From positions 62,001-126,000 of the forward strand of contig JAENYG010000005.1 in the NCBI GenBank assembly GCA_016841875.1: 64,000 bases of DNA. Reading direction: 5' to 3'. Below are positions 1 through 64,000 of the stretch, piece after piece. The notes under the pieces are model-generated. The model was not told the DNA's origin and did no database searches. It saw only the letters and a list, made by a program, of their open reading frames with translations. The position numbers were made by a program, and so were the translations under genes. Position 1 is the stretch's first letter. Each line of letters opens with the position of its first letter. Source of the DNA: Syntrophomonas sp. (lineage in GTDB: Bacteria > Bacillota > Syntrophomonadia > Syntrophomonadales > Syntrophomonadaceae).

Positions 1-62
1 CTGCAGCAGAGGAAAAATTAGTTAAAGCCATTGGTGAATTCAAATCCACGTTTTCGGTTTAG
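1..62 (+). CDS. atpA: ATP synthase F1 alpha subunit, C-terminal end (partial)
   Basis: Only the last 19 codons are in the window, read from position 3 to the TAG at 60-62 and ending in a KAIGEFKSTFSV-like tail. The alpha subunit normally precedes gamma in the F1 operon, and atpG starts 12 bases downstream. The tail fits the usual alpha C-terminus, but the assignment rests mainly on position. Confidence 0.8.
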   Translation, partial: AAEEKLVKAIGEFKSTFSV

Positions 63-74
63 GTGGTGAATTAG

Positions 75-959
75 ATGGCAGGAGCAGGAACAAGAGAGTT
101 CAAACGCAGAATACGAAGTGTTAAAAATACCCAGCAGATTACCAAAGCCATGAAAATGGTATCGGCAGCTAAACTGCGCCGTGCCCAGGAGGCTGCTGAG
201 GCTTCCCGACCATATACCGAAACTCTACAGGGTACGCTGGCCCGCTTGGCTGGAGTAGCATATGATGTAAAACATCCTTTATTGGAGAAGAGAGAGGATG
301 TACGCAAAATAGGTTATGTAGTAATCACTGCTGATAGAGGCCTTTGTGGTGGATATAATTCCAACTTGATAAAAGCTGCCGCAACGGCCATAGAAGAAGA
401 TACCAGAAAACTGGAAAATGGCATGGTAGCTGTAGGTAGGAAAGCCCGGGACTTCTATCGTAAACGGGGAGGGCTGGATGCAGAATTTGTTAATCTGGGT
501 GATAAAATAAGTTATGCAGATGCCAGGGAAATTGGGCAATATATAATGAATGCTTATGAAAATGAAGAATTAGATGAAGTATATGTTGTATATGCCAAAT
601 TTATAAACGTTTTACGACAGGTTCCGACGGTAGTAAAACTTTTACCTATAGAGACTCCGACCGCTGAACAGACTGAAGGACAGCGTGTCATAGATTACAT
701 TTATGAACCAAGTGCAGAGGAGATTCTGCTAACTTTGTTGCCAAGATATGTAGGTAGCCTCATTTACAATGCGATGCTTGAAGGTAAAGCCAGTGAGCAT
801 GGTGCCAGGATGACGGCTATGGGCAACGCCACCGAGAATGCAGGAGAGATCATCGATAACCTTACCCTGGCCATGAACAAAGCCAGACAGGCAGCCATAA
901 CTGATGAAATCCTGGATATAGTTGGTGGAGCTGAAGCTCTGAATAAAGGAGGAAAGTAG
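75..959 (+). CDS. atpG: ATP synthase F1 gamma subunit
   Basis: This is the central rotor shaft of the F1Fo ATP synthase, coupling proton or sodium flow to ATP synthesis or hydrolysis on the cytoplasmic face. The 294-residue protein has the conserved N-terminal helix (REFKRRIRSVKNTQQITKAM) and the C-terminal helix with ARMTAMGNATENA and NKARQAAITDEI. Length is normal for the family. It sits between atpA and atpD with only a few bases between genes, so it is cotranscribed. In a syntroph the enzyme may run in either direction to maintain ion-motive force; that is inference. Confidence 0.97.
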   Translation: MAGAGTREFKRRIRSVKNTQQITKAMKMVSAAKLRRAQEAAEASRPYTETLQGTLARLAGVAYDVKHPLLEKREDVRKIGYVVITADRGLCGGYNSNLIKAAATAIEEDTRKLENGMVAVGRKARDFYRKRGGLDAEFVNLGDKISYADAREIGQYIMNAYENEELDEVYVVYAKFINVLRQVPTVVKLLPIETPTAEQTEGQRVIDYIYEPSAEEILLTLLPRYVGSLIYNAMLEGKASEHGARMTAMGNATENAGEIIDNLTLAMNKARQAAITDEILDIVGGAEALNKGGK

Positions 960-2393
<1,434 letters not shown>

Positions 2394-2396
2394 CCT

Positions 2397-2810
2397 ATGG
2401 CAGACAACACCTTCATGCTAGAGATAGTGACCCCAGAAAGAATTCTCTTTAAGGATGAAGTTGACTTTATGGTTGCTCCTGCTGTGGATGGTGAAATAGG
2501 CGTAATGAAAAACCATGCTCCGCTAGTTGCAGCGCTCAAGATTGGTGTACTGCGCTACAAAGATGGTAAGAGTGCTGAAAAGAAAATGGCTGTTAGCGGC
2601 GGTTTTATGGAGATCATTGATAACACTGGACGTATATTAGCTGAAACAGCAGAACCTGGCGAACACGTTGATGTTCTTCGTGCTAAAGCTTCCAAAGAAC
2701 GGGCTGAGAGAAGACTGGCACAAAGAGATGAAACTATCAATCATCTTCGTGCTGAACTATCTTTGAAAAGAGCGATAGCTAGAATAAGAGCAGCTGGAGC
2801 TGACTACTAA
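2397..2810 (+). CDS. atpC: ATP synthase F1 epsilon subunit
   Basis: The 137-residue epsilon subunit connects gamma to the c-ring and can inhibit ATP hydrolysis. The N-terminal beta-sandwich (MLEIVTPERILFKDEVDFMVAPAVDGEIGVM) and the C-terminal two-helix domain (RAKASKERAERRLAQ and LKRAIARIRAA) are both visible. It is the last gene of the atp operon and is followed directly by a hairpin. Confidence 0.96.
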   Translation: MADNTFMLEIVTPERILFKDEVDFMVAPAVDGEIGVMKNHAPLVAALKIGVLRYKDGKSAEKKMAVSGGFMEIIDNTGRILAETAEPGEHVDVLRAKASKERAERRLAQRDETINHLRAELSLKRAIARIRAAGADY

Positions 2811-2834
2811 AAACCAATTAGACAGAGTATTAAA

Positions 2835-2870
2835 AAGCCGGAAGAAAGCTGCGCTAGCTTCTTCCGGCTT
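2835..2870 (+). terminator. Hairpin after atpC, probable terminator of the atp operon
   Basis: Arms AAGCCGGAAGAAAGCT and AGCTTCTTCCGGCTT pair with one bulge around a short loop. The hairpin lies 25 bases after the atpC stop. The T-run behind it is poor (AATTGG), so termination may be partial. Confidence 0.6.
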
Positions 2871-2928
2871 AATTGGTACTCTGCCCAATCCCCTATAAGC
2901 CATAATAGAAAAGGAATAAGGTATTATT

Positions 2929-3126
2929 ATGAATGATATGGCGAAATATCTGATTATCATAACCTTGTGCTATTATTTAGTCAAAGGACTAATATATTTA
3001 ATATTATGGCAAGCTACCAAAAAGGTGGAAGAAAAGGCACGAGAGGCAAAGAAAAAGGAACAGAAAAAATTCAGGCGGGGAAAAGATGGATGGTATATAG
3101 AAGAAGACGATAAGGATGAGGATTGA
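2929..3126 (+). CDS. Small single-pass membrane protein, unknown function
   Basis: 65 residues: one hydrophobic segment (about residues 5-27, YLIIITLCYYLVKGLIYLIL) followed by a strongly charged Lys/Glu/Arg tail ending in EEDDKDED. This is the layout of a membrane anchor with a cytoplasmic coiled tail. I do not recognise a family. A similarly built 90-residue protein follows at 3151, so the two are probably a pair in one transcript. The ATG is preceded by an AAGGAATAAGG-like ribosome site. Confidence 0.6.
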   Translation: MNDMAKYLIIITLCYYLVKGLIYLILWQATKKVEEKAREAKKKEQKKFRRGKDGWYIEEDDKDED

Positions 3127-3150
3127 TGTAGACTGCAGCAGGGATGAGGT

Positions 3151-3423
3151 ATGGGATATATGAAGGGGGATTGTGGGATGGGTAGCGGACTGATGATGGT
3201 TATAGCGGCAGTATTTATTATTACCATTGCTTTTAGCATGCTAATAATAAGACAGTTTGGCTCATTTGAAAAGAAAGCGATGAGGGCGAAACTGCGGCAG
3301 GAAGAATATCTTAAGGAATTTTTAGCTATTAAGGCTGAAGAGGAAAGAAAACGAGCGGAAGAGGAAAGAGAATCAGCCGATGAAGAAAGCGAGCAGGAGA
3401 ATGAAATACCACCCGGTGAGTAA
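3151..3423 (+). CDS. Small membrane protein with charged coiled-coil tail, unknown function
   Basis: 90 residues with one hydrophobic segment (about residues 11-34, GLMMVIAAVFIITIAFSMLI) and a long Glu/Lys/Arg-rich helical tail (KAEEERKRAEEERESADEESEQ). Topology matches the preceding 65-residue protein. It ends just before a strong terminator, closing a two-gene unit after atpC. No function is recognised; the start could also be the internal ATG at residue 4 or 10. Confidence 0.55.
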   Translation: MGYMKGDCGMGSGLMMVIAAVFIITIAFSMLIIRQFGSFEKKAMRAKLRQEEYLKEFLAIKAEEERKRAEEERESADEESEQENEIPPGE

Positions 3424-3457
3424 TTGAGCATTTACAAGTAAAACTTTGAAACTAACA

Positions 3458-3483
3458 AATCCTGACTGAGTCAGGATTTTTCT
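3458..3483 (+). terminator. Rho-independent terminator
   Basis: Arms AATCCTGAC and GTCAGGATT around a TGA loop, followed by TTTTTCTG. It ends the small membrane protein pair. Confidence 0.85.
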
Positions 3484-3598
3484 GTTAGAGGGGAAATATT
3501 TGCTGGTGGATCAAAAAATAAAAAGAAAAAGCCTCCGGAATAAATGAACATATAATAGGCAAGAATTTTGATAACCAAGACCCGGGGGAGAGATATTA

Positions 3599-4330
3599 AT
3601 GAAAAAAGTACTAATATATTTTATCATTTTTGTGTCCTTATGTGCGGCCAGCGGATATGGTATTGATTATCTGGTCTATAATAAAATCGATCACCAATCT
3701 CCATATTACCTATCATTTGCATCAATCGGTGCAATTTCACTCGAATCACGTCTTGATTGCTGGGTAAAAATAAACCAAAAGCTTTCTCAGGATGATCTGG
3801 ACCGCAAGTCTAAAGAAATTTTCAATGATCTGGGAATATCCTGGGTAGACGAAAGGGTAGTCAGAAATAATATAGATTCTGACTATATGACTAGTTATAC
3901 CTCCCAATCAGACCACATTAACTATACTTTTACGGCGGAGACCAACACTGATAAAAACGAAACCTATTTAGTTTTGAACGTTACCAGCCGCGATGAAAGT
4001 CATGATCTTAGCAGGGTAGAAGAAAAACTCAAAGCGGGTGATCTAAAATGGCAGTATTACTACCTTTATACTGGAAAGCTGGACCATTATGTCGACCAGG
4101 AAACAAGAATAGAATTAATTAATGTAATTTTGCAGAACCTGGGGGCTAATTCCAGCGAGGTATATGAGGACCAATACATGACCAGCACTACCGCTTATAC
4201 CCCATTATTTGATAACAGCGTTACCGTGCAGAACAAAAAATATAATTTACAAATCGCCGCTAAGAGTGTATTGCAGCAGCAGGAAGCATTTATTTATATC
4301 GGACAGCCTTTGATTATCGGAGATTATTAA
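3599..4330 (+). CDS. ywmB: YwmB-family sporulation-locus protein
   Basis: 243 residues with an N-terminal hydrophobic segment (about residues 4-22, possible signal anchor) and an exported domain predicted to be mixed alpha/beta. In Bacillus, ywmB lies between the atp operon and murAA-spoIID, the same position as here, and this position is the main basis for the name. Its function is not established. It ends 22 bases before murA, so the two are probably cotranscribed. Confidence 0.65.
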   Translation: MKKVLIYFIIFVSLCAASGYGIDYLVYNKIDHQSPYYLSFASIGAISLESRLDCWVKINQKLSQDDLDRKSKEIFNDLGISWVDERVVRNNIDSDYMTSYTSQSDHINYTFTAETNTDKNETYLVLNVTSRDESHDLSRVEEKLKAGDLKWQYYYLYTGKLDHYVDQETRIELINVILQNLGANSSEVYEDQYMTSTTAYTPLFDNSVTVQNKKYNLQIAAKSVLQQQEAFIYIGQPLIIGDY

Positions 4331-4352
4331 AGTAGGGAGGTGATGAACGGTT

Positions 4353-5594
4353 TTGGAAATAGCAGTCGCAGGTAAAGCCACACTACAGGGAAATATTGAA
4401 ATCAGTACTTCCAAAAATGCCACACTGCCTATTCTGATTGCAGCTCTATTAAGCGAAGATAAGATCAGTATTAATATGGTACCGGAAATCAATGATGTAG
4501 AAATAGTTAAAAAGTTACTCCAGAATTTGGGTGCATATCTGGTCAAAGACGATAATTCTTTATGTATTCGAAGTTTTGTAAGCAACATCTATCCTGACTA
4601 TGATTTAGTGAGACAGATCCGGGCTTCCTTGTTACTAATGGGACCGATTTTAGCTACCAGAAAGATCGTTAAGATATCCCTGCCGGGTGGATGTGCAATC
4701 GGGACCAGACCAATTGATCTACATCTAAAAGGCTTTGAAGCCCTGGGAGCCAAAATTAAATTAACCGGAGGCAATGTTATTGCCGAGGCCAGGGAACTAA
4801 AAGGCAATCATATATATCTGGATTTCCCAAGTGTAGGAGCTACTGAAAACTTAATGATGGCCGCGGCTCTGGCAGAAGGTACCACTTATATCGAAAATGC
4901 TGCTCTGGAACCAGAAGTAGTAGATCTGGCCAACTTTATCAATAGTATGGGCGGAAGAGTCAATAGAGCTGGAAGCAACTTAATAAAGATTGAAGGGCAG
5001 AAAAAATTACACGGATGTACCTATACTCCTATACCGGATCGGATAGAAGCCGGAACCTATATGGTTGCAGCAGCAGCCACCGGAGGCAATCTACTAATAA
5101 AAAATGTTATACCGGAACATCTCAAGGCAACTACTGCCAAACTGGTGGAAAGTGGTGCTCAGGTTGATGAAATGGACCATGAAATAAGAGTGCAAAGGGT
5201 AGGGCCGGTAAGACCGATATATATTAAAACCCTTCCTTATCCCGGATTTCCTACTGATATGCAAGCACAATTTATGGCCTATTTAAGCCATACCTTGGGC
5301 AGTAGCGTAATTACCGAATCAGTCTTTGAAAACCGTTTCATGCATGCCCAGGAATTAATGCGTATGGGTGCCAGTATAAAAATTGAAGGCAGAACTGCGA
5401 TTATAAAAGGGGTAACTCAATTGGGTGCGGCTAATGTAAAAGCTACCGACCTAAGGGCAGGAGCCGCGCTGCTGATTGCCGGTCTGATGTCTGAAGGTAC
5501 CACCTATATAAGTAACAGTCATCATATTGATAGAGGTTACGAAAACATTGTGGATAAGTTAAATCAAGTAGGAGCAAAGATTTATAGAGATTAA
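4353..5594 (+). CDS. murA: UDP-N-acetylglucosamine 1-carboxyvinyltransferase
   Basis: Catalyses the first committed step of peptidoglycan synthesis, adding enolpyruvate from PEP to UDP-GlcNAc. The 413-residue protein shows the SKNA motif with the conserved lysine near residue 21 and the catalytic loop SLPGGCAIGTRPIDLH with the active-site cysteine near residue 114, the residue attacked by fosfomycin. Translation starts at TTG (4353), supported by a GGGAGGTGAT ribosome site nine bases upstream. It belongs to the ywmB-murA-spoIID block. Confidence 0.96.
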   Translation: MEIAVAGKATLQGNIEISTSKNATLPILIAALLSEDKISINMVPEINDVEIVKKLLQNLGAYLVKDDNSLCIRSFVSNIYPDYDLVRQIRASLLLMGPILATRKIVKISLPGGCAIGTRPIDLHLKGFEALGAKIKLTGGNVIAEARELKGNHIYLDFPSVGATENLMMAAALAEGTTYIENAALEPEVVDLANFINSMGGRVNRAGSNLIKIEGQKKLHGCTYTPIPDRIEAGTYMVAAAATGGNLLIKNVIPEHLKATTAKLVESGAQVDEMDHEIRVQRVGPVRPIYIKTLPYPGFPTDMQAQFMAYLSHTLGSSVITESVFENRFMHAQELMRMGASIKIEGRTAIIKGVTQLGAANVKATDLRAGAALLIAGLMSEGTTYISNSHHIDRGYENIVDKLNQVGAKIYRD

Positions 5595-5599
5595 TGATA

Positions 5600-5640
5600 T
5601 TAGAACCGGGCATAAATATTAACCGGTTCTAATATTATTA
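5600..5640 (+). terminator. Hairpin between murA and spoIID
   Basis: Arms TTAGAACCGG and CCGGTTCTAA around a 13-base loop, followed by an AT-rich TATTATTA stretch. It may terminate or attenuate murA transcription before the sporulation gene. Confidence 0.55.
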
Positions 5641-5644
5641 ATAC

Positions 5645-6586
5645 ATGAAAAACAAAAGACTTATAAGAAAAGTGATGGTATTAGGAATACTTGGGATAGT
5701 CGCAGTAGTTTTAGCCTGCTATTCCCATAATAATCATTCCTCCGAAATTACCCCACCTACAATCAAGCTGTATCTGCATGAGTCCAATCAAATAATAAAA
5801 TTAGAGATAGAAGAATATGTTTGCGGGGTAGTAGCTGCAGAAATGCCAGCCTCTTTTGCTCTGGAAGCCCTAAAGGCCCAGGCTTTGTGCGCACGCACCT
5901 ATGCCTGTAAAAAAATAATGGAAGATCGCCAATATCCCCTCAATGCCGATTTATCAGATGATATCACCTGCTGCCAGGCTTATGTTTCTTGGCCGCAGTT
6001 TGAAGATTTACATCCAGCCCAATATGAGGAGTTAAAGGCCAAAATTGAATTGGCTGTTTCATCCACCAGAGGGGAACTTATCGTTTATAAGGATAAACCC
6101 ATAGATGCACTGTATCACTCGACCTGTGGGGGGCAAACAGAAAGTGCTGCCGATGTATGGGGAACTGATATTCCCTATCTGCAAAGTGTTGAATGTAAGT
6201 ATTGTTCTGCTTCCAATTATTACGAAACCAGGCAGGTCATTTCTTACCAGGATCTAAATGATATCAGCGGGTTAGTTACTGGCAGCAATCCCCATATAGA
6301 AATAAGTGAAAAAAGTCTGAGTGGAAGAGCTAGAGAAATCAAGGTAAACGATCAGGAAATATCAGCCAGCCAATTCCGCCAGCTCTTTAATCTTCCCTCA
6401 ACTTATTGGGAATTCAAAAACGAGAAGGACGATTTAATTATTAACAGCAGAGGATATGGTCATGGAGTGGGCATGTGCCAATACGGAGCAAATGGAATGG
6501 CATTGGATGGTAAAAGCTATAAAGAAATTATATCCCATTATTATAAAGACACTGAGATATATAAGTTGAATTATCAAGATAACTAA
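5645..6586 (+). CDS. spoIID: Stage II sporulation protein D, peptidoglycan lytic transglycosylase
   Basis: SpoIID degrades septal peptidoglycan to drive forespore engulfment. The 313-residue protein has an N-terminal signal anchor (about residues 8-26), the family core EYVCGVVAAEMPASFALEALKAQA near residue 60, the CGGQTESAADVWG segment and the C-terminal GRGYGHGVGMCQYGANGMA motif. The neighbouring spoIIID supports a sporulation role. In B. subtilis the gene is under sigma-E control; I did not identify that promoter here. Confidence 0.95.
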   Translation: MKNKRLIRKVMVLGILGIVAVVLACYSHNNHSSEITPPTIKLYLHESNQIIKLEIEEYVCGVVAAEMPASFALEALKAQALCARTYACKKIMEDRQYPLNADLSDDITCCQAYVSWPQFEDLHPAQYEELKAKIELAVSSTRGELIVYKDKPIDALYHSTCGGQTESAADVWGTDIPYLQSVECKYCSASNYYETRQVISYQDLNDISGLVTGSNPHIEISEKSLSGRAREIKVNDQEISASQFRQLFNLPSTYWEFKNEKDDLIINSRGYGHGVGMCQYGANGMALDGKSYKEIISHYYKDTEIYKLNYQDN

Positions 6587-6693
6587 CCCTGAGCCCCCTG
6601 AACACAAATTATAATGAAAATAACCTTGCAGGTTGTTCTTCCCGGAGAAGCAGTTGAATATATTTAAATAATTTAACTGGCGGGAGGACTAGG

Positions 6694-6960
6694 ATGCAAA
6701 ATTATATTAGAAAAAGAGCGGTCAGGATTGCCAACCATATAGTTAAAACATCTAATACGGTAAGACAGACTGCAGAGATTTTTGGAATATCCAAAAGCAC
6801 TGTGCACAAGGATGTAGCAGAACGCCTTCCTCGGATAGACTTAAAGTTGGCCGAGGAGGTAAAGGAGATCCTGGAAAAAAATAAGGCAGAACGTCATATC
6901 CGGGGTGGAGAAGCTACTCGACAGAAATATGCAGCAAATAGCCATGAATTAACACAATAA
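6694..6960 (+). CDS. spoIIID: Stage III sporulation transcriptional regulator SpoIIID
   Basis: 88-residue DNA-binding protein that adjusts mother-cell gene expression between the sigma-E and sigma-K phases. A helix-turn-helix is visible (TVRQTAEIFGISKSTVHKDVAERL) followed by the basic helix near the C-terminus (RHIRGGEATRQKYA). The ATG follows a GGGAGGACTAGG ribosome site. It lies between spoIID and mbl as in Bacillus, but spoIIQ is missing from its usual slot. Confidence 0.95.
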   Translation: MQNYIRKRAVRIANHIVKTSNTVRQTAEIFGISKSTVHKDVAERLPRIDLKLAEEVKEILEKNKAERHIRGGEATRQKYAANSHELTQ

Positions 6961-7003
6961 GAAAATAAACAACAATAATAGCAACGAAAGGTCATAATAA
7001 TGG

Positions 7004-7009
7004 TATAAT
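7004..7009 (+). promoter_or_regulatory. Possible -10 box for mbl
   Basis: A perfect TATAAT lies 33 bases before the mbl start. No convincing -35 element is seen at standard spacing, so this is weak. Confidence 0.35.
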
Positions 7010-7041
7010 TATGAAAAATGTCGAGGAGGGCCTAGCTAACC

Positions 7042-8073
7042 ATGCTATTCGCCAGCGAGGATATTGGAATTGATCTTGGAACAGCCAGTGTATTAGTTTT
7101 CAAGAAAGGCAAAGGTATCGTATTACATGAACCATCCGTTGTAGCTATAGACAAAAATACAGATAAAATAATTGCAGTGGGAGAAGCGGCCCGTCAGATG
7201 TTAGGAAGGACCCCGGGGCATATAGTGGCGATCAGGCCTTTAAAAGACGGTGTTATTGCTGATTATGATACAACTGAGAAAATGTTAACATATTTCATAA
7301 GAAAAGTTATTGGAACCAGATTTCTGTTCAAACCCCGGGTTATTGTGTGTATCCCGACCGGTGCTACGGATGTGGAAGAGCGGGCTGTCAATCAAGCCAC
7401 TGTATCTTCTGGGGCCAGGCAGGCATATATAGTAGAAGAACCGCTAGCTGCTGCTCTGGGGGCAGGAATGAATATATCGGATGCCAGTGGTAATATGGTG
7501 GTTGATATTGGGGGGGGGACTTCTGATATTGCGGTCCTTTCACTGGGAGGTATCGTCTGTGATGCTTCGCTTAGAGTCGGTGGGGACAAGTTCGATGAAG
7601 CCATAATCAGGTATATCCGCAGAGAATATAACTTGATGATTGGGGAACGTACCGCCGAAGAAATAAAAATTAGAGTAGGAACTGCCTATGTAACTGACGA
7701 AAACATGCATCGATCCATGGAAGTACGGGGTAGGGACCTCCTGACCGGACTACCCAAAAATATTCAGGTAAGTTCGAGTGAAAGTTTTAAAGCGCTGCAG
7801 GAACCGGTTGAAGCTATAATCGAAGGGGTGAAAAAGGTACTCGAGATTACACCACCTGAATTAGCAGCAGATATAGTTAATAATGGTATAGTAATGACCG
7901 GTGGTGGTTCACTGTTAAATGGTCTGGATATATTGCTGTCTAAAGAGACTAACCTCCCGGTATATGTCGCCGAGGATGCTATTTCATGTGTAGCTATGGG
8001 TACCGGTAAAGCACTGGAACAAATATCGGTAATAAGACAAACCAAGAAAAAGGGCAGTAGAAAGCTGATATAG
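7042..8073 (+). CDS. mbl: MreB/Mbl rod-shape actin homologue
   Basis: Actin-like ATPase that organises sidewall peptidoglycan synthesis beneath the membrane. The 343-residue protein has phosphate-1 motif GIDLGTASVLVF at the N-terminus, phosphate-2 VVDIGGGTSDIAVLSLGG near residue 155, and the adenosine motif GIVMTGGGSLLNGLD near residue 284. Its place directly after spoIIID matches Mbl of Bacillus rather than the mreBCD cluster. The ATG is preceded by GAGGAGGG. Confidence 0.93.
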   Translation: MLFASEDIGIDLGTASVLVFKKGKGIVLHEPSVVAIDKNTDKIIAVGEAARQMLGRTPGHIVAIRPLKDGVIADYDTTEKMLTYFIRKVIGTRFLFKPRVIVCIPTGATDVEERAVNQATVSSGARQAYIVEEPLAAALGAGMNISDASGNMVVDIGGGTSDIAVLSLGGIVCDASLRVGGDKFDEAIIRYIRREYNLMIGERTAEEIKIRVGTAYVTDENMHRSMEVRGRDLLTGLPKNIQVSSSESFKALQEPVEAIIEGVKKVLEITPPELAADIVNNGIVMTGGGSLLNGLDILLSKETNLPVYVAEDAISCVAMGTGKALEQISVIRQTKKKGSRKLI

Positions 8074-8135
8074 GTTCAAGTAATTGCTGAAGGAAAACGA
8101 TATATAATCTATAGCAATTATTAGGAGGGAACCTT

Positions 8136-8909
8136 TTGATAAAAGGATGGTATACTGCTGCGTCTGGCATGATGGTGCAGATGTCCAGGCAGGATGTGAT
8201 CGCTAATAATATCGCCAATGCGTCTACCAGCGGTTATAAAAAGCAAGTATCGCTTTCCCGGGCATTTCCAGATATGCTGCTCAGCCGTCTGGAAACCACA
8301 GCTGACCCTAGTAGTAAGCCAATTCAAGCCATAGGCCGGCTGGGAACCGGAGTGTGCCTGGAGAATATAGTAACTGACCTGTCGGTGGGGAATCTCGATA
8401 AAACCGATATACCTACTGATTTATCTCTGGCCCAAACGGGGAGTTATTTTGTAGTTGAGACAGAGCAGGGTGAGCGCTATACGCGCAACGGAGCCTTTAA
8501 GGTAAATTCAGAAGGCTCTTTGACCGATAATCAAGGTAATCCTGTTCTTGATAAAGATAATAAACATATTAATATCAGCGGGGAATTTAGTATTGACCGC
8601 AAAGGCGTTATAAATTTTGCAGATGGAACAGCAGCGGTTACCTTGAAGGTGCTGAATTTTACTGATTCAGACAAATTAGAAAGAATTGGAGATAGTCTTT
8701 ACAGCAATGAAAAAGGATTAGCAGTATCTGCCGTACCATCTAGTCCGGATATTCTTCAGGGCTACCTGGAACATTCTAATGTTAATGCTATCCAGGAAAT
8801 GGTGGATCTCTTAAGTGTAGTTAGATCCTATGAATCATTGCAAAAAGTAGTACAGGCTGAAGACGAAACTACTGGAGTGGCCATAGACAAAGTAGGCAGT
8901 ACTTCTTAA
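8136..8909 (+). CDS. Flagellar basal-body rod protein (FlgF/FlgG, FlhO/FlhP type)
   Basis: Component of the flagellar distal rod or hook base. The 257-residue protein has the family N-terminus (GWYTAASGMMVQMSRQDVIANNIANASTSGYK, with the ANNIAN motif) and the C-terminal coiled segment (EHSNVNAIQEMVDLLSVVRSYE). The start is TTG at 8136 behind an AGGAGG site. In Bacillus two such genes (flhO, flhP) follow mbl; only one is present here. Confidence 0.88.
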   Translation: MIKGWYTAASGMMVQMSRQDVIANNIANASTSGYKKQVSLSRAFPDMLLSRLETTADPSSKPIQAIGRLGTGVCLENIVTDLSVGNLDKTDIPTDLSLAQTGSYFVVETEQGERYTRNGAFKVNSEGSLTDNQGNPVLDKDNKHINISGEFSIDRKGVINFADGTAAVTLKVLNFTDSDKLERIGDSLYSNEKGLAVSAVPSSPDILQGYLEHSNVNAIQEMVDLLSVVRSYESLQKVVQAEDETTGVAIDKVGSTS

Positions 8910-8910
8910 G

Positions 8911-9304
8911 GTAATAACACCCGCCTCAGGGCGGGCTCAGGCCGATGACAAAAGCCCTCTACAGGATTACAATGTGTTTTCGCTCAAGGCTCACGAATAA
9001 GAAACGAATATCCGCGTTATTTCAAAACGCCCGCTCAATCAACGTACCTAGGTGCGTCTCAATCACGGACTTCCTTGTTTTTCCGAGCGCAGTGAGCTCA
9101 AAATTGCAACCTTTAATGGTGCCGCAATGAAATGAAGGCACATTAGTTGCCCCGGCGCGGGGTGATCCTGTGGGCTTCTGTCAACGGCCTGTCACCTTGC
9201 CGACTTTGTCGACAATCTGTACCCGCCCCAGGGCGGGTTTTTTTGTGTCTGGCAACACAAATACCAGGGAAAAATGAGTTATAATACTGATATAACGTGG
9301 AGAA
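8911..9304. other. Non-coding segment with strong secondary structure, flanked by two near-identical GC hairpins
   Basis: CCCGCCTCAGGGCGGG at 8920-8935 and CCCGCCCCAGGGCGGG at 9222-9237 differ at one base; only the second has a T-run. Between them are a near-palindrome (9042-9057), nested arms GCAAC..GTGCC/GGCAC..GTTGC (about 9105-9149) and CCCCGGCGCGGGG. A 61-codon open frame at 8945 has no ribosome site and looks accidental. It could be a small structured RNA or an insertion that duplicated the hairpin. No known RNA family is recognised. Confidence 0.5.
9221..9244 (+). terminator. Rho-independent terminator
   Basis: ACCCGCC and GGCGGGT arms followed by seven T residues. It is a strong terminator for the flagellar gene transcript and/or the structured segment upstream. 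Confidence 0.9.
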
Positions 9305-10060
9305 ATGAGGATCGATATGCCTGACCGGAAAAAGGCTGATATACTAGGGTGCAGCATTGATCTGCTGAATATTACTGAAACTATGGAACGGTTAAAATTT
9401 CTAATTGAATCCGGGACAGCTGAACAGGTGATTACTTTAAATGCGGAGATAGCCTATACTGCCAGGAAAGACCAGCAGCTGCAAGCAATCATTAACTCTG
9501 CCAGTCTGGTAACTCCTGATGGGATCGGGATTGTATGGGCGGGCCGATTTATGGGATATGAAATAAGTGACCGGATAACTGGTATAGATCTGGTTTACAG
9601 AATAAGCGAGAAAGCAGTAAGTCAAGGATGGACAATTTTTCTGCTGGGTGCCTCTCCGGGCATGGCGGATAAAGCAGCTCGCAATTTATCCAGCTTATAT
9701 CCCGGATTGCATATAGCAGGCAGTGACCACGGATATCATAAAGAGGAGGATATGGCGGCAGTATTAAACGGCATTAACCAGGCCAGACCTGACATCTTGT
9801 TAGTAGCTCTGGGCGCTCCCCGGCAGGAATATTGGATATATGAACATAAGGCTACATTGGATGTGCCGGTCTGTATTGGAGTTGGAGGCAGTTTTGATGT
9901 TATAGCCGGGGAAAAAAAGAGAGCACCAGACTGCTTTATTAAACTTAACCTAGAGTGGTTGTTCCGCTTGTTCTCAGAGCCTGCTCGGATAAAAAGGCAA
10001 GCGGTACTGCCGCTGTTCGTATTACAAGTATTTAAAAGCAAATATCTGTCTATTAAATAG
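9305..10060 (+). CDS. tagA: WecG/TagA/CpsF-family glycosyltransferase
   Basis: Family members transfer N-acetylmannosamine (or a related sugar) to undecaprenyl-diphospho-GlcNAc at the inner membrane face during wall-polymer synthesis. The 251-residue protein shows the family stretches TLNAEIAYTARKD, SLVTPDGIGIVWAGRFMG with the putative catalytic aspartate, FLLGASPGMADKAA, and VALGAPRQEYWIYEHK. A second in-frame ATG at 9317 has a better-spaced GAGG site and could be the true start. The sugar substrate cannot be read from the sequence. Confidence 0.9.
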   Translation: MRIDMPDRKKADILGCSIDLLNITETMERLKFLIESGTAEQVITLNAEIAYTARKDQQLQAIINSASLVTPDGIGIVWAGRFMGYEISDRITGIDLVYRISEKAVSQGWTIFLLGASPGMADKAARNLSSLYPGLHIAGSDHGYHKEEDMAAVLNGINQARPDILLVALGAPRQEYWIYEHKATLDVPVCIGVGGSFDVIAGEKKRAPDCFIKLNLEWLFRLFSEPARIKRQAVLPLFVLQVFKSKYLSIK

Positions 10061-10065
10061 TTCCC

Positions 10066-10322
10066 CTGAAAAAGTCGGTGTAGGTTGAGGGTATGCATAG
10101 ACATACTTGCGCCCAATCTCCGCATGGACAACACCAACTGCTTGACGCTTGTCTCCAGAGGTACAGGGTAAATTCACATCCGTGTTCAGTTCCCCTCTCG
10201 CGACGTCCATATCGCTCGCCCTCTTCCGCCAATCGTCTATGCAGGATGTTGTTCACCATGCTCCGATAAACGGTCACCAGTATATTTATGCATACCCCGG
10301 AGCGATTTTACTGCTTTTTCAG
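10066..10322. mobile_element. MITE-like element with ~42-bp imperfect terminal inverted repeats, no coding capacity
   Basis: The left end (10066-10106) and right end (10280-10322) are inverted copies: both begin CTGAAAAAG and contain GGGTATGCATA..ATAC. The pairing extends weakly outward. The 170-bp interior has no gene with a ribosome site. It sits immediately downstream of the tagA stop. I see no unambiguous target duplication and no transposase in the window. Confidence 0.6.
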
Positions 10323-10504
10323 AAGGGACTAAATAAAGAAAAAAACAGCCTGTGAAGGGAATTCACTCTCAATCTAGAAAGATATCCCTATAAGTTTTAA
10401 TCAAATTAGGCAATACAGTATGCGTTTCGTTAACCCAGGTTGTTTTTGTCTAAGGATAAACAGACAATCCCGGGGTAATAAATATTAAAAGTGGGGGGAA
10501 GCGG
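10323..10504. other. Intergenic segment before the FtsA-like gene
   Basis: No gene or clear promoter is seen here. A GTGGGGGGAAGCGG stretch at its end is the likely ribosome site for the GTG start at 10505. Confidence 0.4.
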
Positions 10505-12640
10505 GTGGAGCAAAAAAAACTTTTTGCCCTCGATATTGGCACACGCAAAATAGTAGGGGTAGTCATGCAAGAAACTGACTCAGGGTATGAGATTCTTGGC
10601 AGCGCAATGCTGGAACATACTACCAGGGCTATGGTGGATGGACAGATACATGATGTGGAGGCGGTTGCCGCTACCATAAAAAACATCAAGGAAGATCTGG
10701 AAAAGCGACTACAGTTGGAATTGAAAGAAGCAGCAGTCGCTGCCGCAGGGCGCTCCCTGCAGACGGCCGGGGGAAAAGCTGAAAGGCGCCGCACTGTGTT
10801 AAATGAAGTAACCCGGACCGAGGTCTGTGCGCTGGAGATAGAGGCGGTACAGTCTGCCCAGTCGCAGTTGGCCAGAACGGAAGAAGCCGCCAAAGATAAG
10901 AATAATTATTTTTGTGTGGGCTACAGTGTAGTCAAGTATTTTCTGGAAGGCCAGGAAATTATTAATCTGGTAGGGCAGCGGGGAGAAGAAATCGCAGTAG
11001 AAATTATTGCCACCTTTCTTCCCCGGGTAGTTGTTGATAGCCTGTTTTCAGCCCTTAATAGAGCTGGCCTGGAAGTTAATAGTCTTACCCTGGAACCCAT
11101 CGCGGCCTTATCGGTTGCCATACCTCCCGAAATGCGTATGTTAAACCTAGTTCTGGTTGATATAGGAGCTGGTACTTCTGACCTGGCTGTAGTGAAAAAT
11201 GGCAATATTTTCGCATATGCCATGGTTCCCTGTGCGGGAGATGAAATCACGGAATACATTGCCTCGGAATATCTGCTGGATTTTTATACTGCCGAATCTA
11301 TGAAACGCCAGCTGGCCAGCCAGGAGGAGGTAGAAGCTGCAGACATACTGGGAAATGAAATTACCCTGGCGGCAAGTGAAGTAATTGAGAAACTAAACCC
11401 TATAGTTAAAGATATTACCGCCAGTATTGTAAAACACATACTTGAACTGAATATGAAAAAGCCTGATGCAGTGATTTGTGTAGGAGGGGGAAGCCTTACA
11501 CCCGGCCTAACCGAGGAATTAGCCGAAAAGTTAGCTATACCTTCGAGAAGGGTGGGCTTAAGAACTCCAGCCCAGTTTGACAAAATTGAAGTAATGGACG
11601 CCTATCTATTAGGCCCACAGGGAGTAACCCCGTTGGGTATAGCTTTTCATGCTTTATCCAACCCTCCGGCACCTTTTGTCAAGGTGAGCGTAAACGAAAG
11701 GGAGCTGGCCTTGTGGAATGTGGGAGATTTTACGGTATCCAGTGCCTTGTTAAGTTCAGGGATGAATTTAGGCAATATTTATGGAAAACCAGGTCTGGGC
11801 AAAACAGTTGAAATAAACGGTGTGGTAAAAACCATCAAAGGTGAAGTGGGCAAGCCGCCTATTATTAAGGTCAATGGGCAGGATGCCTCACTGGACAGTT
11901 TGATTGGTGATGGAGATAGTATTGAATTTCACCGAGGACAGAGCGGTAAGGACGCCCGGCTGTTGGTTTCCGATTTGGTCAAGGACATTCATGGTCAGGT
12001 CAGCGTAAATGGGCAGCAGGTCGGGGTTCAAACTCAGGTACTGGTGAATGGTAAACTGGTTGCTCGGGATGATGAGATACCTGACCGAGCAGTAGTACAA
12101 TTTAAACCAGCTAACAGTTTAGAAAGTATTTTACAACAGTGTGGATTGCCGGAACATTTACTGGTAGAGAGCATTTATTACTGTTATATAAATGGTGAAA
12201 AGAGAGTATTAAAATGGAAGCCGATAGCTGCCAAAGTCAATGACCAAGAAGCAGATATGAATCAAATAGTTCCATTTGGGTCAGAAACAATCTATGCTTT
12301 GCGGCCGACCACTCCATTGATCAAAGATTTCGTGAATGAATCGGGCGTACGTGATATCAAAGTGCATGTGAATGGGGAAATAGTAACTATTCAAAAAGAA
12401 AGCGCATCAATTATAATGGATGGACAGCCGGTTAAAATGGAAGATAAAATAAAGCAGGGCGCCAGGATAACCATCGATAAAAGTGAAAGCAACGCCATAT
12501 TAAGCGACATTTTTAGGGTGGTAGACATCAAACCTTCTGCTCAACGGCGCTTGATCATGAAAGTAGATGGTCAAGACGCGGGTTATACTACCCCCATCAT
12601 TGAAAACAGCAATATTGAAATTACCTGGTCGGAGCATTAA
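10505..12640 (+). CDS. FtsA-like actin-fold ATPase with long C-terminal extension
   Basis: 711 residues, about 300 longer than classical FtsA. The first ~370 residues form an FtsA/PilM actin fold: phosphate-1 KLFALDIGTRKIVGVV, phosphate-2 VLVDIGAGTSDLAVVKNG near residue 216, and adenosine motif VICVGGGSLTPGL near residue 325. The remaining ~340 residues contain repeated short segments centred on VNGQ/VNGK/VDGQ, which suggests tandem small beta-domains. Relatives in Clostridia are often annotated as cell-division protein FtsA; a link to division or to an envelope machine is inference. GTG start. Confidence 0.75.
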   Translation: MEQKKLFALDIGTRKIVGVVMQETDSGYEILGSAMLEHTTRAMVDGQIHDVEAVAATIKNIKEDLEKRLQLELKEAAVAAAGRSLQTAGGKAERRRTVLNEVTRTEVCALEIEAVQSAQSQLARTEEAAKDKNNYFCVGYSVVKYFLEGQEIINLVGQRGEEIAVEIIATFLPRVVVDSLFSALNRAGLEVNSLTLEPIAALSVAIPPEMRMLNLVLVDIGAGTSDLAVVKNGNIFAYAMVPCAGDEITEYIASEYLLDFYTAESMKRQLASQEEVEAADILGNEITLAASEVIEKLNPIVKDITASIVKHILELNMKKPDAVICVGGGSLTPGLTEELAEKLAIPSRRVGLRTPAQFDKIEVMDAYLLGPQGVTPLGIAFHALSNPPAPFVKVSVNERELALWNVGDFTVSSALLSSGMNLGNIYGKPGLGKTVEINGVVKTIKGEVGKPPIIKVNGQDASLDSLIGDGDSIEFHRGQSGKDARLLVSDLVKDIHGQVSVNGQQVGVQTQVLVNGKLVARDDEIPDRAVVQFKPANSLESILQQCGLPEHLLVESIYYCYINGEKRVLKWKPIAAKVNDQEADMNQIVPFGSETIYALRPTTPLIKDFVNESGVRDIKVHVNGEIVTIQKESASIIMDGQPVKMEDKIKQGARITIDKSESNAILSDIFRVVDIKPSAQRRLIMKVDGQDAGYTTPIIENSNIEITWSEH

Positions 12641-12779
12641 AGAGGGAACAAAAAGAACGTCCCCCTGTTTCTTGCCGGGAAATGTAGTTAATAACTTTGA
12701 CTTCTAACTTTGCAGGTATAAGTAGATTAGAAATTATTAATCCTGTTAAGTAGGGGTTTATTTTTTTGGAAATAAATAT

Positions 12780-12785
12780 TATAAT
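12780..12785 (+). promoter_or_regulatory. -10 box of the ctsR-mcsA-mcsB-clpC operon
   Basis: Perfect TATAAT immediately upstream of the CtsR operator. The -35 region (around 12757) is a poor TTTATT. Confidence 0.6.
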
Positions 12786-12795
12786 TAACGAAGAA

Positions 12796-12812
12796 AGTCA
12801 AATAAAGTCAAA
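12796..12812 (+). promoter_or_regulatory. CtsR operator upstream of ctsR
   Basis: AGTCAAATAAAGTCAAA matches the known CtsR heptad direct repeat (RGTCAAA-NAN-RGTCAAA) at every position. It lies between a TATAAT (12780-12785) and the ctsR ribosome site, so bound CtsR would block its own operon. Confidence 0.93.
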
Positions 12813-12824
12813 TAGGAGATGGCT

Positions 12825-13259
12825 ATGAAAAGAAGCCTGGCGGATAGGATAGAGCAGTATATAAAAGTATTGATTGATAGAAGTGAAGAAAAACAAATAG
12901 AGATACAGAGAGCAGAATTAGCTGAAACTTTTTGTTGTGTACCTTCCCAGGTAACCTATGTTATTTCTACCAGGTTCCAGGAGAAATATGGTTATCTTAC
13001 TGAAAGCAGGAGAGGCGGCAAAGGTTTTGTGCGCATAACTCGTTTTACCATCAGCAGCGATATATACACCATAATGGATGGAGATAAACTATTTGATTTC
13101 GTTAATGAGTTGATGGGAAAAAAGATGCTGGATAGTGAATCCGGTAACATGCTCAAACACATTGTGTTATCTGCATCCAGTGATCTGGACGATGAACAGA
13201 GAAAACACCTGTATAATTCGGTAGCTCGAGCTCTCTCGGAATACCTGAATTTGAATTAG
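12825..13259 (+). CDS. ctsR: Heat-shock repressor CtsR
   Basis: Repressor of the class III heat-shock genes; released when arginine-phosphorylated or inactivated by McsB. The 144-residue form starts at the second ATG (12825), six bases after AGGAG; the first ATG (12819) would be too close to that site. The winged HTH (RAELAETFCCVPSQVTYVISTRF) and the glycine-rich wing ESRRGGKGFVRI are clear. An operator matching its consensus lies just upstream, so it is autoregulated. It heads the operon with mcsA, mcsB and clpC. Confidence 0.96.
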   Translation: MKRSLADRIEQYIKVLIDRSEEKQIEIQRAELAETFCCVPSQVTYVISTRFQEKYGYLTESRRGGKGFVRITRFTISSDIYTIMDGDKLFDFVNELMGKKMLDSESGNMLKHIVLSASSDLDDEQRKHLYNSVARALSEYLNLN

Positions 13260-13282
13260 TGATAAATGAGGAGGATATTTCA

Positions 13283-13807
13283 ATGTTTTGTGATGACTGT
13301 AAGCAGAAGCCAGCTACGGTACATTTAACCCAGATGGTAAATGGCAAAAAAATAGATATGCATTTATGTACCGAATGTGCAGCCCAGAAAGGTTTTCTAT
13401 TATTTGACCATGATAAGAAGTTTTCTATACCAAATTTTCTGGGTAGTTTTTTGGGTAGTGATTTTAACCTGCAGGATGTACACTCAATGGCTAGTGCCAA
13501 CAGTTGTACCAATTGTGGGATGAGCTTTGCAGACATTCGCCAGACAGGTAAACTGGGGTGTTCGGAATGCTATAAAGCTTTTGATACCGAATTGGAACCA
13601 ACCCTTAGGCGTATCCATGGCAACAGCAATCATGTAGGCAAAATACCGGTTCGGGGAGGCGAAAAGGTTTTCTTGAAAAAGGAAATGGGAGAATTGAAAT
13701 CGAAACTTCAGCAGGCGATAAAGGAAGAAAACTATGAACAAGCAGCTGAAATCAGAGATAAAATCAAGGGATTGGAAAAAGTTATTAATGAGGAGGGCAG
13801 CAGGTGA
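13283..13807 (+). CDS. mcsA: McsA, activator of arginine kinase McsB
   Basis: Zinc-binding partner of McsB in protein-arginine phosphorylation and CtsR control. The 174-residue protein has two zinc-finger pairs (CDDCKQKPA with CTECAAQ; CTNCGMSF with CSECYKAF) and a C-terminal UVR motif (LKSKLQQAIKEENYEQAAEIRDKIKGLE). The ATG at 13283 follows GAGGAGG; an upstream in-frame GTG has no site. It overlaps the mcsB start by four bases (GTGA), so translation is coupled. Confidence 0.95.
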   Translation: MFCDDCKQKPATVHLTQMVNGKKIDMHLCTECAAQKGFLLFDHDKKFSIPNFLGSFLGSDFNLQDVHSMASANSCTNCGMSFADIRQTGKLGCSECYKAFDTELEPTLRRIHGNSNHVGKIPVRGGEKVFLKKEMGELKSKLQQAIKEENYEQAAEIRDKIKGLEKVINEEGSR

Positions 13808-14877
13808 GTGATAGTGATTTATTAAATGGTAACTTCGTTGCCTGGATGGATTCCAGAGCAGGTTCAGAATCAGATATTGTGATCAGCAGCCGCATTCGTC
13901 TGGCTAGAAATCTTCAGTATATTACTTTTCCATATTTCATGAATGCCGAAAGCGGCAATAAATCAATGCAGGAGATAAGCGATGCCTGGAAAAACAGCGA
14001 AAGTGAACTGCTGTCGCAGATGGATTTGATTACTTTTGACCAGATATCTTCCCTGGACCGACAGATATTAGTTGAGAAACACTTGATAAGTCCTGAACAC
14101 GGGCTATCAGAAGAGTCTTATAGAGGTTTGCTGGTAAGTAAGGATGGATCAATCGCTATAATGATCAATGAAGAAGACCACCTGCGGATACAATGTTTAT
14201 TACCTGGTCTACAGATGGAAAAATGCTATAAACTAGCTCAGGAAATAGATGATGAATTAGAGCAGTGCCTAAATTATGCATTTGATGAACAGCGAGGTTA
14301 TCTAACCTCCTGTCCTACTAATGTAGGAACTGGGATGCGTGCATCGGTCATGCTTCATTTGCCAGGTATAGCTATCAGTGGACAGAGAACCAGGATTTTT
14401 CAAAATATAAATCAGTTGGGTATGACGGTGCGTGGTCTATATGGTGAAGGAACTGAAATAGTAGGAAACTATGTGCAACTATCAAATCAAATTACTCTCG
14501 GCCAGACAGAAAATGAAATTATAACCAACCTGGGGATCATCAGCAGACAGATTGTGGAGCAAGAGAAAATGCTGCGAAAAAGCCTGCAGGAGGAAATGAA
14601 ATATCAGCTGGAAGACCGGGTAGGGCGCGCCTATGGAATATTGACCAATGCCAGGGTAATGAACTCAAATGAAGCATTAGCACTTCTTTCTGATGTTCGT
14701 CTGGGAGTTGATCTGGGCATCATTGAGGGAATTAGTCCCTTTGTTATAAATCAACTGGTAGTGGCAATAAAACCGGCTCATTTGCAAAAAAGAACCGGCG
14801 GGGAAATGGAGGCTTTTATCCGGGATGTTAAACGTGCCGAAGTTATAAAGGAGATCTTGCTCAAAAGCAGCAAGTAA
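13804..14877 (+). CDS. mcsB: Protein arginine kinase McsB
   Basis: Phosphorylates arginines on misfolded proteins and on CtsR, tagging them for ClpCP. The 357-residue protein has the phosphagen-kinase-like core with [10 protein letters not shown] near residue 28, the [24 protein letters not shown] loop containing the catalytic cysteine near residue 165, and the terminal [13 protein letters not shown] region. GTG start overlapping the mcsA stop. Confidence 0.96.
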
Positions 14878-14918
14878 AGAACTCTCGGATCATGGCATCA
14901 AAAGAAAGGAGGATCATT

Positions 14919-17402
14919 ATGTTTAGAAGGTTTACCCAAAGAGCCAGAAATGCGGTTATCCATGCCCAGGAGGAAGCTCGTCAGCTTAATCATTCTGCTA
15001 TTGGAACCGAGCATATATTATTAGGGGTTTTGCGAGAAGGAGAAGGTGTAGGAGCTAAAGCACTAATGAGCATGGGCACTGATTTAGAAAAAGTGAGGAT
15101 AGAAGTAACCAAGCTGATAGGAGAAAAAAATGATAGTAATCAACCGGCGGCAGGTGATTTGCCAATTACTCCGGGAGCCAAAAAGGTTTTCAATTTATCG
15201 TTTGAAGAGGCCCGGCTGCAGGGAGTAAATTATGTAGGGACTGAACATCTGCTCCTGGCTATATTACATGAAGAAGATGGTGTAGCTGGGCAGGTATTGT
15301 TGTCTATGGGGGTAAAATTAGATGATCTAAGGGAACAAGTACTTATTCTATTGGGAGGAGACACCCCCATGGCCTATGATAACAGCAACATGGGGGATAA
15401 CCAGCAGGATAACCAGGGTCCATCTGCCCAGACCAAAAGAAAGCAGCGCAGTAAGACTCCGACTCTGGATTCCTTCAGTCGTGATTTAACCAAGGATGCC
15501 GGAGAAGGCAGATTGGATCCGGTAATCGGACGGATTGCTGAGATAGAAAGAGTTATTCAGATATTGTCCCGTAGAACCAAAAACAACCCAGTGTTAATTG
15601 GTGACCCGGGCGTGGGCAAAACAGCAATAGTAGAAGGACTAGCCCAGAGAATCAATGAGAATCAGGTTCCCGAGATATTAGCCAACAAACGAGTAGTGAC
15701 GCTTGATTTATCTTCCATGATTGCAGGTACCAAGTACCGGGGTGAGTTTGAAGACCGACTTACCAAAATAGTTAATGAAATCAAGACCGCCGGAGATGTA
15801 ATAATATTTATTGATGAATTGCATACTATTGTTGGAGCAGGTGCTGCAGAAGGAGCAATCGATGCAGCTAACATTCTGAAACCATCCCTGGCCAGAGGAG
15901 AGTTTCAATGTGTAGGGGCCACCACCCTGGATGAATACCGGAAACACATTGAGAAAGATGCGGCACTGGAAAGGCGCTTCCAGCCCATTACGGTTGATGA
16001 ACCAACTATCGAGGAGAGCATAGAAATTTTGAAGGGTCTGCGGGATCGGTATGAGGCTCATCACGGGGTCAAGATAAGCGATGAAGCAATAGAAGCGGCA
16101 GCCAAGCTTTCTGCTCGCTATATCAGTGATCGGTTTTTGCCCGATAAAGCCATTGACCTCATTGATGAAGCTTCTTCCCGGGTCCGGTTGGCCAACTATA
16201 TCCTGCCGGAGGAGTTGAAACAAAAAGAGCTGCGCTTACAGGAATTGATAAAAGAAAAAGAGGAAGCCATAAACGGTCAGGAATACGAGAAAGCAGCTAA
16301 ATTGAGGGATGAAGAGCAGAAACTCAAAAATGAAGTGGACAGCGAACGCAAGGAATGGCTGAATCAGAGGAGTGTACAATTTGGTTCAGTAGGAGAAGAG
16401 GAGATAGCCGATATAGTAGCCAGCTGGACTGGTATACCGGTAAGCAAGCTGGCTGCTGAGGAAAGCGAAAGACTGGTTAATCTGGAAGAGGTACTGCATA
16501 AAAGACTGGTTGGTCAAAATGAGGCCGTAAAAGCTGTAGCCCGGGCAGTAAGAAGAGCTCGAGCTGGTTTGAAAAACCCCAAAAGACCGATAGGTTCATT
16601 TGTTTTCCTGGGACCGACGGGAGTAGGAAAGACAGAACTGGCTCGGGCACTGGCTGAGGCCATGTTTGGCAGTGAAGATGCCATTATCCGGTTGGATATG
16701 TCGGAATATATGGAAAAACATGCCGTTTCCAGGATGATAGGTTCTCCTCCGGGCTACGTGGGCTATGATGAAGGCGGGCAGCTTACCGAGAGGGTTAGAA
16801 GAAAGCCTTATTCAGTAATACTGCTGGATGAAATAGAGAAGGCCCATCCGGATGTCTTTAATATATTACTCCAGGTACTGGAAGATGGGCGCTTGACCGA
16901 TGGTCAAGGGAGAACGGTAGATTTTAGAAATACGGTAGTGATTATGACCTCCAATGTAGGTGCTGAATCTATCAAGCAGAGTAAACAAGTAGGTTTTAAC
17001 CGGGCCATAGACGAAGCAGAAAATTATAACCAGATGAAGAACCGGGTGATGGAGCAATTAAAACATACCTTCCGGCCAGAATTTATTAACCGGGTGGATG
17101 AGATGATAGTCTTTCAAAACTTGTCTGATGAGGATCTGGTTAAAATAATTGATTTGTTGTTAAAAGACCTGGAACAGAGAGTTAAAGATAATGGATACGA
17201 AATGGAGATCCGGGATGGAGCGAGGAAGCTGATCATGAAAGAGGGGTATGATCCCAGTTATGGTGCGCGCCCACTCAAGAGAGCTCTGCAGAAACTGGTC
17301 GAAGACACTATTTCGGAAGAGATTTTAAGAAAAAATGTGCTTCCTGGTGATAAAATACTGGTAGATGCAGTGGATGATAAAATGATTGTTACTAAAGGAT
17401 AG
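14919..17402 (+). CDS. clpC: ATP-dependent Clp protease ATPase subunit ClpC
   Basis: Hexameric AAA+ unfoldase feeding ClpP. The 827-residue form starts at 14919, after GAAAGGAGG; an upstream in-frame ATG at 14892 lacks a site. Two N-terminal Clp repeats ([17 protein letters not shown] onward) precede AAA module 1 with GDPGVGKT, a UVR linker ([20 protein letters not shown]), and AAA module 2 with GPTGVGKT. It is the last gene of the CtsR operon, followed by strong hairpins. Confidence 0.97.
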
Positions 17403-17420
17403 AGAAGTGATTTTAGTAGA

Positions 17421-17492
17421 AGGGACCGCAAAATTTGTGGTCCCTTCAGACCGATGACAAAAGTCCCCGGAAAGGGCTTCTATCATCGGTCT
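17421..17492 (+). terminator. Tandem hairpins after clpC
   Basis: Hairpin 1 pairs AGGGACC with GGTCCCT (17421-17445). Hairpin 2 pairs AGACCGATGA (17448-17457) with TCATCGGTCT (17483-17492) around an inner AGTCCCC/AGGGCTT stem. The CCGATGACAAAAG of hairpin 2 recurs near 8941. The T-run is weak (AATAATTTAT). Confidence 0.65.
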
Positions 17493-17605
17493 AATAATTT
17501 ATACTATATATAACGATAAGTATATATGATACAAAAATACAAAAATTTAGAGGAATTTATTCTATTGGGTCATAATTTCTACAATTTTGTTATGGGTCTT
17601 TAGGG

Positions 17606-17611
17606 TATAAT
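17606..17611 (+). promoter_or_regulatory. Possible -10 box for radA-disA
   Basis: GGGTATAATG 21-26 bases before the radA ATG, after two terminator-like hairpins. No clear -35 is seen. Confidence 0.4.
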
Positions 17612-17631
17612 GTTCTAATAAGGAGAGCATT

Positions 17632-18978
17632 ATGGGGAAAATTATTTGTAAATTCATCTGCAGTGAATGTGCTTATGAAAGTATAAAATGGTTGGGTAAG
17701 TGTCCGGGCTGTGGATCATGGAATACTCTGGTAGAGGAAAGGGTTGAAAAAAAATCTCCCAGCATTAACAAAAAACACCTGGAGGCCGTTTCTCTAACAT
17801 CGATTTCCAGTCATGACATAAAGAGGTTCAGCAGTGGAATTGGAGAACTTGACCGAGTACTCGGGGGCGGTATAGTGCCTGGCTCGATAGTACTCCTGGG
17901 TGGAGATCCGGGTATAGGTAAGTCTACCTTGTTATTACAGGTAGCCAACCACATTGCAGCATCTGGGGAAAAGGTGATCTATTTATCGGGGGAAGAATCC
18001 TTAAAACAAATTAGATTACGTTCACTGCGGTTAAAAATAAACAACGAAAACATTTACTTATTAAATGAGCAGGAAATAGATCTCTTAGAGCAATATATCA
18101 GAGATATCAATCCGGGACTTATCATTGTTGATTCTATACAAACGGTTTACTCTCGGGATATATCCTCCATTCCTGGCAGTGTTGCACAATTGAGAGAATG
18201 CACCGCCAGAATAACTGAAATAGCTAAGAAAATGGAAAAGGCTTTCTTTTTGATTGGCCATGTAACCAAAGAAGGTGCGATAGCTGGACCTAAGGTCCTG
18301 GAACATATGGTGGATGTAGTTATTTATTTTGAAGGGGAAAATAACTACTGCTTTCGCCTGTTAAGGGGAATAAAAAACCGTTTTGGTTCGACCAATGAAA
18401 TAGGACTGATGGAGATGAGAAGTGAGGGATTGCTTGAGGTTCTGGATCCTTCTGATATATTACTGGGCTCCGGTGAAAATTCTATAGGTACGGCTATAAC
18501 CGTCAGTTTTGAAGGAAGCAGGCCGCTGCTTATTGAAGTTCAATCGCTGGTATCTTCTTCCGGACCGGGATATCCACGTCGGATGGCCTCGGGTATTGAT
18601 CAAAACCGTTTATCCTTAATAATTGCGGTATTAGAGAAGCTGCGTGGATATAAGTTATCAGCTTATGATGTATATCTTAGAATAACCGGCGGGCTTTTTA
18701 TTAAAGACCCGGCAGCTGATTTGGGAATTGCTGCGGCCATTATTTCTAGTTTTAAAGAATGTAAGCTTCCCGCTGACACTATATTTGTAGGGGAATTAGG
18801 ATTATCTGGCCAGGTAAGATCAGTTTCCTTTATCGAGGCTCGGCTAAAAGAAGCTTTAAAACTAGGGTACAAACGAGCAGCTGTTCCTGCTGGAGTGAAC
18901 TGCCAGCAAAATTCAGAGTTGAGTGTTTATCCATTGCTTACATTAGATGATTTGATAGATTTTATCAATAAGGAGTGA
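17632..18978 (+). CDS. radA: DNA repair protein RadA
   Basis: RecA-like ATPase that helps branch migration in recombination. The 448-residue protein has an N-terminal C4 zinc finger (CSECAYESIKWLGKCPGCGSW), Walker A GGDPGIGKST near residue 87, the RadA-specific KNRFGSTNEIG motif near residue 245, and a C-terminal Lon-like domain (DPAADLGIAAAIISS). The stop lies beside the disA start. Confidence 0.96.
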   Translation: MGKIICKFICSECAYESIKWLGKCPGCGSWNTLVEERVEKKSPSINKKHLEAVSLTSISSHDIKRFSSGIGELDRVLGGGIVPGSIVLLGGDPGIGKSTLLLQVANHIAASGEKVIYLSGEESLKQIRLRSLRLKINNENIYLLNEQEIDLLEQYIRDINPGLIIVDSIQTVYSRDISSIPGSVAQLRECTARITEIAKKMEKAFFLIGHVTKEGAIAGPKVLEHMVDVVIYFEGENNYCFRLLRGIKNRFGSTNEIGLMEMRSEGLLEVLDPSDILLGSGENSIGTAITVSFEGSRPLLIEVQSLVSSSGPGYPRRMASGIDQNRLSLIIAVLEKLRGYKLSAYDVYLRITGGLFIKDPAADLGIAAAIISSFKECKLPADTIFVGELGLSGQVRSVSFIEARLKEALKLGYKRAAVPAGVNCQQNSELSVYPLLTLDDLIDFINKE

Positions 18979-18983
18979 TCGGG

Positions 18984-20054
18984 GTGGAAGAAATCTATAA
19001 AGGCGAGTTCCGTAAATATCTTAAAATGCTGGCACCAGGGAGTATTTTTAGAATAGGGGTAGAAAATATTCTCCAGGCCAATACCGGTGGGCTGGTGGTA
19101 GTGGGGGATTCGCCGCAATTAATGGACCTGGTTAGCGGTGGATTTAATATTGATTGTGAATATTCTCCGGCCAGATTATATGAACTTGCCAAAATGGATG
19201 GCGCCATAATTATGAACGCTGATGCCTCCCGCATACTAATTGCGAATGCACAGTTGGACCCGGATTCTCAATTACCATCTAACGAAACAGGAATCAGACA
19301 TCGTACTGCTCAAAGAGTTGCATTGCAGACCGGCGAACTGGTGGTAGCCATATCCCAACGCAGGAAAGTTGTTACATTATATCAGAGCAACATTACTTTT
19401 CGCTTAAGAGACATAGAACCTATTTTGATTAAAGCCAACCAGGCCCTTCAGACTCTGGAAAAATATCGTAACGTACTATTCAAGGAATTGCAGCGGCTGG
19501 GTGGTTTGGAATTTGAGGATATGGTCACGGTATCTGAAGTGTGTGAAGTTATAAAACGGGCGGTCAGAGTCTTAAACATAGCCAAGGAAATAGAAAATTA
19601 TATCGCAGAACTGGGAACAGAAGGCCGGCTGGTAAAAATGCAGCTGGATGAAATGACTGCCAATGTAGAAGAGGACGCGCTCTATATAATACAGGATTAT
19701 TCTAATAACCCCGATAAATCACCCCGAGAAATAATGGATAATTTGTTAAGAGCTTTTGAGGAAGATATATCAGATTCCGTTTTTATCTCCAGGAATCTTT
19801 CCCTGGGTACGGCCAGCAGCCATATGGAACAATCTATTTCCCCCCGGGGCTACCGGATGCTGCAGAAGCTGCCCCGGCTGCCAGTATCAGTTATTGATAA
19901 TCTTATGGGACGATTTGCACTTCTAAGTGATGTGCTTAAAGCCAGCATAGCAGAATTAGATGAAGTTGAAGGTATAGGTGAAGTAAGAGCCAAGTATATC
20001 AAAAACGGCTTAAAGCGCATGCAGGAACAGCTGTTACTTGAATACATGATGTAG
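18984..20054 (+). CDS. disA: DNA integrity scanning protein, diadenylate cyclase DisA
   Basis: Makes c-di-AMP from two ATP and scans DNA before sporulation. The catalytic motifs DGAIIM and GIRHRTAQRV are present in the N-terminal cyclase domain, followed by a helical linker and a C-terminal helix-hairpin-helix (DEVEGIGEVRAKYIKNGL). GTG at 18984 is favoured because AGGAG (18971-18975) is eight bases away; an upstream GTG at 18975 would overlap that site. Cotranscribed with radA. Confidence 0.95.
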   Translation: MEEIYKGEFRKYLKMLAPGSIFRIGVENILQANTGGLVVVGDSPQLMDLVSGGFNIDCEYSPARLYELAKMDGAIIMNADASRILIANAQLDPDSQLPSNETGIRHRTAQRVALQTGELVVAISQRRKVVTLYQSNITFRLRDIEPILIKANQALQTLEKYRNVLFKELQRLGGLEFEDMVTVSEVCEVIKRAVRVLNIAKEIENYIAELGTEGRLVKMQLDEMTANVEEDALYIIQDYSNNPDKSPREIMDNLLRAFEEDISDSVFISRNLSLGTASSHMEQSISPRGYRMLQKLPRLPVSVIDNLMGRFALLSDVLKASIAELDEVEGIGEVRAKYIKNGLKRMQEQLLLEYMM

Positions 20055-20062
20055 CCAGTAGT

Positions 20063-20212
20063 GGGGCGGGCACTAAATTACTAACTTACAGGATATCAAT
20101 AAATAGATTCCTAATAAAGAGCAGGGGAGAATCAATTCTCCCCTGCAGTTATATTCATTCTCAATTACAGTTCTAGCTTACTTATAGTAAGAGTAAGTTA
20201 GTGACTGACCCC
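20063..20212 (+). terminator. Nested inverted repeats after disA, including a strong hairpin
   Basis: Inner hairpin GCAGGGGAGA / TCTCCCCTGC at 20121-20146. Around it, ACTAACTTAC (20080-20089) pairs with GTAAGTTAGT (20193-20202), and GGGGC with ACCCC outside that. It separates the convergent disA and the minus-strand gene at 20224. It may be a bidirectional terminator or a small repeat element. Confidence 0.55.
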
Positions 20213-20223
20213 GTTAGATAGGG

Positions 20224-20622
20224 TTACGTTAAATTAAAAACTCCCAGAGCACTTGCTTTTTTGTATTCCTCAAGAAAAACATCATAAAGATTCAAATCTA
20301 GAGTATTGCATAAAGCCGCTGAATAAAATAGAAGTTTTCCCATCTCATCGACTATCACATCTTCACAGCTGGAACAGAGCTCCCCTCGAAGGTGGTTATC
20401 CAAGCACTTTTTCAATTCTTCAAAGGAATCAATATGTTCCGGAATCTGAACTTTCTCCGCGTTAATGGAGACGCAACCGCAATCAGTGACTGATTTTACT
20501 ACTGCTCTATTTACCCGGCAGACAGATTCAGATAACTTAGAAAGAATATCAAGTATGCTTCGGTGTCTTATAAGTAAATCACCTACTACATTCTGAAACT
20601 CATCACAAATCAAGTCCTTCAC
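20224..20622 (-). CDS. Conserved helical protein, DUF1573-like (tentative)
   Basis: 132 residues, mainly helical, with a CGC motif (VTDCGCVSINA, near residue 49) and a CSSCEDV pair (near residue 83) that could bind a metal. It ends in LYDVFLEEYKKASALGVFNLT. I recall similar Clostridia proteins, usually annotated DUF1573 and found downstream of disA, but could not check this. The start has a GGGGGGCAG-type ribosome site on the minus strand. Function unknown. Confidence 0.65.
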   Translation of the reverse strand: MKDLICDEFQNVVGDLLIRHRSILDILSKLSESVCRVNRAVVKSVTDCGCVSINAEKVQIPEHIDSFEELKKCLDNHLRGELCSSCEDVIVDEMGKLLFYSAALCNTLDLNLYDVFLEEYKKASALGVFNLT

Positions 20623-20774
20623 GAAAGACCTGCCCCCCTTTTATTCTGTGATTTTATTAATTATATCCTTGGTGAAGAATATTTGTCAATTTAGCCAAAC
20701 CGCGTATTCGATGATGATTCATCTGAATTCGACTTATTAATTCTATAAAAAGGCTGCCGAAATTTGAATTTATG

Positions 20775-20780
20775 TATAAT
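20775..20780 (+). promoter_or_regulatory. Possible -10 box for the PIN/TRAM gene
   Basis: GTATAAT 44 bases before the 20824 start. No matching -35 is evident. Confidence 0.35.
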
Positions 20781-20823
20781 AGGGCGTTTTGAACATCAAA
20801 ATATAAATAGGGAGGTGCATAAT

Positions 20824-21942
20824 ATGCATAATAAACTATTAATTTCCAGGAACTTATTTATTATTTCCCTGGTAATAGGTGTTTGGTCAGCATATGTGAT
20901 ACAGGTCATAATTAAATTAAATATGGTCTGGATGGCGGGTATAGTAATTATATGCTCTGCCGTATGCTATATTTCCATGAACTGGGTCCTGAGTATGGGG
21001 AAAAATTTCATTAAGGCATTAAATCAGAAGCTGGATGATACTGCTATCGAAGTTATTATCGGTGGGATGGCCGGCCTGTTTACGGGTATACTGGTGGGCG
21101 TACTAAGCAGTTTTCCACTTTCCATGATTCGAGGTCTGGGAAGCTACCTGACCCTGCTGGTATTTGTTATCAGCGTATGGCTGGGTTTGAAAATAGGTAC
21201 CAGACGTGCTTTTGATGTTTTTAACACTATCCCTTTAGGAACCGGGACCAAAGATCACCGCCATGGTCCCACAGAATTAAAGGAAAACTATAAAGTATTG
21301 GATACCAGCGCTATTATTGACGGGCGTATATATGATGTGTGCCTGAGCAGGTTTCTGGAGGGACCCATTATCGTTCCCACCTTTGTTATAGAGGAACTTC
21401 AACACATTGCTGATTCCTCAGATGCTATCAGACGTAATAAAGGTCGAAGAGGTTTGGAGCTTTTATCCAAAATGAAGAAACATTCCAACATAAAAATTGA
21501 TATAATTGAAGCTGATATTACTCAAGAAAAAGATGTAGATGGAAAGTTAGTATGTCTCTGCAAACAATTGAATGCCAGTATCATCACCAACGATTATAAT
21601 CTTAATAAGGTTGCCGAACTGCAGGGTATTAAAGTTCTGAACATTAACGAACTGACCAATGCGGTAAAAATAATCGTCTATCCTGGTGAGACCATGCAGG
21701 TAGCTATTATTAAAGAGGGTAAAGAATACGGCCAGGGGGTTGGATATCTGGAGGATGGTACCATGGTAGTAGTTGAAGAAGCCAACCATGAGATTGGCCA
21801 GGATTTAGAAGTGGTGGTTACCAGTGTCTTCCAGACTGCAGCTGGACGCATGATATTTACCCGCAAGACCAGAGAAATTCGGGCCGATGTTGGTATTACG
21901 CAATCTTTGCAGGACGCAGCAGAGGTGAATTTATTTGGATAA
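20824..21942 (+). CDS. yacL: Membrane protein with PIN and TRAM domains (YacL type)
   Basis: 372 residues. Four hydrophobic segments lie in the first ~140 residues. A PIN nuclease-like domain follows, with acidic residues at VLDTSAIIDGRI, VIEELQHIADSSD and IITNDYNLNKVA. A TRAM RNA-binding domain comes last (VYPGETMQVAIIKEGKEYGQGVGYLEDGTMVVVEEA). Start chosen at 20824, after GGGAGGTGC; an upstream in-frame ATG has no site. In many Firmicutes this gene lies between disA and ispD, as here. The substrate is not known. Confidence 0.92.
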   Translation: MHNKLLISRNLFIISLVIGVWSAYVIQVIIKLNMVWMAGIVIICSAVCYISMNWVLSMGKNFIKALNQKLDDTAIEVIIGGMAGLFTGILVGVLSSFPLSMIRGLGSYLTLLVFVISVWLGLKIGTRRAFDVFNTIPLGTGTKDHRHGPTELKENYKVLDTSAIIDGRIYDVCLSRFLEGPIIVPTFVIEELQHIADSSDAIRRNKGRRGLELLSKMKKHSNIKIDIIEADITQEKDVDGKLVCLCKQLNASIITNDYNLNKVAELQGIKVLNINELTNAVKIIVYPGETMQVAIIKEGKEYGQGVGYLEDGTMVVVEEANHEIGQDLEVVVTSVFQTAAGRMIFTRKTREIRADVGITQSLQDAAEVNLFG

Positions 21943-22627
21943 TAGCCTCCGGGTGGTTATTGCTGCTGCCGGCCTGGGCAGCAGAATGAACAGTAAACTG
22001 AATAAACAGTATATGCTGATCCAGGGACGACCGGTACTTGCGTACTGTCTGGATACCTTTGAAAATTTCGATACAGTTGATAGTATGGTAGTGGTTGCTA
22101 ATGCATCCGAGATTGAATACTGTGAAAATGAAATTATTAAAAAATACGGCTATAAGAAAGTTGTGGGAGTGATTCCCGGAGGCAAGGAAAGACAGGACTC
22201 AGTATGGGCAGGTTTGAATGCTTTCGCCAACAGTACTGGTTTGGTTGCTATACACGATGGTGCCAGGCCGCTGCTGACCAGGCAGCTGCTGGCAGATCTG
22301 CTGTGTGCTGCCCAAAAATGGGGGGCGGCAGTTCCAGGAGTATGGGCCCGGGATACTTTGAAAATGGTTGATGAGGAAGGGTTTGTAGTTGATACTCTGG
22401 ATCGGTCCAGGATCGCTGCAGTGCAGACACCACAGGTATTTAAATATGAAATGATCCTAAGAGCTTTTCAGATGGCATATGCGGAAGGGATATATGCTAC
22501 CGATGATGCCAGTCTTTTTGAAAGGTATATAGGAAGAGTGAAAATAGTAAAGAGCGACACCCGCAACCTTAAAATAACCACTCCTGAGGATATAGCGGTA
22601 GCGGAAAGCTTACTGGAGAATCAATAA
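21935..22627 (+). CDS. ispD: 2-C-methyl-D-erythritol 4-phosphate cytidylyltransferase
   Basis: Third step of the MEP isoprenoid pathway: CTP plus MEP gives CDP-methylerythritol. The 230-residue protein has the nucleotidyltransferase signature [43 protein letters not shown] and [11 protein letters not shown] start at 21935 overlaps the end of the PIN gene by eight bases and follows AGAGGTG. It is paired with ispF. Confidence 0.95.
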
Positions 22628-22670
22628 TAATGCTGCCGCATGGTTAACAGATATAAAAGGGGGAGATGCT

Positions 22671-23144
22671 GTGCGTATTGGTATCGGCTATGATGTACAT
22701 CGCCTGCAGCCAGGGAGTAGATTAGTATTGGGTGGAGTAGAAATACCACATCCCAGTGGATTGCTGGGTCATTCAGATGCAGACGTTTTGCTTCATGCCA
22801 TATGTGACGCCCTGTTAGGTGCAGCCGGCTTGGGGGATATCGGAAAACATTTTCCTGATACCGATATGCGCTATAAGGGGATAAGCAGCCTCCTGCTTCT
22901 GGCTGAAGTTAATTCGCTTCTTAATCACGCCGGGTATAGGGTTCATTCTGTTGACAGTACGGTAGTGGCCCAGGAACCCAGGTTAGCAGGTTATATGGAA
23001 GCTATGAGAAATAATATTGCTCACCAGCTTGGTATAGATACACATAGAGTTAATGTAAAAGCTACTACTACCGAGGGATTAGGTTTTGAGGGACGAGGTG
23101 AAGGTATTTCAGCGCAGGCGGTTGTTTTAATTGAAGAAATATAA
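22671..23144 (+). CDS. ispF: 2-C-methyl-D-erythritol 2,4-cyclodiphosphate synthase
   Basis: MEP pathway enzyme forming the cyclodiphosphate. The 157-residue protein shows the metal-binding GYDVHRL (Asp-x-His) near residue 8, [32 protein letters not shown], and [20 protein letters not shown] start after GGGGGAGATGCT. Confidence 0.96.
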
Positions 23145-23149
23145 TATTT

Positions 23150-23189
23150 CCCCCCTGGGTGAGGAAAGCTAATAAAAAATCCAGGGGGC
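23150..23189 (+). other. Hairpin between ispF and the DUF1002-like gene
   Basis: CCCCCCTGG pairs with CCAGGGGG around a 22-base loop. There is no T-run. The downstream arm overlaps the probable ribosome site of the next gene, so it could reduce that gene's translation. Confidence 0.4.
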
Positions 23190-23198
23190 TGATCATAA

Positions 23199-24110
23199 TT
23201 GATGGGTATTAATAGGGGCAAGATTTTCTTGCTGGCAGTCATAGTTGTTTTGTTGGGGACCGTTTATCTGAGGAGCGAAATTATACCCGCTGGAACAGGC
23301 CAGGAACAGCCTCAGGCAGTAATCAGCCTGGGAGAAGATTTAACTCCCCAGCAGAAAGATACGGTAATGAAATATTTTCAAGCATGGGAAAAAGGAAAGA
23401 ACCTGCGATATATAACTGTGAGTAACCAAGAAGAGAGAACTTATCTGGAAGGTGTGGTGGACGAAGAGCTTATTGGCAGCCGAGCCATATCCTCAGCTTA
23501 TTGTGAACTTCTGGATAAAGGAAAGGGTATCGAGGTTCAGACAGAAAATATTACGTCTATTACACCATTTATGTACGCCAATGCTCTGATAACTGCTGGT
23601 ATAGAGGATGCTCGGGTAGTTGTGGCAGCTCCTTTTAAAGTTTCCGGGACCGCAGCTTTAACCGGAATTATAAAGGCTTTTGAAACGGCCAGCGGTGAAA
23701 ATCTTAAAGAGGCAAATAAAGCGACCGCCTATGAAGAAATGGCTGAGACTTCGGAGTTAGGTGATCGCATAGGTCAGGACAATGCTGAGAAGTTCATCTT
23801 TGAAGTAAAGAAAAAAGTAGTCGCGGAAGACATCAGTGACCCGGATGAAATAAGGAAAATAATAATGGAGATAAGTGCTGATTTAAACATAAACTTATCA
23901 GAGCAGGATATAAGTAAGATTGTAGCCTTGATGCAAAAAATCCAGCAGTTAAATATCAGTGCCGGGCAGTTGGGAAGCCAGATGCAAAATCTGGAAAGAA
24001 AAGTGGATGAGCTGCAAAACAGTGGGAAGGAGGCCGTGGGCCTGTTAAAACAGCTCCTGGCCGCCCTGGAAAACCTTATTGCTATGATCAAGAGCCTGGT
24101 CGGAGCTTAG
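23199..24110 (+). CDS. Exported DUF1002-like protein
   Basis: 303 residues with an N-terminal hydrophobic segment (about residues 8-26, signal peptide or anchor). A domain follows with VISLGEDLTPQQKDTVMKYF, and then SRAISSAYCELLDKGKGIEVQTENITSITPFMYANAL, a pattern I associate with DUF1002. The C-terminal 60 residues are predicted coiled coil (MQNLERKVDELQNSGKEAVGLLKQLL). Translation starts at TTG 23199 or ATG 23202. The function is unknown, and the link to ispF and gltX appears to be only positional. Confidence 0.75.
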   Translation: MMGINRGKIFLLAVIVVLLGTVYLRSEIIPAGTGQEQPQAVISLGEDLTPQQKDTVMKYFQAWEKGKNLRYITVSNQEERTYLEGVVDEELIGSRAISSAYCELLDKGKGIEVQTENITSITPFMYANALITAGIEDARVVVAAPFKVSGTAALTGIIKAFETASGENLKEANKATAYEEMAETSELGDRIGQDNAEKFIFEVKKKVVAEDISDPDEIRKIIMEISADLNINLSEQDISKIVALMQKIQQLNISAGQLGSQMQNLERKVDELQNSGKEAVGLLKQLLAALENLIAMIKSLVGA

Positions 24111-24169
24111 CTTGCTGATAAGTTAGAGTGGATGATATAATTAGCTGTTGTGCAAGGGAGGGAGATTTA

Positions 24170-25624
24170 ATGAGTAATATAAAGGTCAGGTTCGCGCCCA
24201 GTCCTACCGGTCCGCTTCATATAGGAGGAGCCCGGTCGGCATTATTCAACTATCTATTTGCAGTAAATAAGCAGGGAGAACTTGTACTGCGCATAGAAGA
24301 TACCGATGTGGACCGTTCCAAACGAGAATATGAACAGGAGATTATAGAATCTCTGCACTGGCTGGGAATAAAGTGGACTGAGGGCATGGGTGCCGGGGGG
24401 GAAAATGGACCTTATCGTCAGACGGAAAGGGTATCTATTTATCAGGAATACGCCCAGAGTTTATTAGAATCAGGACAGGCCTATTATTGTTTTTGTACCG
24501 AAGAGGAATTAGAACAAGAGCGGCAGGAGTTAATATCAAAGGGGGATACTCCACGTTATCTCGGCAAATGCAGGTATTTGAGTGATGCAGAAAGAGCAGC
24601 GAAAATCGAGCAGGGTATCAAACCGACTATTCGCTTCCAGGTTCCTGCTAACAAGATATATGTGGTTGACGATATAGTCAGAGGCCGGGTAAGTTTCGAA
24701 AGTGACGGTATCGGTGATTTTATAATATTTAAATCAGACGGCCTGCCTACATATAATTTTGCAGTGGTTATTGATGATGTTCTTATGGGAATCACCCATG
24801 TAATAAGGGCTGAAGAGCACTTGTCTAACACCCCGCGGCAGCTTATGATTTACGAGGCCCTAAATTTCAAAAGACCAACGTTTGCCCACATTTCCTTAAT
24901 ATTGGGAAGTGACCGTCAGAAGATGAGCAAGCGGCACGGAGCCACATCACTCATCCAGTACCGAGAAATGGGATATTTGCCAGCGGCCATGTTTAATTTC
25001 CTATCCCTGATGGGATGGGCCCCAGAAGGGGAGGAACAACTACTGTCCCCATCAGAGATTGCAGGAGCCTTCACCCTGGACCGAGTATCCAAAAGTCCGG
25101 CGGTTTTCGATATGGATAAGTTGAATTGGATAAACCAGCAGTATATAAAAAAGCTGGATATAAGTGAGCTGACCCGTCTGGTCAAACCGTTCCTTGATAA
25201 TTCACCGTATGCAGGAGCCATAGGACAAATGAGCCAGGAAAAATATGAACTGATGATTGCTACTGTGCGCGATCACCTGGTATGCCTGAGTGATATTATA
25301 CAGGAGGTAGGCGTAATATTCGACCATATTGAATATGAAGCAGAAGCTCTCCAGGTCCTGCAGGGCGAAGGAGTACAATCAGTACTGCAGACCTTTGCAG
25401 AGGAATTTCCAGCTAGTGATGCTCCTGAGGACCTGAAGCAGCATCTGAAAGCAGTGATGAAAAGGACCGGGGCTAAACCGAAAAATGTTTTTATGCCTGT
25501 GCGCTGCGCGGTAAGCGGAAAAGTACACGGACCTGATCTGCCCAGCCTCATAAGTATCTGGGGTAAAGATGAGACATTAAATAGAATCGATGCAGCCATA
25601 CAAATGATACATAAGGGTTTTTAA
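24170..25624 (+). CDS. gltX: Glutamyl-tRNA synthetase
   Basis: Class I aminoacyl-tRNA synthetase charging tRNA-Glu (possibly also tRNA-Gln). The 484-residue protein has the HIGH motif as [15 protein letters not shown] near residue 14 and the KMSKRHGA motif near residue 250. Start at 24170 follows GGGAGGGAGATTTA; an upstream in-frame ATG lacks a site. [15 protein letters not shown] segment is present. No T-box leader is visible upstream. Confidence 0.96.
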
Positions 25625-25642
25625 TATATTAAGTATGACCGT

Positions 25643-25682
25643 TTAAGGTGCTGTTCTGCGAGTCCAGCACCTTAATTTTTTC
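25643..25682 (+). terminator. Rho-independent terminator of gltX
   Basis: Arms TTAAGGTGCTG and CAGCACCTTAA around an 11-base loop, then TTTTTTC. Strong. Confidence 0.92.
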
Positions 25683-25825
25683 TGGGTTAACTTATTCTGT
25701 CCATACTATAAACCTTCAATATTACAATCATACAGAGGTTTTTGCCTATCGCCAGAGGGAGAGAGAAGACTGATACTGAATCCATGGAAAGAGGTAACTG
25801 ACCGGTCCAGCTATCAACCTTACTG

Positions 25826-25835
25826 TACAGCTGTA
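25826..25835. promoter_or_regulatory. TACAGCTGTA palindrome, possible enhancer site
   Basis: Perfect 10-bp palindrome about 120 bases upstream of the sigma-54 promoter at 25955. It resembles the core of the larger ATACAGTTGT/ACAACTGTAT palindrome at 28514. The role is inferred. Confidence 0.4.
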
Positions 25836-25909
25836 TGCAGAACCGGACAATTTATAGTCTCACTAATAAAGCCGCAGCATAGAGAATTTAGATTTAGGGA
25901 GGATATTTG

Positions 25910-25948
25910 ATGGTTGTAAGTGAAATCTGGCAAAAAGGACGGGATTAA
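25910..25948 (+). CDS. Very short open frame (12 codons) with strong ribosome site, doubtful
   Basis: ATG at 25910 follows GGGAGGATATTTG and encodes MVVSEIWQKGRD before TAA. It ends just before the sigma-54 promoter, so it would be expressed from another promoter. It may be a gene remnant or a chance match. Confidence 0.2.
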   Translation: MVVSEIWQKGRD

Positions 25949-25954
25949 GGAAAG

Positions 25955-25972
25955 CTGGCACAATTTTTGCTT
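25955..25972 (+). promoter_or_regulatory. Sigma-54 promoter of the 70-residue orphan protein
   Basis: CTGGCACAATTTTTGCTT has GG and GC separated by exactly ten bases and matches TGGCAC-N5-TTGC fully. It lies 44 bases before the start at 26016. Confidence 0.85.
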
Positions 25973-26015
25973 AATAATATATGCGTAATACTAAAAATGT
26001 TAGGTGATGATTGAT

Positions 26016-26228
26016 ATGCTTAAAAAGTTAGCAATGGTTAAGGGACCAGCCGGGTATTGCGATGGTAAAATGGGCATTATAGTTGCCATCCGGGACGAAC
26101 AACGAACCAGCAGTAAAGAAAGAACCTGCTTATACAAGTTGCTGGTAGATGGACAAATAAGCAGCTGGCTGCCCAGTGAATGGCTGGACATATTAGAACC
26201 CATTCCCAGCCAGGATGAAGCAATGTAA
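26016..26228 (+). CDS. 70-residue protein of unknown function under sigma-54 control
   Basis: Starts at the ATG at 26016, eight bases after AGGTGA. Sequence features are an N-terminal MLKKLAMVKGPAGYCDGKMG with two glycines and one cysteine, a beta-rich middle (GIIVAIRDEQ, CLYKLLVDGQ) and a SSWLPSEWLDILE end with two tryptophans. This could be a small SH3-like barrel. I do not recognise a family. Its dedicated sigma-54 promoter is the best evidence that it is real and belongs to the same regulon as the acyl-CoA genes downstream. Confidence 0.6.
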   Translation: MLKKLAMVKGPAGYCDGKMGIIVAIRDEQRTSSKERTCLYKLLVDGQISSWLPSEWLDILEPIPSQDEAM

Positions 26229-26470
26229 ATTAGAAAGCTTTAGATATATGAAGTTTAATTATTAAAAGACGATATAAATTCAGAAACTCCTCCTGCAAAT
26301 ATTACCTTGATACCCGCATATCTACTTTAGCTGCAGCTGTCGGGTACCAGGGTATAGAAGGTATGAAGCAGCTGGAAAGCTGGTTAAGGATATAAGGTTG
26401 TTTTCCTGTTTTTAAAGCTGCAGGATAATCATATAAATGAAGTTGACTGCAGCATTAAATAATCCACTCT

Positions 26471-26577
26471 GTCTCAAGCAGTACAGTTGTCAAGAGAATA
26501 ATCAATCAGATTTACCCCCTCAAATCTGATTTCCCATACGCTACCCCTTAGTCATTTTAAGCTGGACTGCTTGAGAC
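26471..26577. repeat. Nested inverted repeats
   Basis: Outer arms GTCTCAAGCAGT (26471-26482) and ACTGCTTGAGAC (26566-26577) are perfect. Inner arms AATCAGATTT (26504-26513) and AAATCTGATT (26522-26531) are perfect. The layout suits a structured RNA or a small palindromic element. Confidence 0.65.
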
Positions 26578-26607
26578 AATATTAAGAAGATCAAATCATA
26601 TAACATT

Positions 26608-26673
26608 AGACATATGCCAGGCAGATATCATTTCCACCCAAAAAACAGATATCTGTCTGGCATATGTCTTTTT
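26608..26673 (+). terminator. Long hairpin with T-run
   Basis: 21-base arms AGACATATGCCAGGCAGATAT and its inverse, with one mismatch, are followed by TTTTT on the + strand. It would end transcripts from the 26016 gene. Confidence 0.75.
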
Positions 26674-26961
26674 GGTTGGGCGGAAATAAATCAGCCTCCT
26701 GACCAGTGTCAGCAGCCGAGTAGAATTTTTTATAGTAAAAATAATGGTGAAAAAATAGGTTCAACTAATTGCTGGCTTGAGAACCGTGGAAACAGCGCTC
26801 GAAGTAGTGGCTGAATTTTATGGGTAGACTTGGGTGGTGCGGTTGAGGAGAAGAGGTTCAATTGAGGAGAAGATATTAATATACAAACATACTGTTCAGG
26901 TAGATATGGGTTGGTAGAGAAGAAGTTGATAGAGACACGGGAGTGCTATCCGAAAGCTGGC

Positions 26962-26994
26962 AGCGTGTCAAGAGAAGTATTCTCTCGACACGCT
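26962..26994 (-). terminator. Hairpin downstream of the decarboxylase beta/small-subunit genes
   Basis: AGCGTGTC/GACACGCT outer arms with AGAGA/TCTCT inside, 23 bases after the stop of the minus-strand small gene. It has no T-run on the minus strand, so it may mainly protect the RNA end. Confidence 0.5.
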
Positions 26995-27016
26995 CCTTTA
27001 AGCTTTTGCTCGGAGC

Positions 27017-27169
27017 TTAATCCTGCTTAGAAGCGGACTTGGGTTCCTTATTTAGAAACTTAAGGGCTCTAATAAAGAAGCTGATGAAATATAAAACAAA
27101 AAAGCATGTTATAAAGTCAAATATACTTAAAAAAATTGCTCCTGTTAAAGTGTCCGGAATAATGGCCAT
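27017..27169 (-). CDS. 50-residue membrane protein, probable small subunit of the Na+-pumping decarboxylase
   Basis: The ATG at 27169 directly follows the stop of the beta subunit (TAAATG). A GGGGGTGAT ribosome site inside the end of that gene supports translational coupling. The product has a hydrophobic stretch from about residue 9 to 37 (LTGAIFLSIFDFITCFFVLY and on) and a basic tail (KFLNKEPKSASKQD). Known decarboxylase complexes contain such small single-span subunits (OadG, GcdD, the ~55-residue MmdE). No sequence identity is claimed; assignment is by position and topology. Confidence 0.6.
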   Translation of the reverse strand: MAIIPDTLTGAIFLSIFDFITCFFVLYFISFFIRALKFLNKEPKSASKQD

Positions 27170-28294
27170 TTATATCACCCCCAATAAAGTTAGCATAATA
27201 CCCCCTGCTACGGCAGTCCCTAATACGCCAGCTAAATTTGGTCCCATGGCATGCATGATCAAGTAATTTCGTTTATTAGCCTGTATTCCAACCATATGAG
27301 ATACTCGCGCTGCCATGGGAACAGCCGCTATGCCAGCCGATCCAATCAAAGGATTGATTTTGCCCTTGCTCATCCAGCACATGAGCCTGGCCCACAGAAT
27401 ACCGCTGGCAGTGCCGATACAAAAAGCGATCAAACCAAGTATGACAATCATCAAGGTCTGCATATTAACGAAGTTTTCAGCGCTCATAGTTGAACCGATA
27501 GCTACTGCTATAAATACGGTAATAACGTCCAGGAATACTCCCCCAATAGTATTGGCTACTCTCTCCATAACTCCTGACTCGCGAATTAGATTTCCCAGCA
27601 TCAGACAGGATATCAATGGAGCAATGGGCGGAAGCAGTATTAATACTACCAGGATCATCATTATCGGAAAGACTATCTTTTCTATTTGGGATACAGGTCT
27701 CATCTTCTCCATAGCAATCTTTCTTTCATGTTCGGGAACCAGGGCCTTCATGATGGGTGGTTGAATCAAAGGCAGCAGAGCCATATATGAATATGCTGCA
27801 ACTGCTACCGGTCCCAGTAGATGAGGAGCAAGTTTAGTAGCAACGTATATGGCCATAGGCCCATCAGCTCCTCCGATAATACCAATCGCACCTGCTTCCG
27901 CAATATCAAATCCGAGCAATTTTGCCCCTATCAAAGCTACGAAAATACCCAGGTGGGCAGCTGCGCCTAATACTATAGTACTGGGATTGGCGATTAGAGG
28001 ACCGAAGTCAGTCATAGCGCCTACCCCTAAGAATATTAAGGGTGGATAAATTACCGCTGCTATTCCCAGGTAGTTAAAGTGCAGCAGCCCTCCCACATCC
28101 ATCAAACCGGTTCCCGGTACGTTGACCAGGATACATCCGATACCAAGTGGTACTAATAAGAAGGGTTCAAACTTCTTCTTAATTCCAAACCAGATAAATA
28201 GAATTCCAAAACATATCATAATGATATGGGCCAGTGAAAAATTTGCAATTCCAGTTCCTTTTGCCATTGCTACAAACATGTCTATAATAACCAT
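27170..28294 (-). CDS. gcdB: Sodium-translocating decarboxylase beta subunit
   Basis: Polytopic membrane subunit that decarboxylates carboxybiotin and exports Na+. The 374-residue protein has about ten hydrophobic segments. It carries the signature GIIGGADGPMAIYVATKL, with the ion-binding aspartate, and NPLIGSAGIAAVPMAARVS, both conserved in OadB/GcdB/MmdB. It is transcribed away from the biotin carrier and carboxyltransferase genes but has its own sigma-54 promoter facing theirs. The gcdB name follows the neighbouring GcdA-like subunit. Confidence 0.92.
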   Translation of the reverse strand: MVIIDMFVAMAKGTGIANFSLAHIIMICFGILFIWFGIKKKFEPFLLVPLGIGCILVNVPGTGLMDVGGLLHFNYLGIAAVIYPPLIFLGVGAMTDFGPLIANPSTIVLGAAAHLGIFVALIGAKLLGFDIAEAGAIGIIGGADGPMAIYVATKLAPHLLGPVAVAAYSYMALLPLIQPPIMKALVPEHERKIAMEKMRPVSQIEKIVFPIMMILVVLILLPPIAPLISCLMLGNLIRESGVMERVANTIGGVFLDVITVFIAVAIGSTMSAENFVNMQTLMIVILGLIAFCIGTASGILWARLMCWMSKGKINPLIGSAGIAAVPMAARVSHMVGIQANKRNYLIMHAMGPNLAGVLGTAVAGGIMLTLLGVI

Positions 28295-28386
28295 TAATTA
28301 TCCTCCTTTATGTATAAGTGAACCGCGGCATTAAACTATCAAGAAAACCACCCTTTCCCCCGAGAAGTATTTTCATCTACTATTAA

Positions 28387-28402
28387 GCAAATACTGTGCC
28401 AA
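28387..28402 (-). promoter_or_regulatory. Sigma-54 promoter of gcdB
   Basis: On the minus strand this reads TTGGCACAGTATTTGC, a full TGGCAC-N5-TTGC match with GG-N10-GC spacing. It lies about 95 bases upstream of the gcdB start. Confidence 0.87.
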
Positions 28403-28513
28403 GAATAGATAGCAGACCAAGTTGAGCTTCAGATATGATTACTTATCTACATTATAAGGCAGAAATAAATAGAAGATGGCCTTTTTATATGAGGCGGTTA
28501 ATTTCTAAATGGA

Positions 28514-28545
28514 ATACAGTTGTTCGGATAACCGTACAACTGTAT
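28514..28545. promoter_or_regulatory. 32-bp palindrome between divergent sigma-54 promoters, probable enhancer-binding site
   Basis: Arms ATACAGTTGT and ACAACTGTAT are perfect, and the 12-base centre itself holds CGG-ATAA-CCG. It lies about 110 bp from the gcdB -24 element and 130 bp from the gcdC -24 element, a usual distance for upstream activating sequences. Confidence 0.7.
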
Positions 28546-28674
28546 GGGTAATATACAAGACAAGTTCTCTAGAAGAGATGAGAAATAGGATTGCTTCCTG
28601 GAACTGGTTTAGTTTTGGCAGTGAATACTAGTGGTGTATAATATAGGATAATACTCCCTAAATTGCTTGTTGCT

Positions 28675-28691
28675 CTGGCACAATATTTGCA
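28675..28691 (+). promoter_or_regulatory. Sigma-54 promoter of gcdC-gcdA
   Basis: CTGGCACAATATTTGCA matches TGGCAC-N5-TTGC with exact spacing, about 70 bases before the biotin-carrier start. Confidence 0.88.
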
Positions 28692-28760
28692 TCAAAAAAA
28701 TAGTATCAACTGTTGAGTTTGGATAAACTCCAGTGTTGAAAAATAAAGGAGGTAATAAGT

Positions 28761-28973
28761 ATGGCAGTAGTAGAGAGTCCCTTGGCTGGGAAAATATTAG
28801 AAATCAACGTAACGGTAGGTCAGACAGTTAATGAAGATGATGAAATAATCATCCTGGAGGCAATGAAGATGGAAAATCCCATTTTCGCTCCCTCGACCGG
28901 TACTGTGAAAGAAATTAAAGTCAAGGCCGGAGATCGGGTCAATGAGGGCGACGTGCTGGTGATAATTGAGTAA
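28761..28973 (+). CDS. gcdC: Biotin carboxyl carrier protein of the decarboxylase
   Basis: The 70-residue protein is a bare biotinyl domain. The biotinylation motif EAMKMENP is near residue 34, between two beta-hammerheads (VESPLAGKILEINVTVGQTVNEDDE and FAPSTGTVKEIKVKAGDRVNEGD). It would carry CO2 from the alpha to the beta subunit. It lacks the Ala/Pro linker and N-terminal part found in many GcdC proteins. The strong AAAGGAGGTAAT site suggests high expression. BirA is encoded downstream. Confidence 0.93.
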   Translation: MAVVESPLAGKILEINVTVGQTVNEDDEIIILEAMKMENPIFAPSTGTVKEIKVKAGDRVNEGDVLVIIE

Positions 28974-29143
28974 GTAGCAGGGTTATTGTAAGATTATTAT
29001 TCTAACCAGCCCATCAACAAAAGCAACTCAGGCCGCAGTTAATATGAGTTAACAAGTTAATCGATTCAGATAAAGGGAACCGGGTCAACTATCCGAATAA
29101 TCAGATGGTAAGCCGTATTCCTGGTTAAAAAGGAGGGGCAGGC

Positions 29144-30889
29144 ATGGGAGAATATGGGTTTTCATTACATCCATACTTTAAAGAAATGCCCGGAATAGGC
29201 AAGGATTTGCCCAGGGAAATGAAGCAGAATGTAGATGAGATAAAAAGGGTTGAAAAAGAGTTAGCCGATGCGGTTAAAAAAGTCACAGATGCAGGAAAAG
29301 CGGCGCAGGATATAAATAGTAAAGGTGAGATGACGGCCTGGCAGCGCATAGAATATCTGGTAGATTCCGGCACCTGGTGTCCTTTACATACCATTTATGA
29401 TCCAGATACTAATGAAGAAGGCACTACCGGTGTCATAGACGGTTTAGGTAAAATAGCAGGTAAATGGGCGGTGATTATTGCATCTAACAACCAGATCATG
29501 GCTGGCGCCTGGATTCCCGGTCAGGCAGATAATATCCTGCGAGTGACGGATATGGCTAAAAGACTGCATATACCTCTAGTGTGGCTGCTTAACTGCAGCG
29601 GGGTAAAACTAACCGAGCAAGAAGAAGTATATGCTAACCGTCGAGGAAATGGTACTCCTTTTTACCGTCATGCGGAGCTGGAAAAACTAGGTATACCAGT
29701 TATCGTAGGTATCTATGGTACCAACCCTGCTGGTGGTGGATATCATGGCATAAGTCCTACCACCCTGATTGCACATAAAGATGCCAACATAGCCGTTGGT
29801 GGTGGGGGTATTGTAAGCGGTATGTCTCCCAAAGGTTTTATTGATCAGGAGACGGCAGAAAACCTCATCGAAGCTACTCAAAAGTTAAATGCTGCACCAC
29901 CGGGCAGGGCGGAAATTCATTATTTGAATACAGGTTTCTTCAGAGAAATTTGCGAAACAGAAGAAAAGGTATTGGATAAAATTAAGCAATATATGAAAGA
30001 TATGCCTGCATATCACCCGGATTTTTTCAGGGTAGCCGAGCCGGCGGAACCTAAATATCCTGCCAGTGATCTTTACAGTCTGGTGCCGTTTAACCAGAGA
30101 AGAGTCTACAATATGAAGGAAGTCCTGGCCAGGTTGTTTGACAACAGCGAACATATGGAATACCGGCCGGATTACGGCCCCGAAGTATACTGCGGGTTGG
30201 CCAAGATAGATGGTTATCTGTGTGGAATCATTGGCAACAACCAGGGGGTTTTGGGGTCCAACTATCCCGAATATACCGACCAGTATCAGGGTATTGGAGG
30301 AAAGCTGTATAGGCAGGGTCTCATTAAAATGAGTGAATTTGTAACATTCTGTGGACGGGACCGTATTCCCATAATATGGCTGCAGGATACTACCGGAATC
30401 GATGTGGGAGACACAGCTGAAAAGGCCGAATTGCTTGGTTTGGGGATGTCCTTGATATATTCTATTGAGCAGACTGATCTTCCCATGATACTGATTGTGC
30501 TGAGAAAAGGTACGGCGGCAGCCCATTATTTACTGGGGGGGCCCAATGGCAACAATAATAATGTGTTTACCCTGGGCACGCCGACCACAGAAATTTATGT
30601 GATGCATGGGGAGACAGCCGCAGCCGCAGCTTATTCACGCAGGTTGGTGAAAGAAAAGCAGGCTGGCAAGTCATTAGAGCCGGTGATCGAAAAAATGAAT
30701 GAGATGGTCAAGGATTACTATGATAAATCGAGACCCGTATATTGTGCACAAAAAGGGTTTGTAGATGAAATCGTGAGATATACTGATCTTCGTAATTATT
30801 GTAAAGCATTTGTTGGCTCGGTATATCAGAATCCAACTTCCATCTGTGCATTTCATCATATGATAACTCCGAGAACGATCAAAGGCTAG
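29144..30889 (+). CDS. gcdA: Glutaconyl-CoA decarboxylase alpha subunit (carboxyltransferase)
   Basis: Transfers the carboxyl group of an enoyl- or acyl-CoA (glutaconyl-CoA in the known enzyme) to biotin. The 581-residue length and the sequence match GcdA of Acidaminococcus as I recall it: NCSGVKLTEQEEVYANRRG, GIYGTNPAGGGYHGISPT, IGGKLYRQGLIKMSEF, QDTTGIDVGDTAEKAELLG and LRKGTAAAHYLLGGPNG. MmdA-type subunits are shorter (~510) with a different N-terminus. The substrate is inferred from similarity. It lies 170 bp after the biotin carrier, probably in the same transcript. Confidence 0.9.
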   Translation: MGEYGFSLHPYFKEMPGIGKDLPREMKQNVDEIKRVEKELADAVKKVTDAGKAAQDINSKGEMTAWQRIEYLVDSGTWCPLHTIYDPDTNEEGTTGVIDGLGKIAGKWAVIIASNNQIMAGAWIPGQADNILRVTDMAKRLHIPLVWLLNCSGVKLTEQEEVYANRRGNGTPFYRHAELEKLGIPVIVGIYGTNPAGGGYHGISPTTLIAHKDANIAVGGGGIVSGMSPKGFIDQETAENLIEATQKLNAAPPGRAEIHYLNTGFFREICETEEKVLDKIKQYMKDMPAYHPDFFRVAEPAEPKYPASDLYSLVPFNQRRVYNMKEVLARLFDNSEHMEYRPDYGPEVYCGLAKIDGYLCGIIGNNQGVLGSNYPEYTDQYQGIGGKLYRQGLIKMSEFVTFCGRDRIPIIWLQDTTGIDVGDTAEKAELLGLGMSLIYSIEQTDLPMILIVLRKGTAAAHYLLGGPNGNNNNVFTLGTPTTEIYVMHGETAAAAAYSRRLVKEKQAGKSLEPVIEKMNEMVKDYYDKSRPVYCAQKGFVDEIVRYTDLRNYCKAFVGSVYQNPTSICAFHHMITPRTIKG

Positions 30890-30932
30890 ATAGCTATCGA
30901 ATAACTATTAAATTCCAAAACAAAACATTTTT

Positions 30933-30973
30933 CTCATGCCCGCAGTAAGCTTTTGCATAACTGCGGGCATGAG
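30933..30973 (+). terminator. Strong hairpin after gcdA
   Basis: Perfect 14-base arms CTCATGCCCGCAGT and ACTGCGGGCATGAG with a 13-base loop. No T-run follows, so it may stabilise RNA or terminate only partly before birA. Confidence 0.55.
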
Positions 30974-31036
30974 AGTAATAGGGCTCATCATCAAGGGATA
31001 TGCGCCGGTGCACATTAGCTGAAGGGCGTGACGTAT

Positions 31037-31945
31037 ATGTATAAAAAGCAGATTAAAGTATATAGACCTATCCGATCGGGACAATTTACTCCCGTAAGGA
31101 ATTGCAGCCGTCAGATAAAGATGGCAAGGCGGCATTTCACGCTAAAATGCCGGAGCCTTAAGGAAGGGCAGAGAATACGTCTGCGAGGAAAAGAGATCTA
31201 TTTCTATAAAGCAGTTGATTCAAGCAATATTATCGCCAGATCTTTGGCCCAATCAGGCGCTGCTGATGGCATCATAATCGTATGTGAAACCCAGACCGCA
31301 GGCAGAGGCAGAAGGGGCAGGCAGTGGTCATGTCCGACAGGCAAAGGGATTCTTATGTCAATGGTATTACGGCCTCAAATAGCTGTTCCAGCCGTCCCCT
31401 TACTTACTCTTCTGACAGGAGTAGTTGTTGCTGAGACTATACATAAAGCTACTGGATGTACGGTGGGTATAAAATGGCCTAATGATATTATTATCAGCGG
31501 TAAAAAAGTCTGCGGTATTCTTGCGGAAAGCAGCATTTCCTCCCAAGGAGTTCCTGAACATGTGATAATGGGTATCGGAATAAACGTGAACTTGGAGAAG
31601 AGCGATCTGCCTTCTGATTGTATGGAAACAAGTACGTCACTAAAAATGGAACTTGGTAAACCCCTATCACGGTTAAGTATATTAAGGGAGTTTATTGCTG
31701 CGTGGGACGAACATTACCAGGCCTTTTTGCAAAATGGGAATGAGTATATCTTTAAAAAATGGAAAGAAAATAATATTACCCTGGGACGTACCGTTACGAT
31801 CAGTAAGGGCAGTGAGTCCATTATCGGCATGGCTGTTGATATAAGCGACCGGGGCGGGCTGGTAATAAGGCTGTCCAATGGGACATTAGAGGAGTTTATG
31901 GCAGAGGATGTTAGTCTGGGCAGGTCTCATTACCAAACTATTTGA
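31037..31945 (+). CDS. birA: Biotin-[biotin carrier protein] ligase, without N-terminal DNA-binding domain
   Basis: Activates biotin and attaches it to the lysine of the biotin carrier. Catalytic motifs are ETQTAGRGRRGRQW, KWPNDIIISGKKVCGIL and GIGINVN. A C-terminal SH3-like domain (GRTVTISKGSESIIGMAVDIS) is present. The first ~50 residues are basic and do not form the HTH of regulatory BirA, so it is probably only an enzyme. It lies after gcdA, consistent with serving that complex. Start ATG 31037 or GTG 31028. Confidence 0.92.
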   Translation: MYKKQIKVYRPIRSGQFTPVRNCSRQIKMARRHFTLKCRSLKEGQRIRLRGKEIYFYKAVDSSNIIARSLAQSGAADGIIIVCETQTAGRGRRGRQWSCPTGKGILMSMVLRPQIAVPAVPLLTLLTGVVVAETIHKATGCTVGIKWPNDIIISGKKVCGILAESSISSQGVPEHVIMGIGINVNLEKSDLPSDCMETSTSLKMELGKPLSRLSILREFIAAWDEHYQAFLQNGNEYIFKKWKENNITLGRTVTISKGSESIIGMAVDISDRGGLVIRLSNGTLEEFMAEDVSLGRSHYQTI

Positions 31946-32074
31946 TGTACACAAATAGTTTGACCCAGGTTAGAAGTCAAAAAAACTATGCAGGACCTTA
32001 TATGATTCATGATGTTTGAATTTTATACTAATAATAAATGCTGTGGCGGTGGAATTTAGGGAGGGAATGGAAAA

Positions 32075-33250
32075 ATGAGTTTACCCTTGGAGGGAATAAA
32101 GATATTGGATTTATCCAGGATGCTGCCTGGCCCATTTTGCACCCAGATATTAGCTGATTACGGAGCAGAGGTAATTAAAGTGGAAGACCGGGAAGGTGAA
32201 ACGGGGAGAAGGCTGCTTCCCCTGATAGGGGATCAATCTGCCCGATTTTATGCACTTAATCGAAATAAAAAGAGTATTACCCTGGATTTGAAAAGACCAG
32301 AAGGTCAAGAAATATTTAAACGAATGGTCGCCGTAAGTGACGTGGTTGTGGATGTTTTTCGTCCGGGAGTTATGGAAAAGCTGGGATTGGGTTACAGTGT
32401 ACTGAAAGACATTAATGAACGGATTATTTATTGTGCTCTTAATGCGTTTGGTTCCAATGGTCCCCTGAGCAGGGTGCCGGCACATGACTTGAATATTCAG
32501 GGTCTGGCCGGGGTAACTGCTTTAACAGGGACGAGTGACAGCATACCAGGCACATCCCCGGTACAGGGGGCAGCAACAGGAGGTTCTTTATATGCCGTTA
32601 TAGCAATCCTAATGGCATTTTTCAATCGGCAAAAAACCGGACAGGGCCAGTTCTGCGATGTTTCCATGATGGATAGCGCTATAAGTTTTATGGCCTATAC
32701 CCTGGCTGAATGGTCAGGTTGGGGCAGACTGCCTCAAAGAGGCAGAGAAGCTTTAACCGGAGGATATGCGTATAGTAATATATATGAGACAAGTGATGAT
32801 AGATATATGGCTCTTGCAGCCCCGGAAACCAAGTTCTGGCATGAATTCTGTGAACGTATAGCTCGGCCCGAATACATAGCCATGCAAAGGAACCGGGAGA
32901 TGCAGGAACAAATGATAGAAGATATTCAAGAAATTATTAAACAAAAGAGCCAGGCTGAATGGATAGAAATCTTTGCGGATGCCAATATATGCTTTACTCC
33001 GGTTCTAAATTTAGATGAAATGTGTACACATCCACAGGTTGCTGCTCGGGAGATGATCATTAAGCTTGATAATTATGAAGATTCAGGTAAAGATATGGTG
33101 CTGATCGGTTCCCCCATGAAACTATCCGATACTCCAGCAGTAGTCAAATTGAGATTTCCAGAAGTAGGCGAACATACCCGAGAAGTCCTGTTGTCAGCTG
33201 GTTATTCAGAGGAGGAAATTGGGGCATTTGCAGCATCAGGTGTTATTTAA
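32075..33250 (+). CDS. Family III CoA transferase (CaiB/BaiF type), copy 1
   Basis: Moves CoA between carboxylic acids without covalent acyl-enzyme ping-pong. The 391-residue protein has the family N-terminus GIKILDLSRMLPGPFCTQILADYGAEVIKVED, NRNKKSITLDLKR, and the region around residue 165 containing the catalytic-aspartate segment (PAHDLNIQGLAG upstream and CDVSMMDSAISFMAYTLAEWSGWG). It is a clear paralogue of the 41381 gene. The acid substrate is not determinable. It is preceded by GGGAGGGAATGG. Confidence 0.92.
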   Translation: MSLPLEGIKILDLSRMLPGPFCTQILADYGAEVIKVEDREGETGRRLLPLIGDQSARFYALNRNKKSITLDLKRPEGQEIFKRMVAVSDVVVDVFRPGVMEKLGLGYSVLKDINERIIYCALNAFGSNGPLSRVPAHDLNIQGLAGVTALTGTSDSIPGTSPVQGAATGGSLYAVIAILMAFFNRQKTGQGQFCDVSMMDSAISFMAYTLAEWSGWGRLPQRGREALTGGYAYSNIYETSDDRYMALAAPETKFWHEFCERIARPEYIAMQRNREMQEQMIEDIQEIIKQKSQAEWIEIFADANICFTPVLNLDEMCTHPQVAAREMIIKLDNYEDSGKDMVLIGSPMKLSDTPAVVKLRFPEVGEHTREVLLSAGYSEEEIGAFAASGVI

Positions 33251-33263
33251 AATAATCAATCTG

Positions 33264-33289
33264 AGACCAGGGATATTTATCCCTGGTCT
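33264..33289. terminator. Hairpin between convergent genes
   Basis: Perfect 12-base arms AGACCAGGGATA and TATCCCTGGTCT with a two-base loop. It lies between the CaiB gene and the minus-strand acyl-CoA dehydrogenase. The T-runs are poor on both sides. Confidence 0.6.
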
Positions 33290-33313
33290 ACTTGCATGGG
33301 TCATTCTGATAAT

Positions 33314-35149
33314 CTAATTAACAATTAAAAAGGCTTCTTCACATTCTAGAACAGAGGTATCTTCGGTTTTTATTACTCCGGTTAGAGTGAAGACATTGGG
33401 TAATACCTGGTTGGCATAGTATCTAGCGCTCTGTATTTTACCTTTATAGAAGGGCCGGTCAAAGTAGTCGTCCGGCAGTTCTTTCAGCTTCTGTTCAGCT
33501 ATCAGAGCTTGTTCCAGAAGACAGGAGGCAACTAGAACCTGTGCGCAGACAAACAGGGTTTTTGAAGCAAATACAGGTATTAAACCGCGTTTTTCTTCAA
33601 AGTTCGCATACCATGAATCGTATACTTTCTTGACTTCCAGTATACACTGGTACCCTTTTTCGAGATTGGCAAACTCACGGGTGAAGGCTGGATTGTCACG
33701 GCTTTTATCGATAAGCCCCTTAATCAACCCCAACCAGCCGGCAAACACAACTCCATCCTTCATCCTCATTTTTCTAGTCACCAGGTCCTGAGCCTGGATG
33801 AAAGAAGTACCTTCCCAAATGGTAAGGATCTTGGAATCGCGTATATACTGTTCAATGGGATACTCCTGTGTAAATCCCACTCCGCCCAAAACCTGCATAG
33901 CTTCGGCCATTAAAGGTAAAGCGGTTTCACTGGAGTAACATTTTATTAAAGGTGTAAACACTTCAGCTATAGCACGATTCTTTTTCCGAATTTCCTTGTC
34001 ACTGGCATGTTCACCCATATCCAACAGATAGAAGCCTTTAAATATCATGGCCCTAATACCTTCTGTATGGGCTTTCATATCCAGAAGCATTCTCTTAATA
34101 TCTTCATGCTTAATAATAGGTACACGATCGGCATTCTTTATTCCGAACGGTCTTCCCTGAATACGCTCAACGGCGTATTGTGATGCATAATAATAGCAGG
34201 CTGAAGCCTGGGAATTAGCACTATGTCCAGTGCTGATTCTGGATTCGTTCATCATATTAAACATCATTGGGAGCCCCATGGATCTGCCTTTTTCATCAGG
34301 GGCAGGACCCAATCTAATTCCGTAACACTCATTGTTTTCTCCAAAACTTAGTAGAGCAGTAGATTGTCCCTTTAGCCCCATCTTATGTTCCAGAGAAACA
34401 GTTGCTACATCATTGGATTTTCCCAGGCTGCCGTTGTCATTAACCCAGATGGCAGGTACAATGTATAGTCCGATTCCGGCTGAACCAGGTGCACAACCTT
34501 CCGGCTTGGCCAGCACCAGGTGAATAGTATTCTCGCATATACCTGTATCCCCACCGGTTATAAACATCTTGGTTCCTTTAATTTTGTAGATATAAGGGTC
34601 TTCAGTAGGGAAAGCTTTAGTGATTATGTCTGGCACATCAGATCCAGCATTAGGTTCAGTCAAACACATAGTTCCCTGGTAACTGCCATCAAACATTTTG
34701 GGTAAAAACTTTTCTTTATCCTTTTCTGTTCCAAATACTGATATAACATTGGCTGCTCCAGTTGTGAGTTTGACTAAGGTGGTTAAGGCAGGGCAGGAAG
34801 CGGCAAGGATTTCCTTGAAAGCACCTGCGATCATCAGCGGCATAAGTCCTTCGGATCCAACAACGTCCGTGCTTGAGCCCCAACCATTCTCCTGCAGATA
34901 ATGATAGGCTTCTTTAAAACCTGGTGCAGGAGTAACAACGCCATTTTCAAACTTATACCCTACTTTATCGCCCTCTGAATTTAATGGGTTAATCATCTCG
35001 CGGGCTATTTTATAGGCCTGGGTTAATAACGGATCAATGTCATCAAGGCTGTAATAATCTTTAAAGAGTTCACAATCCAGGACATCCTGGGTAGGTAACC
35101 ATTCCTTCAGGATAAACTTTAAGTCACGAATATCATATTTATACTCCAA
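33314..35149 (-). CDS. Long-type acyl-CoA dehydrogenase, copy 1
   Basis: FAD enzyme oxidising an acyl-CoA to enoyl-CoA and passing electrons to ETF. TTG start at 35149 follows AAAGGGGGATC. It gives a 611-residue protein aligning from its first residues with the 52082 paralogue (KYDIRDLKFILKEWLPT). Core motifs are MCLTEPNAGSDVPDI, GTKMFITGGD, LGGVGFTQEYPIEQYIRDSKI and IWEGTSFIQAQDL, with the likely catalytic Glu in EGT. A ~130-residue C-terminal helical domain is typical of the ~600-residue class. The chain length preference is unknown. Confidence 0.92.
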   Translation of the reverse strand: MEYKYDIRDLKFILKEWLPTQDVLDCELFKDYYSLDDIDPLLTQAYKIAREMINPLNSEGDKVGYKFENGVVTPAPGFKEAYHYLQENGWGSSTDVVGSEGLMPLMIAGAFKEILAASCPALTTLVKLTTGAANVISVFGTEKDKEKFLPKMFDGSYQGTMCLTEPNAGSDVPDIITKAFPTEDPYIYKIKGTKMFITGGDTGICENTIHLVLAKPEGCAPGSAGIGLYIVPAIWVNDNGSLGKSNDVATVSLEHKMGLKGQSTALLSFGENNECYGIRLGPAPDEKGRSMGLPMMFNMMNESRISTGHSANSQASACYYYASQYAVERIQGRPFGIKNADRVPIIKHEDIKRMLLDMKAHTEGIRAMIFKGFYLLDMGEHASDKEIRKKNRAIAEVFTPLIKCYSSETALPLMAEAMQVLGGVGFTQEYPIEQYIRDSKILTIWEGTSFIQAQDLVTRKMRMKDGVVFAGWLGLIKGLIDKSRDNPAFTREFANLEKGYQCILEVKKVYDSWYANFEEKRGLIPVFASKTLFVCAQVLVASCLLEQALIAEQKLKELPDDYFDRPFYKGKIQSARYYANQVLPNVFTLTGVIKTEDTSVLECEEAFLIVN

Positions 35150-35250
35150 AATAAGATCCCCCTTTATATGGTTCAACCAACAACCAACTCTGCATCTCCT
35201 GAGAGCCCCCCCTTTTTATGTTATATTTACTGGTCTATTGCACTGTTATT

Positions 35251-35266
35251 GCAAAACTTTTGCCAG
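35251..35266 (-). promoter_or_regulatory. Sigma-54 promoter of the long acyl-CoA dehydrogenase
   Basis: On the minus strand this is CTGGCAAAAGTTTTGC: TGGCA and TTGC with GG-N10-GC spacing, about 100 bases upstream of the start. Confidence 0.8.
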
Positions 35267-35297
35267 CGCAACTTTAATACGGGTAGGATCAGTTGCG
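35267..35297. repeat. Inverted repeat beside the sigma-54 promoter
   Basis: CGCAACT (35267-35273) and AGTTGCG (35291-35297) are inverted arms just upstream of the minus-strand -24 element. This is a possible regulator site. Confidence 0.35.
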
Positions 35298-35466
35298 AAT
35301 GAAGTTTAATGCTGGATGACGGTTCTGACTGCAGTTAGGATATTTGAATACCACCACCAGCCAGGCATTAGACTGTGTATTAATAAAGCCCACTGCTGTA
35401 TAACAATAGGACAGTAAGCCAATCATAGGGCAACTATCAAAATATATAGCAGTACTATAGTTGTTG

Positions 35467-35483
35467 TTGGCATCGATTTTGCA
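35467..35483 (+). promoter_or_regulatory. Sigma-54 promoter upstream of the broken crotonase
   Basis: TTGGCATCGATTTTGCA has exact GG-N10-GC spacing. The core TGGCATCGATTTTGCAA is identical to the one at 46243. Confidence 0.85.
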
Positions 35484-35520
35484 AAATTAAATGTTGGGCA
35501 ATAATGAGGGGGAATAAATT

Positions 35521-35987
35521 ATGGATATTGGTCAGTTAATACTGGATGGACCAATCCTGTTAAATGTTAAGGAAAATGGAGTTGCCACTATAACACTGAC
35601 CCGGCCAAAGTCCTTAAACGCTCTAAATAGAGATATGGGGGTGGTATTTAACCTGGTAACTAGGTCATCACCGTGCTGCAGAAATATTATTTAGCGGCAG
35701 GATAACTAGATGCCAAGCAATGTTTGGATCTGGGTATTTTTAATAAAGTTGTGCCTCATGAAGAACTTTACCCTGAAGTATATGCCGTGGCAGACAGGCT
35801 GGCTCAAGGGCCTGTCATGGCCCTGAAGTATGTCAAACAGTTTCTGCGAGCCTGCGTTAACAATGATTTCCCTGCTGTTGCCAGTATGGAGGCCGGAGGA
35901 CAGGTTCAATGCTGGAGCAGCGATGATTTGCATGAGGGAGTGCAGGCATTTTTAGAGAAGCGTAAACCCCAGTTTAAAGGTCAATAA
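35521..35987 (+). pseudogene. Crotonase-family gene with internal deletion and frameshifts
   Basis: The ATG at 35521 begins a good crotonase N-terminus (ENGVATITLTRPKSLNALNRDM) that breaks off after about 45 residues. After a loss of roughly 120 codons the C-terminal third resumes (AAEILFSGR, then in another frame LDLGIFNKVVPHEELYPEV and on to FLEKRKPQFKGQ). Both catalytic glutamate regions are missing. It still has an intact sigma-54 promoter. An 87-codon open frame from 35724 covers the C-terminal part only. Confidence 0.85.
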
Positions 35988-36127
35988 TAGATCCCAGAGC
36001 CTTCTAGCAGCCAAAAAATATAGTGGTATTCTTTTCAAGGTGTATGCCAGATAGTATAATCCAACTGTAGTATGCGGTTAAGAATGTTTGTTTGGTCAAC
36101 AGTAAGATAGAAAGGGGAACAAAAATT

Positions 36128-37267
36128 ATGGATTTTAAGTTAAGTAAGGAGCAGCTGTTGATACAACAAGCTGCACGGGAGTTCGCAGAAAAATATTTAG
36201 AGCCTATAGCTGATCTAGTCGAAAGAGAAAATCGGATACCGGAAGACATTATCAAGATACTTGCAGAGGCTGAATATTTTGCATTGCCTTATGAAGAAAA
36301 ATATGGCGGGGCTGATGCCGGCTATGATGGATACGTTCTGGTTCTGGAACAGCTGAGTAAGGTATGCAGGCCGGTTAGCTCCTTAATCTCTGTAAATACA
36401 CTGGGATTAGGGGCCATTGCCAAATTTGGCACCGAGGAACAGAAACAAAAATATCTGGTTCCCTGCTGTAAAGGAGAATGGTTAGCGTCCTTTGCTTTTA
36501 CCGAGCCGGGTACCGGTTCAGATCCTAAACAGATTACTACTACTGCGGTTAAAAAGGGGGATAACTTTATCCTCAATGGGACCAAACGCTTTATATCCAA
36601 CACAAGTTACAAGGGCCCTATGGTGGTCTTTGCCCGGGATGCTGAAAGCGGCAAACCTACTGGATTTATTGTTGATAAATTCTGTGAAGGTTATTCAGTA
36701 TCGGAACCATGGGACAAGATAGGATTACATGGTCAGACCTTATTAGATGTCTATCTCAAGGATGTTCAGGTGCCGGCCGAGAATTTACTGGGTGAACTGG
36801 GACGTGGTTATCCTATCCTGCAGTATGGAATAGGCTTTGGAAAAATCGGGATGTCGGCCAGCGCTCTCGGTGGATTGGGATCAGCATTAGAGGAGAGTAT
36901 AAAATATGCCAAACAGAAAAACCACCGTGATGGAGTAATTGCCAAGTTCCCTACTATCCAGGTTAAAATTGCCGATCTGGCCATAAACCTGGAAGCAGCC
37001 CGGTGGTTAACATACCGGTTGGGATGTATGGCCAATGATATAAAGGATCAAGCCGAGTTCATTAAAACGGCTGCATTAACCAAGACCTTTGTAACCGAAG
37101 CGGCCTGGCAGGCCTCTCGACTGGCTGTAGATGTACATGGCTCTTATGGCTTGATGTCGGACTATAAAGTCTCCAGGAGCTACCGGGATGCTATTACCGG
37201 TCCAATTGTTGAAGGTGTAACAGATATGCAGAAGATGATAATAGCAGGAATTTTGCTTCATGATTAA
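36128..37267 (+). CDS. Short-chain-type acyl-CoA dehydrogenase (butyryl-CoA dehydrogenase-like)
   Basis: 379 residues, the normal length for Bcd/MMGC-type enzymes. It starts at 36128 after AAAGGGGAAC; an upstream in-frame ATG has no site. Motifs: SKEQLLIQQAAREFAEKYLEP, FAFTEPGTGSDPKQITTTAV, GTKRFISNTSYKGP, YGLMSDYKVSRSYRDA and IVEGVTDMQKMIIAG with the catalytic Glu. It would oxidise butyryl-CoA or a similar acyl-CoA and reduce ETF. No etfAB genes occur in this window. Confidence 0.92.
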   Translation: MDFKLSKEQLLIQQAAREFAEKYLEPIADLVERENRIPEDIIKILAEAEYFALPYEEKYGGADAGYDGYVLVLEQLSKVCRPVSSLISVNTLGLGAIAKFGTEEQKQKYLVPCCKGEWLASFAFTEPGTGSDPKQITTTAVKKGDNFILNGTKRFISNTSYKGPMVVFARDAESGKPTGFIVDKFCEGYSVSEPWDKIGLHGQTLLDVYLKDVQVPAENLLGELGRGYPILQYGIGFGKIGMSASALGGLGSALEESIKYAKQKNHRDGVIAKFPTIQVKIADLAINLEAARWLTYRLGCMANDIKDQAEFIKTAALTKTFVTEAAWQASRLAVDVHGSYGLMSDYKVSRSYRDAITGPIVEGVTDMQKMIIAGILLHD

Positions 37268-37426
37268 ACGATAATCGCTATAGCTGGAGGCAGGCATGCA
37301 GACCCGAAGCCTGACTCCGGACATTGGATTGGAAAGGTCTAATGTTAGTTCCCCTTTGATTTTAAGGCGGCTGAACAAGGTGGAAGGCAGACTAATAATT
37401 TGAAATAGAGGAAATTCTTAAAGGGG

Positions 37427-37526
37427 GGACGGCTCTTAATTGTCATCTTTAACGAAATAATTAGCTGAAGATGACAATTTTAGAACCGTCCTCACTTGAA
37501 GAAAAGATGACAATCTGGAACCGTCC
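37427..37526. repeat. Dispersed-type repeat with inverted and direct copies
   Basis: GGACGGCTCTTAATTGTCAT at 37427 is the inverse of a unit AAGATGACAATTTTAGAACC (37468-37491). That unit recurs in direct orientation as AAGATGACAATCTGGAACC (37504-37526). All end in a CCGTCC motif. It looks like a REP-type intergenic repeat between convergent genes. Confidence 0.7.
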
Positions 37527-37554
37527 CCACTGTCATCAATGCTAATATCCTAGC

Positions 37555-38340
37555 TTAGCGTCCCTTAAAATCCGGCTTTCTCTTCTGAAAAAAGGCGTCG
37601 ATTGATTCCTGTTTATCTTCAGTTCCACAACAGTAAATCGACTGGGCTTGTTCAAATAACTGGCTGGCCATACGGCTGCTTTCCACGGCCAGGTTGATTC
37701 CTCTTTTAGCCATCCAGACTGCAGCGGGAGGCATGGAGGCGATCCGCTTGGCTAATTTCATAGCCCGGTCCATGAGGTCTTCTGGTTCTACGACTATTTC
37801 CACCAGTCCTATAGACTTTGCTTCTTCTGCATCCACTTCTTCGCAGGCCAGTATTAACCTTTTGGCCTGTCCTGCCCCGACCAGTTTTGGCAGCCTGGTA
37901 GTTCCGCCCATATCCGGTGCCAGGCCGAATTTGACTTCGGGGATAGCGATACGTGCATTACTGGCAGCCACCCGGATGTCACAGGATAGGATCAATTCGG
38001 TTCCGGAACCGTAGCATAATCCCTGTATTGCAGCAATGACCGGTACCGGAAAATCTTCCCAGCGATTGTACATATTTTGCTCCCAGGGCAGGTTCTTGCG
38101 TATTGTCTCTGAATTGGCACCTGATTTAAGGTGATTCAGGTCAATGCCGGCCGAGAAATGTTCTCCGCTGCTGTTGATAATCACTGCTCCCAGATCTTCC
38201 ATCTCTTCTATATCATCAGCAGCTTTTACGATTTCCCTCCATACTTTCCGGGTAAAAGTATTCATTTTTTCCGGCCGGTTTAAAGTCAGGATAGCTACCC
38301 GGCCTTCTTTCCGGAGTAATAAATGCTGGTATTCTCCCAT
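37555..38340 (-). CDS. Enoyl-CoA hydratase/isomerase family protein
   Basis: 261-residue crotonase fold enzyme. Visible: VAILTLNRPEKMNTFTRK, the oxyanion-hole segment HFSAGIDLNHL near residue 61, GSGTELILSCDIRVA with the first catalytic Glu position, and IPEVKFGLAPDMGGTTRLPKLVG with the second. The C-terminus FFQKRKPDFKGR is typical. DMGGT in place of the usual GAGGT is a small deviation seen in some isomerases. The precise reaction is uncertain. Confidence 0.9.
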   Translation of the reverse strand: MGEYQHLLLRKEGRVAILTLNRPEKMNTFTRKVWREIVKAADDIEEMEDLGAVIINSSGEHFSAGIDLNHLKSGANSETIRKNLPWEQNMYNRWEDFPVPVIAAIQGLCYGSGTELILSCDIRVAASNARIAIPEVKFGLAPDMGGTTRLPKLVGAGQAKRLILACEEVDAEEAKSIGLVEIVVEPEDLMDRAMKLAKRIASMPPAAVWMAKRGINLAVESSRMASQLFEQAQSIYCCGTEDKQESIDAFFQKRKPDFKGR

Positions 38341-38402
38341 AATTGTTCATTCTCTCCTATCTATAAAAATATTTATTATAACAAATCAATCTCCTTAATA
38401 GT

Positions 38403-38431
38403 AAAAAAAGCCGGCCTTTTCAGGCCGGCTT
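38403..38431 (-). terminator. Rho-independent terminator of the minus-strand CoA transferase
   Basis: Arms AAGCCGGCC and GGCCGGCTT; on the minus strand the stem is followed by TTTTTTTAC. It separates the CoA transferase from the downstream crotonase. Confidence 0.88.
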
Positions 38432-38446
38432 CGGGCCGGTGGATTA

Positions 38447-39784
38447 TTATCCTATTTTATTGGTCCTGGTCCAAATTCCCTGCTCTTGAGCAGCCTTGAC
38501 TAATTCATCCTTGAAATCTGGATGGGCGATGCCGATCAGCATTTCTGCCCTTATCCAATCAGGCTGGCCCATCAGGTTAGCAATGCCGTATTCGGTTACC
38601 ACCCTGGAAACCCAGGTTTTAGGAACTGTAACCGCTGACCCGGGGGTTAGCCAGGGGACGATGCGCGATTGGGTCTGTCCGTCTACTTCTTTGGTGGAGG
38701 ACATACAGATAAAAGCTTTACCTCCCCTGGATAGGAAGGCGCCGCAGGTAAAGTCAAGCTGCCCGCCGGTACCGGATATATGTTTCATACCAGAAGACTC
38801 GGAATTTACCTGTCCGTATAAGTCTATTTCCACCGCGTTATTAACTGCTACTGCATTGTCATTCATGGCAATCCTGGCTGGCTGGTTGGTCAGGTTTACA
38901 GGTAATATGGCACAGGCTGGATTGCGATCCAGAAAATCATAAAGCCTCTGGCTGCCCAGCGCGAAGGTATAAGTCATTTTGTCTCTATCTATATTCTTTT
39001 TCTTTCCGGTGATAATGCCTTTTTCAAACATGTCGATAAAACAGTCCGCCATCATTTCTGATTGCACACCCAGGTCTTTTAGATCACTGTCAGCCAGTAT
39101 TCTGCCGATCATCCCCGGCATGGCCCCGATCCCTAACTGGAGGCAGGCTCCATCCTCGATCTCTTCAGCAATCAAAGCAGCAATTTTCTGGTCCACATCG
39201 TTGGGTGGTAGTGCACCTGGTATGGCGGGTATGGGGCCGCTGCGCTCTACGATATAGTCAACTTCGGAAATGTGTATGGTTTCCTGTTCTCCTCCCAGGC
39301 ACCAGGGGACATTTTCATTCACTTGTACTATTATTTTGTCTGCCACATCCGCTAAAGCTCTTGCTTCGGAACAGGCTGGTCCAAAATTGAAATATCCATA
39401 GTTATCCATGGATGTAGTCATGATCATGAGCACATCGCTTGGATCTGAATAACCTTTCCGGGCCATAAGTGGGGTATTGCCATAATTGGAAGGAGTGAAA
39501 TAGCAAAGGCCTTTCTCTCTCAGTTTTCTATCTACCGGGCTGAAAAAACCACTGTAATACATGAAGGATTGGGGGGCAGTAGCTACTTTAGGGACTATCA
39601 GGGGACATACCCCTTTTACTTTAACATCCTTTAACTCTCCAGCCCGGTTAGCCAGGGCTTCATCCAGGGCCGGGGGGGTCATGGCAAAATGGCTGTAGCT
39701 GATGTTGTCACCGGATTTAACGATTTTTACCGCTTCCTCTGGAGTAGTTAATTTGTTCTTATATTCACTCATATAAATGCTCAT
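38447..39784 (-). CDS. Acetyl-CoA hydrolase/transferase family CoA transferase, copy 1
   Basis: 445-residue family I enzyme that would activate a fatty acid with acetyl-CoA or release acetate (butyryl-CoA:acetate CoA-transferase-like). Motifs: LQLGIGAMPGMIG near residue 218, LGVQSEMMADC with the likely catalytic Glu, and SGTGGQLDFTCGAFLSRGGKAFI near residue 335. A paralogue is at 54772. Substrate range is inferred from context only. It has a sigma-54 promoter shared back-to-back with the crotonase at 40391. Confidence 0.9.
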   Translation of the reverse strand: MSIYMSEYKNKLTTPEEAVKIVKSGDNISYSHFAMTPPALDEALANRAGELKDVKVKGVCPLIVPKVATAPQSFMYYSGFFSPVDRKLREKGLCYFTPSNYGNTPLMARKGYSDPSDVLMIMTTSMDNYGYFNFGPACSEARALADVADKIIVQVNENVPWCLGGEQETIHISEVDYIVERSGPIPAIPGALPPNDVDQKIAALIAEEIEDGACLQLGIGAMPGMIGRILADSDLKDLGVQSEMMADCFIDMFEKGIITGKKKNIDRDKMTYTFALGSQRLYDFLDRNPACAILPVNLTNQPARIAMNDNAVAVNNAVEIDLYGQVNSESSGMKHISGTGGQLDFTCGAFLSRGGKAFICMSSTKEVDGQTQSRIVPWLTPGSAVTVPKTWVSRVVTEYGIANLMGQPDWIRAEMLIGIAHPDFKDELVKAAQEQGIWTRTNKIG

Positions 39785-39904
39785 CTGTAACCTCCTTCAT
39801 TTAACTCAACTCCGAATACAAGTCAAACATTAAAAAATCTCAGCATACCAAGTGCTGAATATGGATCACCTCCTGGGCGCTTCTGCGTATTAGTCTGCTA
39901 ATTT

Positions 39905-39920
39905 GCAAGAAGGATGCCAT
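39905..39920 (-). promoter_or_regulatory. Sigma-54 promoter of CoA transferase copy 1
   Basis: On the minus strand this reads ATGGCATCCTTCTTGC, with GG-N10-GC spacing, about 120 bases upstream of the start. Confidence 0.85.
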
Positions 39921-40172
39921 AACCGATATATTGATACTAATAGGTCCGAGAACCGTCTAAACTGGCTGAATCTAGGTCAGATAAGAGCTTATTGCATCTA
40001 AATATAAGGAAAACCCAAAATGATGGGCTTATTGTTGATTGCGGTTTCTATATGGTATAGGTTGGGGTGTATTATTTGTGTCCAGCCTTGTATTAAAAAG
40101 ATACATAAGCAGGAGCAGGTTATAAGGTGATTCTGGATTGGGTTTTGATGCCCGCCGGAACAGGACCTGAGG

Positions 40173-40189
40173 TTGGCATAAAAATTGCT
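40173..40189 (+). promoter_or_regulatory. Sigma-54 promoter of crotonase copy 1
   Basis: TTGGCATAAAAATTGCT with exact GG-N10-GC spacing, about 200 bases before the start. It faces away from the 39905 promoter with ~250 bp between. Confidence 0.87.
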
Positions 40190-40390
40190 TATAAAGTTAG
40201 CAGTAATATTAGGTCAGGTGATTGACCAAAACTATAAACAACCGGGACATAATATGATTACGACCATAAAAGTAAGGGGGGAAGGAAGAATTTCAGGCGG
40301 CGGCCTGGAGATGTAATTTTATCAGTTAAGGCAACAGGATCAAGGAAGTTGATATCCTGGTGCCTCAGTTTAATAATAGGAGGTAGCCAC

Positions 40391-41185
40391 ATGTCATATA
40401 GAGACAAAAAGTATAATACCATGATTGTCAAGGTAGAAGACGGAATTGCCATAGTACAGATGAATCGCCCCGAAGCTTTGAATGCTGTTAACTGGGAAAT
40501 GATGCAGGAAAGAGCAGAAATATATGAAGCCATTGCCAAGGATCCTGAAGTAAAGGTAATGATATCCACTGGTAACGAACGTGCATACTGTGCAGGCGGA
40601 GACTTAAAGTCCTTTGTTTCCTTTGGAGTTAAGGAAGCCCGCGAGTTTGCTGATGGCGTAGTTAAGACTTGTGCCATCGTTGCTGACATGCCTAAACCCA
40701 CTATAGCCATGGTAGCTGGAATTGCCATGGGTGGAGGTACGGAGAGCCTTCTCAATCACGATTTAAGGATCTGTGCAGATAATGCCAAATTTGCTCTACC
40801 CGAGATCAACGTAGGAATCTTTCCCGGTGGTGGGGGAACCCAAAAATTGCCGCAAATCATGCCGCTCAACAAAGCCAAGGAATTGGTTTTCTTTGGTGAA
40901 CCATTTGACGCTCAGACCGCTTTGGAAGTGGGTTTAGTCAACAAGGTGGTTCCCCTGGCAGAACTGGAAGAAGCCACCATGAAATGGGCGAAGAAATTAG
41001 CCAAAAAGCCGTCTTTCTCCTTGAGAATGGCCAAGGAAGCCTTGAATGCAGCCTGGAGTACCAGTTTAGAAAAAGGTCTGCAGATTGAAACTCACGGCTG
41101 GGCCATGTGCTACGGCACCCAGGATCAGGAGGAAGGCATGACTGCATTTATTGAAAAGAGAAAACCTAATTATATCGGCAAGTAA
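40391..41185 (+). CDS. Enoyl-CoA hydratase (crotonase), duplicated copy 1
   Basis: 264-residue crotonase converting enoyl-CoA to 3-hydroxyacyl-CoA. Visible: IAIVQMNRPEALNAVNWEMM, the oxyanion-hole segment RAYCAGGDLKSF, GGGTESLLNHDLRI (first catalytic Glu position), LPEINVGIFPGGGGTQKLPQIM (second Glu) and FIEKRKPNYIGK. ATG 40391 follows AATAGGAGGTAGCC. The protein is identical to that of the 61795 copy. Confidence 0.94.
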   Translation: MSYRDKKYNTMIVKVEDGIAIVQMNRPEALNAVNWEMMQERAEIYEAIAKDPEVKVMISTGNERAYCAGGDLKSFVSFGVKEAREFADGVVKTCAIVADMPKPTIAMVAGIAMGGGTESLLNHDLRICADNAKFALPEINVGIFPGGGGTQKLPQIMPLNKAKELVFFGEPFDAQTALEVGLVNKVVPLAELEEATMKWAKKLAKKPSFSLRMAKEALNAAWSTSLEKGLQIETHGWAMCYGTQDQEEGMTAFIEKRKPNYIGK

Positions 41186-41223
41186 TCACAAGAAAATCGA
41201 TTCCAGGTAAGTTTTCATGCCGT

Positions 41224-41257
41224 CCAGGAGATGGTATGCTCGTATTCCATCTCCTGG
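41224..41257 (+). terminator. Hairpin after crotonase copy 1
   Basis: Arms CCAGGAGATGG and CCATCTCCTGG around a 12-base loop. The same hairpin, including the loop, follows copy 2. No T-run; a second weak stem with a seven-T run follows at 41291-41321. Confidence 0.55.
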
Positions 41258-41290
41258 ATAGTAATAAATATGCATATACTTCCCCATCCG

Positions 41291-41321
41291 GCTCCCTTGT
41301 TATAATGGAGCTGCTTTTTTT
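41291..41321 (+). terminator. Weak stem plus T-run before CaiB copy 2
   Basis: GCTCC and GGAGC pair around a loop that contains TATAAT, followed by TGCTTTTTTT. It may terminate the crotonase transcript; the TATAAT in the loop could alternatively be a -10 box for the next gene. Confidence 0.4.
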
Positions 41322-41380
41322 AGGTTACATATAGAAATTTAGAACAGGTAATTTTATATATAAAGAATGGAGGAATCAAT

Positions 41381-42553
41381 GTGAATCTGCCCCTGGAAGG
41401 AATTAGAATATTAGATTTATCCAAGACGGTGCCGGGATCATTTTGCACCCAGATTTTAGGAGATTACGGAGCCGAAATCATTAAAGTTGAAGACCGTACC
41501 GGTGACCCGATAAGACAGCTTGAACCACGTATAGCCGGCAAAAGTGTTCGTTTTCATGCTATAAACCGTAACAAAAAAAGCATTACTTTGGATTTGAGGA
41601 AAGAAGCCGGGCAGGAGATATTTAAAAAGCTAGTGCTAGTTAGTGACGTTATAATAGATGGTTTTAGACCAGGAACAATGGAAAAATGGGGTCTCGATTA
41701 CCAGGTATTGAAACACTTGAATCATCGCATCATCTATTGTGCCGTTAATGCCTTTGGAACTACGGGCCCACTGCGGACCATACCAGCCCATGATATTAAT
41801 GTATTGAGCCTGGCCGGGATAACCGGGTTAACCGGGTCGGCCGATGGACCACCGGCCATGTCGCCGATTCAAATTGCTGCCCTAGCAGGAGGTGCATTAT
41901 ATGCGACAATTGCTATATTGATAGCACTGCACAATCGCAGCCAGATTGGGCAGGGACAATTCTGCGATGTTTCTATGCTAGACGGCTCCATAAGCCTTTC
42001 GGCATATACCCTGGCCGAATGGTCTGGCTGGGGCAGACTTCCGCAGAGAGGGAATGAACTGCTAACGGGTGGTTATGCTTATTCAAATGTTTATGAAACC
42101 AGTGACAATAAATACGTAAGCCTGGGAGCATCAGAGACTAAATTCTGGACCAAGTTCTGTGAAGAAATAGGAAGGCCTGAATATATCGATGTACATAAGA
42201 AGCCGGAAATGCAGGCAACCATGATCAAGGATATACGGTTTATAATAAAGCAAAAAAGTCAGGTGGAGTGGCTGGAAATCTTAGGTGATATCTGCTTCAC
42301 TCCTGTTCTAAATCTTGATGAAGTCAGTGAGCATCCTCAGGTGAAGGAACGGGAAATGATCATTAAGCTCAAGAATTTTGCAGCGGCTGATCAGGATATA
42401 GCCCTGGCCGGTTTGCCTATTAAATTTTCACCTAACCCGGGGGAGATCAAGTTAACATTTCCGGATTTGGGTCAGAATAATATTGAAATACTGGGTCAGG
42501 CAGGTTTTACTGCTGCAGAAATTGAGCATTTTATAGCAGAAGAGATAATCTAG
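41381..42553 (+). CDS. Family III CoA transferase (CaiB/BaiF type), copy 2
   Basis: 390-residue paralogue of the 32075 gene, sharing GIRILDLSKTVPGSFCTQILGDYGAEIIKVED, NRNKKSITLDLRK, PAHDINVLSLAG and YTLAEWSGWGRLPQRGNE. The GTG start follows GGAGGAATCAAT. It likely activates the acid oxidised by the adjacent acyl-CoA genes. It is convergent with the sigma-54 activator gene. Confidence 0.92.
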   Translation: MNLPLEGIRILDLSKTVPGSFCTQILGDYGAEIIKVEDRTGDPIRQLEPRIAGKSVRFHAINRNKKSITLDLRKEAGQEIFKKLVLVSDVIIDGFRPGTMEKWGLDYQVLKHLNHRIIYCAVNAFGTTGPLRTIPAHDINVLSLAGITGLTGSADGPPAMSPIQIAALAGGALYATIAILIALHNRSQIGQGQFCDVSMLDGSISLSAYTLAEWSGWGRLPQRGNELLTGGYAYSNVYETSDNKYVSLGASETKFWTKFCEEIGRPEYIDVHKKPEMQATMIKDIRFIIKQKSQVEWLEILGDICFTPVLNLDEVSEHPQVKEREMIIKLKNFAAADQDIALAGLPIKFSPNPGEIKLTFPDLGQNNIEILGQAGFTAAEIEHFIAEEII

Positions 42554-42664
42554 AAACAATTGCTTTGCTCCTCCTGCAAAAACTATCCTAAGAGAAAAAT
42601 ATATAGATATCAAATCAGCGTAACCGGTGAGAGACCATATCAGCTGAGGTTATGATTTCCAAAA

Positions 42665-42709
42665 CAAAAGTAGAAGCCGCAGAAGGAGATCTTTCCTCCT
42701 AGCTTCTAC
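42665..42709. terminator. Terminator between CaiB copy 2 and the sigma-54 activator
   Basis: GTAGAAGC and GCTTCTAC outer arms with inner GGAG/CTCC. On the minus strand it is followed by TTTTGTTTTGG, so it best serves the activator gene. Confidence 0.7.
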
Positions 42710-42762
42710 CAAGCATAGTTTCGGGTGATACCAGTACAATAAGTTAGAGATATCAGTTGAAG

Positions 42763-44688
42763 TTATAATCCATATTTAACCAGGCGTTTATATAAAGTCT
42801 TCCTGGATATGCCTAGCGCTTTAGCGGTCTTGGATTTATTATAATCATATTTTTCCAGGCAGGATTTAATAAACTGTAATTCGGATGGTTCATCCGGGAT
42901 AGTGGATATAGTATCGATTTCTGCCAGGGTCACGGACTTTGAGGTCGGCAGTAAGTGCTCGATCTGCTCTCTGGTGATTACTCGTTCGGAAGACCATTGT
43001 ATAGAGCTTTCCAGTACATTCTGCAGCTCTCTTATATTACCAGGCCAATTATAATGCTGAAACGCATATATTACATCCGGGGCCAGCGTCTTCTTGGGTA
43101 AATTGAATCGTCGACAGAGCATCTGCATAAAATGCTCGCTCAGGTGGAATATGTCCTCTGGTCTTTCTCGTAAAGGCGGAATCACTATTTTTATAACACC
43201 CAGACGATAATAAAGATCACGACGAAAATTGTTTCGTTCCACTTCTAATTCCAGGTCTTTGTTGGTAGCAGCTATAATGCGCACATTTACTGCAATAGAC
43301 TTGTTTCCCCCTAAACGGACTATATTTTTCTCTTCAATAACCCTTAATAACATAGCCTGTAAATCCAGAGGCATATCTCCTATTTCATCCAGGAAAATCG
43401 TGCCCTGATGAGCCAGCTCAAACTTTCCGATATTACCGCTCCTTTTCGCTCCAGTAAAAGCCCCTTCATCATATCCAAACAGCTCACTGGCAATGAGTTC
43501 TCTGGGCAGGGCAGCACAATTGATGGCAATGAAGGGACCGTTTCTCCTGGGACTTTCATTGTGGATGGCCTGGGCCAGTACATCTTTACCGGTTCCGCTT
43601 TCGCCCAGCAGAAGTATATTGGAACGAGTACCGGCCGAACGTTTAGCATGGTTAATAGTATTATTAAACTGGGGGTTGGAACCTACGATATCATGAAAAG
43701 TAATACGGGCACTGTTTCCGGAGTAATTCCTGATCAGCCGGTTTATTCGTTCCATCTCCTGTATTACTATGATCTTTACCGACCATTCTCCAACCGAGGC
43801 ATCAAATAGGTTGATAGTCATATTGCAGTTTATCGGTTCCTTGTTATCCCCTACCGAAACAAGAACGGACTCGTCAATAATGGCATGATTATTGTTAAGA
43901 ATATTCCAAAAATATTGATTTTCTGGCCTGCCCGGATCGATAACAGCAGTAAGTGGAAGTTTATAAGTATGCTGTTCTGGAAATTTTAGTATTCGATGAC
44001 ATTGTTTGCTCATATAAAAAATTAGGCCTTGTTCATTGACCGCTAGTACACCATCACTGCTTGATTGGTCGATCATGTAGGACCATCTCTGAACCCCGAT
44101 TCTGGCTCCGATGGAATAGGCAGCCAAATCGGCCATACCCAACAATTTACTATCATAGGCTTCCAGGGGACCGAGTATGGCTATACCACCTACCACCTTT
44201 TTTCGGTCGATAATAGGAGCAAAGGATGCCGCATAATTGATGCCAAATTTACAGAAGCTCTCATAGCCAAACACCTGAACTGGTTTAGCCAGAACTATTC
44301 CCAAAGAAGCAGCATTGGTCCCGGCTACATTCTCGGCCAGACAGACTCCTTCCTGTATACCATATTTTTCCAAAGACATTTTAACATCATCAGAGGCAAT
44401 AATATCCATAATATATGCTTGGTTGCTGAAAAGGAGTATGGAATGATCTTCAGGCAGAAATTTACGCATATGTTCAGTTAAAGGCTGGGCTACATCCAGC
44501 ATATAACCGAGATTAGGGTGAACATCGAGTTCTGGATGGCTAACTTTCAAAGGGGATAGCAACTCCGGAGACACCCCGTAGTTATAACTTCTCTCCCAGG
44601 ATGCTTTTATTTCAGTTGAGAGGTTATCGCGCAGATTAGGGTCCAGGTGCAGTTTTTGCCAATATTGTCTGTTTTGATGGATATCCAT
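42763..44688 (-). CDS. Sigma-54-dependent transcriptional activator, AcoR-like
   Basis: 641 residues, start at 44688 after GAGGAGG. An N-terminal ~300-residue sensory region (GAF-like, with GVCLAENVAGTNAASL, then a PAS-like stretch DGVLAVNEQGLIFYM) precedes the AAA+ domain with Walker A GESGTGKD, the sigma-54 contact motif GAFTGA, and FLDEIGDM. A C-terminal Fis-type HTH follows (NKSKTAKALGISRKTLYKRL). It is the prime candidate to drive the eleven sigma-54 promoters in this window. The ligand is unknown; an organic acid or CoA ester would fit. Confidence 0.95.
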   Translation of the reverse strand: MDIHQNRQYWQKLHLDPNLRDNLSTEIKASWERSYNYGVSPELLSPLKVSHPELDVHPNLGYMLDVAQPLTEHMRKFLPEDHSILLFSNQAYIMDIIASDDVKMSLEKYGIQEGVCLAENVAGTNAASLGIVLAKPVQVFGYESFCKFGINYAASFAPIIDRKKVVGGIAILGPLEAYDSKLLGMADLAAYSIGARIGVQRWSYMIDQSSSDGVLAVNEQGLIFYMSKQCHRILKFPEQHTYKLPLTAVIDPGRPENQYFWNILNNNHAIIDESVLVSVGDNKEPINCNMTINLFDASVGEWSVKIIVIQEMERINRLIRNYSGNSARITFHDIVGSNPQFNNTINHAKRSAGTRSNILLLGESGTGKDVLAQAIHNESPRRNGPFIAINCAALPRELIASELFGYDEGAFTGAKRSGNIGKFELAHQGTIFLDEIGDMPLDLQAMLLRVIEEKNIVRLGGNKSIAVNVRIIAATNKDLELEVERNNFRRDLYYRLGVIKIVIPPLRERPEDIFHLSEHFMQMLCRRFNLPKKTLAPDVIYAFQHYNWPGNIRELQNVLESSIQWSSERVITREQIEHLLPTSKSVTLAEIDTISTIPDEPSELQFIKSCLEKYDYNKSKTAKALGISRKTLYKRLVKYGL

Positions 44689-45085
44689 AAATGATCCTCC
44701 TCTGATACGTCTTATCAAGAATGAGTGGATTGTATCCAGGGAAACAAGCTGCGTATACAATAATGTAACTTGGATACACAATTGTTACCTCCCCCTGTCA
44801 TTTTAACATATCCAAACAGATTAAAAACATACAGAAATAAAGAAAATTTATCATATAATCAGTTAAATTTACCGAAAGTGTCATTTGATGTTGAAGATTT
44901 AAGAGCAGGTGGAGGGTTAGTGGGGCAAGGGCAATAGTGAGCAGGGGGCATTTGAGCCCCCCGCCAAATTAAGGATTTTTGAAAACAACTTATGGTATTT
45001 TACCATATCGAGCGTATGCCTTCGTGCCCAACGTAATCGGGAAAGGGATACCCGGAGCACATACTGGTTAGCCCAAATAAGTATT
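44689..45085. other. Region upstream of the activator gene and downstream of the hydrolase gene
   Basis: It contains GGTAACAATTG on the minus strand close to 44785 and several GTATAC/GTATCC half-sites, and a GC hairpin GGGGGC/GCCCCC at 44944-44961. No sigma-54 promoter was found for the activator, and no credible gene is present; a 117-codon minus-strand frame at 44917-45270 mostly overlaps the hydrolase gene. Confidence 0.4.
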
Positions 45086-45907
45086 TTAGGACTGTATCCC
45101 TTTAATAAATGCTTTAACCAGATGAATTTTACCCAGTTCTCTGTTGCAGCGATCAAAGCGGGGTGATTCCGGTCCATAAAGTCGGTCGCTAATTTCTTCT
45201 GGCTCCAGTCCTTGTTTACAAAGATATCGAACCTTATCCCTTTCTTCCTCCCAGAAAGCAATTTTAGCAACTATGGCCTGACGGGCATTTTCTTGCAGTA
45301 CTTTTCCTGAGGAACAAAAAAGGAACTCAAAATCATAACGCAGCAATTTCATAAGAGAGTTTAACATTATATTGGGATCTTCATCCATATGTATCTCAAT
45401 GACCTTTTCTCCGAAATAAAGATCACCGGCAAATAGCCAACCCTGCTGGGGTTCAAGCAGGCTAATATGATCCGGGCTGTGACCAGGTGTCTCCAATACC
45501 GTAAAACGAAAGTTTTCACTGATTATTTCCGGGCCAATGCTCCTAGCCCTTGAAGCAGGAGGTTCTCCCCAGGTTGTTACACGATAAGCAGGCAGAGGTA
45601 TATCTTGACCGGCCCGCTTTTCTATTATGGGCACCGCTAAGCTATGGGCCAGTGCAGGACCCAGATCATGGTTGTGCTGAAACCAGATATTGTTTCCGAT
45701 ATGGTCCTCATGATGGTGAGTATTGACCAGGGTGTGGATTGGTATGTCCGCAAATGCTTCTGACAGCTCACCGGCCACATGAACTGGACCACTGTCTATC
45801 AATAGTCCATCTATATAATAACAAGCCATAGCCCGAATCAACTGCCCGTCCATAATACGACCCATCAAGAATTTACTTACCGGCCCCATTTGAGTACGTT
45901 TGATCAT
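45086..45907 (-). CDS. Metallo-beta-lactamase-fold hydrolase
   Basis: 273 residues. The metal-binding motif THHHEDHIGN (HxHxDH type) is near residue 60, with further ligands at ETPGHSPDHISL and FAGDLYFG. The family includes thioesterase-like and glyoxalase II-like enzymes, so hydrolysis of a CoA thioester is possible but unproven. It has its own sigma-54 promoter divergent from the alcohol dehydrogenase gene, which ties it to this catabolic regulon. Confidence 0.88.
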   Translation of the reverse strand: MIKRTQMGPVSKFLMGRIMDGQLIRAMACYYIDGLLIDSGPVHVAGELSEAFADIPIHTLVNTHHHEDHIGNNIWFQHNHDLGPALAHSLAVPIIEKRAGQDIPLPAYRVTTWGEPPASRARSIGPEIISENFRFTVLETPGHSPDHISLLEPQQGWLFAGDLYFGEKVIEIHMDEDPNIMLNSLMKLLRYDFEFLFCSSGKVLQENARQAIVAKIAFWEEERDKVRYLCKQGLEPEEISDRLYGPESPRFDRCNRELGKIHLVKAFIKGIQS

Positions 45908-45977
45908 GATAGTCTCCTTTCTTATAAGAAATCAAGGCTGAATAGTGCTTTAAGTGTTAGGCAACTCTATACCACAA

Positions 45978-45993
45978 GCAAACAACATGCCAG
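45978..45993 (-). promoter_or_regulatory. Sigma-54 promoter of the metallo-hydrolase gene
   Basis: On the minus strand this is CTGGCATGTTGTTTGC, with GG-N10-GC spacing, about 70 bases upstream of the start. Confidence 0.83.
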
Positions 45994-46134
45994 TTCACAA
46001 GCAGGAACATGTAATATCTATAGCCCCATAAAGGGCAGCAGCCTCAATATTAAGGGGGAAATTCTATAGGATGTACCCCTGTAGAAGAAGCGGGTTGGTT
46101 ACCATTTAGACTCACCAAAGATGATTTGGAGACA

Positions 46135-46195
46135 CATAGTTGTTACCCGAAGTGACAGTTATGTTGCCGGGGTATGCACCGGGGTTACAATCACA
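46135..46195. promoter_or_regulatory. Cluster of GTTACC-type half-sites between divergent sigma-54 promoters
   Basis: TTGTTACCCG at ~46139, GGGGTTACA at ~46182 and GGTTACC at ~46096 share the core of the palindrome upstream of the thiolase promoter (GGTAACA/TGTAACC). These are candidate activator sites. Confidence 0.45.
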
Positions 46196-46241
46196 ACGAC
46201 CTGTTGGGCAGTCCGCAGTCATTCGTTCCTATGGCGTTTTA

Positions 46242-46258
46242 CTGGCATCGATTTTGCA
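46242..46258 (+). promoter_or_regulatory. Sigma-54 promoter of the alcohol dehydrogenase gene
   Basis: CTGGCATCGATTTTGCA, exact spacing; its core is the same as the promoter at 35467. It lies about 215 bases upstream of the start. Confidence 0.85.
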
Positions 46259-46474
46259 ACTTGGAATTAGCATGTATAAATAGGGGAGGTAGTCTCCACC
46301 TGGCAAATATCCCGATACCATTTTATGAAACAAAACCGCTTTCTCTTACAGAGTATTTCATACCTTAGCATGTTAAAGAGGCAGGTAAGTTGGGAGATGC
46401 AAGTGGGCGGGGGGATATTATCTACCCGAAAGTATTAACGAAAATAACAGGAAAATTGAGGGAGGTAATATTAC

Positions 46475-47551
46475 ATGGCAAAGGACACAATGAAAGCAAT
46501 GGTTTACCGGGCACCTGGCGACTATGGTCTGACAGATGTTCCCATTCCAAAGATTACTGCACCAGATGATGTTATTCTAAGGCCTACACTCAACTTGATA
46601 TGCACCAGTGACGTACATATCTGTGAGGGCCATATGGCTAATGTAAAAGCGCCTAAAACTCAGGGACATGAGTTCTGTGGTGAAATAGTAGAGATGGGTC
46701 CCGCGGTTAAAGGCTTCAAGGTAGGAGACCGGGTAGTAGTCAATGCAGCATCTAAATGCGGTGAGTGTGCTAATTGTAAAAAGGGAAAACCAGCGCGCTT
46801 CTGTCTAACCCCGGGTAATGGTGTGTTCGGTGGCGGTGGCATGGACGGAGCTCAGGCTGAATATGTTAAGCTGCCCAAAGGTGCAGTTTATATGAATCTT
46901 ATCCCCGAAGATCAGACTGATGAAGACGTAATACTGGTCCCGGATATGCTTTGCACCGGTCACTATGGTGTAACCGAAGCTGGGCTCGGATTGGGTGATA
47001 CCATGGTGGTCATAGGCTGTGGACCAGTAGGAATGAGCACTTGTCTGGTAGGTCGTTTATATAATCCCAAGACTATTATCGCAATAGATGTTGTAGATTA
47101 CCTGCTTGATGCAGCTATAAAAAATGGCGTAGCTGATTATACTATAAACTCGGCCAAAGAAAACGTTGTAGAAAGAGTTAGAGAGATTACCGGAGGCGCA
47201 ATGGCATCGGTAGTTATAGAGACCGTTGGATTGAATGCCACATTTAACATGGCCATACAGGTCGCCGGATTCCATGGACGTTTCTGTTCAGTAGCCCTGT
47301 TCTCTGAGCCGATTACTGTACCCGTGATGAACGCTGCGGTAATAAAAAATCTCAAAATATTTATGGGGATACAGGAGAGTGCAGGCCGGGATCTGCTATT
47401 TGAATATACCAGACTCGGTAAAATTATCGACCCGAAATTCATGTTAACTCACAGGGCGCCGTTGAATGATATTGAAAAAGCATACGAAATCTTTTCCAAG
47501 AAACAGGATGGATGTATCAAGTATGCAATAACACCGTGGGAAGATAGATAA
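46475..47551 (+). CDS. Zinc-dependent alcohol dehydrogenase (MDR family)
   Basis: 358 residues. Catalytic zinc ligands are suggested by ICTSDVH and GHEFCGE; the structural zinc loop has four cysteines (CGECANCKKGKPARFC). The nucleotide-binding GCGPVGMSTCLVG lies near residue 180. It would interconvert an alcohol and an aldehyde or ketone with NAD(P)H. The ATG follows GGGAGGTAAT. Co-location with beta-oxidation genes suggests use of alcohols or disposal of reductant; the actual substrate is unknown. Confidence 0.92.
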   Translation: MAKDTMKAMVYRAPGDYGLTDVPIPKITAPDDVILRPTLNLICTSDVHICEGHMANVKAPKTQGHEFCGEIVEMGPAVKGFKVGDRVVVNAASKCGECANCKKGKPARFCLTPGNGVFGGGGMDGAQAEYVKLPKGAVYMNLIPEDQTDEDVILVPDMLCTGHYGVTEAGLGLGDTMVVIGCGPVGMSTCLVGRLYNPKTIIAIDVVDYLLDAAIKNGVADYTINSAKENVVERVREITGGAMASVVIETVGLNATFNMAIQVAGFHGRFCSVALFSEPITVPVMNAAVIKNLKIFMGIQESAGRDLLFEYTRLGKIIDPKFMLTHRAPLNDIEKAYEIFSKKQDGCIKYAITPWEDR

Positions 47552-47591
47552 TAACAGGTATCTGATTTATAAACAACGATCTTAAGCAGGT

Positions 47592-47640
47592 AAATCAGGA
47601 AATGGGCGAGAAATTGCCGGTTTCCTGATTTCTTCTTCTT
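47592..47640 (+). terminator. Rho-independent terminator of the alcohol dehydrogenase gene
   Basis: Arms AAATCAGGAAA and TTTCCTGATTT, followed by CTTCTTCTT. Confidence 0.75.
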
Positions 47641-47834
47641 GAACCTGGAAAGATAGGCGGGGATGATTGATTCTTACTGCTTCTTTGAAGAATTGATGCT
47701 CAAAATGAGGACGGAAAAGATTAATATAGACTGCTTCAGAGATAAAATCGCATCCAGTCCTCTTGCCTCCGACCAGCTAGATTTTGTCCTCTCTTAATAA
47801 GAATCTGATTTCTTGCTGACCATTATGATTACAG

Positions 47835-47864
47835 CCCGGGGGTAACACAAATGTAACCCCCGGG
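47835..47864. promoter_or_regulatory. 30-bp palindrome upstream of the thiolase promoter, probable enhancer-binding site
   Basis: Arms CCCGGGGGTAACA and TGTAACCCCCGGG are inverted with one mismatch and a four-base centre. It is about 170 bp upstream of the -24 element. A nearby GGTAACAATGGGATAC (47882) shares the core with the region upstream of the activator gene. Confidence 0.65.
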
Positions 47865-48031
47865 TGCCACCCTTGTTGATTAGTGGTAACAATGGGATAC
47901 ATACCATAAAGCCATGGGTCAGAGACCATAGAGAATGGAGATAATTGCATTTTCCTCGAGAAACAGGACATTCTCGCAACAGCAGGCTGACCGATACTGT
48001 TTTTTTAGCATTTTCAAAGCAGTTCTCTTTA

Positions 48032-48048
48032 TTGGCATTGAATTTGCA
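48032..48048 (+). promoter_or_regulatory. Sigma-54 promoter of the thiolase gene cluster
   Basis: TTGGCATTGAATTTGCA with exact GG-N10-GC spacing, about 165 bases upstream of the thiolase start. It is the only sigma-54 promoter seen before the thiolase-to-acyl-CoA dehydrogenase series that runs to 58970. A duplicated AGGAGGGAT lies in the leader without a following start codon. Confidence 0.86.
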
Positions 48049-48210
48049 TCAGTCAGTTCATATAAATGCATAGAAACATTGTAGCTGTTGAAAAAGCTAA
48101 ATAGGAGGGATAGGAGGGATAACTGAAGGTTAGACATTCCCAGCAGTTAAAGGAAATTATCACAGAAGATAAATTCACTATTAATAAAGAGAAAGGCAGA
48201 TGACTATTAG

Positions 48211-49386
48211 ATGAAAGATGTAGTAATTATTGATGGAGTTCGGTCAGCTAATACTAGAGCACACAAAACTAAAGGTTGGTTCCGTAACAAAAGAGCAGAT
48301 GAGATCATGACCGCAGTTTACGATGGATTGTTTGCTCGTAACCCCAAAGTAAAACCTGAAGATGTTGAAGCAGTATTCTGTGGTACCGCAAAACAGGTTG
48401 GACAGACTTTAGATATCGGACGTTTGGCATGGATAGCTGGCGGATATCCCGAAAGCGTTGCAGCAAACACCATTTGTCAGCAGTGTCCTTCAGGGATGTC
48501 AGCATTAGAGCATGCAGCCAGAGCAATCATGTGCGGAGATGGAGATACTTATATTGTTGCTGGTTGCGAAGATATGCTAGCTGTTCCCATGCAGATGGGA
48601 ATAGATTTTGCACCAAGACTGGGGAAAAGATATGCTCCCGGAGCAATAAGCATGGGTGCGACAGCTGAAAAGGTTGCCGAAGTATATAATGTTGAACCTG
48701 AAGAGATGCGCAAAGTTGCTTTATATAGCAACCAAAAAGCGGCTGCTGCCAGAGATGCCGGCAAATTCGATAATGAAATAATTCCTATCGAAGGGGAAGA
48801 TGAGGACGGAAACAAATTCATGGTCAAGACTGACCAGTGGATCAGAGATGATATAACCATGGAAGGTATGGAAGCAATGAAATCACCTTTCAAAGAAAAT
48901 GGTGTAGTCACCGCTGCTATGTCTTCACCTCTCACTACAGGCGCATGTGCAATGATCGTGATGAGCCGCGACAAAGCTGATGAATTAGGTCTTGACTACA
49001 GCTTTAAATATGTTCGGGGTGCAATGGCCGGTAATGATCCAACTATGATGGGTATTGGACCTATTCCTGCAGTACAAAAATTACTTGGAAGAACCGGACT
49101 CAGCATAGATGATATCGATGTTATCGAACTGAACGAAGCATTTTCAAGTCAGACTCTGGTTGTATTAAGAGAACTGGGAATTGGGCAAAATCCTCCGTTT
49201 GACAAAGTAAACATGTGGGGTGGAGCATTAGCCCTCGGACATCCGCTGGGTGAATCCGGAGCTAGAATCATTATCACCTTAATGAACGTAATGAAGACTG
49301 AAAAACCTGATGCAAAATATGGTCTGGCTACTCTCTGTGGTGGATTTGGCAACGCTAATGCCGTTATTATTGAAAAAATCAAATAA
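48211..49386 (+). CDS. Acetyl-CoA acyltransferase (thiolase)
   Basis: 391 residues. Nucleophilic cysteine in ICQQCPSGMSALEHA near residue 92; NEAFSSQ; GHPLGESGARI with the catalytic His near residue 344; CGGFGNA with the second catalytic Cys near residue 376. It would cleave 3-ketoacyl-CoA to acetyl-CoA plus a shortened acyl-CoA, the last step of beta-oxidation. It is the first gene after the sigma-54 promoter at 48032. Confidence 0.95.
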   Translation: MKDVVIIDGVRSANTRAHKTKGWFRNKRADEIMTAVYDGLFARNPKVKPEDVEAVFCGTAKQVGQTLDIGRLAWIAGGYPESVAANTICQQCPSGMSALEHAARAIMCGDGDTYIVAGCEDMLAVPMQMGIDFAPRLGKRYAPGAISMGATAEKVAEVYNVEPEEMRKVALYSNQKAAAARDAGKFDNEIIPIEGEDEDGNKFMVKTDQWIRDDITMEGMEAMKSPFKENGVVTAAMSSPLTTGACAMIVMSRDKADELGLDYSFKYVRGAMAGNDPTMMGIGPIPAVQKLLGRTGLSIDDIDVIELNEAFSSQTLVVLRELGIGQNPPFDKVNMWGGALALGHPLGESGARIIITLMNVMKTEKPDAKYGLATLCGGFGNANAVIIEKIK

Positions 49387-49453
49387 TAATAAATTGAATA
49401 ATCAACTCAATAAAAAACAAAAAGTTTTAGAATAAATTTAGGGAGGTCAAAAC

Positions 49454-50212
49454 ATGAATATTAGTGGTAAAACAGCAATCGTTACTGGTGGTGCATCAGG
49501 TCTGGGCGAAGCAACGGTTCTTCGTTTAGCCAAGGCTGGCGCCAACGTTGTCATCGTTGACCTGCAGGAAGATCTGGGCAAAGCTCTGGAAGCCAAAATA
49601 GGAGCCAAAGCTCTGTTCGTTAAGGCTGACGTAACCTCAGTTGATGATGTTAAAGCAGTTTGCAAGGCGGCAGTTGAAAAATTTGGCGGTGTTCAGATTC
49701 TGCTCAATACTGCCGGTATTGCTTCTCCTGGAAGAACCCTTGGCAAAGAAGGCCCGCTGCCTTTAGAGAAATTTGCCAGGGTAGTAAATGTAAACCTGAT
49801 CGGAACCTTCAACGTAATCAGCCAGGTAGCTGCAGTTATGGCCAAGAATGAAGTAGTAGATGATGAAAAGGGCATTATCGTTAATGTTTCCTCGATCGCT
49901 GCCTACGACGGTCAAGTTGGGCAGGCCGCCTATTCCGCTTCCAAGGGCGGAGTAATGGCTATGACCCTTCCCATATCCAAAGACCTGGCCAGAGACAAAA
50001 TCAGAGTAAACACTATTGCTCCTGGCGTATTCAATACTCCGATGATGGCTAAGATGCCTGAAGGTCCACGTAAAGCATTAGAACAAGTAGTACCACATCC
50101 AAAGAGACTGGGCGAACCCGATGAGTTTGCGATGTTAGTAGAACAAATAGTGGTAAATCCTTACATTAATTCTGAAAACATTCGCTGCGACGGCGGCATT
50201 CGCATGGTTTAA
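49454..50212 (+). CDS. Short-chain dehydrogenase, 3-hydroxyacyl-CoA dehydrogenase type II-like
   Basis: 252 residues with the SDR cofactor motif TGGASGLGEA, NTAG, and catalytic SSIAAYDGQVGQAAYSASKGG. The C-terminus (PHPKRLGEPDEFAMLVEQIVVNPYINSENIRCDGG) is characteristic of the HSD10 group, which oxidises 3-hydroxyacyl-CoA, including 2-methyl-branched substrates, with NAD. It directly follows the thiolase and so can supply its substrate. The acidic residue after beta-2 (VIVDLQ) fits NAD preference. Confidence 0.9.
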   Translation: MNISGKTAIVTGGASGLGEATVLRLAKAGANVVIVDLQEDLGKALEAKIGAKALFVKADVTSVDDVKAVCKAAVEKFGGVQILLNTAGIASPGRTLGKEGPLPLEKFARVVNVNLIGTFNVISQVAAVMAKNEVVDDEKGIIVNVSSIAAYDGQVGQAAYSASKGGVMAMTLPISKDLARDKIRVNTIAPGVFNTPMMAKMPEGPRKALEQVVPHPKRLGEPDEFAMLVEQIVVNPYINSENIRCDGGIRMV

Positions 50213-50288
50213 TTTTGTTCCCAGAGTGCACTGCATTCAGGAACAAAGGAGTAAATCAGGGTTATTGAAAATCAACACCCTCCCCTTC

Positions 50289-50326
50289 AAGGGAAAGGAC
50301 AAACCGGACTGGCTTGCCCTTTCCCC
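50289..50326 (+). terminator. Hairpin between SDR genes
   Basis: AAGGGAAAGG and CCTTTCCC arms around a ~20-base loop with no clear T-run. It may reduce but not block read-through to the downstream genes. Confidence 0.5.
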
Positions 50327-50443
50327 ATTATTAGGCTGGTGATGACGAAAAACCAGAACTCCATGAATAATCACTGACATGATCAGTTTTTGGATTGCCC
50401 TTTCCGACTGTTAATTGTATATATTGAGAAAGGTGTGGATAAT

Positions 50444-51223
50444 GTGACCTTAAGCGTAAAAGAATTATTTGATATTAAAGGAAAAACTGCGGTTATTACC
50501 GGCGGATCGAAGGGGCTGGGAGCACAGTGTGCGGATGCTCTGGCGGAAATGGGCTGTAACGTGGTAATTGCAGCACGCAAAATTGAAGGTTGCCAGAATC
50601 TTTGTGCTGAATTGGAAGACAAGTATAACATCCAGGCTCTACCAGTTTCCTGTGATGTGGGTAATCCTGATGACGCTGCCAAGTTGGTTGATGCAGCTAT
50701 AAACCGTTTTGGGCAAATCGATATCCTAATTAATAATGCCGGCACTGCCTGGGGTTCTGATCCTATGGATCATGATCGCAAAGGGTGGCAAAAAGTAATA
50801 GATCTCAATCTGACCGGGACTTTTTTCCTCACTGGAAAAGTAGCCAAAACCATGAAGGAAAAAGGTAATGGCGGCAAAATACTGTTTATGTCCTCTACAG
50901 CCGGGCTGGTAGCATCCAAAAGACAATCTACCCCCGCCTATACTGCTACCAAGTCCGCATTAGTAATGCTGGCCAGAGATCTGGGTTACAAGTGGGCTGA
51001 GTATGGAATCTACGTAAATTGCTTGTGCCCAGGTTACTTCCCTACCGATTTTTCTGGAAGAGCTTTGGATGAAAAGACGGAAAAAGCGGCCAAGGCCATC
51101 ATCCCACTGCACAGGTTTGGCGGTGAAGATGACCTTAAGGGTGTAGTGGCATTCTTCTGTTCCAAGGCTTCAGATTATATAACCGGGCAGTATATTGTAA
51201 TTGACGGTGGGGCTACGCTCTAA
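50444..51223 (+). CDS. Short-chain dehydrogenase (SDR), paralogue A
   Basis: 259 residues from the GTG at 50444 (GAAAGGTGTG upstream; alternative in-frame GTG at 50435). Motifs: TGGSKGLGAQ, NNAG, SSTAGLVASKRQSTPAYTATKSA, and the end DYITGQYIVIDGG. VVIAARKIEG after beta-2 has a basic residue instead of an acid, suggesting NADPH. It is closely similar to the next gene. Substrate unknown; 3-oxo- or 3-hydroxyacyl-CoA is plausible. Confidence 0.87.
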   Translation: MTLSVKELFDIKGKTAVITGGSKGLGAQCADALAEMGCNVVIAARKIEGCQNLCAELEDKYNIQALPVSCDVGNPDDAAKLVDAAINRFGQIDILINNAGTAWGSDPMDHDRKGWQKVIDLNLTGTFFLTGKVAKTMKEKGNGGKILFMSSTAGLVASKRQSTPAYTATKSALVMLARDLGYKWAEYGIYVNCLCPGYFPTDFSGRALDEKTEKAAKAIIPLHRFGGEDDLKGVVAFFCSKASDYITGQYIVIDGGATL

Positions 51224-51282
51224 TATCAGAAATCTCTAATTCAATGGTTGTGGTAGATAAATATATCAGGAGGTGAAAGCTA

Positions 51283-52053
51283 ATGAGATCAATACAGGAA
51301 TTAATGAATTTAGAAGGTAAAGTTGCTGTAGTAACCGGTGGATCCATCGGTCTGGGCTACCAGATGGCTGTTTGTCTGGCAGAGCTGGGTGCAAATATCG
51401 TAATCGCAGCTCGCAAAGTGGACAGATGTCAGGAAGTTGCTGATGAATTAGCCAGGGAATACGGCGTGAAGACTCTGGCTGTAAAATGCGATGTGGCTAG
51501 CAACGAAGATTGCGTCAACCTAATCGCTGCCACCGTAAAAGAATTTGGTACTGTGGATATCATGGTTAACAACGCCGGCTTAAGCTGGGGATATCCTACC
51601 CTGGACTATCCGGTTGATAAGATGGAGTACATGTTCAAAATAAATGCAATCGGTACCTATGTCTGCGCCAAGGAAGCTGCCAAGGTTATGGTTGAACAGA
51701 AAAAACCTGGCAAGATCATAAATGTTGCTTCCATCGGTGCTATCCAAGGTTCGCCCACACTTGAAGCTATTGGATACGGTGCCAGCAAAGCTGCAGTTGT
51801 TTCCATGACTAAAGAATTGGGCGTGAAATTAGCCAAGTATGAAATTAACGTTAATGCCATCCTGCCTGGATGGTTTGTGACCCACATGACCGATAGATAC
51901 CTGAAAATGGGTGACCGCAATGCTGCTATTCCATTACAGCGTTATGGTGGGGACGAAGACCTGAAGGGTGCCATAGCTTTACTGGCTTCTAAGGCATCTG
52001 ACTACATGACCGGTCAGTTAATCATCGTCGATGGCGGTGTTAGTGCCTGGTAA
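51283..52053 (+). CDS. Short-chain dehydrogenase (SDR), paralogue B
   Basis: 256 residues, a paralogue of the preceding SDR (IVIAARKVDRCQEVADELAREYG matches VVIAARKIEGCQNLCAELEDKY). Motifs: TGGSIGLGYQ, NNAG, ASIGAIQGSPTLEAIGYGASKAA and DYMTGQLIIVDGG. The basic residue after beta-2 suggests NADPH. The ATG follows AGGAGGTGAAAG, a strong site. It is 28 bases before the long acyl-CoA dehydrogenase, so likely cotranscribed. Confidence 0.88.
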   Translation: MRSIQELMNLEGKVAVVTGGSIGLGYQMAVCLAELGANIVIAARKVDRCQEVADELAREYGVKTLAVKCDVASNEDCVNLIAATVKEFGTVDIMVNNAGLSWGYPTLDYPVDKMEYMFKINAIGTYVCAKEAAKVMVEQKKPGKIINVASIGAIQGSPTLEAIGYGASKAAVVSMTKELGVKLAKYEINVNAILPGWFVTHMTDRYLKMGDRNAAIPLQRYGGDEDLKGAIALLASKASDYMTGQLIIVDGGVSAW

Positions 52054-52081
52054 GAACTAGGAAAGGAAAGAAGGAAACAAT

Positions 52082-53917
52082 ATGTCTTATAAATATGCTT
52101 ATAACACCAGAGATATTAAATTCATCTTAAAGGAATGGCTGCCCACCGCAGAAGTGTTGGGCTATGACCGTTATAAAGACTATTACGGTGTTGACGATGT
52201 GGATATGATCGTCGACCAGATTCGCAAAATTGCCGCTGAAGTCTTAGCTCCCACTGCCGACGATGGAGAGACTATAGGAGCTAAATGGGTAGACGGGCAG
52301 GTTTATATTCCACCGTCATTCCACAAGGTATACCGTTATCTGCAGGATAATGGCTGGGGTACCACTAATATGGGCCGCGAAACCGAAGGCGCACTGCCCA
52401 CCAGTCTGTTTGGTGCGGTGTGTGAGATACTGGCCGCTGCCAATCCCGCTTTTATGCCATATATCGGAACCGCATCAGGCGCAGCCCGGATGATGCAAGA
52501 ATACTGTACTGATGATATTAAGGCTCTATTTTTTGAAAAGCTCTTAGCTGGTATCTGGGGTGGAACTATGTGCATCACCGAGCCCACCGCTGGATCCGAT
52601 GCCGGAGATATGCTCTCCAAAGCTTTTCCTACCGATGATCCTAGAATTTATAAAATCAAAGGCCAGAAGATATTCATCACTTGCGGCGATCGGGATGATG
52701 TAGACAACATCGTGCACATGTACCTGGCCCGTGTAGAGGGTGCCAAAGCTGGAACCAAAGGCTTATCCATGTTTGTCGTACCCAAGAAATGGGTTAATGA
52801 AGACGGCAGCCTTTCTGACAATGATGTTCAGTGTATCGGTATAGAACACAAACTGGGATTGAAAGGATCAGCAACAGCAGCCCTGGTCGTTGGAGAGAAC
52901 AACAACTGCCGCGGCTGGCTGGTAGGCGATCCGCCTGATGCAGAAGGGAATGCTCCGGGTATGGCCCAGATGTTCAACATGATGAACGGAGCCCGCCTTG
53001 ATACAGGAAGACTTTCTCTGGCAGTAACCGCCAATGCTTATTGGAATGCCAAGGAATATGGGAAAGAGCGCGTTCAGGGCCATCTATTGACCAACCCCAG
53101 AGCCGGGCGTCAGACTATCAATAAACACGAAGACGTAAAGCGCATGTATATGCTAAATAAGGCCACCACCGAGGCCAGTCGTGCCCTGCTCTACAAATGC
53201 TACTACTACCAGGATGTAGCCCATAATGACCCGAATCCAGAAAAGAAAGAATGGGCTCAGGACAGAATCGATATGGTTACTCCGCTGTGCAAGGCTTATC
53301 CCAGTGATGAAGCATGGGGCCTGATCGCTGAATCACTGCAGTCCTACGGTGGGTATGGCTATTGTGAAGACTATCCGGCTGCCAACTCGGCAAGGGATTG
53401 TAAAATCTGGTCTATCTGGGAAGGCACTAACTATATCCAGGCCCTGGATTTGATGGGCCGCAAGTGGAGCCAGAAGAAAGGCACAGCTTTTGCTGCTACT
53501 CTAAAAGAGATCGAGGAATTTATTGCCGCCAACAAGGGCAAAATACCCGGACTGGATCGGGAAATGGAGAACCTGGAAAAAGCCCTGGCTTCCTACCGCT
53601 CCATTCAGAAGACTATCTGGGGATACATGAAATCACCTGAAACATTAGGTTTCATGGGTGTATATGCACGCCGCACCCTTACTGCTACCGCTCAATTATA
53701 CTGCGGCTGGCTGTTGATGGAACAAGCCCTGGTAGTCACTAAACGTCTGGCTGAAATAACTGAAGACGATCCCGATTATACCTTCTATAAAGGCAAGATG
53801 TTGTCATTCAGGTATTACCTGAACAACGTGGTGCCAAATGTATGGCATATAGAAGAAATCATCAAGATGGCAGATACCTCAATATTAGAAGCAACTGAAG
53901 AAACATTTGAATACTAA
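52082..53917 (+). CDS. Long-type acyl-CoA dehydrogenase, copy 2
   Basis: 611 residues, same class as the 33314 gene and aligning from the start (KYAYNTRDIKFILKEWLPT). Motifs: MCITEPTAGSDAGDML, GQKIFITCGDRDDVDNIVHM, GIEHKLGLKGSATA, YGGYGYCEDYPAANSARDCKI, and IWEGTNYIQALDL with the catalytic Glu. It would feed electrons to ETF. A position within the SDR cluster suggests a dedicated oxidation cycle. Confidence 0.93.
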   Translation: MSYKYAYNTRDIKFILKEWLPTAEVLGYDRYKDYYGVDDVDMIVDQIRKIAAEVLAPTADDGETIGAKWVDGQVYIPPSFHKVYRYLQDNGWGTTNMGRETEGALPTSLFGAVCEILAAANPAFMPYIGTASGAARMMQEYCTDDIKALFFEKLLAGIWGGTMCITEPTAGSDAGDMLSKAFPTDDPRIYKIKGQKIFITCGDRDDVDNIVHMYLARVEGAKAGTKGLSMFVVPKKWVNEDGSLSDNDVQCIGIEHKLGLKGSATAALVVGENNNCRGWLVGDPPDAEGNAPGMAQMFNMMNGARLDTGRLSLAVTANAYWNAKEYGKERVQGHLLTNPRAGRQTINKHEDVKRMYMLNKATTEASRALLYKCYYYQDVAHNDPNPEKKEWAQDRIDMVTPLCKAYPSDEAWGLIAESLQSYGGYGYCEDYPAANSARDCKIWSIWEGTNYIQALDLMGRKWSQKKGTAFAATLKEIEEFIAANKGKIPGLDREMENLEKALASYRSIQKTIWGYMKSPETLGFMGVYARRTLTATAQLYCGWLLMEQALVVTKRLAEITEDDPDYTFYKGKMLSFRYYLNNVVPNVWHIEEIIKMADTSILEATEETFEY

Positions 53918-53935
53918 AATTATTCTTTGTAATAT

Positions 53936-53958
53936 ACCGGGGATGGTTACCATCCCCG
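53936..53958 (+). terminator. Tight GC hairpin after acyl-CoA dehydrogenase copy 2
   Basis: Perfect arms CCGGGGATGG and CCATCCCCGG with a three-base loop; no T-run follows. It may mark an RNA processing or pause site. Confidence 0.55.
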
Positions 53959-53992
53959 GAAATTATAGGAGTATTAGGAGTGATTATTTAAC

Positions 53993-54733
53993 ATGAGGCT
54001 GAAAGACAAAGTAGCCATAATTACCGGATCCGGTCAGGGCATAGGAGAAGGAATAGCTCAGAAATTTGCGCGGGAAGGGGCCAAAGTGGTTCTGGTTGAT
54101 GTTAACGAAAGCCAGCTCAAGAATGTTGAGCAGGACATTAAAGATAAGGGTGGAACCGCCCTGGCACTGGTTGGGGATGTTACCATTCCAGCCGACATGA
54201 AGAATCTGGTTGAAAAAGTGGTACAGGAATTTGGCACAGTAGATATTGTAATTAATAATGCAGGTATCACCCGGGATGCGCTGGTTCATAAAATGACTGA
54301 AGATAAGTGGGATATGGTAATCAATGTAAACCTTAAAGGCACCTTCAACCTGTGCCAGGCAGTAGCCCCTATAATGCGGGAAAAAGGTTACGGTAAGATA
54401 GTTAACATTACTTCTGCGGCCAGGTTTGGTAATGTAGGGCAGACTAATTATGCTGCGTCTAAAGCAGGTGTGGTTGGACTGACCCGCAGTTTAGCCAAAG
54501 AACTGGGGCCCAAGCAGGTCAATGTAAATGCAGTAGCACCAGGGTTCATTGAAACCGAAATGAGTAAAAAAGTACCTGAAGATATTCTTAAGACCCTGGT
54601 TCAGAAGATTCCTATGCTCCGTCAGGGCACTATTGAAGAAGTCGCCAATGTATGTTTATTCCTGGCCTCAGATGAATCCGCGTTTGTGAACGGGCAGGTT
54701 ATTCATGTCGATGGCGGAAGGTTTATGTTCTAA
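53993..54733 (+). CDS. FabG-type short-chain dehydrogenase (acetoacetyl-CoA/3-oxoacyl reductase-like), copy 1
   Basis: 246 residues with VAIITGSGQGIGEG, NNAGITRDALVHKM, TSAARFGNVGQTNYAASKAG, VNVNAVAPGFIETEM and the FVNGQVIHVDGG end: the full FabG/PhaB signature. In this cluster it could oxidise or reduce a 3-hydroxy/3-oxoacyl-CoA. The aspartate after beta-2 (VVLVDVNE) favours NAD, in contrast to typical biosynthetic FabG. Close paralogue at 56395. Confidence 0.9.
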   Translation: MRLKDKVAIITGSGQGIGEGIAQKFAREGAKVVLVDVNESQLKNVEQDIKDKGGTALALVGDVTIPADMKNLVEKVVQEFGTVDIVINNAGITRDALVHKMTEDKWDMVINVNLKGTFNLCQAVAPIMREKGYGKIVNITSAARFGNVGQTNYAASKAGVVGLTRSLAKELGPKQVNVNAVAPGFIETEMSKKVPEDILKTLVQKIPMLRQGTIEEVANVCLFLASDESAFVNGQVIHVDGGRFMF

Positions 54734-54771
54734 CTGCTGATTTTAAAATAAAATAAAAGGGGGATATTCGA

Positions 54772-56148
54772 GTGAAGAGTTATTTGGAAGAGTATAAGAG
54801 TAAGTTAATCACCGCTGAACAGGCAGCAGCCAAGGTAAAAAGCGGAGACATTGTAAACTATGGTGCGTTTAATCTCAAACCAATCGCATACGACGAGGCT
54901 CTGGGTGCTCGAGCAGGCGAACCCGGCCTGGAGAAAGTATACATCAAATTGAGCGGCCAGATGCCGCCTGCGCCCCACGTACTGCTGAAAGACCCGGAAA
55001 TGAAGACTTTCCAGGTGGCGAGCTGGTTCTTTAACGCCCAGGACCGTTATTTTGGCGATAAGGGAATACTTGACTTCCTGCCATTGAATTATCATGATAC
55101 CAATCAGATGACCTACCGCAAGGATCGGTCCCCCGCTTCCAGAAGAGGGGATTTCTGGGTAGCCCAGGTTGGCCCTATGGATAAACACGGCAATTTCAAC
55201 ATCGGTATTACTAACACCGATGCCTATGTGAAAGCAATGGAGGCTCCCTGCGTTATAGTGGAAGTTAACGAGACTCTGCCCCGCTGCCTGGGCGGTTATC
55301 AGGAATTTGTTCATATCAGCATGGTGGATCATATTATTGAAGGTCCCAACCGGCCGCTCCATGATACCGGTGAAATTCCTGCTGCAAGCCCTGAAGAAAC
55401 AAAGATTGCTGAATTTGTTATGGAAGAAATAACCGATGGATGCAACATTCAATTGGGAATAGGCACTATGCCCAATGCCATTGGTATGATGATCGCCAAC
55501 TCGGATCTTAAGGATATTGGGATCCAGACCGAAATGTTCTGCCCGGCTATGGTCGACATGTATGAAGCCGGCAAGGTGACCAATGCCAACAAATACTATG
55601 ACCAGTTTAAAACCACCTATACCTTTGCACTGGGTAACAAAAGAACCTATGATTTCATCGATGACAATCCCAGATTGGCTTCCTGCCCGGTGGAATACGT
55701 CAACGCTCCCCAGCGGGTCTGCATGCAGCCCAAGGTTATTTCCATCAACAACCTGCTGGAAATCGATCTTTTGACCCAGGCCTGTTCAGAAACCATGGGC
55801 TTGAGGCAGGTATCCGGATCCGGCGGGCAATTGGACTGGGTTGCTGGCGCATTTGACTCCAACGGCGGTAAGAGCTTCCTGGCCTTCACCTCCACCCGAA
55901 CCAAAAAAGACGGATCATTAGTATCCCGGATCAGGCCTATGCTGACCCCCGGAGCAGTTGTAACCACTCCGCGTCATAGCATCCACTGGATTGTAACTGA
56001 ATATGGCAAAGTTCAGCTTAAAGGTTTATCCGTGTGGGAAAGAGTTGAAGAAATAATCAAGATAGCACATCCCGACTTCCGTGAAGAGCTTTTGGCTGAA
56101 GCAGCTAAGATGGGTATATGGAAACGCACCAACAGAAGACCTTTATAA
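54772..56148 (+). CDS. Acetyl-CoA hydrolase/transferase family CoA transferase, copy 2
   Basis: 458 residues. Shares with the 38447 gene: IQLGIGTMPNAIGMM, IGIQTEMFCPAMVD with the likely catalytic Glu, and SGSGGQLDWVAGAFDSNGGKSFL. GTG start after AGGGGGATATTC. It likely activates a carboxylic acid at the expense of acetyl-CoA or another acyl-CoA. It lies between two FabG-type genes. Confidence 0.9.
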   Translation: MKSYLEEYKSKLITAEQAAAKVKSGDIVNYGAFNLKPIAYDEALGARAGEPGLEKVYIKLSGQMPPAPHVLLKDPEMKTFQVASWFFNAQDRYFGDKGILDFLPLNYHDTNQMTYRKDRSPASRRGDFWVAQVGPMDKHGNFNIGITNTDAYVKAMEAPCVIVEVNETLPRCLGGYQEFVHISMVDHIIEGPNRPLHDTGEIPAASPEETKIAEFVMEEITDGCNIQLGIGTMPNAIGMMIANSDLKDIGIQTEMFCPAMVDMYEAGKVTNANKYYDQFKTTYTFALGNKRTYDFIDDNPRLASCPVEYVNAPQRVCMQPKVISINNLLEIDLLTQACSETMGLRQVSGSGGQLDWVAGAFDSNGGKSFLAFTSTRTKKDGSLVSRIRPMLTPGAVVTTPRHSIHWIVTEYGKVQLKGLSVWERVEEIIKIAHPDFREELLAEAAKMGIWKRTNRRPL

Positions 56149-56235
56149 TTAGGGCTGGACTTTGTAGCAGATAATATACAGCGTTTCCGTGGATCATAAG
56201 CTTGTCGAGTACATGTTTATATGCATGGCTATAGT

Positions 56236-56266
56236 ATCCGGGTCCTGCATGACCCGGATATTTTGC
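56236..56266 (+). terminator. Rho-independent terminator after CoA transferase copy 2
   Basis: Arms ATCCGGGTC and GACCCGGAT, followed by ATTTTGC. Confidence 0.75.
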
Positions 56267-56394
56267 TTGTAGACTTAATCTGCAGTTACCATTAAATTAC
56301 CGGGTTCGACAGGATGAAGGTGCATTACAGCATCTGCTTTTGAAAATGTGAAAACTAAAGTGGAAGAGTGGAAGCTGAGAATAGGAGTGATTGT

Positions 56395-57135
56395 ATGAGG
56401 CTGAAAGATAAGGTAGCCATTATAACGGGATCCGGTCAGGGTATTGGAGAAAGTATAGCCTACAGATTTGCCTGGGAAGGGTCCAAAGTCATCATATGCG
56501 ATCTGAAGGAAGACCTGGTTAAAAAAGTCGAAAAAAAAATAAATGAACAAAACGGGACAGCCCTGGGGGCAGTAGCGGATGTGACCAATGCTGCGGATAT
56601 TAAGGGTCTGGTTGAAAAAGTGCTTCATAAGTTTGGAACCGCAGATATCCTGATCAACAATGCAGGTATAACCAGAGATGTAATGTCCCACAAGATGAAC
56701 GAGGATCAATGGGATATGGTTATTGATATCAACCTTAAAGGCACATTCCTTTGCTGCCAGGCGGTCCTGCCCATATTGAGGGATAAGAATTACGGCAAAA
56801 TTGTAAATATATCTTCAGCCGCTCGCTTTGGCAATCCAGGACAGGCCAATTATGCAGCATCAAAAGAAGGTATAGTGGGCCTGACCCGCTCATTGGCCAA
56901 GGAACTGGGACCTAAAGGTATAAATGTAAATGCAATTGCTCCTGGTTTCATTGAAACTGCCATGAGTAAAGCTGTTCCCCCCGAGATATTAAACGAGAAG
57001 GTGAAGATCATTCCCATGCTGCGGCAGGGTACAGTGGAAGAAGTGGCCAATGTTTGCTTGTTCCTGGCCTCGGAAGAATCATCGTTTATAACCGGGCAGG
57101 TGATTCACGTCGATGGTGGAAGATACATGCCATAG
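56395..57135 (+). CDS. FabG-type short-chain dehydrogenase, copy 2
   Basis: 246 residues and a clear paralogue of the 53993 gene over the whole length (MRLKDKVAIITGSGQGIGES, NNAGITRDVMSHKMNEDQWDMV, SSAARFGNPGQANYAASKEG, FITGQVIHVDGG). Start at 56395 follows ATAGGAGTGATTGT. VIICDLKE after beta-2 again suggests NAD. Paired with the acyl-CoA dehydrogenase 35 bases downstream. Confidence 0.9.
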   Translation: MRLKDKVAIITGSGQGIGESIAYRFAWEGSKVIICDLKEDLVKKVEKKINEQNGTALGAVADVTNAADIKGLVEKVLHKFGTADILINNAGITRDVMSHKMNEDQWDMVIDINLKGTFLCCQAVLPILRDKNYGKIVNISSAARFGNPGQANYAASKEGIVGLTRSLAKELGPKGINVNAIAPGFIETAMSKAVPPEILNEKVKIIPMLRQGTVEEVANVCLFLASEESSFITGQVIHVDGGRYMP

Positions 57136-57170
57136 CAACAGCATGCAGGTTAAGGGAGAGAGGTAAAGAC

Positions 57171-58970
57171 ATGGCAGACAAATTTGTGAGTAAGCGCAAC
57201 CTAAAATTTCTTTTATATGAAGTCTTCGGCGTAGATGAGTTGATTGAGTATGAATATTTTCAGGATCACAGTCGCGAGACATTTGACATGATCATAGATA
57301 CAGCCATAAAAATCGGCACAGATTTGATGTATCCGGTTTTTCAGGAGATGGACGCCGATCCTCCCCAGTATATGGATGGAATAGTGAAAACTCATCCGGC
57401 GGTGAGAACCACTATGAGCGAATTCGGTCAGGGTGGGTGGATCAACGCCAATCAATCTTACGAATATGGTGGACAACAGATACCTACTGTTATTCAGAAT
57501 GTATTACAGTTCATATTTTGCGCTGCCAACTATTCTTTAAATGCTTACCCTGGGCTGACCCGGGGAGCAGCCAACCTGATTGTCCACTTTGGCTCTCAGG
57601 AACAAAAGGATCAATATCTGGAAAAGATGTTTTCCGGTCATTGGCAGGGAACCATGGCCTTGACTGAACCAGATGCAGGGAGTTCACTGGCAGATATCAG
57701 AACTTCAGCGGAAGATACAGGTCTGGGTTATTATAAAATAAAGGGCACGAAAATATTCATCTCGGCAGGAGATACCGATGCGGTGGACAACACCATTCAT
57801 ATGATGCTGGCCAGGATAAAGGGTGCCCCAGCCGGGGTAAAAGGGATTTCCTTGTTTATCGTACCGAAATATCGCAGCAATAAAAATGGTGAATCCGAGT
57901 TTAATGATCTAACCTGTGCCGGAATCGAGCACAAGCTGGGTTATAAAGGGTCTCCTATATGCCAGCTGGCTATGGGCGAAAATGGGGATTGCCATGGGTA
58001 TTTAGTGGGCGAACCTAATAAGGGTTTATCATATATGTTTCATATGATGAATGAAAAGCGAGTTGCAGTTGGAATCGGAGCCGCTGCCAAGGCTACTGCA
58101 GCTTATTATGCGGCCCTGGAGTATGCGCAGCAGCGTTTACAGGGCAGGAAGGTATCTGAAAAGGATCCTCTTTCTGCTCAGATTCCTATTATTGAGCATG
58201 CCGATGTGAAACGCATGCTGCTGTTCCAGCGGGCTGTATGTGAGGGGTCCCTATCCCTGGCTATTCAGGCTGCCAAATATCTCGATCTGGCATCGGTAGG
58301 CGAGGAAGCTGAGAAATACGACCTGATGTCTGACCTGCTCATTCCCATAGTAAAGACTTATCCTTCTGAGATGGGGATCCTATCCACTAGCTCCGCCATA
58401 CAGTGTCTGGGTGGATATGGTTTCTGCCGTGACTTCCCGGTAGAGCAGTATTATCGCGACATCAGGATCGACACTCTGCATGAAGGTACTACCGGCATCC
58501 AGGCCAAGGATCTCCTGGGCAGAAAAGTCACCATGAAAGGCGGTAAGGCTTATCAACTGGTCATAGAAGAGATCAGCATAACTATCGGTCAAGCAGAAGT
58601 CATACCGGACTTAAAAGAATATGCAGCGAAACTTACCAAAGCCTTGGATGTCTTCAAGGAAGTCACTGACTGCCTGCTTGAACTTAAGCAACAGGGCGAT
58701 CTGGAGAAATTTGAAGCGGACGCCGCTATTTATCTGGAAATGGCTGGAGTGCTGGTTGTAGCCTGGCAGTGGCTGATGCAAGCCATAACGGCAGCCAAAG
58801 CTCTGACCTCAGGAGTAAGTGAAAGCGATACTAATTTCTACCATGGTAAATTATATACTTTTAAGTATTATTATAAGTATGAACTGCCGAAGATAGAGGG
58901 CCTGGCTGCAGTTCTTAAAAACAGTGATGCGATAACGATTAAGATGAACCCGGAATTATTTCTGGATTGA
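57171..58970 (+). CDS. Long-type acyl-CoA dehydrogenase, copy 3
   Basis: 599 residues from the ATG at 57171 (GAGAGGTAAAGAC upstream); a longer in-frame start at 57054 would overlap the SDR and is rejected. Motifs: MALTEPDAGSSLADIRTSA, GTKIFISAGDTDAVDNTIHMM, GIEHKLGYKGSP, LGGYGFCRDFPVEQYYRDIRI and LHEGTTGIQAKDLLGRK with the catalytic Glu. It is more divergent than the other two long copies, so probably has a different acyl specificity. Confidence 0.93.
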   Translation: MADKFVSKRNLKFLLYEVFGVDELIEYEYFQDHSRETFDMIIDTAIKIGTDLMYPVFQEMDADPPQYMDGIVKTHPAVRTTMSEFGQGGWINANQSYEYGGQQIPTVIQNVLQFIFCAANYSLNAYPGLTRGAANLIVHFGSQEQKDQYLEKMFSGHWQGTMALTEPDAGSSLADIRTSAEDTGLGYYKIKGTKIFISAGDTDAVDNTIHMMLARIKGAPAGVKGISLFIVPKYRSNKNGESEFNDLTCAGIEHKLGYKGSPICQLAMGENGDCHGYLVGEPNKGLSYMFHMMNEKRVAVGIGAAAKATAAYYAALEYAQQRLQGRKVSEKDPLSAQIPIIEHADVKRMLLFQRAVCEGSLSLAIQAAKYLDLASVGEEAEKYDLMSDLLIPIVKTYPSEMGILSTSSAIQCLGGYGFCRDFPVEQYYRDIRIDTLHEGTTGIQAKDLLGRKVTMKGGKAYQLVIEEISITIGQAEVIPDLKEYAAKLTKALDVFKEVTDCLLELKQQGDLEKFEADAAIYLEMAGVLVVAWQWLMQAITAAKALTSGVSESDTNFYHGKLYTFKYYYKYELPKIEGLAAVLKNSDAITIKMNPELFLD

Positions 58971-59196
58971 TGATCGAGGCTGAAGTCCATGTATACAAAA
59001 AATTACTTTATTTGACTCAGATTTATATATATAAAATCCTGTATACAAGGTTATGGTGGGTTAAAATTATGATACCATTGTAGTCGGCAAGCATTATTGG
59101 CAGATAGAATAGCCGTATAAATAGCCAGTGCTGGAAACGGTAAGGGCAGTATAATAAATAGCACACGTTGACAAAAGAGGATGGGAGGAAGAAATT
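58971..59196. other. Intergenic region before nfnAB
   Basis: Two GTATACA motifs (58991, 59041) flank an AT-rich stretch with TTGACT at 59012 and TAAAAT further on, but their spacing is only ~14 bases. No sigma-54 promoter is seen, unlike most gene groups in the island. Confidence 0.35.
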
Positions 59197-60048
59197 ATGT
59201 TTGCGATTGTCTTAAAGGAGGAACTGGCCCCTAAAATTAAGCTATTCAAAGTATTGGCACCAGAAATAGCGCGGAAAGCCCAGCCTGGTCAATTCATCAT
59301 ACTGCGCATTGACGAGGAGGGAGAACGGATTCCGCTGACTATTGCCGATTTTGATGCTGCTGCTGGGACTATAACTATCATATTCCAGGAAGTCGGCAAA
59401 ACTACGGATTTACTGGGAATCATGGAACAGGGTGATTCCCTGCTGGATTTTGTAGGCCCCCTGGGGATGGAATCTGAGATCGAAAACTATGGAACTGTAG
59501 TATGCATTGGCGGCGGCGTCGGTGTGGCTCCGGTTTTCCCCATAGCCCGAGCATTACAAGAAGCCGGTAACACGGTTATCTCTATAATCGGGGCCAGAAA
59601 CTCCGAACTTTTGATTTGGAAACAGGAAATGAACCAAATCAGCTCTAAGCTTCATGTGGCTACTGATGATGGCAGTGCGGGGCAAAAAGGATTCGTTAGT
59701 GATGTTTTAGCAGAGATTCTTGATTCGACCCAAGTCGATCGGATCATCGCTATTGGTCCGGTTCCCATGATGGAGGCAGTTTGCAAGGTTGCACCAGAAA
59801 GCATCACCACCATGGTTAGTTTGAATCCGATAATGGTAGATGGTACTGGTATGTGTGGTGCCTGTCGGGTAGAAGTGAACAGACAGACCAAGTTTGCCTG
59901 CGTGGATGGTCCTGAATTTGATGGACATCAGGTGAACTGGGACCTGGTCAAAATGCGAGCTAAGATGTTTGTAAAAGAAGAAAAGGAAGCACTGAGTCAC
60001 AGATGTGGGGAAGGAGAATGTCAATGTCACAGGAAAAACGAAAAATAA
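59197..60048 (+). CDS. nfnA: NADH-dependent ferredoxin:NADP+ oxidoreductase, small subunit (NfnA)
   Basis: 283-residue flavoprotein with FAD-binding ferredoxin-reductase fold (QPGQFIILRIDEEGERIPLTIADFD), nucleotide site GGGVGVAPVFPIARAL, and a 2Fe-2S cysteine cluster near the C-terminus (MCGACRVEV, FACVDGPEFDGHQV). With NfnB it bifurcates electrons between NADPH, NAD+ and ferredoxin in the cytoplasm. It ends inside the nfnB start region. In a syntroph it can balance NADPH, NADH and reduced ferredoxin made by beta-oxidation. Confidence 0.9.
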   Translation: MFAIVLKEELAPKIKLFKVLAPEIARKAQPGQFIILRIDEEGERIPLTIADFDAAAGTITIIFQEVGKTTDLLGIMEQGDSLLDFVGPLGMESEIENYGTVVCIGGGVGVAPVFPIARALQEAGNTVISIIGARNSELLIWKQEMNQISSKLHVATDDGSAGQKGFVSDVLAEILDSTQVDRIIAIGPVPMMEAVCKVAPESITTMVSLNPIMVDGTGMCGACRVEVNRQTKFACVDGPEFDGHQVNWDLVKMRAKMFVKEEKEALSHRCGEGECQCHRKNEK

Positions 60049-61427
60049 TACCGAAAAAGCATCCGATGCCATATCAGGATCCTGGCGTGCGCTGTTCTAA
60101 TTTCGAAGAAGTGGCACTGGGATACTCTGAGGAAACCGCAGTCCTGGAGGCTAACCGCTGCATCCAATGCAAGAATAGTCCTTGTATAGATGGTTGCCCG
60201 GTAGGGATCGATATTCCTGCCTTTATAAAAATGATTGCTGAACGGGATTTTGCTGGAGCTATTAGCAAAATAAAGGAAAAAAATTACCTGCCGGCTATCT
60301 GTGGTCGTGTATGTCCGCAGGAAAGCCAATGTGAAGCCAAATGTACCATCGGCAAGAAAAACGAACCGGTAGCCATTGGCCGACTGGAGCGCTTCATAGC
60401 CGATTGGGAGATGGCTCAGGATTTAGAGTCTACCCCGGAAATTACACCGAATGGAAAGAAAGTCGCCATTGTAGGGTCAGGTCCCTCCGGCTTGACAACG
60501 GCTGCCTGTCTGGGATTGAAGGGATACCAGGTGACAGTTTTCGAGGCCCTGCATGTAGCGGGTGGGGTACTGATTTATGGAATTCCTGAATTCCGTCTTC
60601 CTAAAAAAATTGTAGCCCGGGAAATCGAGAATATTTCCAGGCTGGGGGTTGATATTAGAGTCAATGCTGTGGTAGGAAAACTTAACAGCATCGATGAATT
60701 ACTGGAACAGGGTTATGATGCTGTATATATTGGAACAGGAGCAGGATTACCTTATTTCATGAATATTCCCGGGGAGAACCTGAATGGAGTTTATTCAGCT
60801 AATGAATTCCTGACCCGAAATAATCTTATGAAGGCTTACAAATTTCCAGACTATCTTACCCCCATAAGAGTAGGAGACAGAGTAGCAGTCATTGGTGGGG
60901 GAAATGTAGCCATGGATAGTGCCAGAACTGCTCTTAGATTAGGTGCCGAATCTAATATCATTTATCGCCGAACGATAAAAGAGATGCCAGCTCGCCATGA
61001 AGAAGTTGAACATGCCATGGAAGAAGGAGTTCAATTTGAATACCTGGCCAGTCCCATAGAAATTAAAGGCAATGAAGAAGGGCGAGTTACCTCAATTATC
61101 TGCCAGAAGTATGAGCTGGGAGAGCCAGATGAATCAGGACGCAGGAGTCCGGTTGCCATTCCCGGAGAGATGTTTGAGATACCGGTTGACACAGTGATCA
61201 TGGCTATCGGACAGGGACCTAACCCCCTGGTGCCCCAGACGACACCAGATTTGAATACTAATAAATGGGGTAATATCATAGCCGATGCTGAAACCGGGGC
61301 CACCTCCATGAAAGGTGTATATGCAGGCGGAGACGTAGTAACCGGTGCCGCAACTGTAATTCTGGCCATGGGGGCCGGTAAAGGCGCAGCTGAGGCTATA
61401 GATGAATATCTGCAAGGATCAAAATAA
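60024..61427 (+). CDS. nfnB: NADH-dependent ferredoxin:NADP+ oxidoreductase, large subunit (NfnB)
   Basis: 467 residues, glutamate synthase small-subunit-like. N-terminal 4Fe-4S motifs CIQCKNSPCIDGCPVGIDIP and CGRVCPQESQCEAKC, then FAD site VAIVGSGPSGLTTAACL and NADPH site VAVIGGGNVAMDSARTALRLGA. Start ATG 60024 is seven bases after AAGGAG; it overlaps nfnA by 25 bases. The pairing with NfnA argues against glutamate synthase. Confidence 0.92.
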   Translation: MSQEKRKIIPKKHPMPYQDPGVRCSNFEEVALGYSEETAVLEANRCIQCKNSPCIDGCPVGIDIPAFIKMIAERDFAGAISKIKEKNYLPAICGRVCPQESQCEAKCTIGKKNEPVAIGRLERFIADWEMAQDLESTPEITPNGKKVAIVGSGPSGLTTAACLGLKGYQVTVFEALHVAGGVLIYGIPEFRLPKKIVAREIENISRLGVDIRVNAVVGKLNSIDELLEQGYDAVYIGTGAGLPYFMNIPGENLNGVYSANEFLTRNNLMKAYKFPDYLTPIRVGDRVAVIGGGNVAMDSARTALRLGAESNIIYRRTIKEMPARHEEVEHAMEEGVQFEYLASPIEIKGNEEGRVTSIICQKYELGEPDESGRRSPVAIPGEMFEIPVDTVIMAIGQGPNPLVPQTTPDLNTNKWGNIIADAETGATSMKGVYAGGDVVTGAATVILAMGAGKGAAEAIDEYLQGSK

Positions 61428-61475
61428 GCGTGTAAGAATAATTTTGTATTACCGGCTTTATATTACTTACGGTCC

Positions 61476-61511
61476 AAGGCTGTTGACAGGCAAAGGTCAA
61501 CAGCCTTTTTT
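61476..61511 (+). terminator. Rho-independent terminator of nfnAB
   Basis: Arms AAGGCTGTTGAC and GTCAACAGCCTT with an eight-base loop, followed by TTTT. Confidence 0.93.
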
Positions 61512-61576
61512 GGTGTACATATTATTTGCAGCTAATAAAGTAATTTAGATATAAAACGCCAGCAACCTGCCACATG

Positions 61577-61593
61577 TTGGCATAAAAATTGCT
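61577..61593 (+). promoter_or_regulatory. Sigma-54 promoter of crotonase copy 2
   Basis: TTGGCATAAAAATTGCT, identical to the copy-1 promoter. The sequence upstream of it is unrelated to copy 1, so enhancer sites may differ. Confidence 0.87.
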
Positions 61594-61794
61594 TATAAAG
61601 TTAGCAGTAATATTAGGTCAGGTGATTGACCAAAACTATAAACAACCGGGACATAATATGATTACGACCATAAAAGTAAGGGGGGAAGGAAGAATTTCAG
61701 GCGGCGGCCTGGAGATGTAATTTTATCAGTTAAGGCAACAGGATCAAGGAAGTTGATATCCTGGTGCCTCAGTTTAATAATAGGAGGTAGCCAC

Positions 61795-62589
61795 ATGTCA
61801 TATAGAGACAAAAAGTATAATACCATGATTGTCAAGGTAGAAGACGGAATTGCCATAGTACAGATGAATCGCCCCGAAGCTTTGAATGCTGTTAACTGGG
61901 AAATGATGCAGGAAAGAGCAGAAATATATGAAGCCATTGCCAAGGATCCTGAAGTAAAGGTAATGATATCCACTGGTAACGAACGTGCATACTGTGCAGG
62001 CGGAGACTTAAAGTCCTTTGTTTCCTTTGGAGTTAAGGAAGCCCGCGAGTTTGCTGATGGCGTAGTTAAGACTTGTGCCATCGTTGCTGACATGCCTAAA
62101 CCCACTATAGCCATGGTAGCTGGAATTGCCATGGGTGGAGGTACGGAGAGCCTTCTCAATCACGATTTAAGGATCTGTGCAGATAATGCCAAATTTGCTC
62201 TACCCGAGATCAACGTAGGAATCTTTCCCGGTGGTGGGGGAACCCAAAAATTGCCGCAAATCATGCCGCTCAACAAAGCCAAGGAATTGGTTTTCTTTGG
62301 TGAACCATTTGACGCTCAGACCGCTTTGGAAGTGGGTTTAGTCAACAAGGTGGTTCCCCTGGCAGAACTGGAAGAAGCCACCATGAAATGGGCGAAGAAA
62401 TTAGCCAAAAAGCCGTCTTTCTCCTTGAGAATGGCCAAGGAAGCCTTGAATGCAGCCTGGAGTACCAGTTTAGAAAAAGGTCTGCAGATTGAAACTCACG
62501 GCTGGGCCATGTGCTACGGCACCCAGGATCAGGAGGAAGGCATGACTGCATTTATTGAAAAGAGAAAACCTAATTATATCGGCAAGTAA
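61795..62589 (+). CDS. Enoyl-CoA hydratase (crotonase), duplicated copy 2
   Basis: 264 residues, identical to the product of the 40391 gene, with the same ribosome site AATAGGAGGTAGCC. Both catalytic glutamate positions are kept. It stands alone between the nfnAB terminator and the second sigma-54 activator gene. Confidence 0.94.
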   Translation: MSYRDKKYNTMIVKVEDGIAIVQMNRPEALNAVNWEMMQERAEIYEAIAKDPEVKVMISTGNERAYCAGGDLKSFVSFGVKEAREFADGVVKTCAIVADMPKPTIAMVAGIAMGGGTESLLNHDLRICADNAKFALPEINVGIFPGGGGTQKLPQIMPLNKAKELVFFGEPFDAQTALEVGLVNKVVPLAELEEATMKWAKKLAKKPSFSLRMAKEALNAAWSTSLEKGLQIETHGWAMCYGTQDQEEGMTAFIEKRKPNYIGK

Positions 62590-62628
62590 TCACAGCAGCA
62601 TAATATTTCAATAAGTTTCGATACCCAA

Positions 62629-62660
62629 CAGGAGATGGTATGCTCGTATTCCATCTCCTG
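62629..62660 (+). terminator. Hairpin after crotonase copy 2
   Basis: Arms CAGGAGATGG and CCATCTCCTG around the same 12-base loop as the hairpin after copy 1. No T-run. Confidence 0.55.
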
Positions 62661-62751
62661 TACTAATGGTTGGTCTGGATATAGATAGGTTTAGCCAACT
62701 AAGAGAGCAGCCCGGATAAAGGATAAAGGGGAACTGCTGCAAAAACAGGCA

Positions 62752-64000
62752 TCACTGGATGGAAATATTTTTTATATGGTTAAGCTTTCGATAGAGCGTA
62801 CTGCGTGTAATTCCCAGAGCCCGCGCAGTTTCGGAAATATTACCGTTATTTTGATCTAAAAACTTCTTTATTATTTCCAGTTCGTGACCCTTTAAATCTT
62901 TAGGTTGATCAGCTTCCTTGAAGTCAAGTAAACGGAAAGGCAGACACTCAGGGGTAATGGGATTACCTTCTGCAAAAACCACCGCATGTTCGATAACATT
63001 TCGTAGCTCCCTTACATTGCCCGGCCAGTTATAGGTCATCAAGACTTCCAGGGTTTCATTCTCAAGATGTGATATATCCTGGTAGACTTCCTGGCTTAGG
63101 TCTTGAATAATACTATTAACCAGCCCAGGTATATCTTCTTTTCTGTCACGAAGAGGAGGTAATTCAATCTTTATTACATTAAGACGATAGTAAAGATCGT
63201 CCCGGAATCTATTTTCTGAAACGGCTTCTTCTAAATCAATATTAGTTGCAGCAATTATACGTACATCAACATCTTTGGATTTGGCAGCACCGACGCGAAT
63301 GACTTTCTTATCCTGAAGAAATCTGAGCAAGCTGACCTGCATCTCCATAGGCATTTCTCCTATTTCATCTAAAAAAAGCGTTCCGCTATCAGCCATTTCA
63401 AATTTTCCTAATGACCCACCCTTTTTGGCTCCAGTAAAAGAACCTTCAATATATCCAAAAAGTTCACTCTGTAATAATTCTCTGGGAATTGCTCCACAAT
63501 TAATGGGCACCAGAGGCCCTTTGCGATTACTGGCACTATGAATGGCCTGGGCAAACATCTCTTTTCCTGTTCCACTCTCACCCGTGAGCAAAATAGTTGA
63601 ATTCACCCGGGCGGCTTTTGTGCCCAGTTTTACAATGTTTCTCCAGGTCGGACTACTACCTACCAGATCATCGAAAGTGAAAAGATGAGGGTGGGTTTTT
63701 AGCTTCGGAGGTCTTTTCGTAGTGGAGATATTATCAGAGAAAGAAAACAATATTACTGTTTCCTGAGGGTTGGTGGACTTACGAAGTTTCTGCTGAACCC
63801 GCAGAGTGCAGGTAAAGATTCTATTCCTGGTAATGATCTCAAAAGTATACTTATCCAGGGATTCTCCCATAAGAATTTCCAATAGATCTTTAGCATCAGG
63901 TACGTACATGCTTAATGGTTTGCTGATGATGTCTTTTCTATGATCAAGACCTAGCAACTCCTGTGTTCGCTTGTTGATATTGATTATGGTTCCATTACCA
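62752..64000 (-). CDS. Sigma-54-dependent transcriptional activator with PAS domain (partial, 5' end outside window)
   Basis: At least 415 residues; the frame stays open to the window edge and reads GNGTIININKRTQELLGLDH, the end of a PAS domain, so the start lies beyond 64000. The AAA+ domain has Walker A GESGTGKE, FLDEIGEM and a variant GSFTGA loop in place of GAFTGA. The Fis-type HTH (NGNISETARALGITRSTLYRKL) closes the protein. It is convergent with crotonase copy 2, mirroring the arrangement at 42763. Confidence 0.93.
   Translation of the reverse strand, partial: GNGTIININKRTQELLGLDHRKDIISKPLSMYVPDAKDLLEILMGESLDKYTFEIITRNRIFTCTLRVQQKLRKSTNPQETVILFSFSDNISTTKRPPKLKTHPHLFTFDDLVGSSPTWRNIVKLGTKAARVNSTILLTGESGTGKEMFAQAIHSASNRKGPLVPINCGAIPRELLQSELFGYIEGSFTGAKKGGSLGKFEMADSGTLFLDEIGEMPMEMQVSLLRFLQDKKVIRVGAAKSKDVDVRIIAATNIDLEEAVSENRFRDDLYYRLNVIKIELPPLRDRKEDIPGLVNSIIQDLSQEVYQDISHLENETLEVLMTYNWPGNVRELRNVIEHAVVFAEGNPITPECLPFRLLDFKEADQPKDLKGHELEIIKKFLDQNNGNISETARALGITRSTLYRKLNHIKNISIQ

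Follow-up and report, generated by a model that had tools for sequence, protein, structure and literature searches.

Organization of the locus

The stretch of DNA analysed here, referred to as the window, comprises 64,000 nt of Syntrophomonas sp. (GCA_016841875.1, contig JAENYG010000005.1, forward strand 62,001-126,000). Its first 25.6 kb carry housekeeping genes and are followed by an island of catabolic genes, promoter-like elements and sigma-54 activators, the bacterial enhancer-binding proteins or bEBPs (Table 1).

Table 1. Features of the catabolic island, in positions of the window
Feature	Position	Strand	Remarks
Putative enhancer TGTATGCAGAACCGGACA	25832..25849	+	25956 box follows 106 bp downstream
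Sigma-54 box TGGCACAATTTTTGC	25956..25970	+	46 bp ahead of small ORF
Conserved 70-aa small protein	26016..26228	+	first ORF after the 25956 box
Sodium-pump decarboxylase beta subunit, GcdB-like	27170..28294	-	PF03977, TIGR01109
Sigma-54 box TGGCACAGTATTTGC	28387..28401	-	
Class B enhancer-like region TGTTCGGATAACCGTACA, TGTATGGGTAATATACA	28521..28557		between divergent boxes; G000:C31:90521-90538 in motif search
Sigma-54 box TGGCACAATATTTGC	28676..28690	+	
Biotin carrier protein	28761..28973	+	70 aa
Glutaconyl-CoA decarboxylase alpha subunit, GcdA	29144..30889	+	801 bits to PDB 3gf3
Biotin protein ligase	31028..31945	+	
Family III CoA-transferase	32075..33250	+	
Acyl-CoA dehydrogenase	33314..35176	-	620 aa
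Sigma-54 box TGGCAAAAGTTTTGC	35251..35265	-	
Weak enhancer-like site TGTATAACAATAGGACA	35397..35413		between divergent boxes
Sigma-54 box TGGCATCGATTTTGC	35468..35482	+	
Enoyl-CoA hydratase gene remnant	35521..35987	+	internal loss; G001 gene intact
Acyl-CoA dehydrogenase, short type	36128..37267	+	scanned from 36092
Enoyl-CoA hydratase	37555..38340	-	
Butyryl-CoA:acetate CoA-transferase type	38447..39784	-	TIGR03948 508.7 bits, under cut-off 674.8
Sigma-54 box TGGCATCCTTCTTGC	39905..39919	-	
Class E enhancer-like region TGTATTAAAAAGATACA	40068..40105		two TGTATTA repeats
Sigma-54 box TGGCATAAAAATTGC	40174..40188	+	
Enoyl-CoA hydratase copy 1	40391..41185	+	
Family III CoA-transferase	41381..42553	+	
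bEBP-1	42763..44781	-	AAA+ domain, Fis-type HTH, GAFTGA loop
Metallo-beta-lactamase-fold protein	45086..45907	-	
Sigma-54 box TGGCATGTTGTTTGC	45978..45992	-	
Class A enhancer-like region TGTTACCCGAAGTGACA	46141..46189		more GTTAC half-sites
Sigma-54 box TGGCATCGATTTTGC	46243..46257	+	
Zinc-type alcohol dehydrogenase family	46475..47551	+	
Class A enhancer-like region TGTTGATTAGTGGTAACA	47842..47891		GTAAC repeats
Sigma-54 box TGGCATTGAATTTGC	48033..48047	+	
Thiolase, five SDRs, two long acyl-CoA dehydrogenases, CoA-transferase, flavin/Fe-S oxidoreductase pair	48211..61427	+	collinear
Duplicated sigma-54 core promoter	61578..61592	+	
Enoyl-CoA hydratase copy 2	61795..62589	+	
bEBP-2	62752..64000	-	GAF, PAS, AAA+, Fis HTH, GSFTGA; 604 aa in full

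The Gcd system is represented by its carboxyltransferase GcdA, its beta membrane subunit and a biotin carrier. Genes of beta-oxidation encode acyl-CoA dehydrogenase, enoyl-CoA hydratase and thiolase; no PF00725 enzyme or ETF was found among the 48 window proteins scanned, and a 3HCDH-type enzyme lies 2.8 kb outside the window. The island had been described as complete for acyl-CoA oxidation, which would be so only if the SDRs fill the role of 3-hydroxyacyl-CoA dehydrogenase. The collinear genes at 48211..61427 may form a single transcript; their oxidoreductase pair is presumably NfnAB-like. The metallo-beta-lactamase-fold gene is separated from bEBP-1 by 300-400 bp, depending on the start codon, and its co-transcription with bEBP-1 is putative. 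The promoter core at 61578 and its gene are a near-exact copy of their counterparts at 40174 (98.6% over 1088 bp).

Sigma-54 boxes in the island and the genome

A sigma-54 box was counted only where the sequence reads exactly TGGCA-N6-TTGC. Scanning for this box recovered all 11 elements of the original prediction on the strands given there, each with the GG/GC spacing. The positions originally listed need a small correction: on the plus strand the T of TGGCA falls one base later, and on the minus strand the low end of the box was exact. The window contains 11 boxes, whereas 100 dinucleotide shuffles lead one to expect 0.74 ± 0.79; as originally noted, none lies in its first 25.9 kb. All 11 are intergenic in a region (25.6-62.6 kb) that is 81% coding, an outcome with a chance probability of about 1e-8, and they stand 39-218 bp ahead of a start codon or gene remnant.

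Across the whole genome there are 131 boxes in 3.97 Mb, compared with 15 in the backward control, and four congeners hold 108, 104, 66 and 70 boxes against 7, 13, 2 and 9 in theirs. In a sample of 30 boxes outside the island, five fell inside ORFs of at least 150 aa, so that part of the genome-wide boxes must be due to chance. The predicted excess of density over the genome was borne out, with 11 boxes in the 36-kb stretch against 1.19 expected at the genome mean. Other clusters (C2, C5, C14 and C23) each reach at least six boxes in 36 kb, and among the 111 of 131 sites listed the window cluster is the densest found, but not the only one. It continues beyond the window with boxes at 64784(-), 65043, 82813 and 85640 in extended coordinates.

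The literal string GG-N10-GC occurs 385 times in the window, and a match to it carries no evidential weight by itself. This abundance, and the roughly 15 of the 131 genome boxes expected from the backward control, might suggest that most boxes are artefacts of chance or composition. Such a reading is hardly credible in the face of the extended-consensus count, the backward control itself, the intergenic placement, the conservation at orthologous genes, and the presence of rpoN and of bEBPs.

Conservation in related genomes

Promoters conserved at orthologous genes of relatives had been proposed as a check, and the boxes are retained at every testable place: 9/9 in G001, 7/7 in G003 and 3/3 in G004. 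The 100% identity of the boxes in this comparison is a product of how the pairs were selected; their flanks are 63% identical in G001 (13 pairs) and 39% identical in both G003 (8 pairs) and G004 (3 pairs). The gene behind the 35251 box is missing at this place in G001, and this box fell outside the G001 test. Both the 25956 box and the letters of its putative enhancer are the same in G001, and the class A regions at 46 kb and 48 kb are conserved in four genomes. In the G003 equivalents of the 25.9 kb and 40 kb regions no TGT-N-ACA site was found. The boxes look like real, conserved promoters.

It could be argued that sigma-54 is a modifier that adds inducible peaks to basal expression from sigma-A promoters in the same gaps. 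Nine sigma-70-like matches do occur at 44.5-48.3 kb, the segment to which that scan was limited, but 9.3 are expected there by chance, and we regard this arrangement as rather unlikely.

Most acyl-CoA genes of the island stand behind boxes, and the pattern extends beyond it. Among the 111 of 131 genome boxes listed, at least 31 of the 42 acyl-CoA dehydrogenase matches are preceded on their own strand by a box no more than 6 kb away, compared with at least eight in the downstream and at least eight in the opposite-strand control. The corresponding tally for thiolase matches, on the same listed boxes, is at least 17 of 20 against at least three and at least seven. In G001 the figures are 21/38 for acyl-CoA dehydrogenase (controls 7 and 4) and 13/16 for thiolase (controls 3 and 6). 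Sigma-54 control of acyl-CoA genes is, as far as box positions indicate, a genome-wide habit.

Activators and enhancer-like sites

The genome has one intact rpoN, whose presence the original prediction required; it encodes 465 aa with a C-terminal RpoN box recognised by eye. Strong bEBP matches (PF00158 score above 200 bits) number 36 genome-wide, one of them with an internal stop. At least 26 of the 36 have a box inside 3 kb, among the 111 of 131 boxes listed, against 6.9 expected; this layout is the usual one of a local activator with few operons. bEBP-1 and bEBP-2 both carry PF00158, PF02954 and a GAFTGA-type loop, GSFTGA being a variant accepted in PMC6615313. The start of bEBP-2 is outside the window, behind a sigma-54 box of its own, and its own palindrome is likewise just outside. 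A further bEBP, L038, starts 16 kb past the window and has its own boxes.

Enhancer-like sites were defined by sequence only, as TGT-N10-12-ACA, a kind of UAS described for 15 of 39 EBP groups of Clostridiales (PMC6615313). Such sites number 40 in 29 regions, compared with 7.9 ± 2.9 in 200 mononucleotide shuffles, and 33 of the 40 lie 54-173 bp upstream. Within the window, TGT-N11/12-ACA is present in six of seven promoter regions, serving 10 of the 11 boxes; at 61578 no TGT-N10-12-ACA was found within 300 bp. Four promoter regions are divergent pairs, each with one common enhancer-like site. The sites at 35 kb and 25.9 kb are weak.

By sequence, at least three classes can be distinguished among these sites; they were drawn up post hoc from the same sequences as those tested. 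Class A, consisting of GTTAC/GTAAC repeats, is confined to 45992(-), 46243 and 48033; each of the 8 region-genomes for 46 and 48 kb contains two to four GTTAC words, and none of the other 21 contains more than one, orthologous regions being non-independent samples in these counts. Class B, TGTWCGGATAACCRTACA, belongs to the gcd pair and is present in G003 too. Class E is formed by TGTATTA repeats at the 39.9/40.2 kb pair. Searching five genomes for the class B motif yielded 10 matches against 14 in the backward control, so that evidence comes only from match positions; with up to three mismatches allowed, the gcd pair is the one location of the motif in the present genome, where the backward control gives three matches. 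TGTRYGG half-sites are common to class B and the bEBP-2 palindrome. Class B half-sites also resemble those of class C, and one activator, or cross-talk, may therefore serve both.

A probable mosaic of activator circuits

The 11 promoters probably belong to sigma-54, and the island is best read, with good though not full confidence, as a mosaic of at least three activator circuits. RNA polymerase with sigma-54 would read the 11 elements as -24/-12 promoters, heading transcripts of a catabolic island set between housekeeping genes. A local one-component bEBP would bind an enhancer-like site and spend ATP to open the polymerase in the presence of its ligand, which is probably an acyl-CoA or an intermediate of the pathway. 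In a first circuit bEBP-1 would act on class A at 45992(-), 46243 and 48033; a class B activator would serve the gcd pair, and a class E activator the 39.9/40.2 kb pair and perhaps the 35 kb pair, leaving bEBP-2 to the divergent pair that belongs to it, immediately past the right end of the window. The adjoining bEBP-1 is the natural partner of class A by adjacency, the only such tie between a class and a local activator. The boxes with their intergenic positions and conservation, rpoN, the activators and the enhancer-like repeats are observed; binding, activator assignments, ligands and transcript extents in this scheme are what we infer.

It was originally proposed that the two activators encoded in the window drive most of the pathway as one sigma-54 regulon. 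What is supported is that conserved sigma-54 boxes stand before most acyl-CoA genes of the island; a single regulon is not supported, there being at least three enhancer classes. One or two UAS motifs shared over all 11 promoters were not found; instead the sites divide into those post hoc classes, with one promoter lacking a UAS. A whole-pathway regulon under bEBP-1 and bEBP-2 would suit the two bEBPs inside the cluster, the lone class B place in the genome, which hints at a local activator, and the TGTRYGG half-sites. Besides the number of classes, L038 with its own boxes speaks against it, as does G003, which has class B although no bEBP-2 orthologue was recognised there. The best G003 matches to bEBP-2 reach 54%, compared with 58% for another activator that the present genome encodes on C5; being no nearer to bEBP-2 than the C5 activator and, like it, lying in the vicinity of thiolase and acyl-CoA dehydrogenase genes, they look like C5-activator orthologues. 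We consider a single regulon unlikely, and control by these two activators is not upheld. Promoter density alone is a poor ground for inferring one regulon.

Syntrophic fatty-acid oxidation proceeds close to thermodynamic equilibrium, and we know of no clear account of how syntrophs pick among their numerous paralogous acyl-CoA dehydrogenases, thiolases and CoA-transferases. If most of these genes are indeed placed behind sigma-54 promoters with local sensors, enhancer classes and adjacent activators provide a map predicting which paralogue responds to which substrate.

Relation to known systems

Desulfovibrio vulgaris belongs to a phylum other than that of Syntrophomonas. Its sigma-54 regulome has been described (PMC4641369), and it too is anaerobic and has numerous EBPs. 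In Clostridia, acyl-CoA genes are already known to be under sigma-54 control. In the available portion of the work on Clostridiales regulons (Nie et al. 2019, PMC6615313), genomes have 1-35 EBPs each, 65% of EBPs control one operon, and no Syntrophomonas result was found; the present genome differs in that strong bEBP matches number 36, several of its promoters form divergent pairs, and its island includes Gcd together with an NfnAB-like pair. According to a 2025 survey (PMC12316311), sigma-54 promoters precede COG1960 acyl-CoA dehydrogenases as well as families of thiolase and enoyl-CoA hydratase, and lipid-metabolism genes are enriched in Clostridia and Bacilli. It counts 59 or 67 EBPs in some Clostridia, so that 36 is not extreme; the word Syntrophomonas is absent from its main text, and the sections available offer no island-level anatomy. 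The Syntrophomonas wolfei proteome study (PMC4324140) mentions a regulator with a PAS/sigma-54 domain, Swol_0456, in a passage on regulators that were found in butyrate-grown cells only; this passage mentions no sigma-54 promoters or regulons, and neither RpoN nor enhancer is used as a word in the text as available.

A small-protein family

The 70-aa protein at 26016..26228 has no match in Pfam, NCBIfam or PHROGs. It is tempting, if speculative, to suppose that across the genus sigma-54 has come to direct syntrophic acyl-CoA oxidation as a whole, with a ligand-sensing, ATP-using activator for each module and small proteins as a common output. A family of 60-75 aa has an upstream sigma-54 box in 9 of 12 members, seven exact and two of the TGGTA variant, and is perhaps a feedback or adaptor factor.

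The probable sigma-54 promoters of the island

The sigma-54 island is ordinary in kind, but it is unusually dense and well conserved. The original prediction had read exact -24/-12 elements at eleven places in the window (G000:C31:62001-126000, part of a 3.97-Mb genome in 90 contigs). All eleven are exact TGGCA-N6-TTGC sequences (hereafter boxes), against 0.74 expected in the shuffled window (maximum 4 in 100 shuffles). The literal string GG-N10-GC was rejected as evidence, because it occurs 385 times in the same stretch. All eleven boxes are intergenic, in a part of the window (25.6-62.6 kb) that is 81% coding, and each stands 39-218 bp ahead of the start codon, or remnant of a gene, that follows it. 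For comparison, among the first 30 boxes elsewhere in the genome by contig order, 25 lie outside ORFs of at least 150 aa and 21 outside ORFs of at least 100 aa, a threshold that takes in spurious ORFs. As the original prediction had noted for the first 25.9 kb, the left 25.6 kb of the window is free of boxes; it carries genes for ATP synthase, EPSP synthase, MreB, a ClpC-like protein, DisA, IspD/IspF and GltX, names that partly follow from the Pfam families.

Across the genome there are 131 boxes, compared with 15 matches to the backward-read pattern, and the stricter TGGCAY-N4-WTTGC gives 76 against 6. Boxes are present in all 61 genomes searched, in some near the control level; five members of the genus are rich in them (131, 108, 104, 66 and 70). 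Among 111 listed boxes of the source genome there are ten divergent pairs with a gap of less than 600 bp, five of them on the contig of the window, and no convergent pair. A scan of 44.5-48.3 kb for sigma-70 promoters and terminators did not exceed shuffles.

Boxes and other features of the island, with the genes they adjoin
Feature	Position	Strand	Genes or description
Box	25956	+	heads 70-aa ORF (26016-26228, +)
Divergent pair	28387-28401 / 28676	- / +	beta subunit versus biotin carrier and GcdA of glutaconyl-CoA decarboxylase
Divergent pair	35251-35265 / 35468	- / +	two acyl-CoA dehydrogenase genes; hydratase remnant (35521-35987) precedes the second
Divergent pair	39905-39919 / 40174	- / +	CoA-transferase with hydratase versus hydratase with CoA-transferase
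Divergent pair	45978-45992 / 46243	- / +	metallo-beta-lactamase-fold protein then bEBP-1 versus zinc alcohol dehydrogenase
Box	48033	+	heads 13-kb run, thiolase through NfnAB-like pair
Box	61578	+	heads hydratase copy 2
Fifth divergent pair	right of window		bEBP-2 versus thiolase / 3-hydroxyacyl-CoA dehydrogenase / hydratase run
Boxes right of window (extended coordinates)	64784, 65043, 82813, 85640	- (64784)
Glutaconyl-CoA decarboxylase genes	27170-30889		divergent layout, stand-alone 70-aa biotin carrier
Stem-loop with T run (by eye)	61476-61513		behind nfnB-like gene
Duplication	40172-41256 and 61576-62660		sigma-54 core promoter and hydratase gene

The gene set for glutaconyl-CoA decarboxylase points to a substrate of the glutarate or glutaryl-CoA type. 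Among the named relatives identified for GcdA, the nearest is that of Syntrophomonas sp. BL5_bin.17 (95% identity). The stem-loop behind the nfnB-like gene is likely the terminator of the 13-kb run. To the right of the fifth divergent pair follow methylmalonyl-CoA mutase genes, a further activator with its own boxes and then the cysteinyl-tRNA synthetase gene, cysS; MeaB, a corrinoid adenosyltransferase and a carboxyltransferase are also encoded before cysS. With gltX on the left and cysS on the right, the acyl-CoA genes therefore sit between two genes that in many Bacillota lie next to each other.

Conservation in related genomes

The island is mostly collinear in two congener genomes, G001 and G003, and an 8.7-kb contig of a third, G004 (6 kb compared), carries part of it. 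Conservation of the promoters at orthologous genes, proposed as a check, is borne out at every testable place: nine of nine in G001, seven of seven in G003 and three of three in G004. Two of the eleven window boxes are untestable in G001, which lacks both the gene behind 35265 and the duplicate at 61578; in G003 the glutaconyl-CoA decarboxylase (gcd) pair is missing as well as these two. The flanks of the boxes are 63%, 39% and 39% identical in G001, G003 and G004 (13, 8 and 3 pairs, five pairs lying beyond the window), the boxes themselves being 100% identical by selection.

In G001 an exact box (C17:27821-27835, minus strand) lies in the gap that separates bEBP-2 from the nfnB-like gene, with no gene recognized behind it before the convergent end of bEBP-2; this is the gap that holds the hydratase duplicate in the source genome. 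In G003 a left-facing box (C92, 20959(-) of the reversed contig) occupies the place where the gene of 35265(-) would be, and no ORF of at least 150 aa follows it before the small-protein gene is reached.

Acyl-CoA genes throughout the genome

The association of boxes with acyl-CoA genes extends beyond the island. Among the boxes listed (111 of 131 in the source genome, 100 of 108 in G001), at least 31 of 42 acyl-CoA dehydrogenase matches of the source genome are preceded, within 6 kb and on the same strand, by a box (controls: at least 8 downstream and at least 8 upstream on the opposite strand), as are at least 17 of 20 thiolase matches (at least 3 and at least 7). Corresponding values for G001 are at least 21 of 38 (controls at least 7 and at least 4) and at least 13 of 16 (at least 3 and at least 6). 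Second pieces and fragments were left out: 7 of 49 acyl-CoA dehydrogenase and 3 of 23 thiolase matches in the source genome, and 1 of 41 and 2 of 19 in G001, where two further acyl-CoA dehydrogenase matches and one thiolase match on unlisted contig parts were also left out. As the pattern is genome-wide and repeated in G001, sigma-54 control of this gene class looks, from sequence in two genomes, like a habit of the genus and not a property of one island.

Sigma-54 control of acyl-CoA-type genes in Clostridia is already known, according to PMC6615313 and PMC12316311. In the literature searched, no sigma-54 map for Syntrophomonas turned up, PMC4324140 being the sole paper relevant by title to Syntrophomonas and sigma-54/RpoN. 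Nothing was found joining sigma-54 to glutaconyl-CoA decarboxylase, on sigma54 promoters in a syntrophic butyrate context or on RpoN and syntroph beta-oxidation, nor, by title, on syntrophic RpoN and fatty acids or on glutarate in Syntrophomonas genomes.

Activators and enhancer-like sites

Sigma-54 polymerase rests at its boxes in a closed state until it is opened by an enhancer-bound activator. The presence of rpoN, whose absence would have refuted the original prediction, is established: the source genome encodes one intact RpoN of 465 aa. It also has 36 strong PF00158 matches, one with an internal stop (of 40 in total, four weak ones at 26-54 bits being left out of the activator count). 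Of the two island activators named in the table, bEBP-1 has the loop GAFTGA and bEBP-2, whose domains include GAF and PAS, has GSFTGA, a variant accepted as functional in PMC6615313. The orthologue of bEBP-2 in G001 is 82% identical. The best matches in G004 (55%) and G003 (54%, on two contigs) are no closer than the C5 activators of the source genome and G001 (58% and 57%), and bEBP-2 therefore appears to be missing from both.

PMC6615313 gives 15 of 39 clostridial activator groups upstream sites in which 10-12 bp separate TGT from ACA; it places most clostridial sites 100-250 bp upstream. Across four genomes, 29 promoter regions yielded forty sites of the TGT/ACA type, against 7.9 +- 2.9 (maximum 16) in 200 mononucleotide shuffles. 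One or more such sites occur in 25 of these regions, and for 33 of all 40 the distance to the box is 54-173 bp; within the window, only the region of 61578 has none.

These sites differ in sequence, and the counts of the words that distinguish them are descriptive, since the words were picked after inspection. Class A, with two or more GTTAC words, is found in all eight region-genomes at 46 and 48 kb and in none of 21 others; it accompanies bEBP-1 in every genome, four in all, where this activator was recognized within the island. At 40 kb, three genomes carry the TGTATTA word twice; single copies lie at 35 kb and at a handful of further places. TGTRYGG words occur at 28.5 kb, 64.8 kb and 82.8 kb, the last beside a third activator that is a candidate partner of class B, and in three regions of G003; CTACA words at the 82.8 kb box are no commoner than by chance. 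For the class B motif of the gcd pair, ten matches with up to three mismatches in five genomes (six at four island places, four elsewhere) compare with 14 for the backward control (1-5 per genome, three in the source genome), so that position alone is informative; in the source genome the only place with the motif is the gcd pair. The assignment of class B to bEBP-2 was not accepted, because G003 carries class B sites without a recognized bEBP-2 orthologue.

In the mechanism proposed here, sigma-54 polymerase would wait at the island boxes in the closed state; when ligand is present, a local activator bound at a putative mid-gap enhancer would open it, bidirectionally at divergent pairs. The original prediction went further, suggesting that most of the syntrophic oxidation pathway belongs to one sigma-54 regulon under the two activators encoded in the window. 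Its observation is confirmed and this interpretation is partly supported: conserved boxes before acyl-CoA genes favour it, whereas the differing enhancer-like sequences, and class B not being tied to bEBP-2, count against it.

A small protein family behind the boxes

A non-coding RNA was considered behind the 25956 box and rejected, because a conserved 70-aa ORF occupies this place. Its family (60-75 aa) has 12 matches including itself, in nine of 54 family genomes. Nine of the 12 genes have a box: an exact one 57-204 bp upstream in seven, all of the genus, and TGGTA-N6-TTGC 56-71 bp upstream in two more. The other three have none within 400 bp, although for one of them a more distant box is present some 660 bp upstream, separated from the gene by a different ORF. 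Three of the 12 genes adjoin a GPR1/FUN34/YaaH-like membrane protein, two as Pfam matches below the cut-off and the third by eye. The structure predicted, at low confidence, from a two-row alignment has four strands and a short helix (mean pLDDT 61, pTM 0.44). A PDB sequence search with the alignment gave eight matches, all uS12/S23 ribosomal proteins and not significant (best E 0.04).

Hydratase copies and a remnant

The two hydratase copies form a 1088-bp duplication with 98.6% identity. The second copy has no upstream enhancer-like site; since the duplication begins two bases before the box, the enhancer was left behind. A third TGGCATAAAAATTGC, at G000:C30:70816, was rejected as a third hydratase copy, as none of 23 island proteins matched at that locus. 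The enoyl-CoA hydratase remnant has an apparently intact sigma-54 promoter in front of it, and the gene is whole in G001.

Follow-up and report, generated by a model that had tools for sequence, protein, structure and literature searches.

A conserved small-protein gene and a structured RNA in a putative sigma-54-dependent unit of Syntrophomonas

The locus described here, at 25956-26675 of the window, is best read as a sigma-54-controlled transcript that would carry a small protein together with a regulatory RNA, and would thus be built, by analogy, like RNAIII or VcdRP. The window is the whole stretch of DNA analysed, 64,000 nucleotides corresponding to positions 62001-126000 of contig C31 in a Syntrophomonas genome of 3.97 Mb (G000); it was compared with the four further genomes of its genus that were searched (G001-G004, of which G001 is the closest). 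We put at about even the chance that this interval forms one sigma-54-dependent unit with two products, a 70-residue protein (ORF70) and a conserved structured RNA in the 3' untranslated region. Comparison between genomes establishes the architecture and its conservation: a gene with its promoter, a folded RNA in the same orientation, and a recurrence of promoter with RNA at a second place. New here, as judged from sequence, is the occurrence in one putative unit of an uncharacterised protein family and a structured RNA without an Rfam entry. The first-pass annotation had proposed a dedicated sigma-54 unit for one tiny protein; the dedicated unit is supported, but it appears to hold, besides the protein, a structured RNA that is the more strongly conserved of the two.

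Inspection of the open reading frames shows that the window begins with housekeeping genes (atp, clpC, ispD/ispF, gltX) and continues with a fatty-acid block, in which genes for acyl-CoA dehydrogenase, enoyl-CoA hydratase, CoA transferase and thiolase are accompanied by many -24/-12 sites. Two enoyl-CoA-hydratase genes (40174-41185 and 61578-62589) are apparent near-identical duplicates, promoter included, both encoding 278 residues, with the first 70 residues alike and equal spacing. At 35468-35620, a sigma-54 promoter and a strong ribosome site precede an enoyl-CoA-hydratase-like frame that stops at ~60 codons and looks truncated, the G001 version having 282 residues. Searched as a whole for the sigma-54 activator domain (PF00158), the genome gives 37 profile matches, a number that, in one 4-Mb genome, points to a large sigma-54 network.

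The promoter assigned to ORF70 lies at 25956-25971 (+), where the sequence reads TGGCACAATTTTTGCT, a perfect match to the -24/-12 consensus TGGCAC-N5-TTGCT, just as the first-pass annotation had it. That the -24/-12 sites of G000 are real signals follows from their number, since there are 27 exact matches in the 3.97 Mb as against 2 for a reversed-pattern control; with up to one mismatch allowed, the window holds 13 sites against 2.3 expected. The form TGGCA[C/T]-N5-TTGCT is present in all five orthologues, 57-60 nt before the ATG, so that ORF70 has the conserved site at a suitable distance that marks a sigma-54-dependent gene. Between promoter and start codon (ATG at 26016) stands the good ribosome-binding site noted earlier, AGGTGAT (26002-26008, +), which reads AGGTGA in G001-G003 and AGGGGA in G004.

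Upstream, 130 bp from the promoter, the palindrome TACAGCTGTA (25826-25835) is a candidate activator (enhancer) site. The block 25810-25849 is 93% identical to G001, the blocks on either side being 35% and 60% identical, and the palindrome stands in G001 at an equal distance from the promoter. This element, too, is thus present as first described, and conserved in the closest relative; it was not seen in G002-G004, and for that reason it makes a weak enhancer candidate. A different palindrome, TGTAT-N7-ATACA, is likewise a candidate activator site, with one perfect copy each in 28402-28675 and 39920-40173, both between divergent sigma-54 promoter pairs. As a shared enhancer it was rejected: it is perfect only at those two divergent pairs, with none at ORF70, and across all promoters it is not clearly above shuffles or chance.

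ORF70 itself (26016-26228, +) has orthologues in all four of the other genomes searched, at 81, 70, 60 and 54% identity. The differences concentrate on third codon positions, and dN/dS is 0.07-0.19 where computable, which together indicate purifying selection on the frame; the conservation of both frame and promoter in turn argues that the two are real, and on these grounds of sequence ORF70 is a real, conserved gene. The first-pass annotation had proposed looking for homologues with a conserved coding pattern, and these are indeed found for its 70-residue protein. Its description of an orphan without a family holds for Pfam, NCBIfam and PHROGs, which offer nothing usable for ORF70 and leave the family unnamed, but homologues and paralogues exist. 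Profile searches recover 12 intact members, in five of the 23 genera of the taxonomic family, with no relative in the order's other families and none, among 398 genomes sampled from the phylum, outside the taxonomic family; phage and plasmid collections gave chance-level matches or none. G000 has two paralogues, at C19:299-481 and C23:19422-19607, each with an upstream -24/-12 site, and relatives in two other genera have the near-match promoters TTGGTATCAATTTTGCA and TTGGTACGTATCTTGCT. Behind the C23 paralogue, and in its orientation, comes a gene for a 403-residue AAA-type protein (L046:18116-19610, -), in which only AAA_lid_2 is recognised; the two possibly form one sigma-54 operon.

The ORF70 protein is probably compact and mainly of beta structure, with an accessory or regulatory role. 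Compared with a five-stranded SH3-like small barrel, the structure prediction suggested by the first-pass annotation yields, from two sequences, a model of low confidence (pLDDT 61) in which a short helix accompanies four strands; the fold search was uninformative. Three other leads were dropped. A profile search of the PDB with ORF70 returned chance-level matches only, PsaE among them; a genome search for the KOW domain (PF00467), carried to E 10, found four places, none of them ORF70; and the sole genome match to Hfq (PF17209) is on C42 and is not ORF70.

The genes around ORF70 and its relatives bear on what the protein might do. Members of the family often occur in sigma-54 fatty-acid-oxidation neighbourhoods. 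Three relatives adjoin a divergent gene for an acetate-transporter-like membrane protein; this protein resembles acetate/succinate transporters weakly, and its identity as SatP is weakly supported (Pfam below the cut-off, NCBIfam E 2e-6 to 4e-4, structure match to SatP at E 0.001). Other relatives have CoA ligase, acyl-CoA dehydrogenase, AAA or sigma-54 activator genes nearby. In G000 and G001, the adjoining genes are those of a decarboxylase (OAD_beta, biotin carrier, carboxyltransferase), with perfect sigma-54 promoters of their own (in the window at 28401, -, and 28676, +), and it is this adjacency that speaks for ORF70 as an accessory or assembly factor of a biotin-dependent sodium-pump decarboxylase. 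We think this very improbable, given the variety of genes beside the relatives and the fetched sequence of G002 and G003, where no decarboxylase gene was seen in about 10 kb on each side of ORF70; the decarboxylase is hence unlikely to be the general partner of the protein. The decarboxylase neighbours are common to G000 and G001; in G002 the gene lies between two PAS-type sigma-54 activators and not beside gltX. Of the regulatory or complex-assembly role it had suggested, the regulatory half is plausible in view of the nearby sigma-54 activators and fatty-acid-oxidation genes, while assembly, specifically of the decarboxylase, is disfavoured.

By sequence comparison, conservation at the locus peaks not in ORF70 but in a structured RNA core (26464-26578, +). 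It begins about 235 nt past the ORF70 stop and consists of a long stem around an inner hairpin, with support from conservation, a covariance model and G-U changes. Ahead of it lies hairpin 1 (GCUGCAG ... CUGCAGC; 26411-26459, +), predicted by folding and with three pairs changed on both sides; after it comes an intrinsic-terminator-like hairpin with 22-nt arms and a T-run (26608-26675, +; inverted repeat I1, 26608-26669). The long terminator reported earlier is thus present as hairpin and T-run, but 380 nt past the stop and with another conserved structure in between. In the four other species, the core is 85-94% identical to the window, the ORF 66-83% and the spacer 31-67%; the terminator, at 9-48%, lacks sequence conservation. 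The inner hairpin exposes a C-rich loop, ACCCCCUC (26514-26521, +; unpaired probability 0.99-1.0), and all six intact copies share its CCCCUC.

Several lines of evidence indicate that the conserved object is a folded RNA. The 275-nt region including the terminator has a fold z of -8.1, and in an alignment of six RNA copies 94.5% of cells pair, as against 29-46% in slid controls. Five pairs in this alignment are changed on both sides, a number reached by one of 500 shuffles; because the outer stem is nearly invariant, most of this covariation is contributed by hairpin 1 and by helix ends elsewhere. The pairs predicted on both strands include nine that change to G-U when read on the ORF strand, against one when read on the opposite strand (one-sided binomial 0.011), a bias from which the element appears to be constrained as RNA in the direction of the ORF. 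A coding role is unlikely, as the core differs in length by 1-9 nt between species and frames translated from it meet stops or shift. Of 63 genomes of the order searched with the covariance model, the five of the genus contain the RNA and the rest do not; the RNA is thus limited to one genus, while the ORF70 family is wider. Against Rfam, 6S RNA included, the only matches were eukaryotic, at chance level and under the gathering score, and exact 17-mer matches in viral contigs fail the RNA model. Downstream of the RNA, tandem arrays of ~45-nt repeats occur in G003 (L049:9000-9560) and G004 (L050:1-330). In G003 there is also a good sigma-54 site (L049:8907, +) on the far side of the RNA element and directed towards it; the 1 kb that follows this site holds no ORF of at least 48 residues.

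It might be argued that the transcript is an ordinary small mRNA, with the protein as its only product of consequence and a folded 3' region that does no more than stabilise the message or terminate transcription. Stable 3' hairpins that protect mRNAs are common, and at a second locus in G002 (C38) a U-run directly follows the outer stem of the RNA, in the manner of an intrinsic terminator. We nevertheless hold this to be unlikely: the loop and single-stranded segments are conserved as much as the stems, the conservation of the core exceeds that of the coding region, and a separate terminator hairpin, free to vary in sequence, stands downstream.

The second locus in G002 is also informative on whether promoter, ORF70 and RNA belong together. 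Here a perfect sigma-54 site is followed by the remains of an ORF70 relative and then by the RNA, all upstream of what on inspection appears to be a sigma-54 activator gene; the order promoter-ORF70-RNA thus occurs more than once, and in one of its copies the ORF has decayed while promoter and RNA persist. From this arrangement we infer that promoter, ORF70 and RNA share one transcript, consistent with a + strand that, between ORF70 and the core of the window, showed neither a terminator-like nor a sigma-70-like site. They might instead be two independent neighbours, a sigma-54 ORF70 gene and a non-coding RNA gene with a promoter of its own, joined only by descent. Such a view could draw on the ORF70 relatives of other genera, which lack the RNA, on an RNA copy in G000 with decayed stems and no ORF70 beside it (C23:4743-4863), and on the poorly conserved spacer, which makes a separate RNA promoter possible in some species. 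It is quite improbable, in our estimation, because the expected sigma-70-like site was not found in the window, because promoter, ORF and RNA moved or duplicated jointly in G002, and because the distance from stop to core always falls within 226-298 nt across species.

If promoter, protein and RNA do form one unit, a mechanism can be proposed. A sigma-54 activator would switch it on along with the fatty-acid-oxidation regulon; the protein would act on a partner in fatty-acid-oxidation metabolism; and the RNA would work either as part of the mRNA or after being processed from it. The C-rich loop would pair with G-rich ribosome-binding sites, possibly assisted by the canonical Hfq that the genome encodes (PF17209, C42). 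Accessible C-rich loops of Gram-positive regulatory RNAs are known to pair with ribosome-binding sites in this way (PMC3861533). G-rich ribosome sites are so common, being found in nine of 49 ORFs of the window, that targets of the loop cannot be named, and the best two candidates in the window (29133 and 35506) were discarded, as they are not kept in G001. The locus may act, then, through both protein and RNA. In its fullest form, this proposal is of a sigma-54-controlled dual-function RNA in syntrophic bacteria, with new protein and RNA families, that tunes fatty-acid oxidation through the protein and through pairing of the loop with mRNAs; we advance it tentatively, at somewhat less than even probability.

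The authors of a proteome study of Syntrophomonas wolfei remark on how little is understood of the regulation of metabolism in syntrophic consortia (PMC4324140). The locus offers a compact, testable handle on regulation in syntrophic fatty-acid oxidisers. Should the RNA prove to regulate mRNAs, the syntrophic lifestyle would gain a candidate regulatory RNA, and the dual-function RNAs a case under sigma-54 control.

Dual-function RNAs of the RNAIII, VcdRP and SR1 kind provide the closest comparison, and the locus has both a conserved small ORF under selection and conserved RNA structure on the strand of that ORF. RNAIII of Staphylococcus aureus encodes delta-haemolysin and contains many hairpins; its unit is not known to have a sigma-54 promoter. 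It places a small ORF and a structured RNA on one transcript, as is proposed for the locus here, and like the present RNA it has accessible C-rich hairpin loops (PMC3861533). No sequence relation between the two tested positive, however, the present RNA is without an Rfam match, and pairing of its loop is a prediction.

On the side of control, PAS-type sigma-54 activators have been described in S. wolfei, and activators of that build flank ORF70 in G002; the part of that account considered here mentions no ORF70 homologue or small RNA. CrcZ of Pseudomonas likewise has an RpoN-dependent, activator-driven promoter and a link to carbon-source use (PMC4063720). It differs in acting by titration of Hfq through A-rich motifs (PMC4063720), whereas the locus here has an exposed C-rich loop and a conserved ORF. 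VcdRP of Vibrio cholerae differs in that its protein, VcdP, has 29 residues and its -35/-10 promoter is repressed by CRP (PMC8672173), as against 70 residues and a sigma-54-type promoter in the present case. In VcdRP a small protein and a conserved pairing region lie on one transcript, an arrangement that the locus here would share; the pairing region of VcdRP has four consecutive cytosines, and the RNA is tied to central carbon metabolism (PMC8672173).
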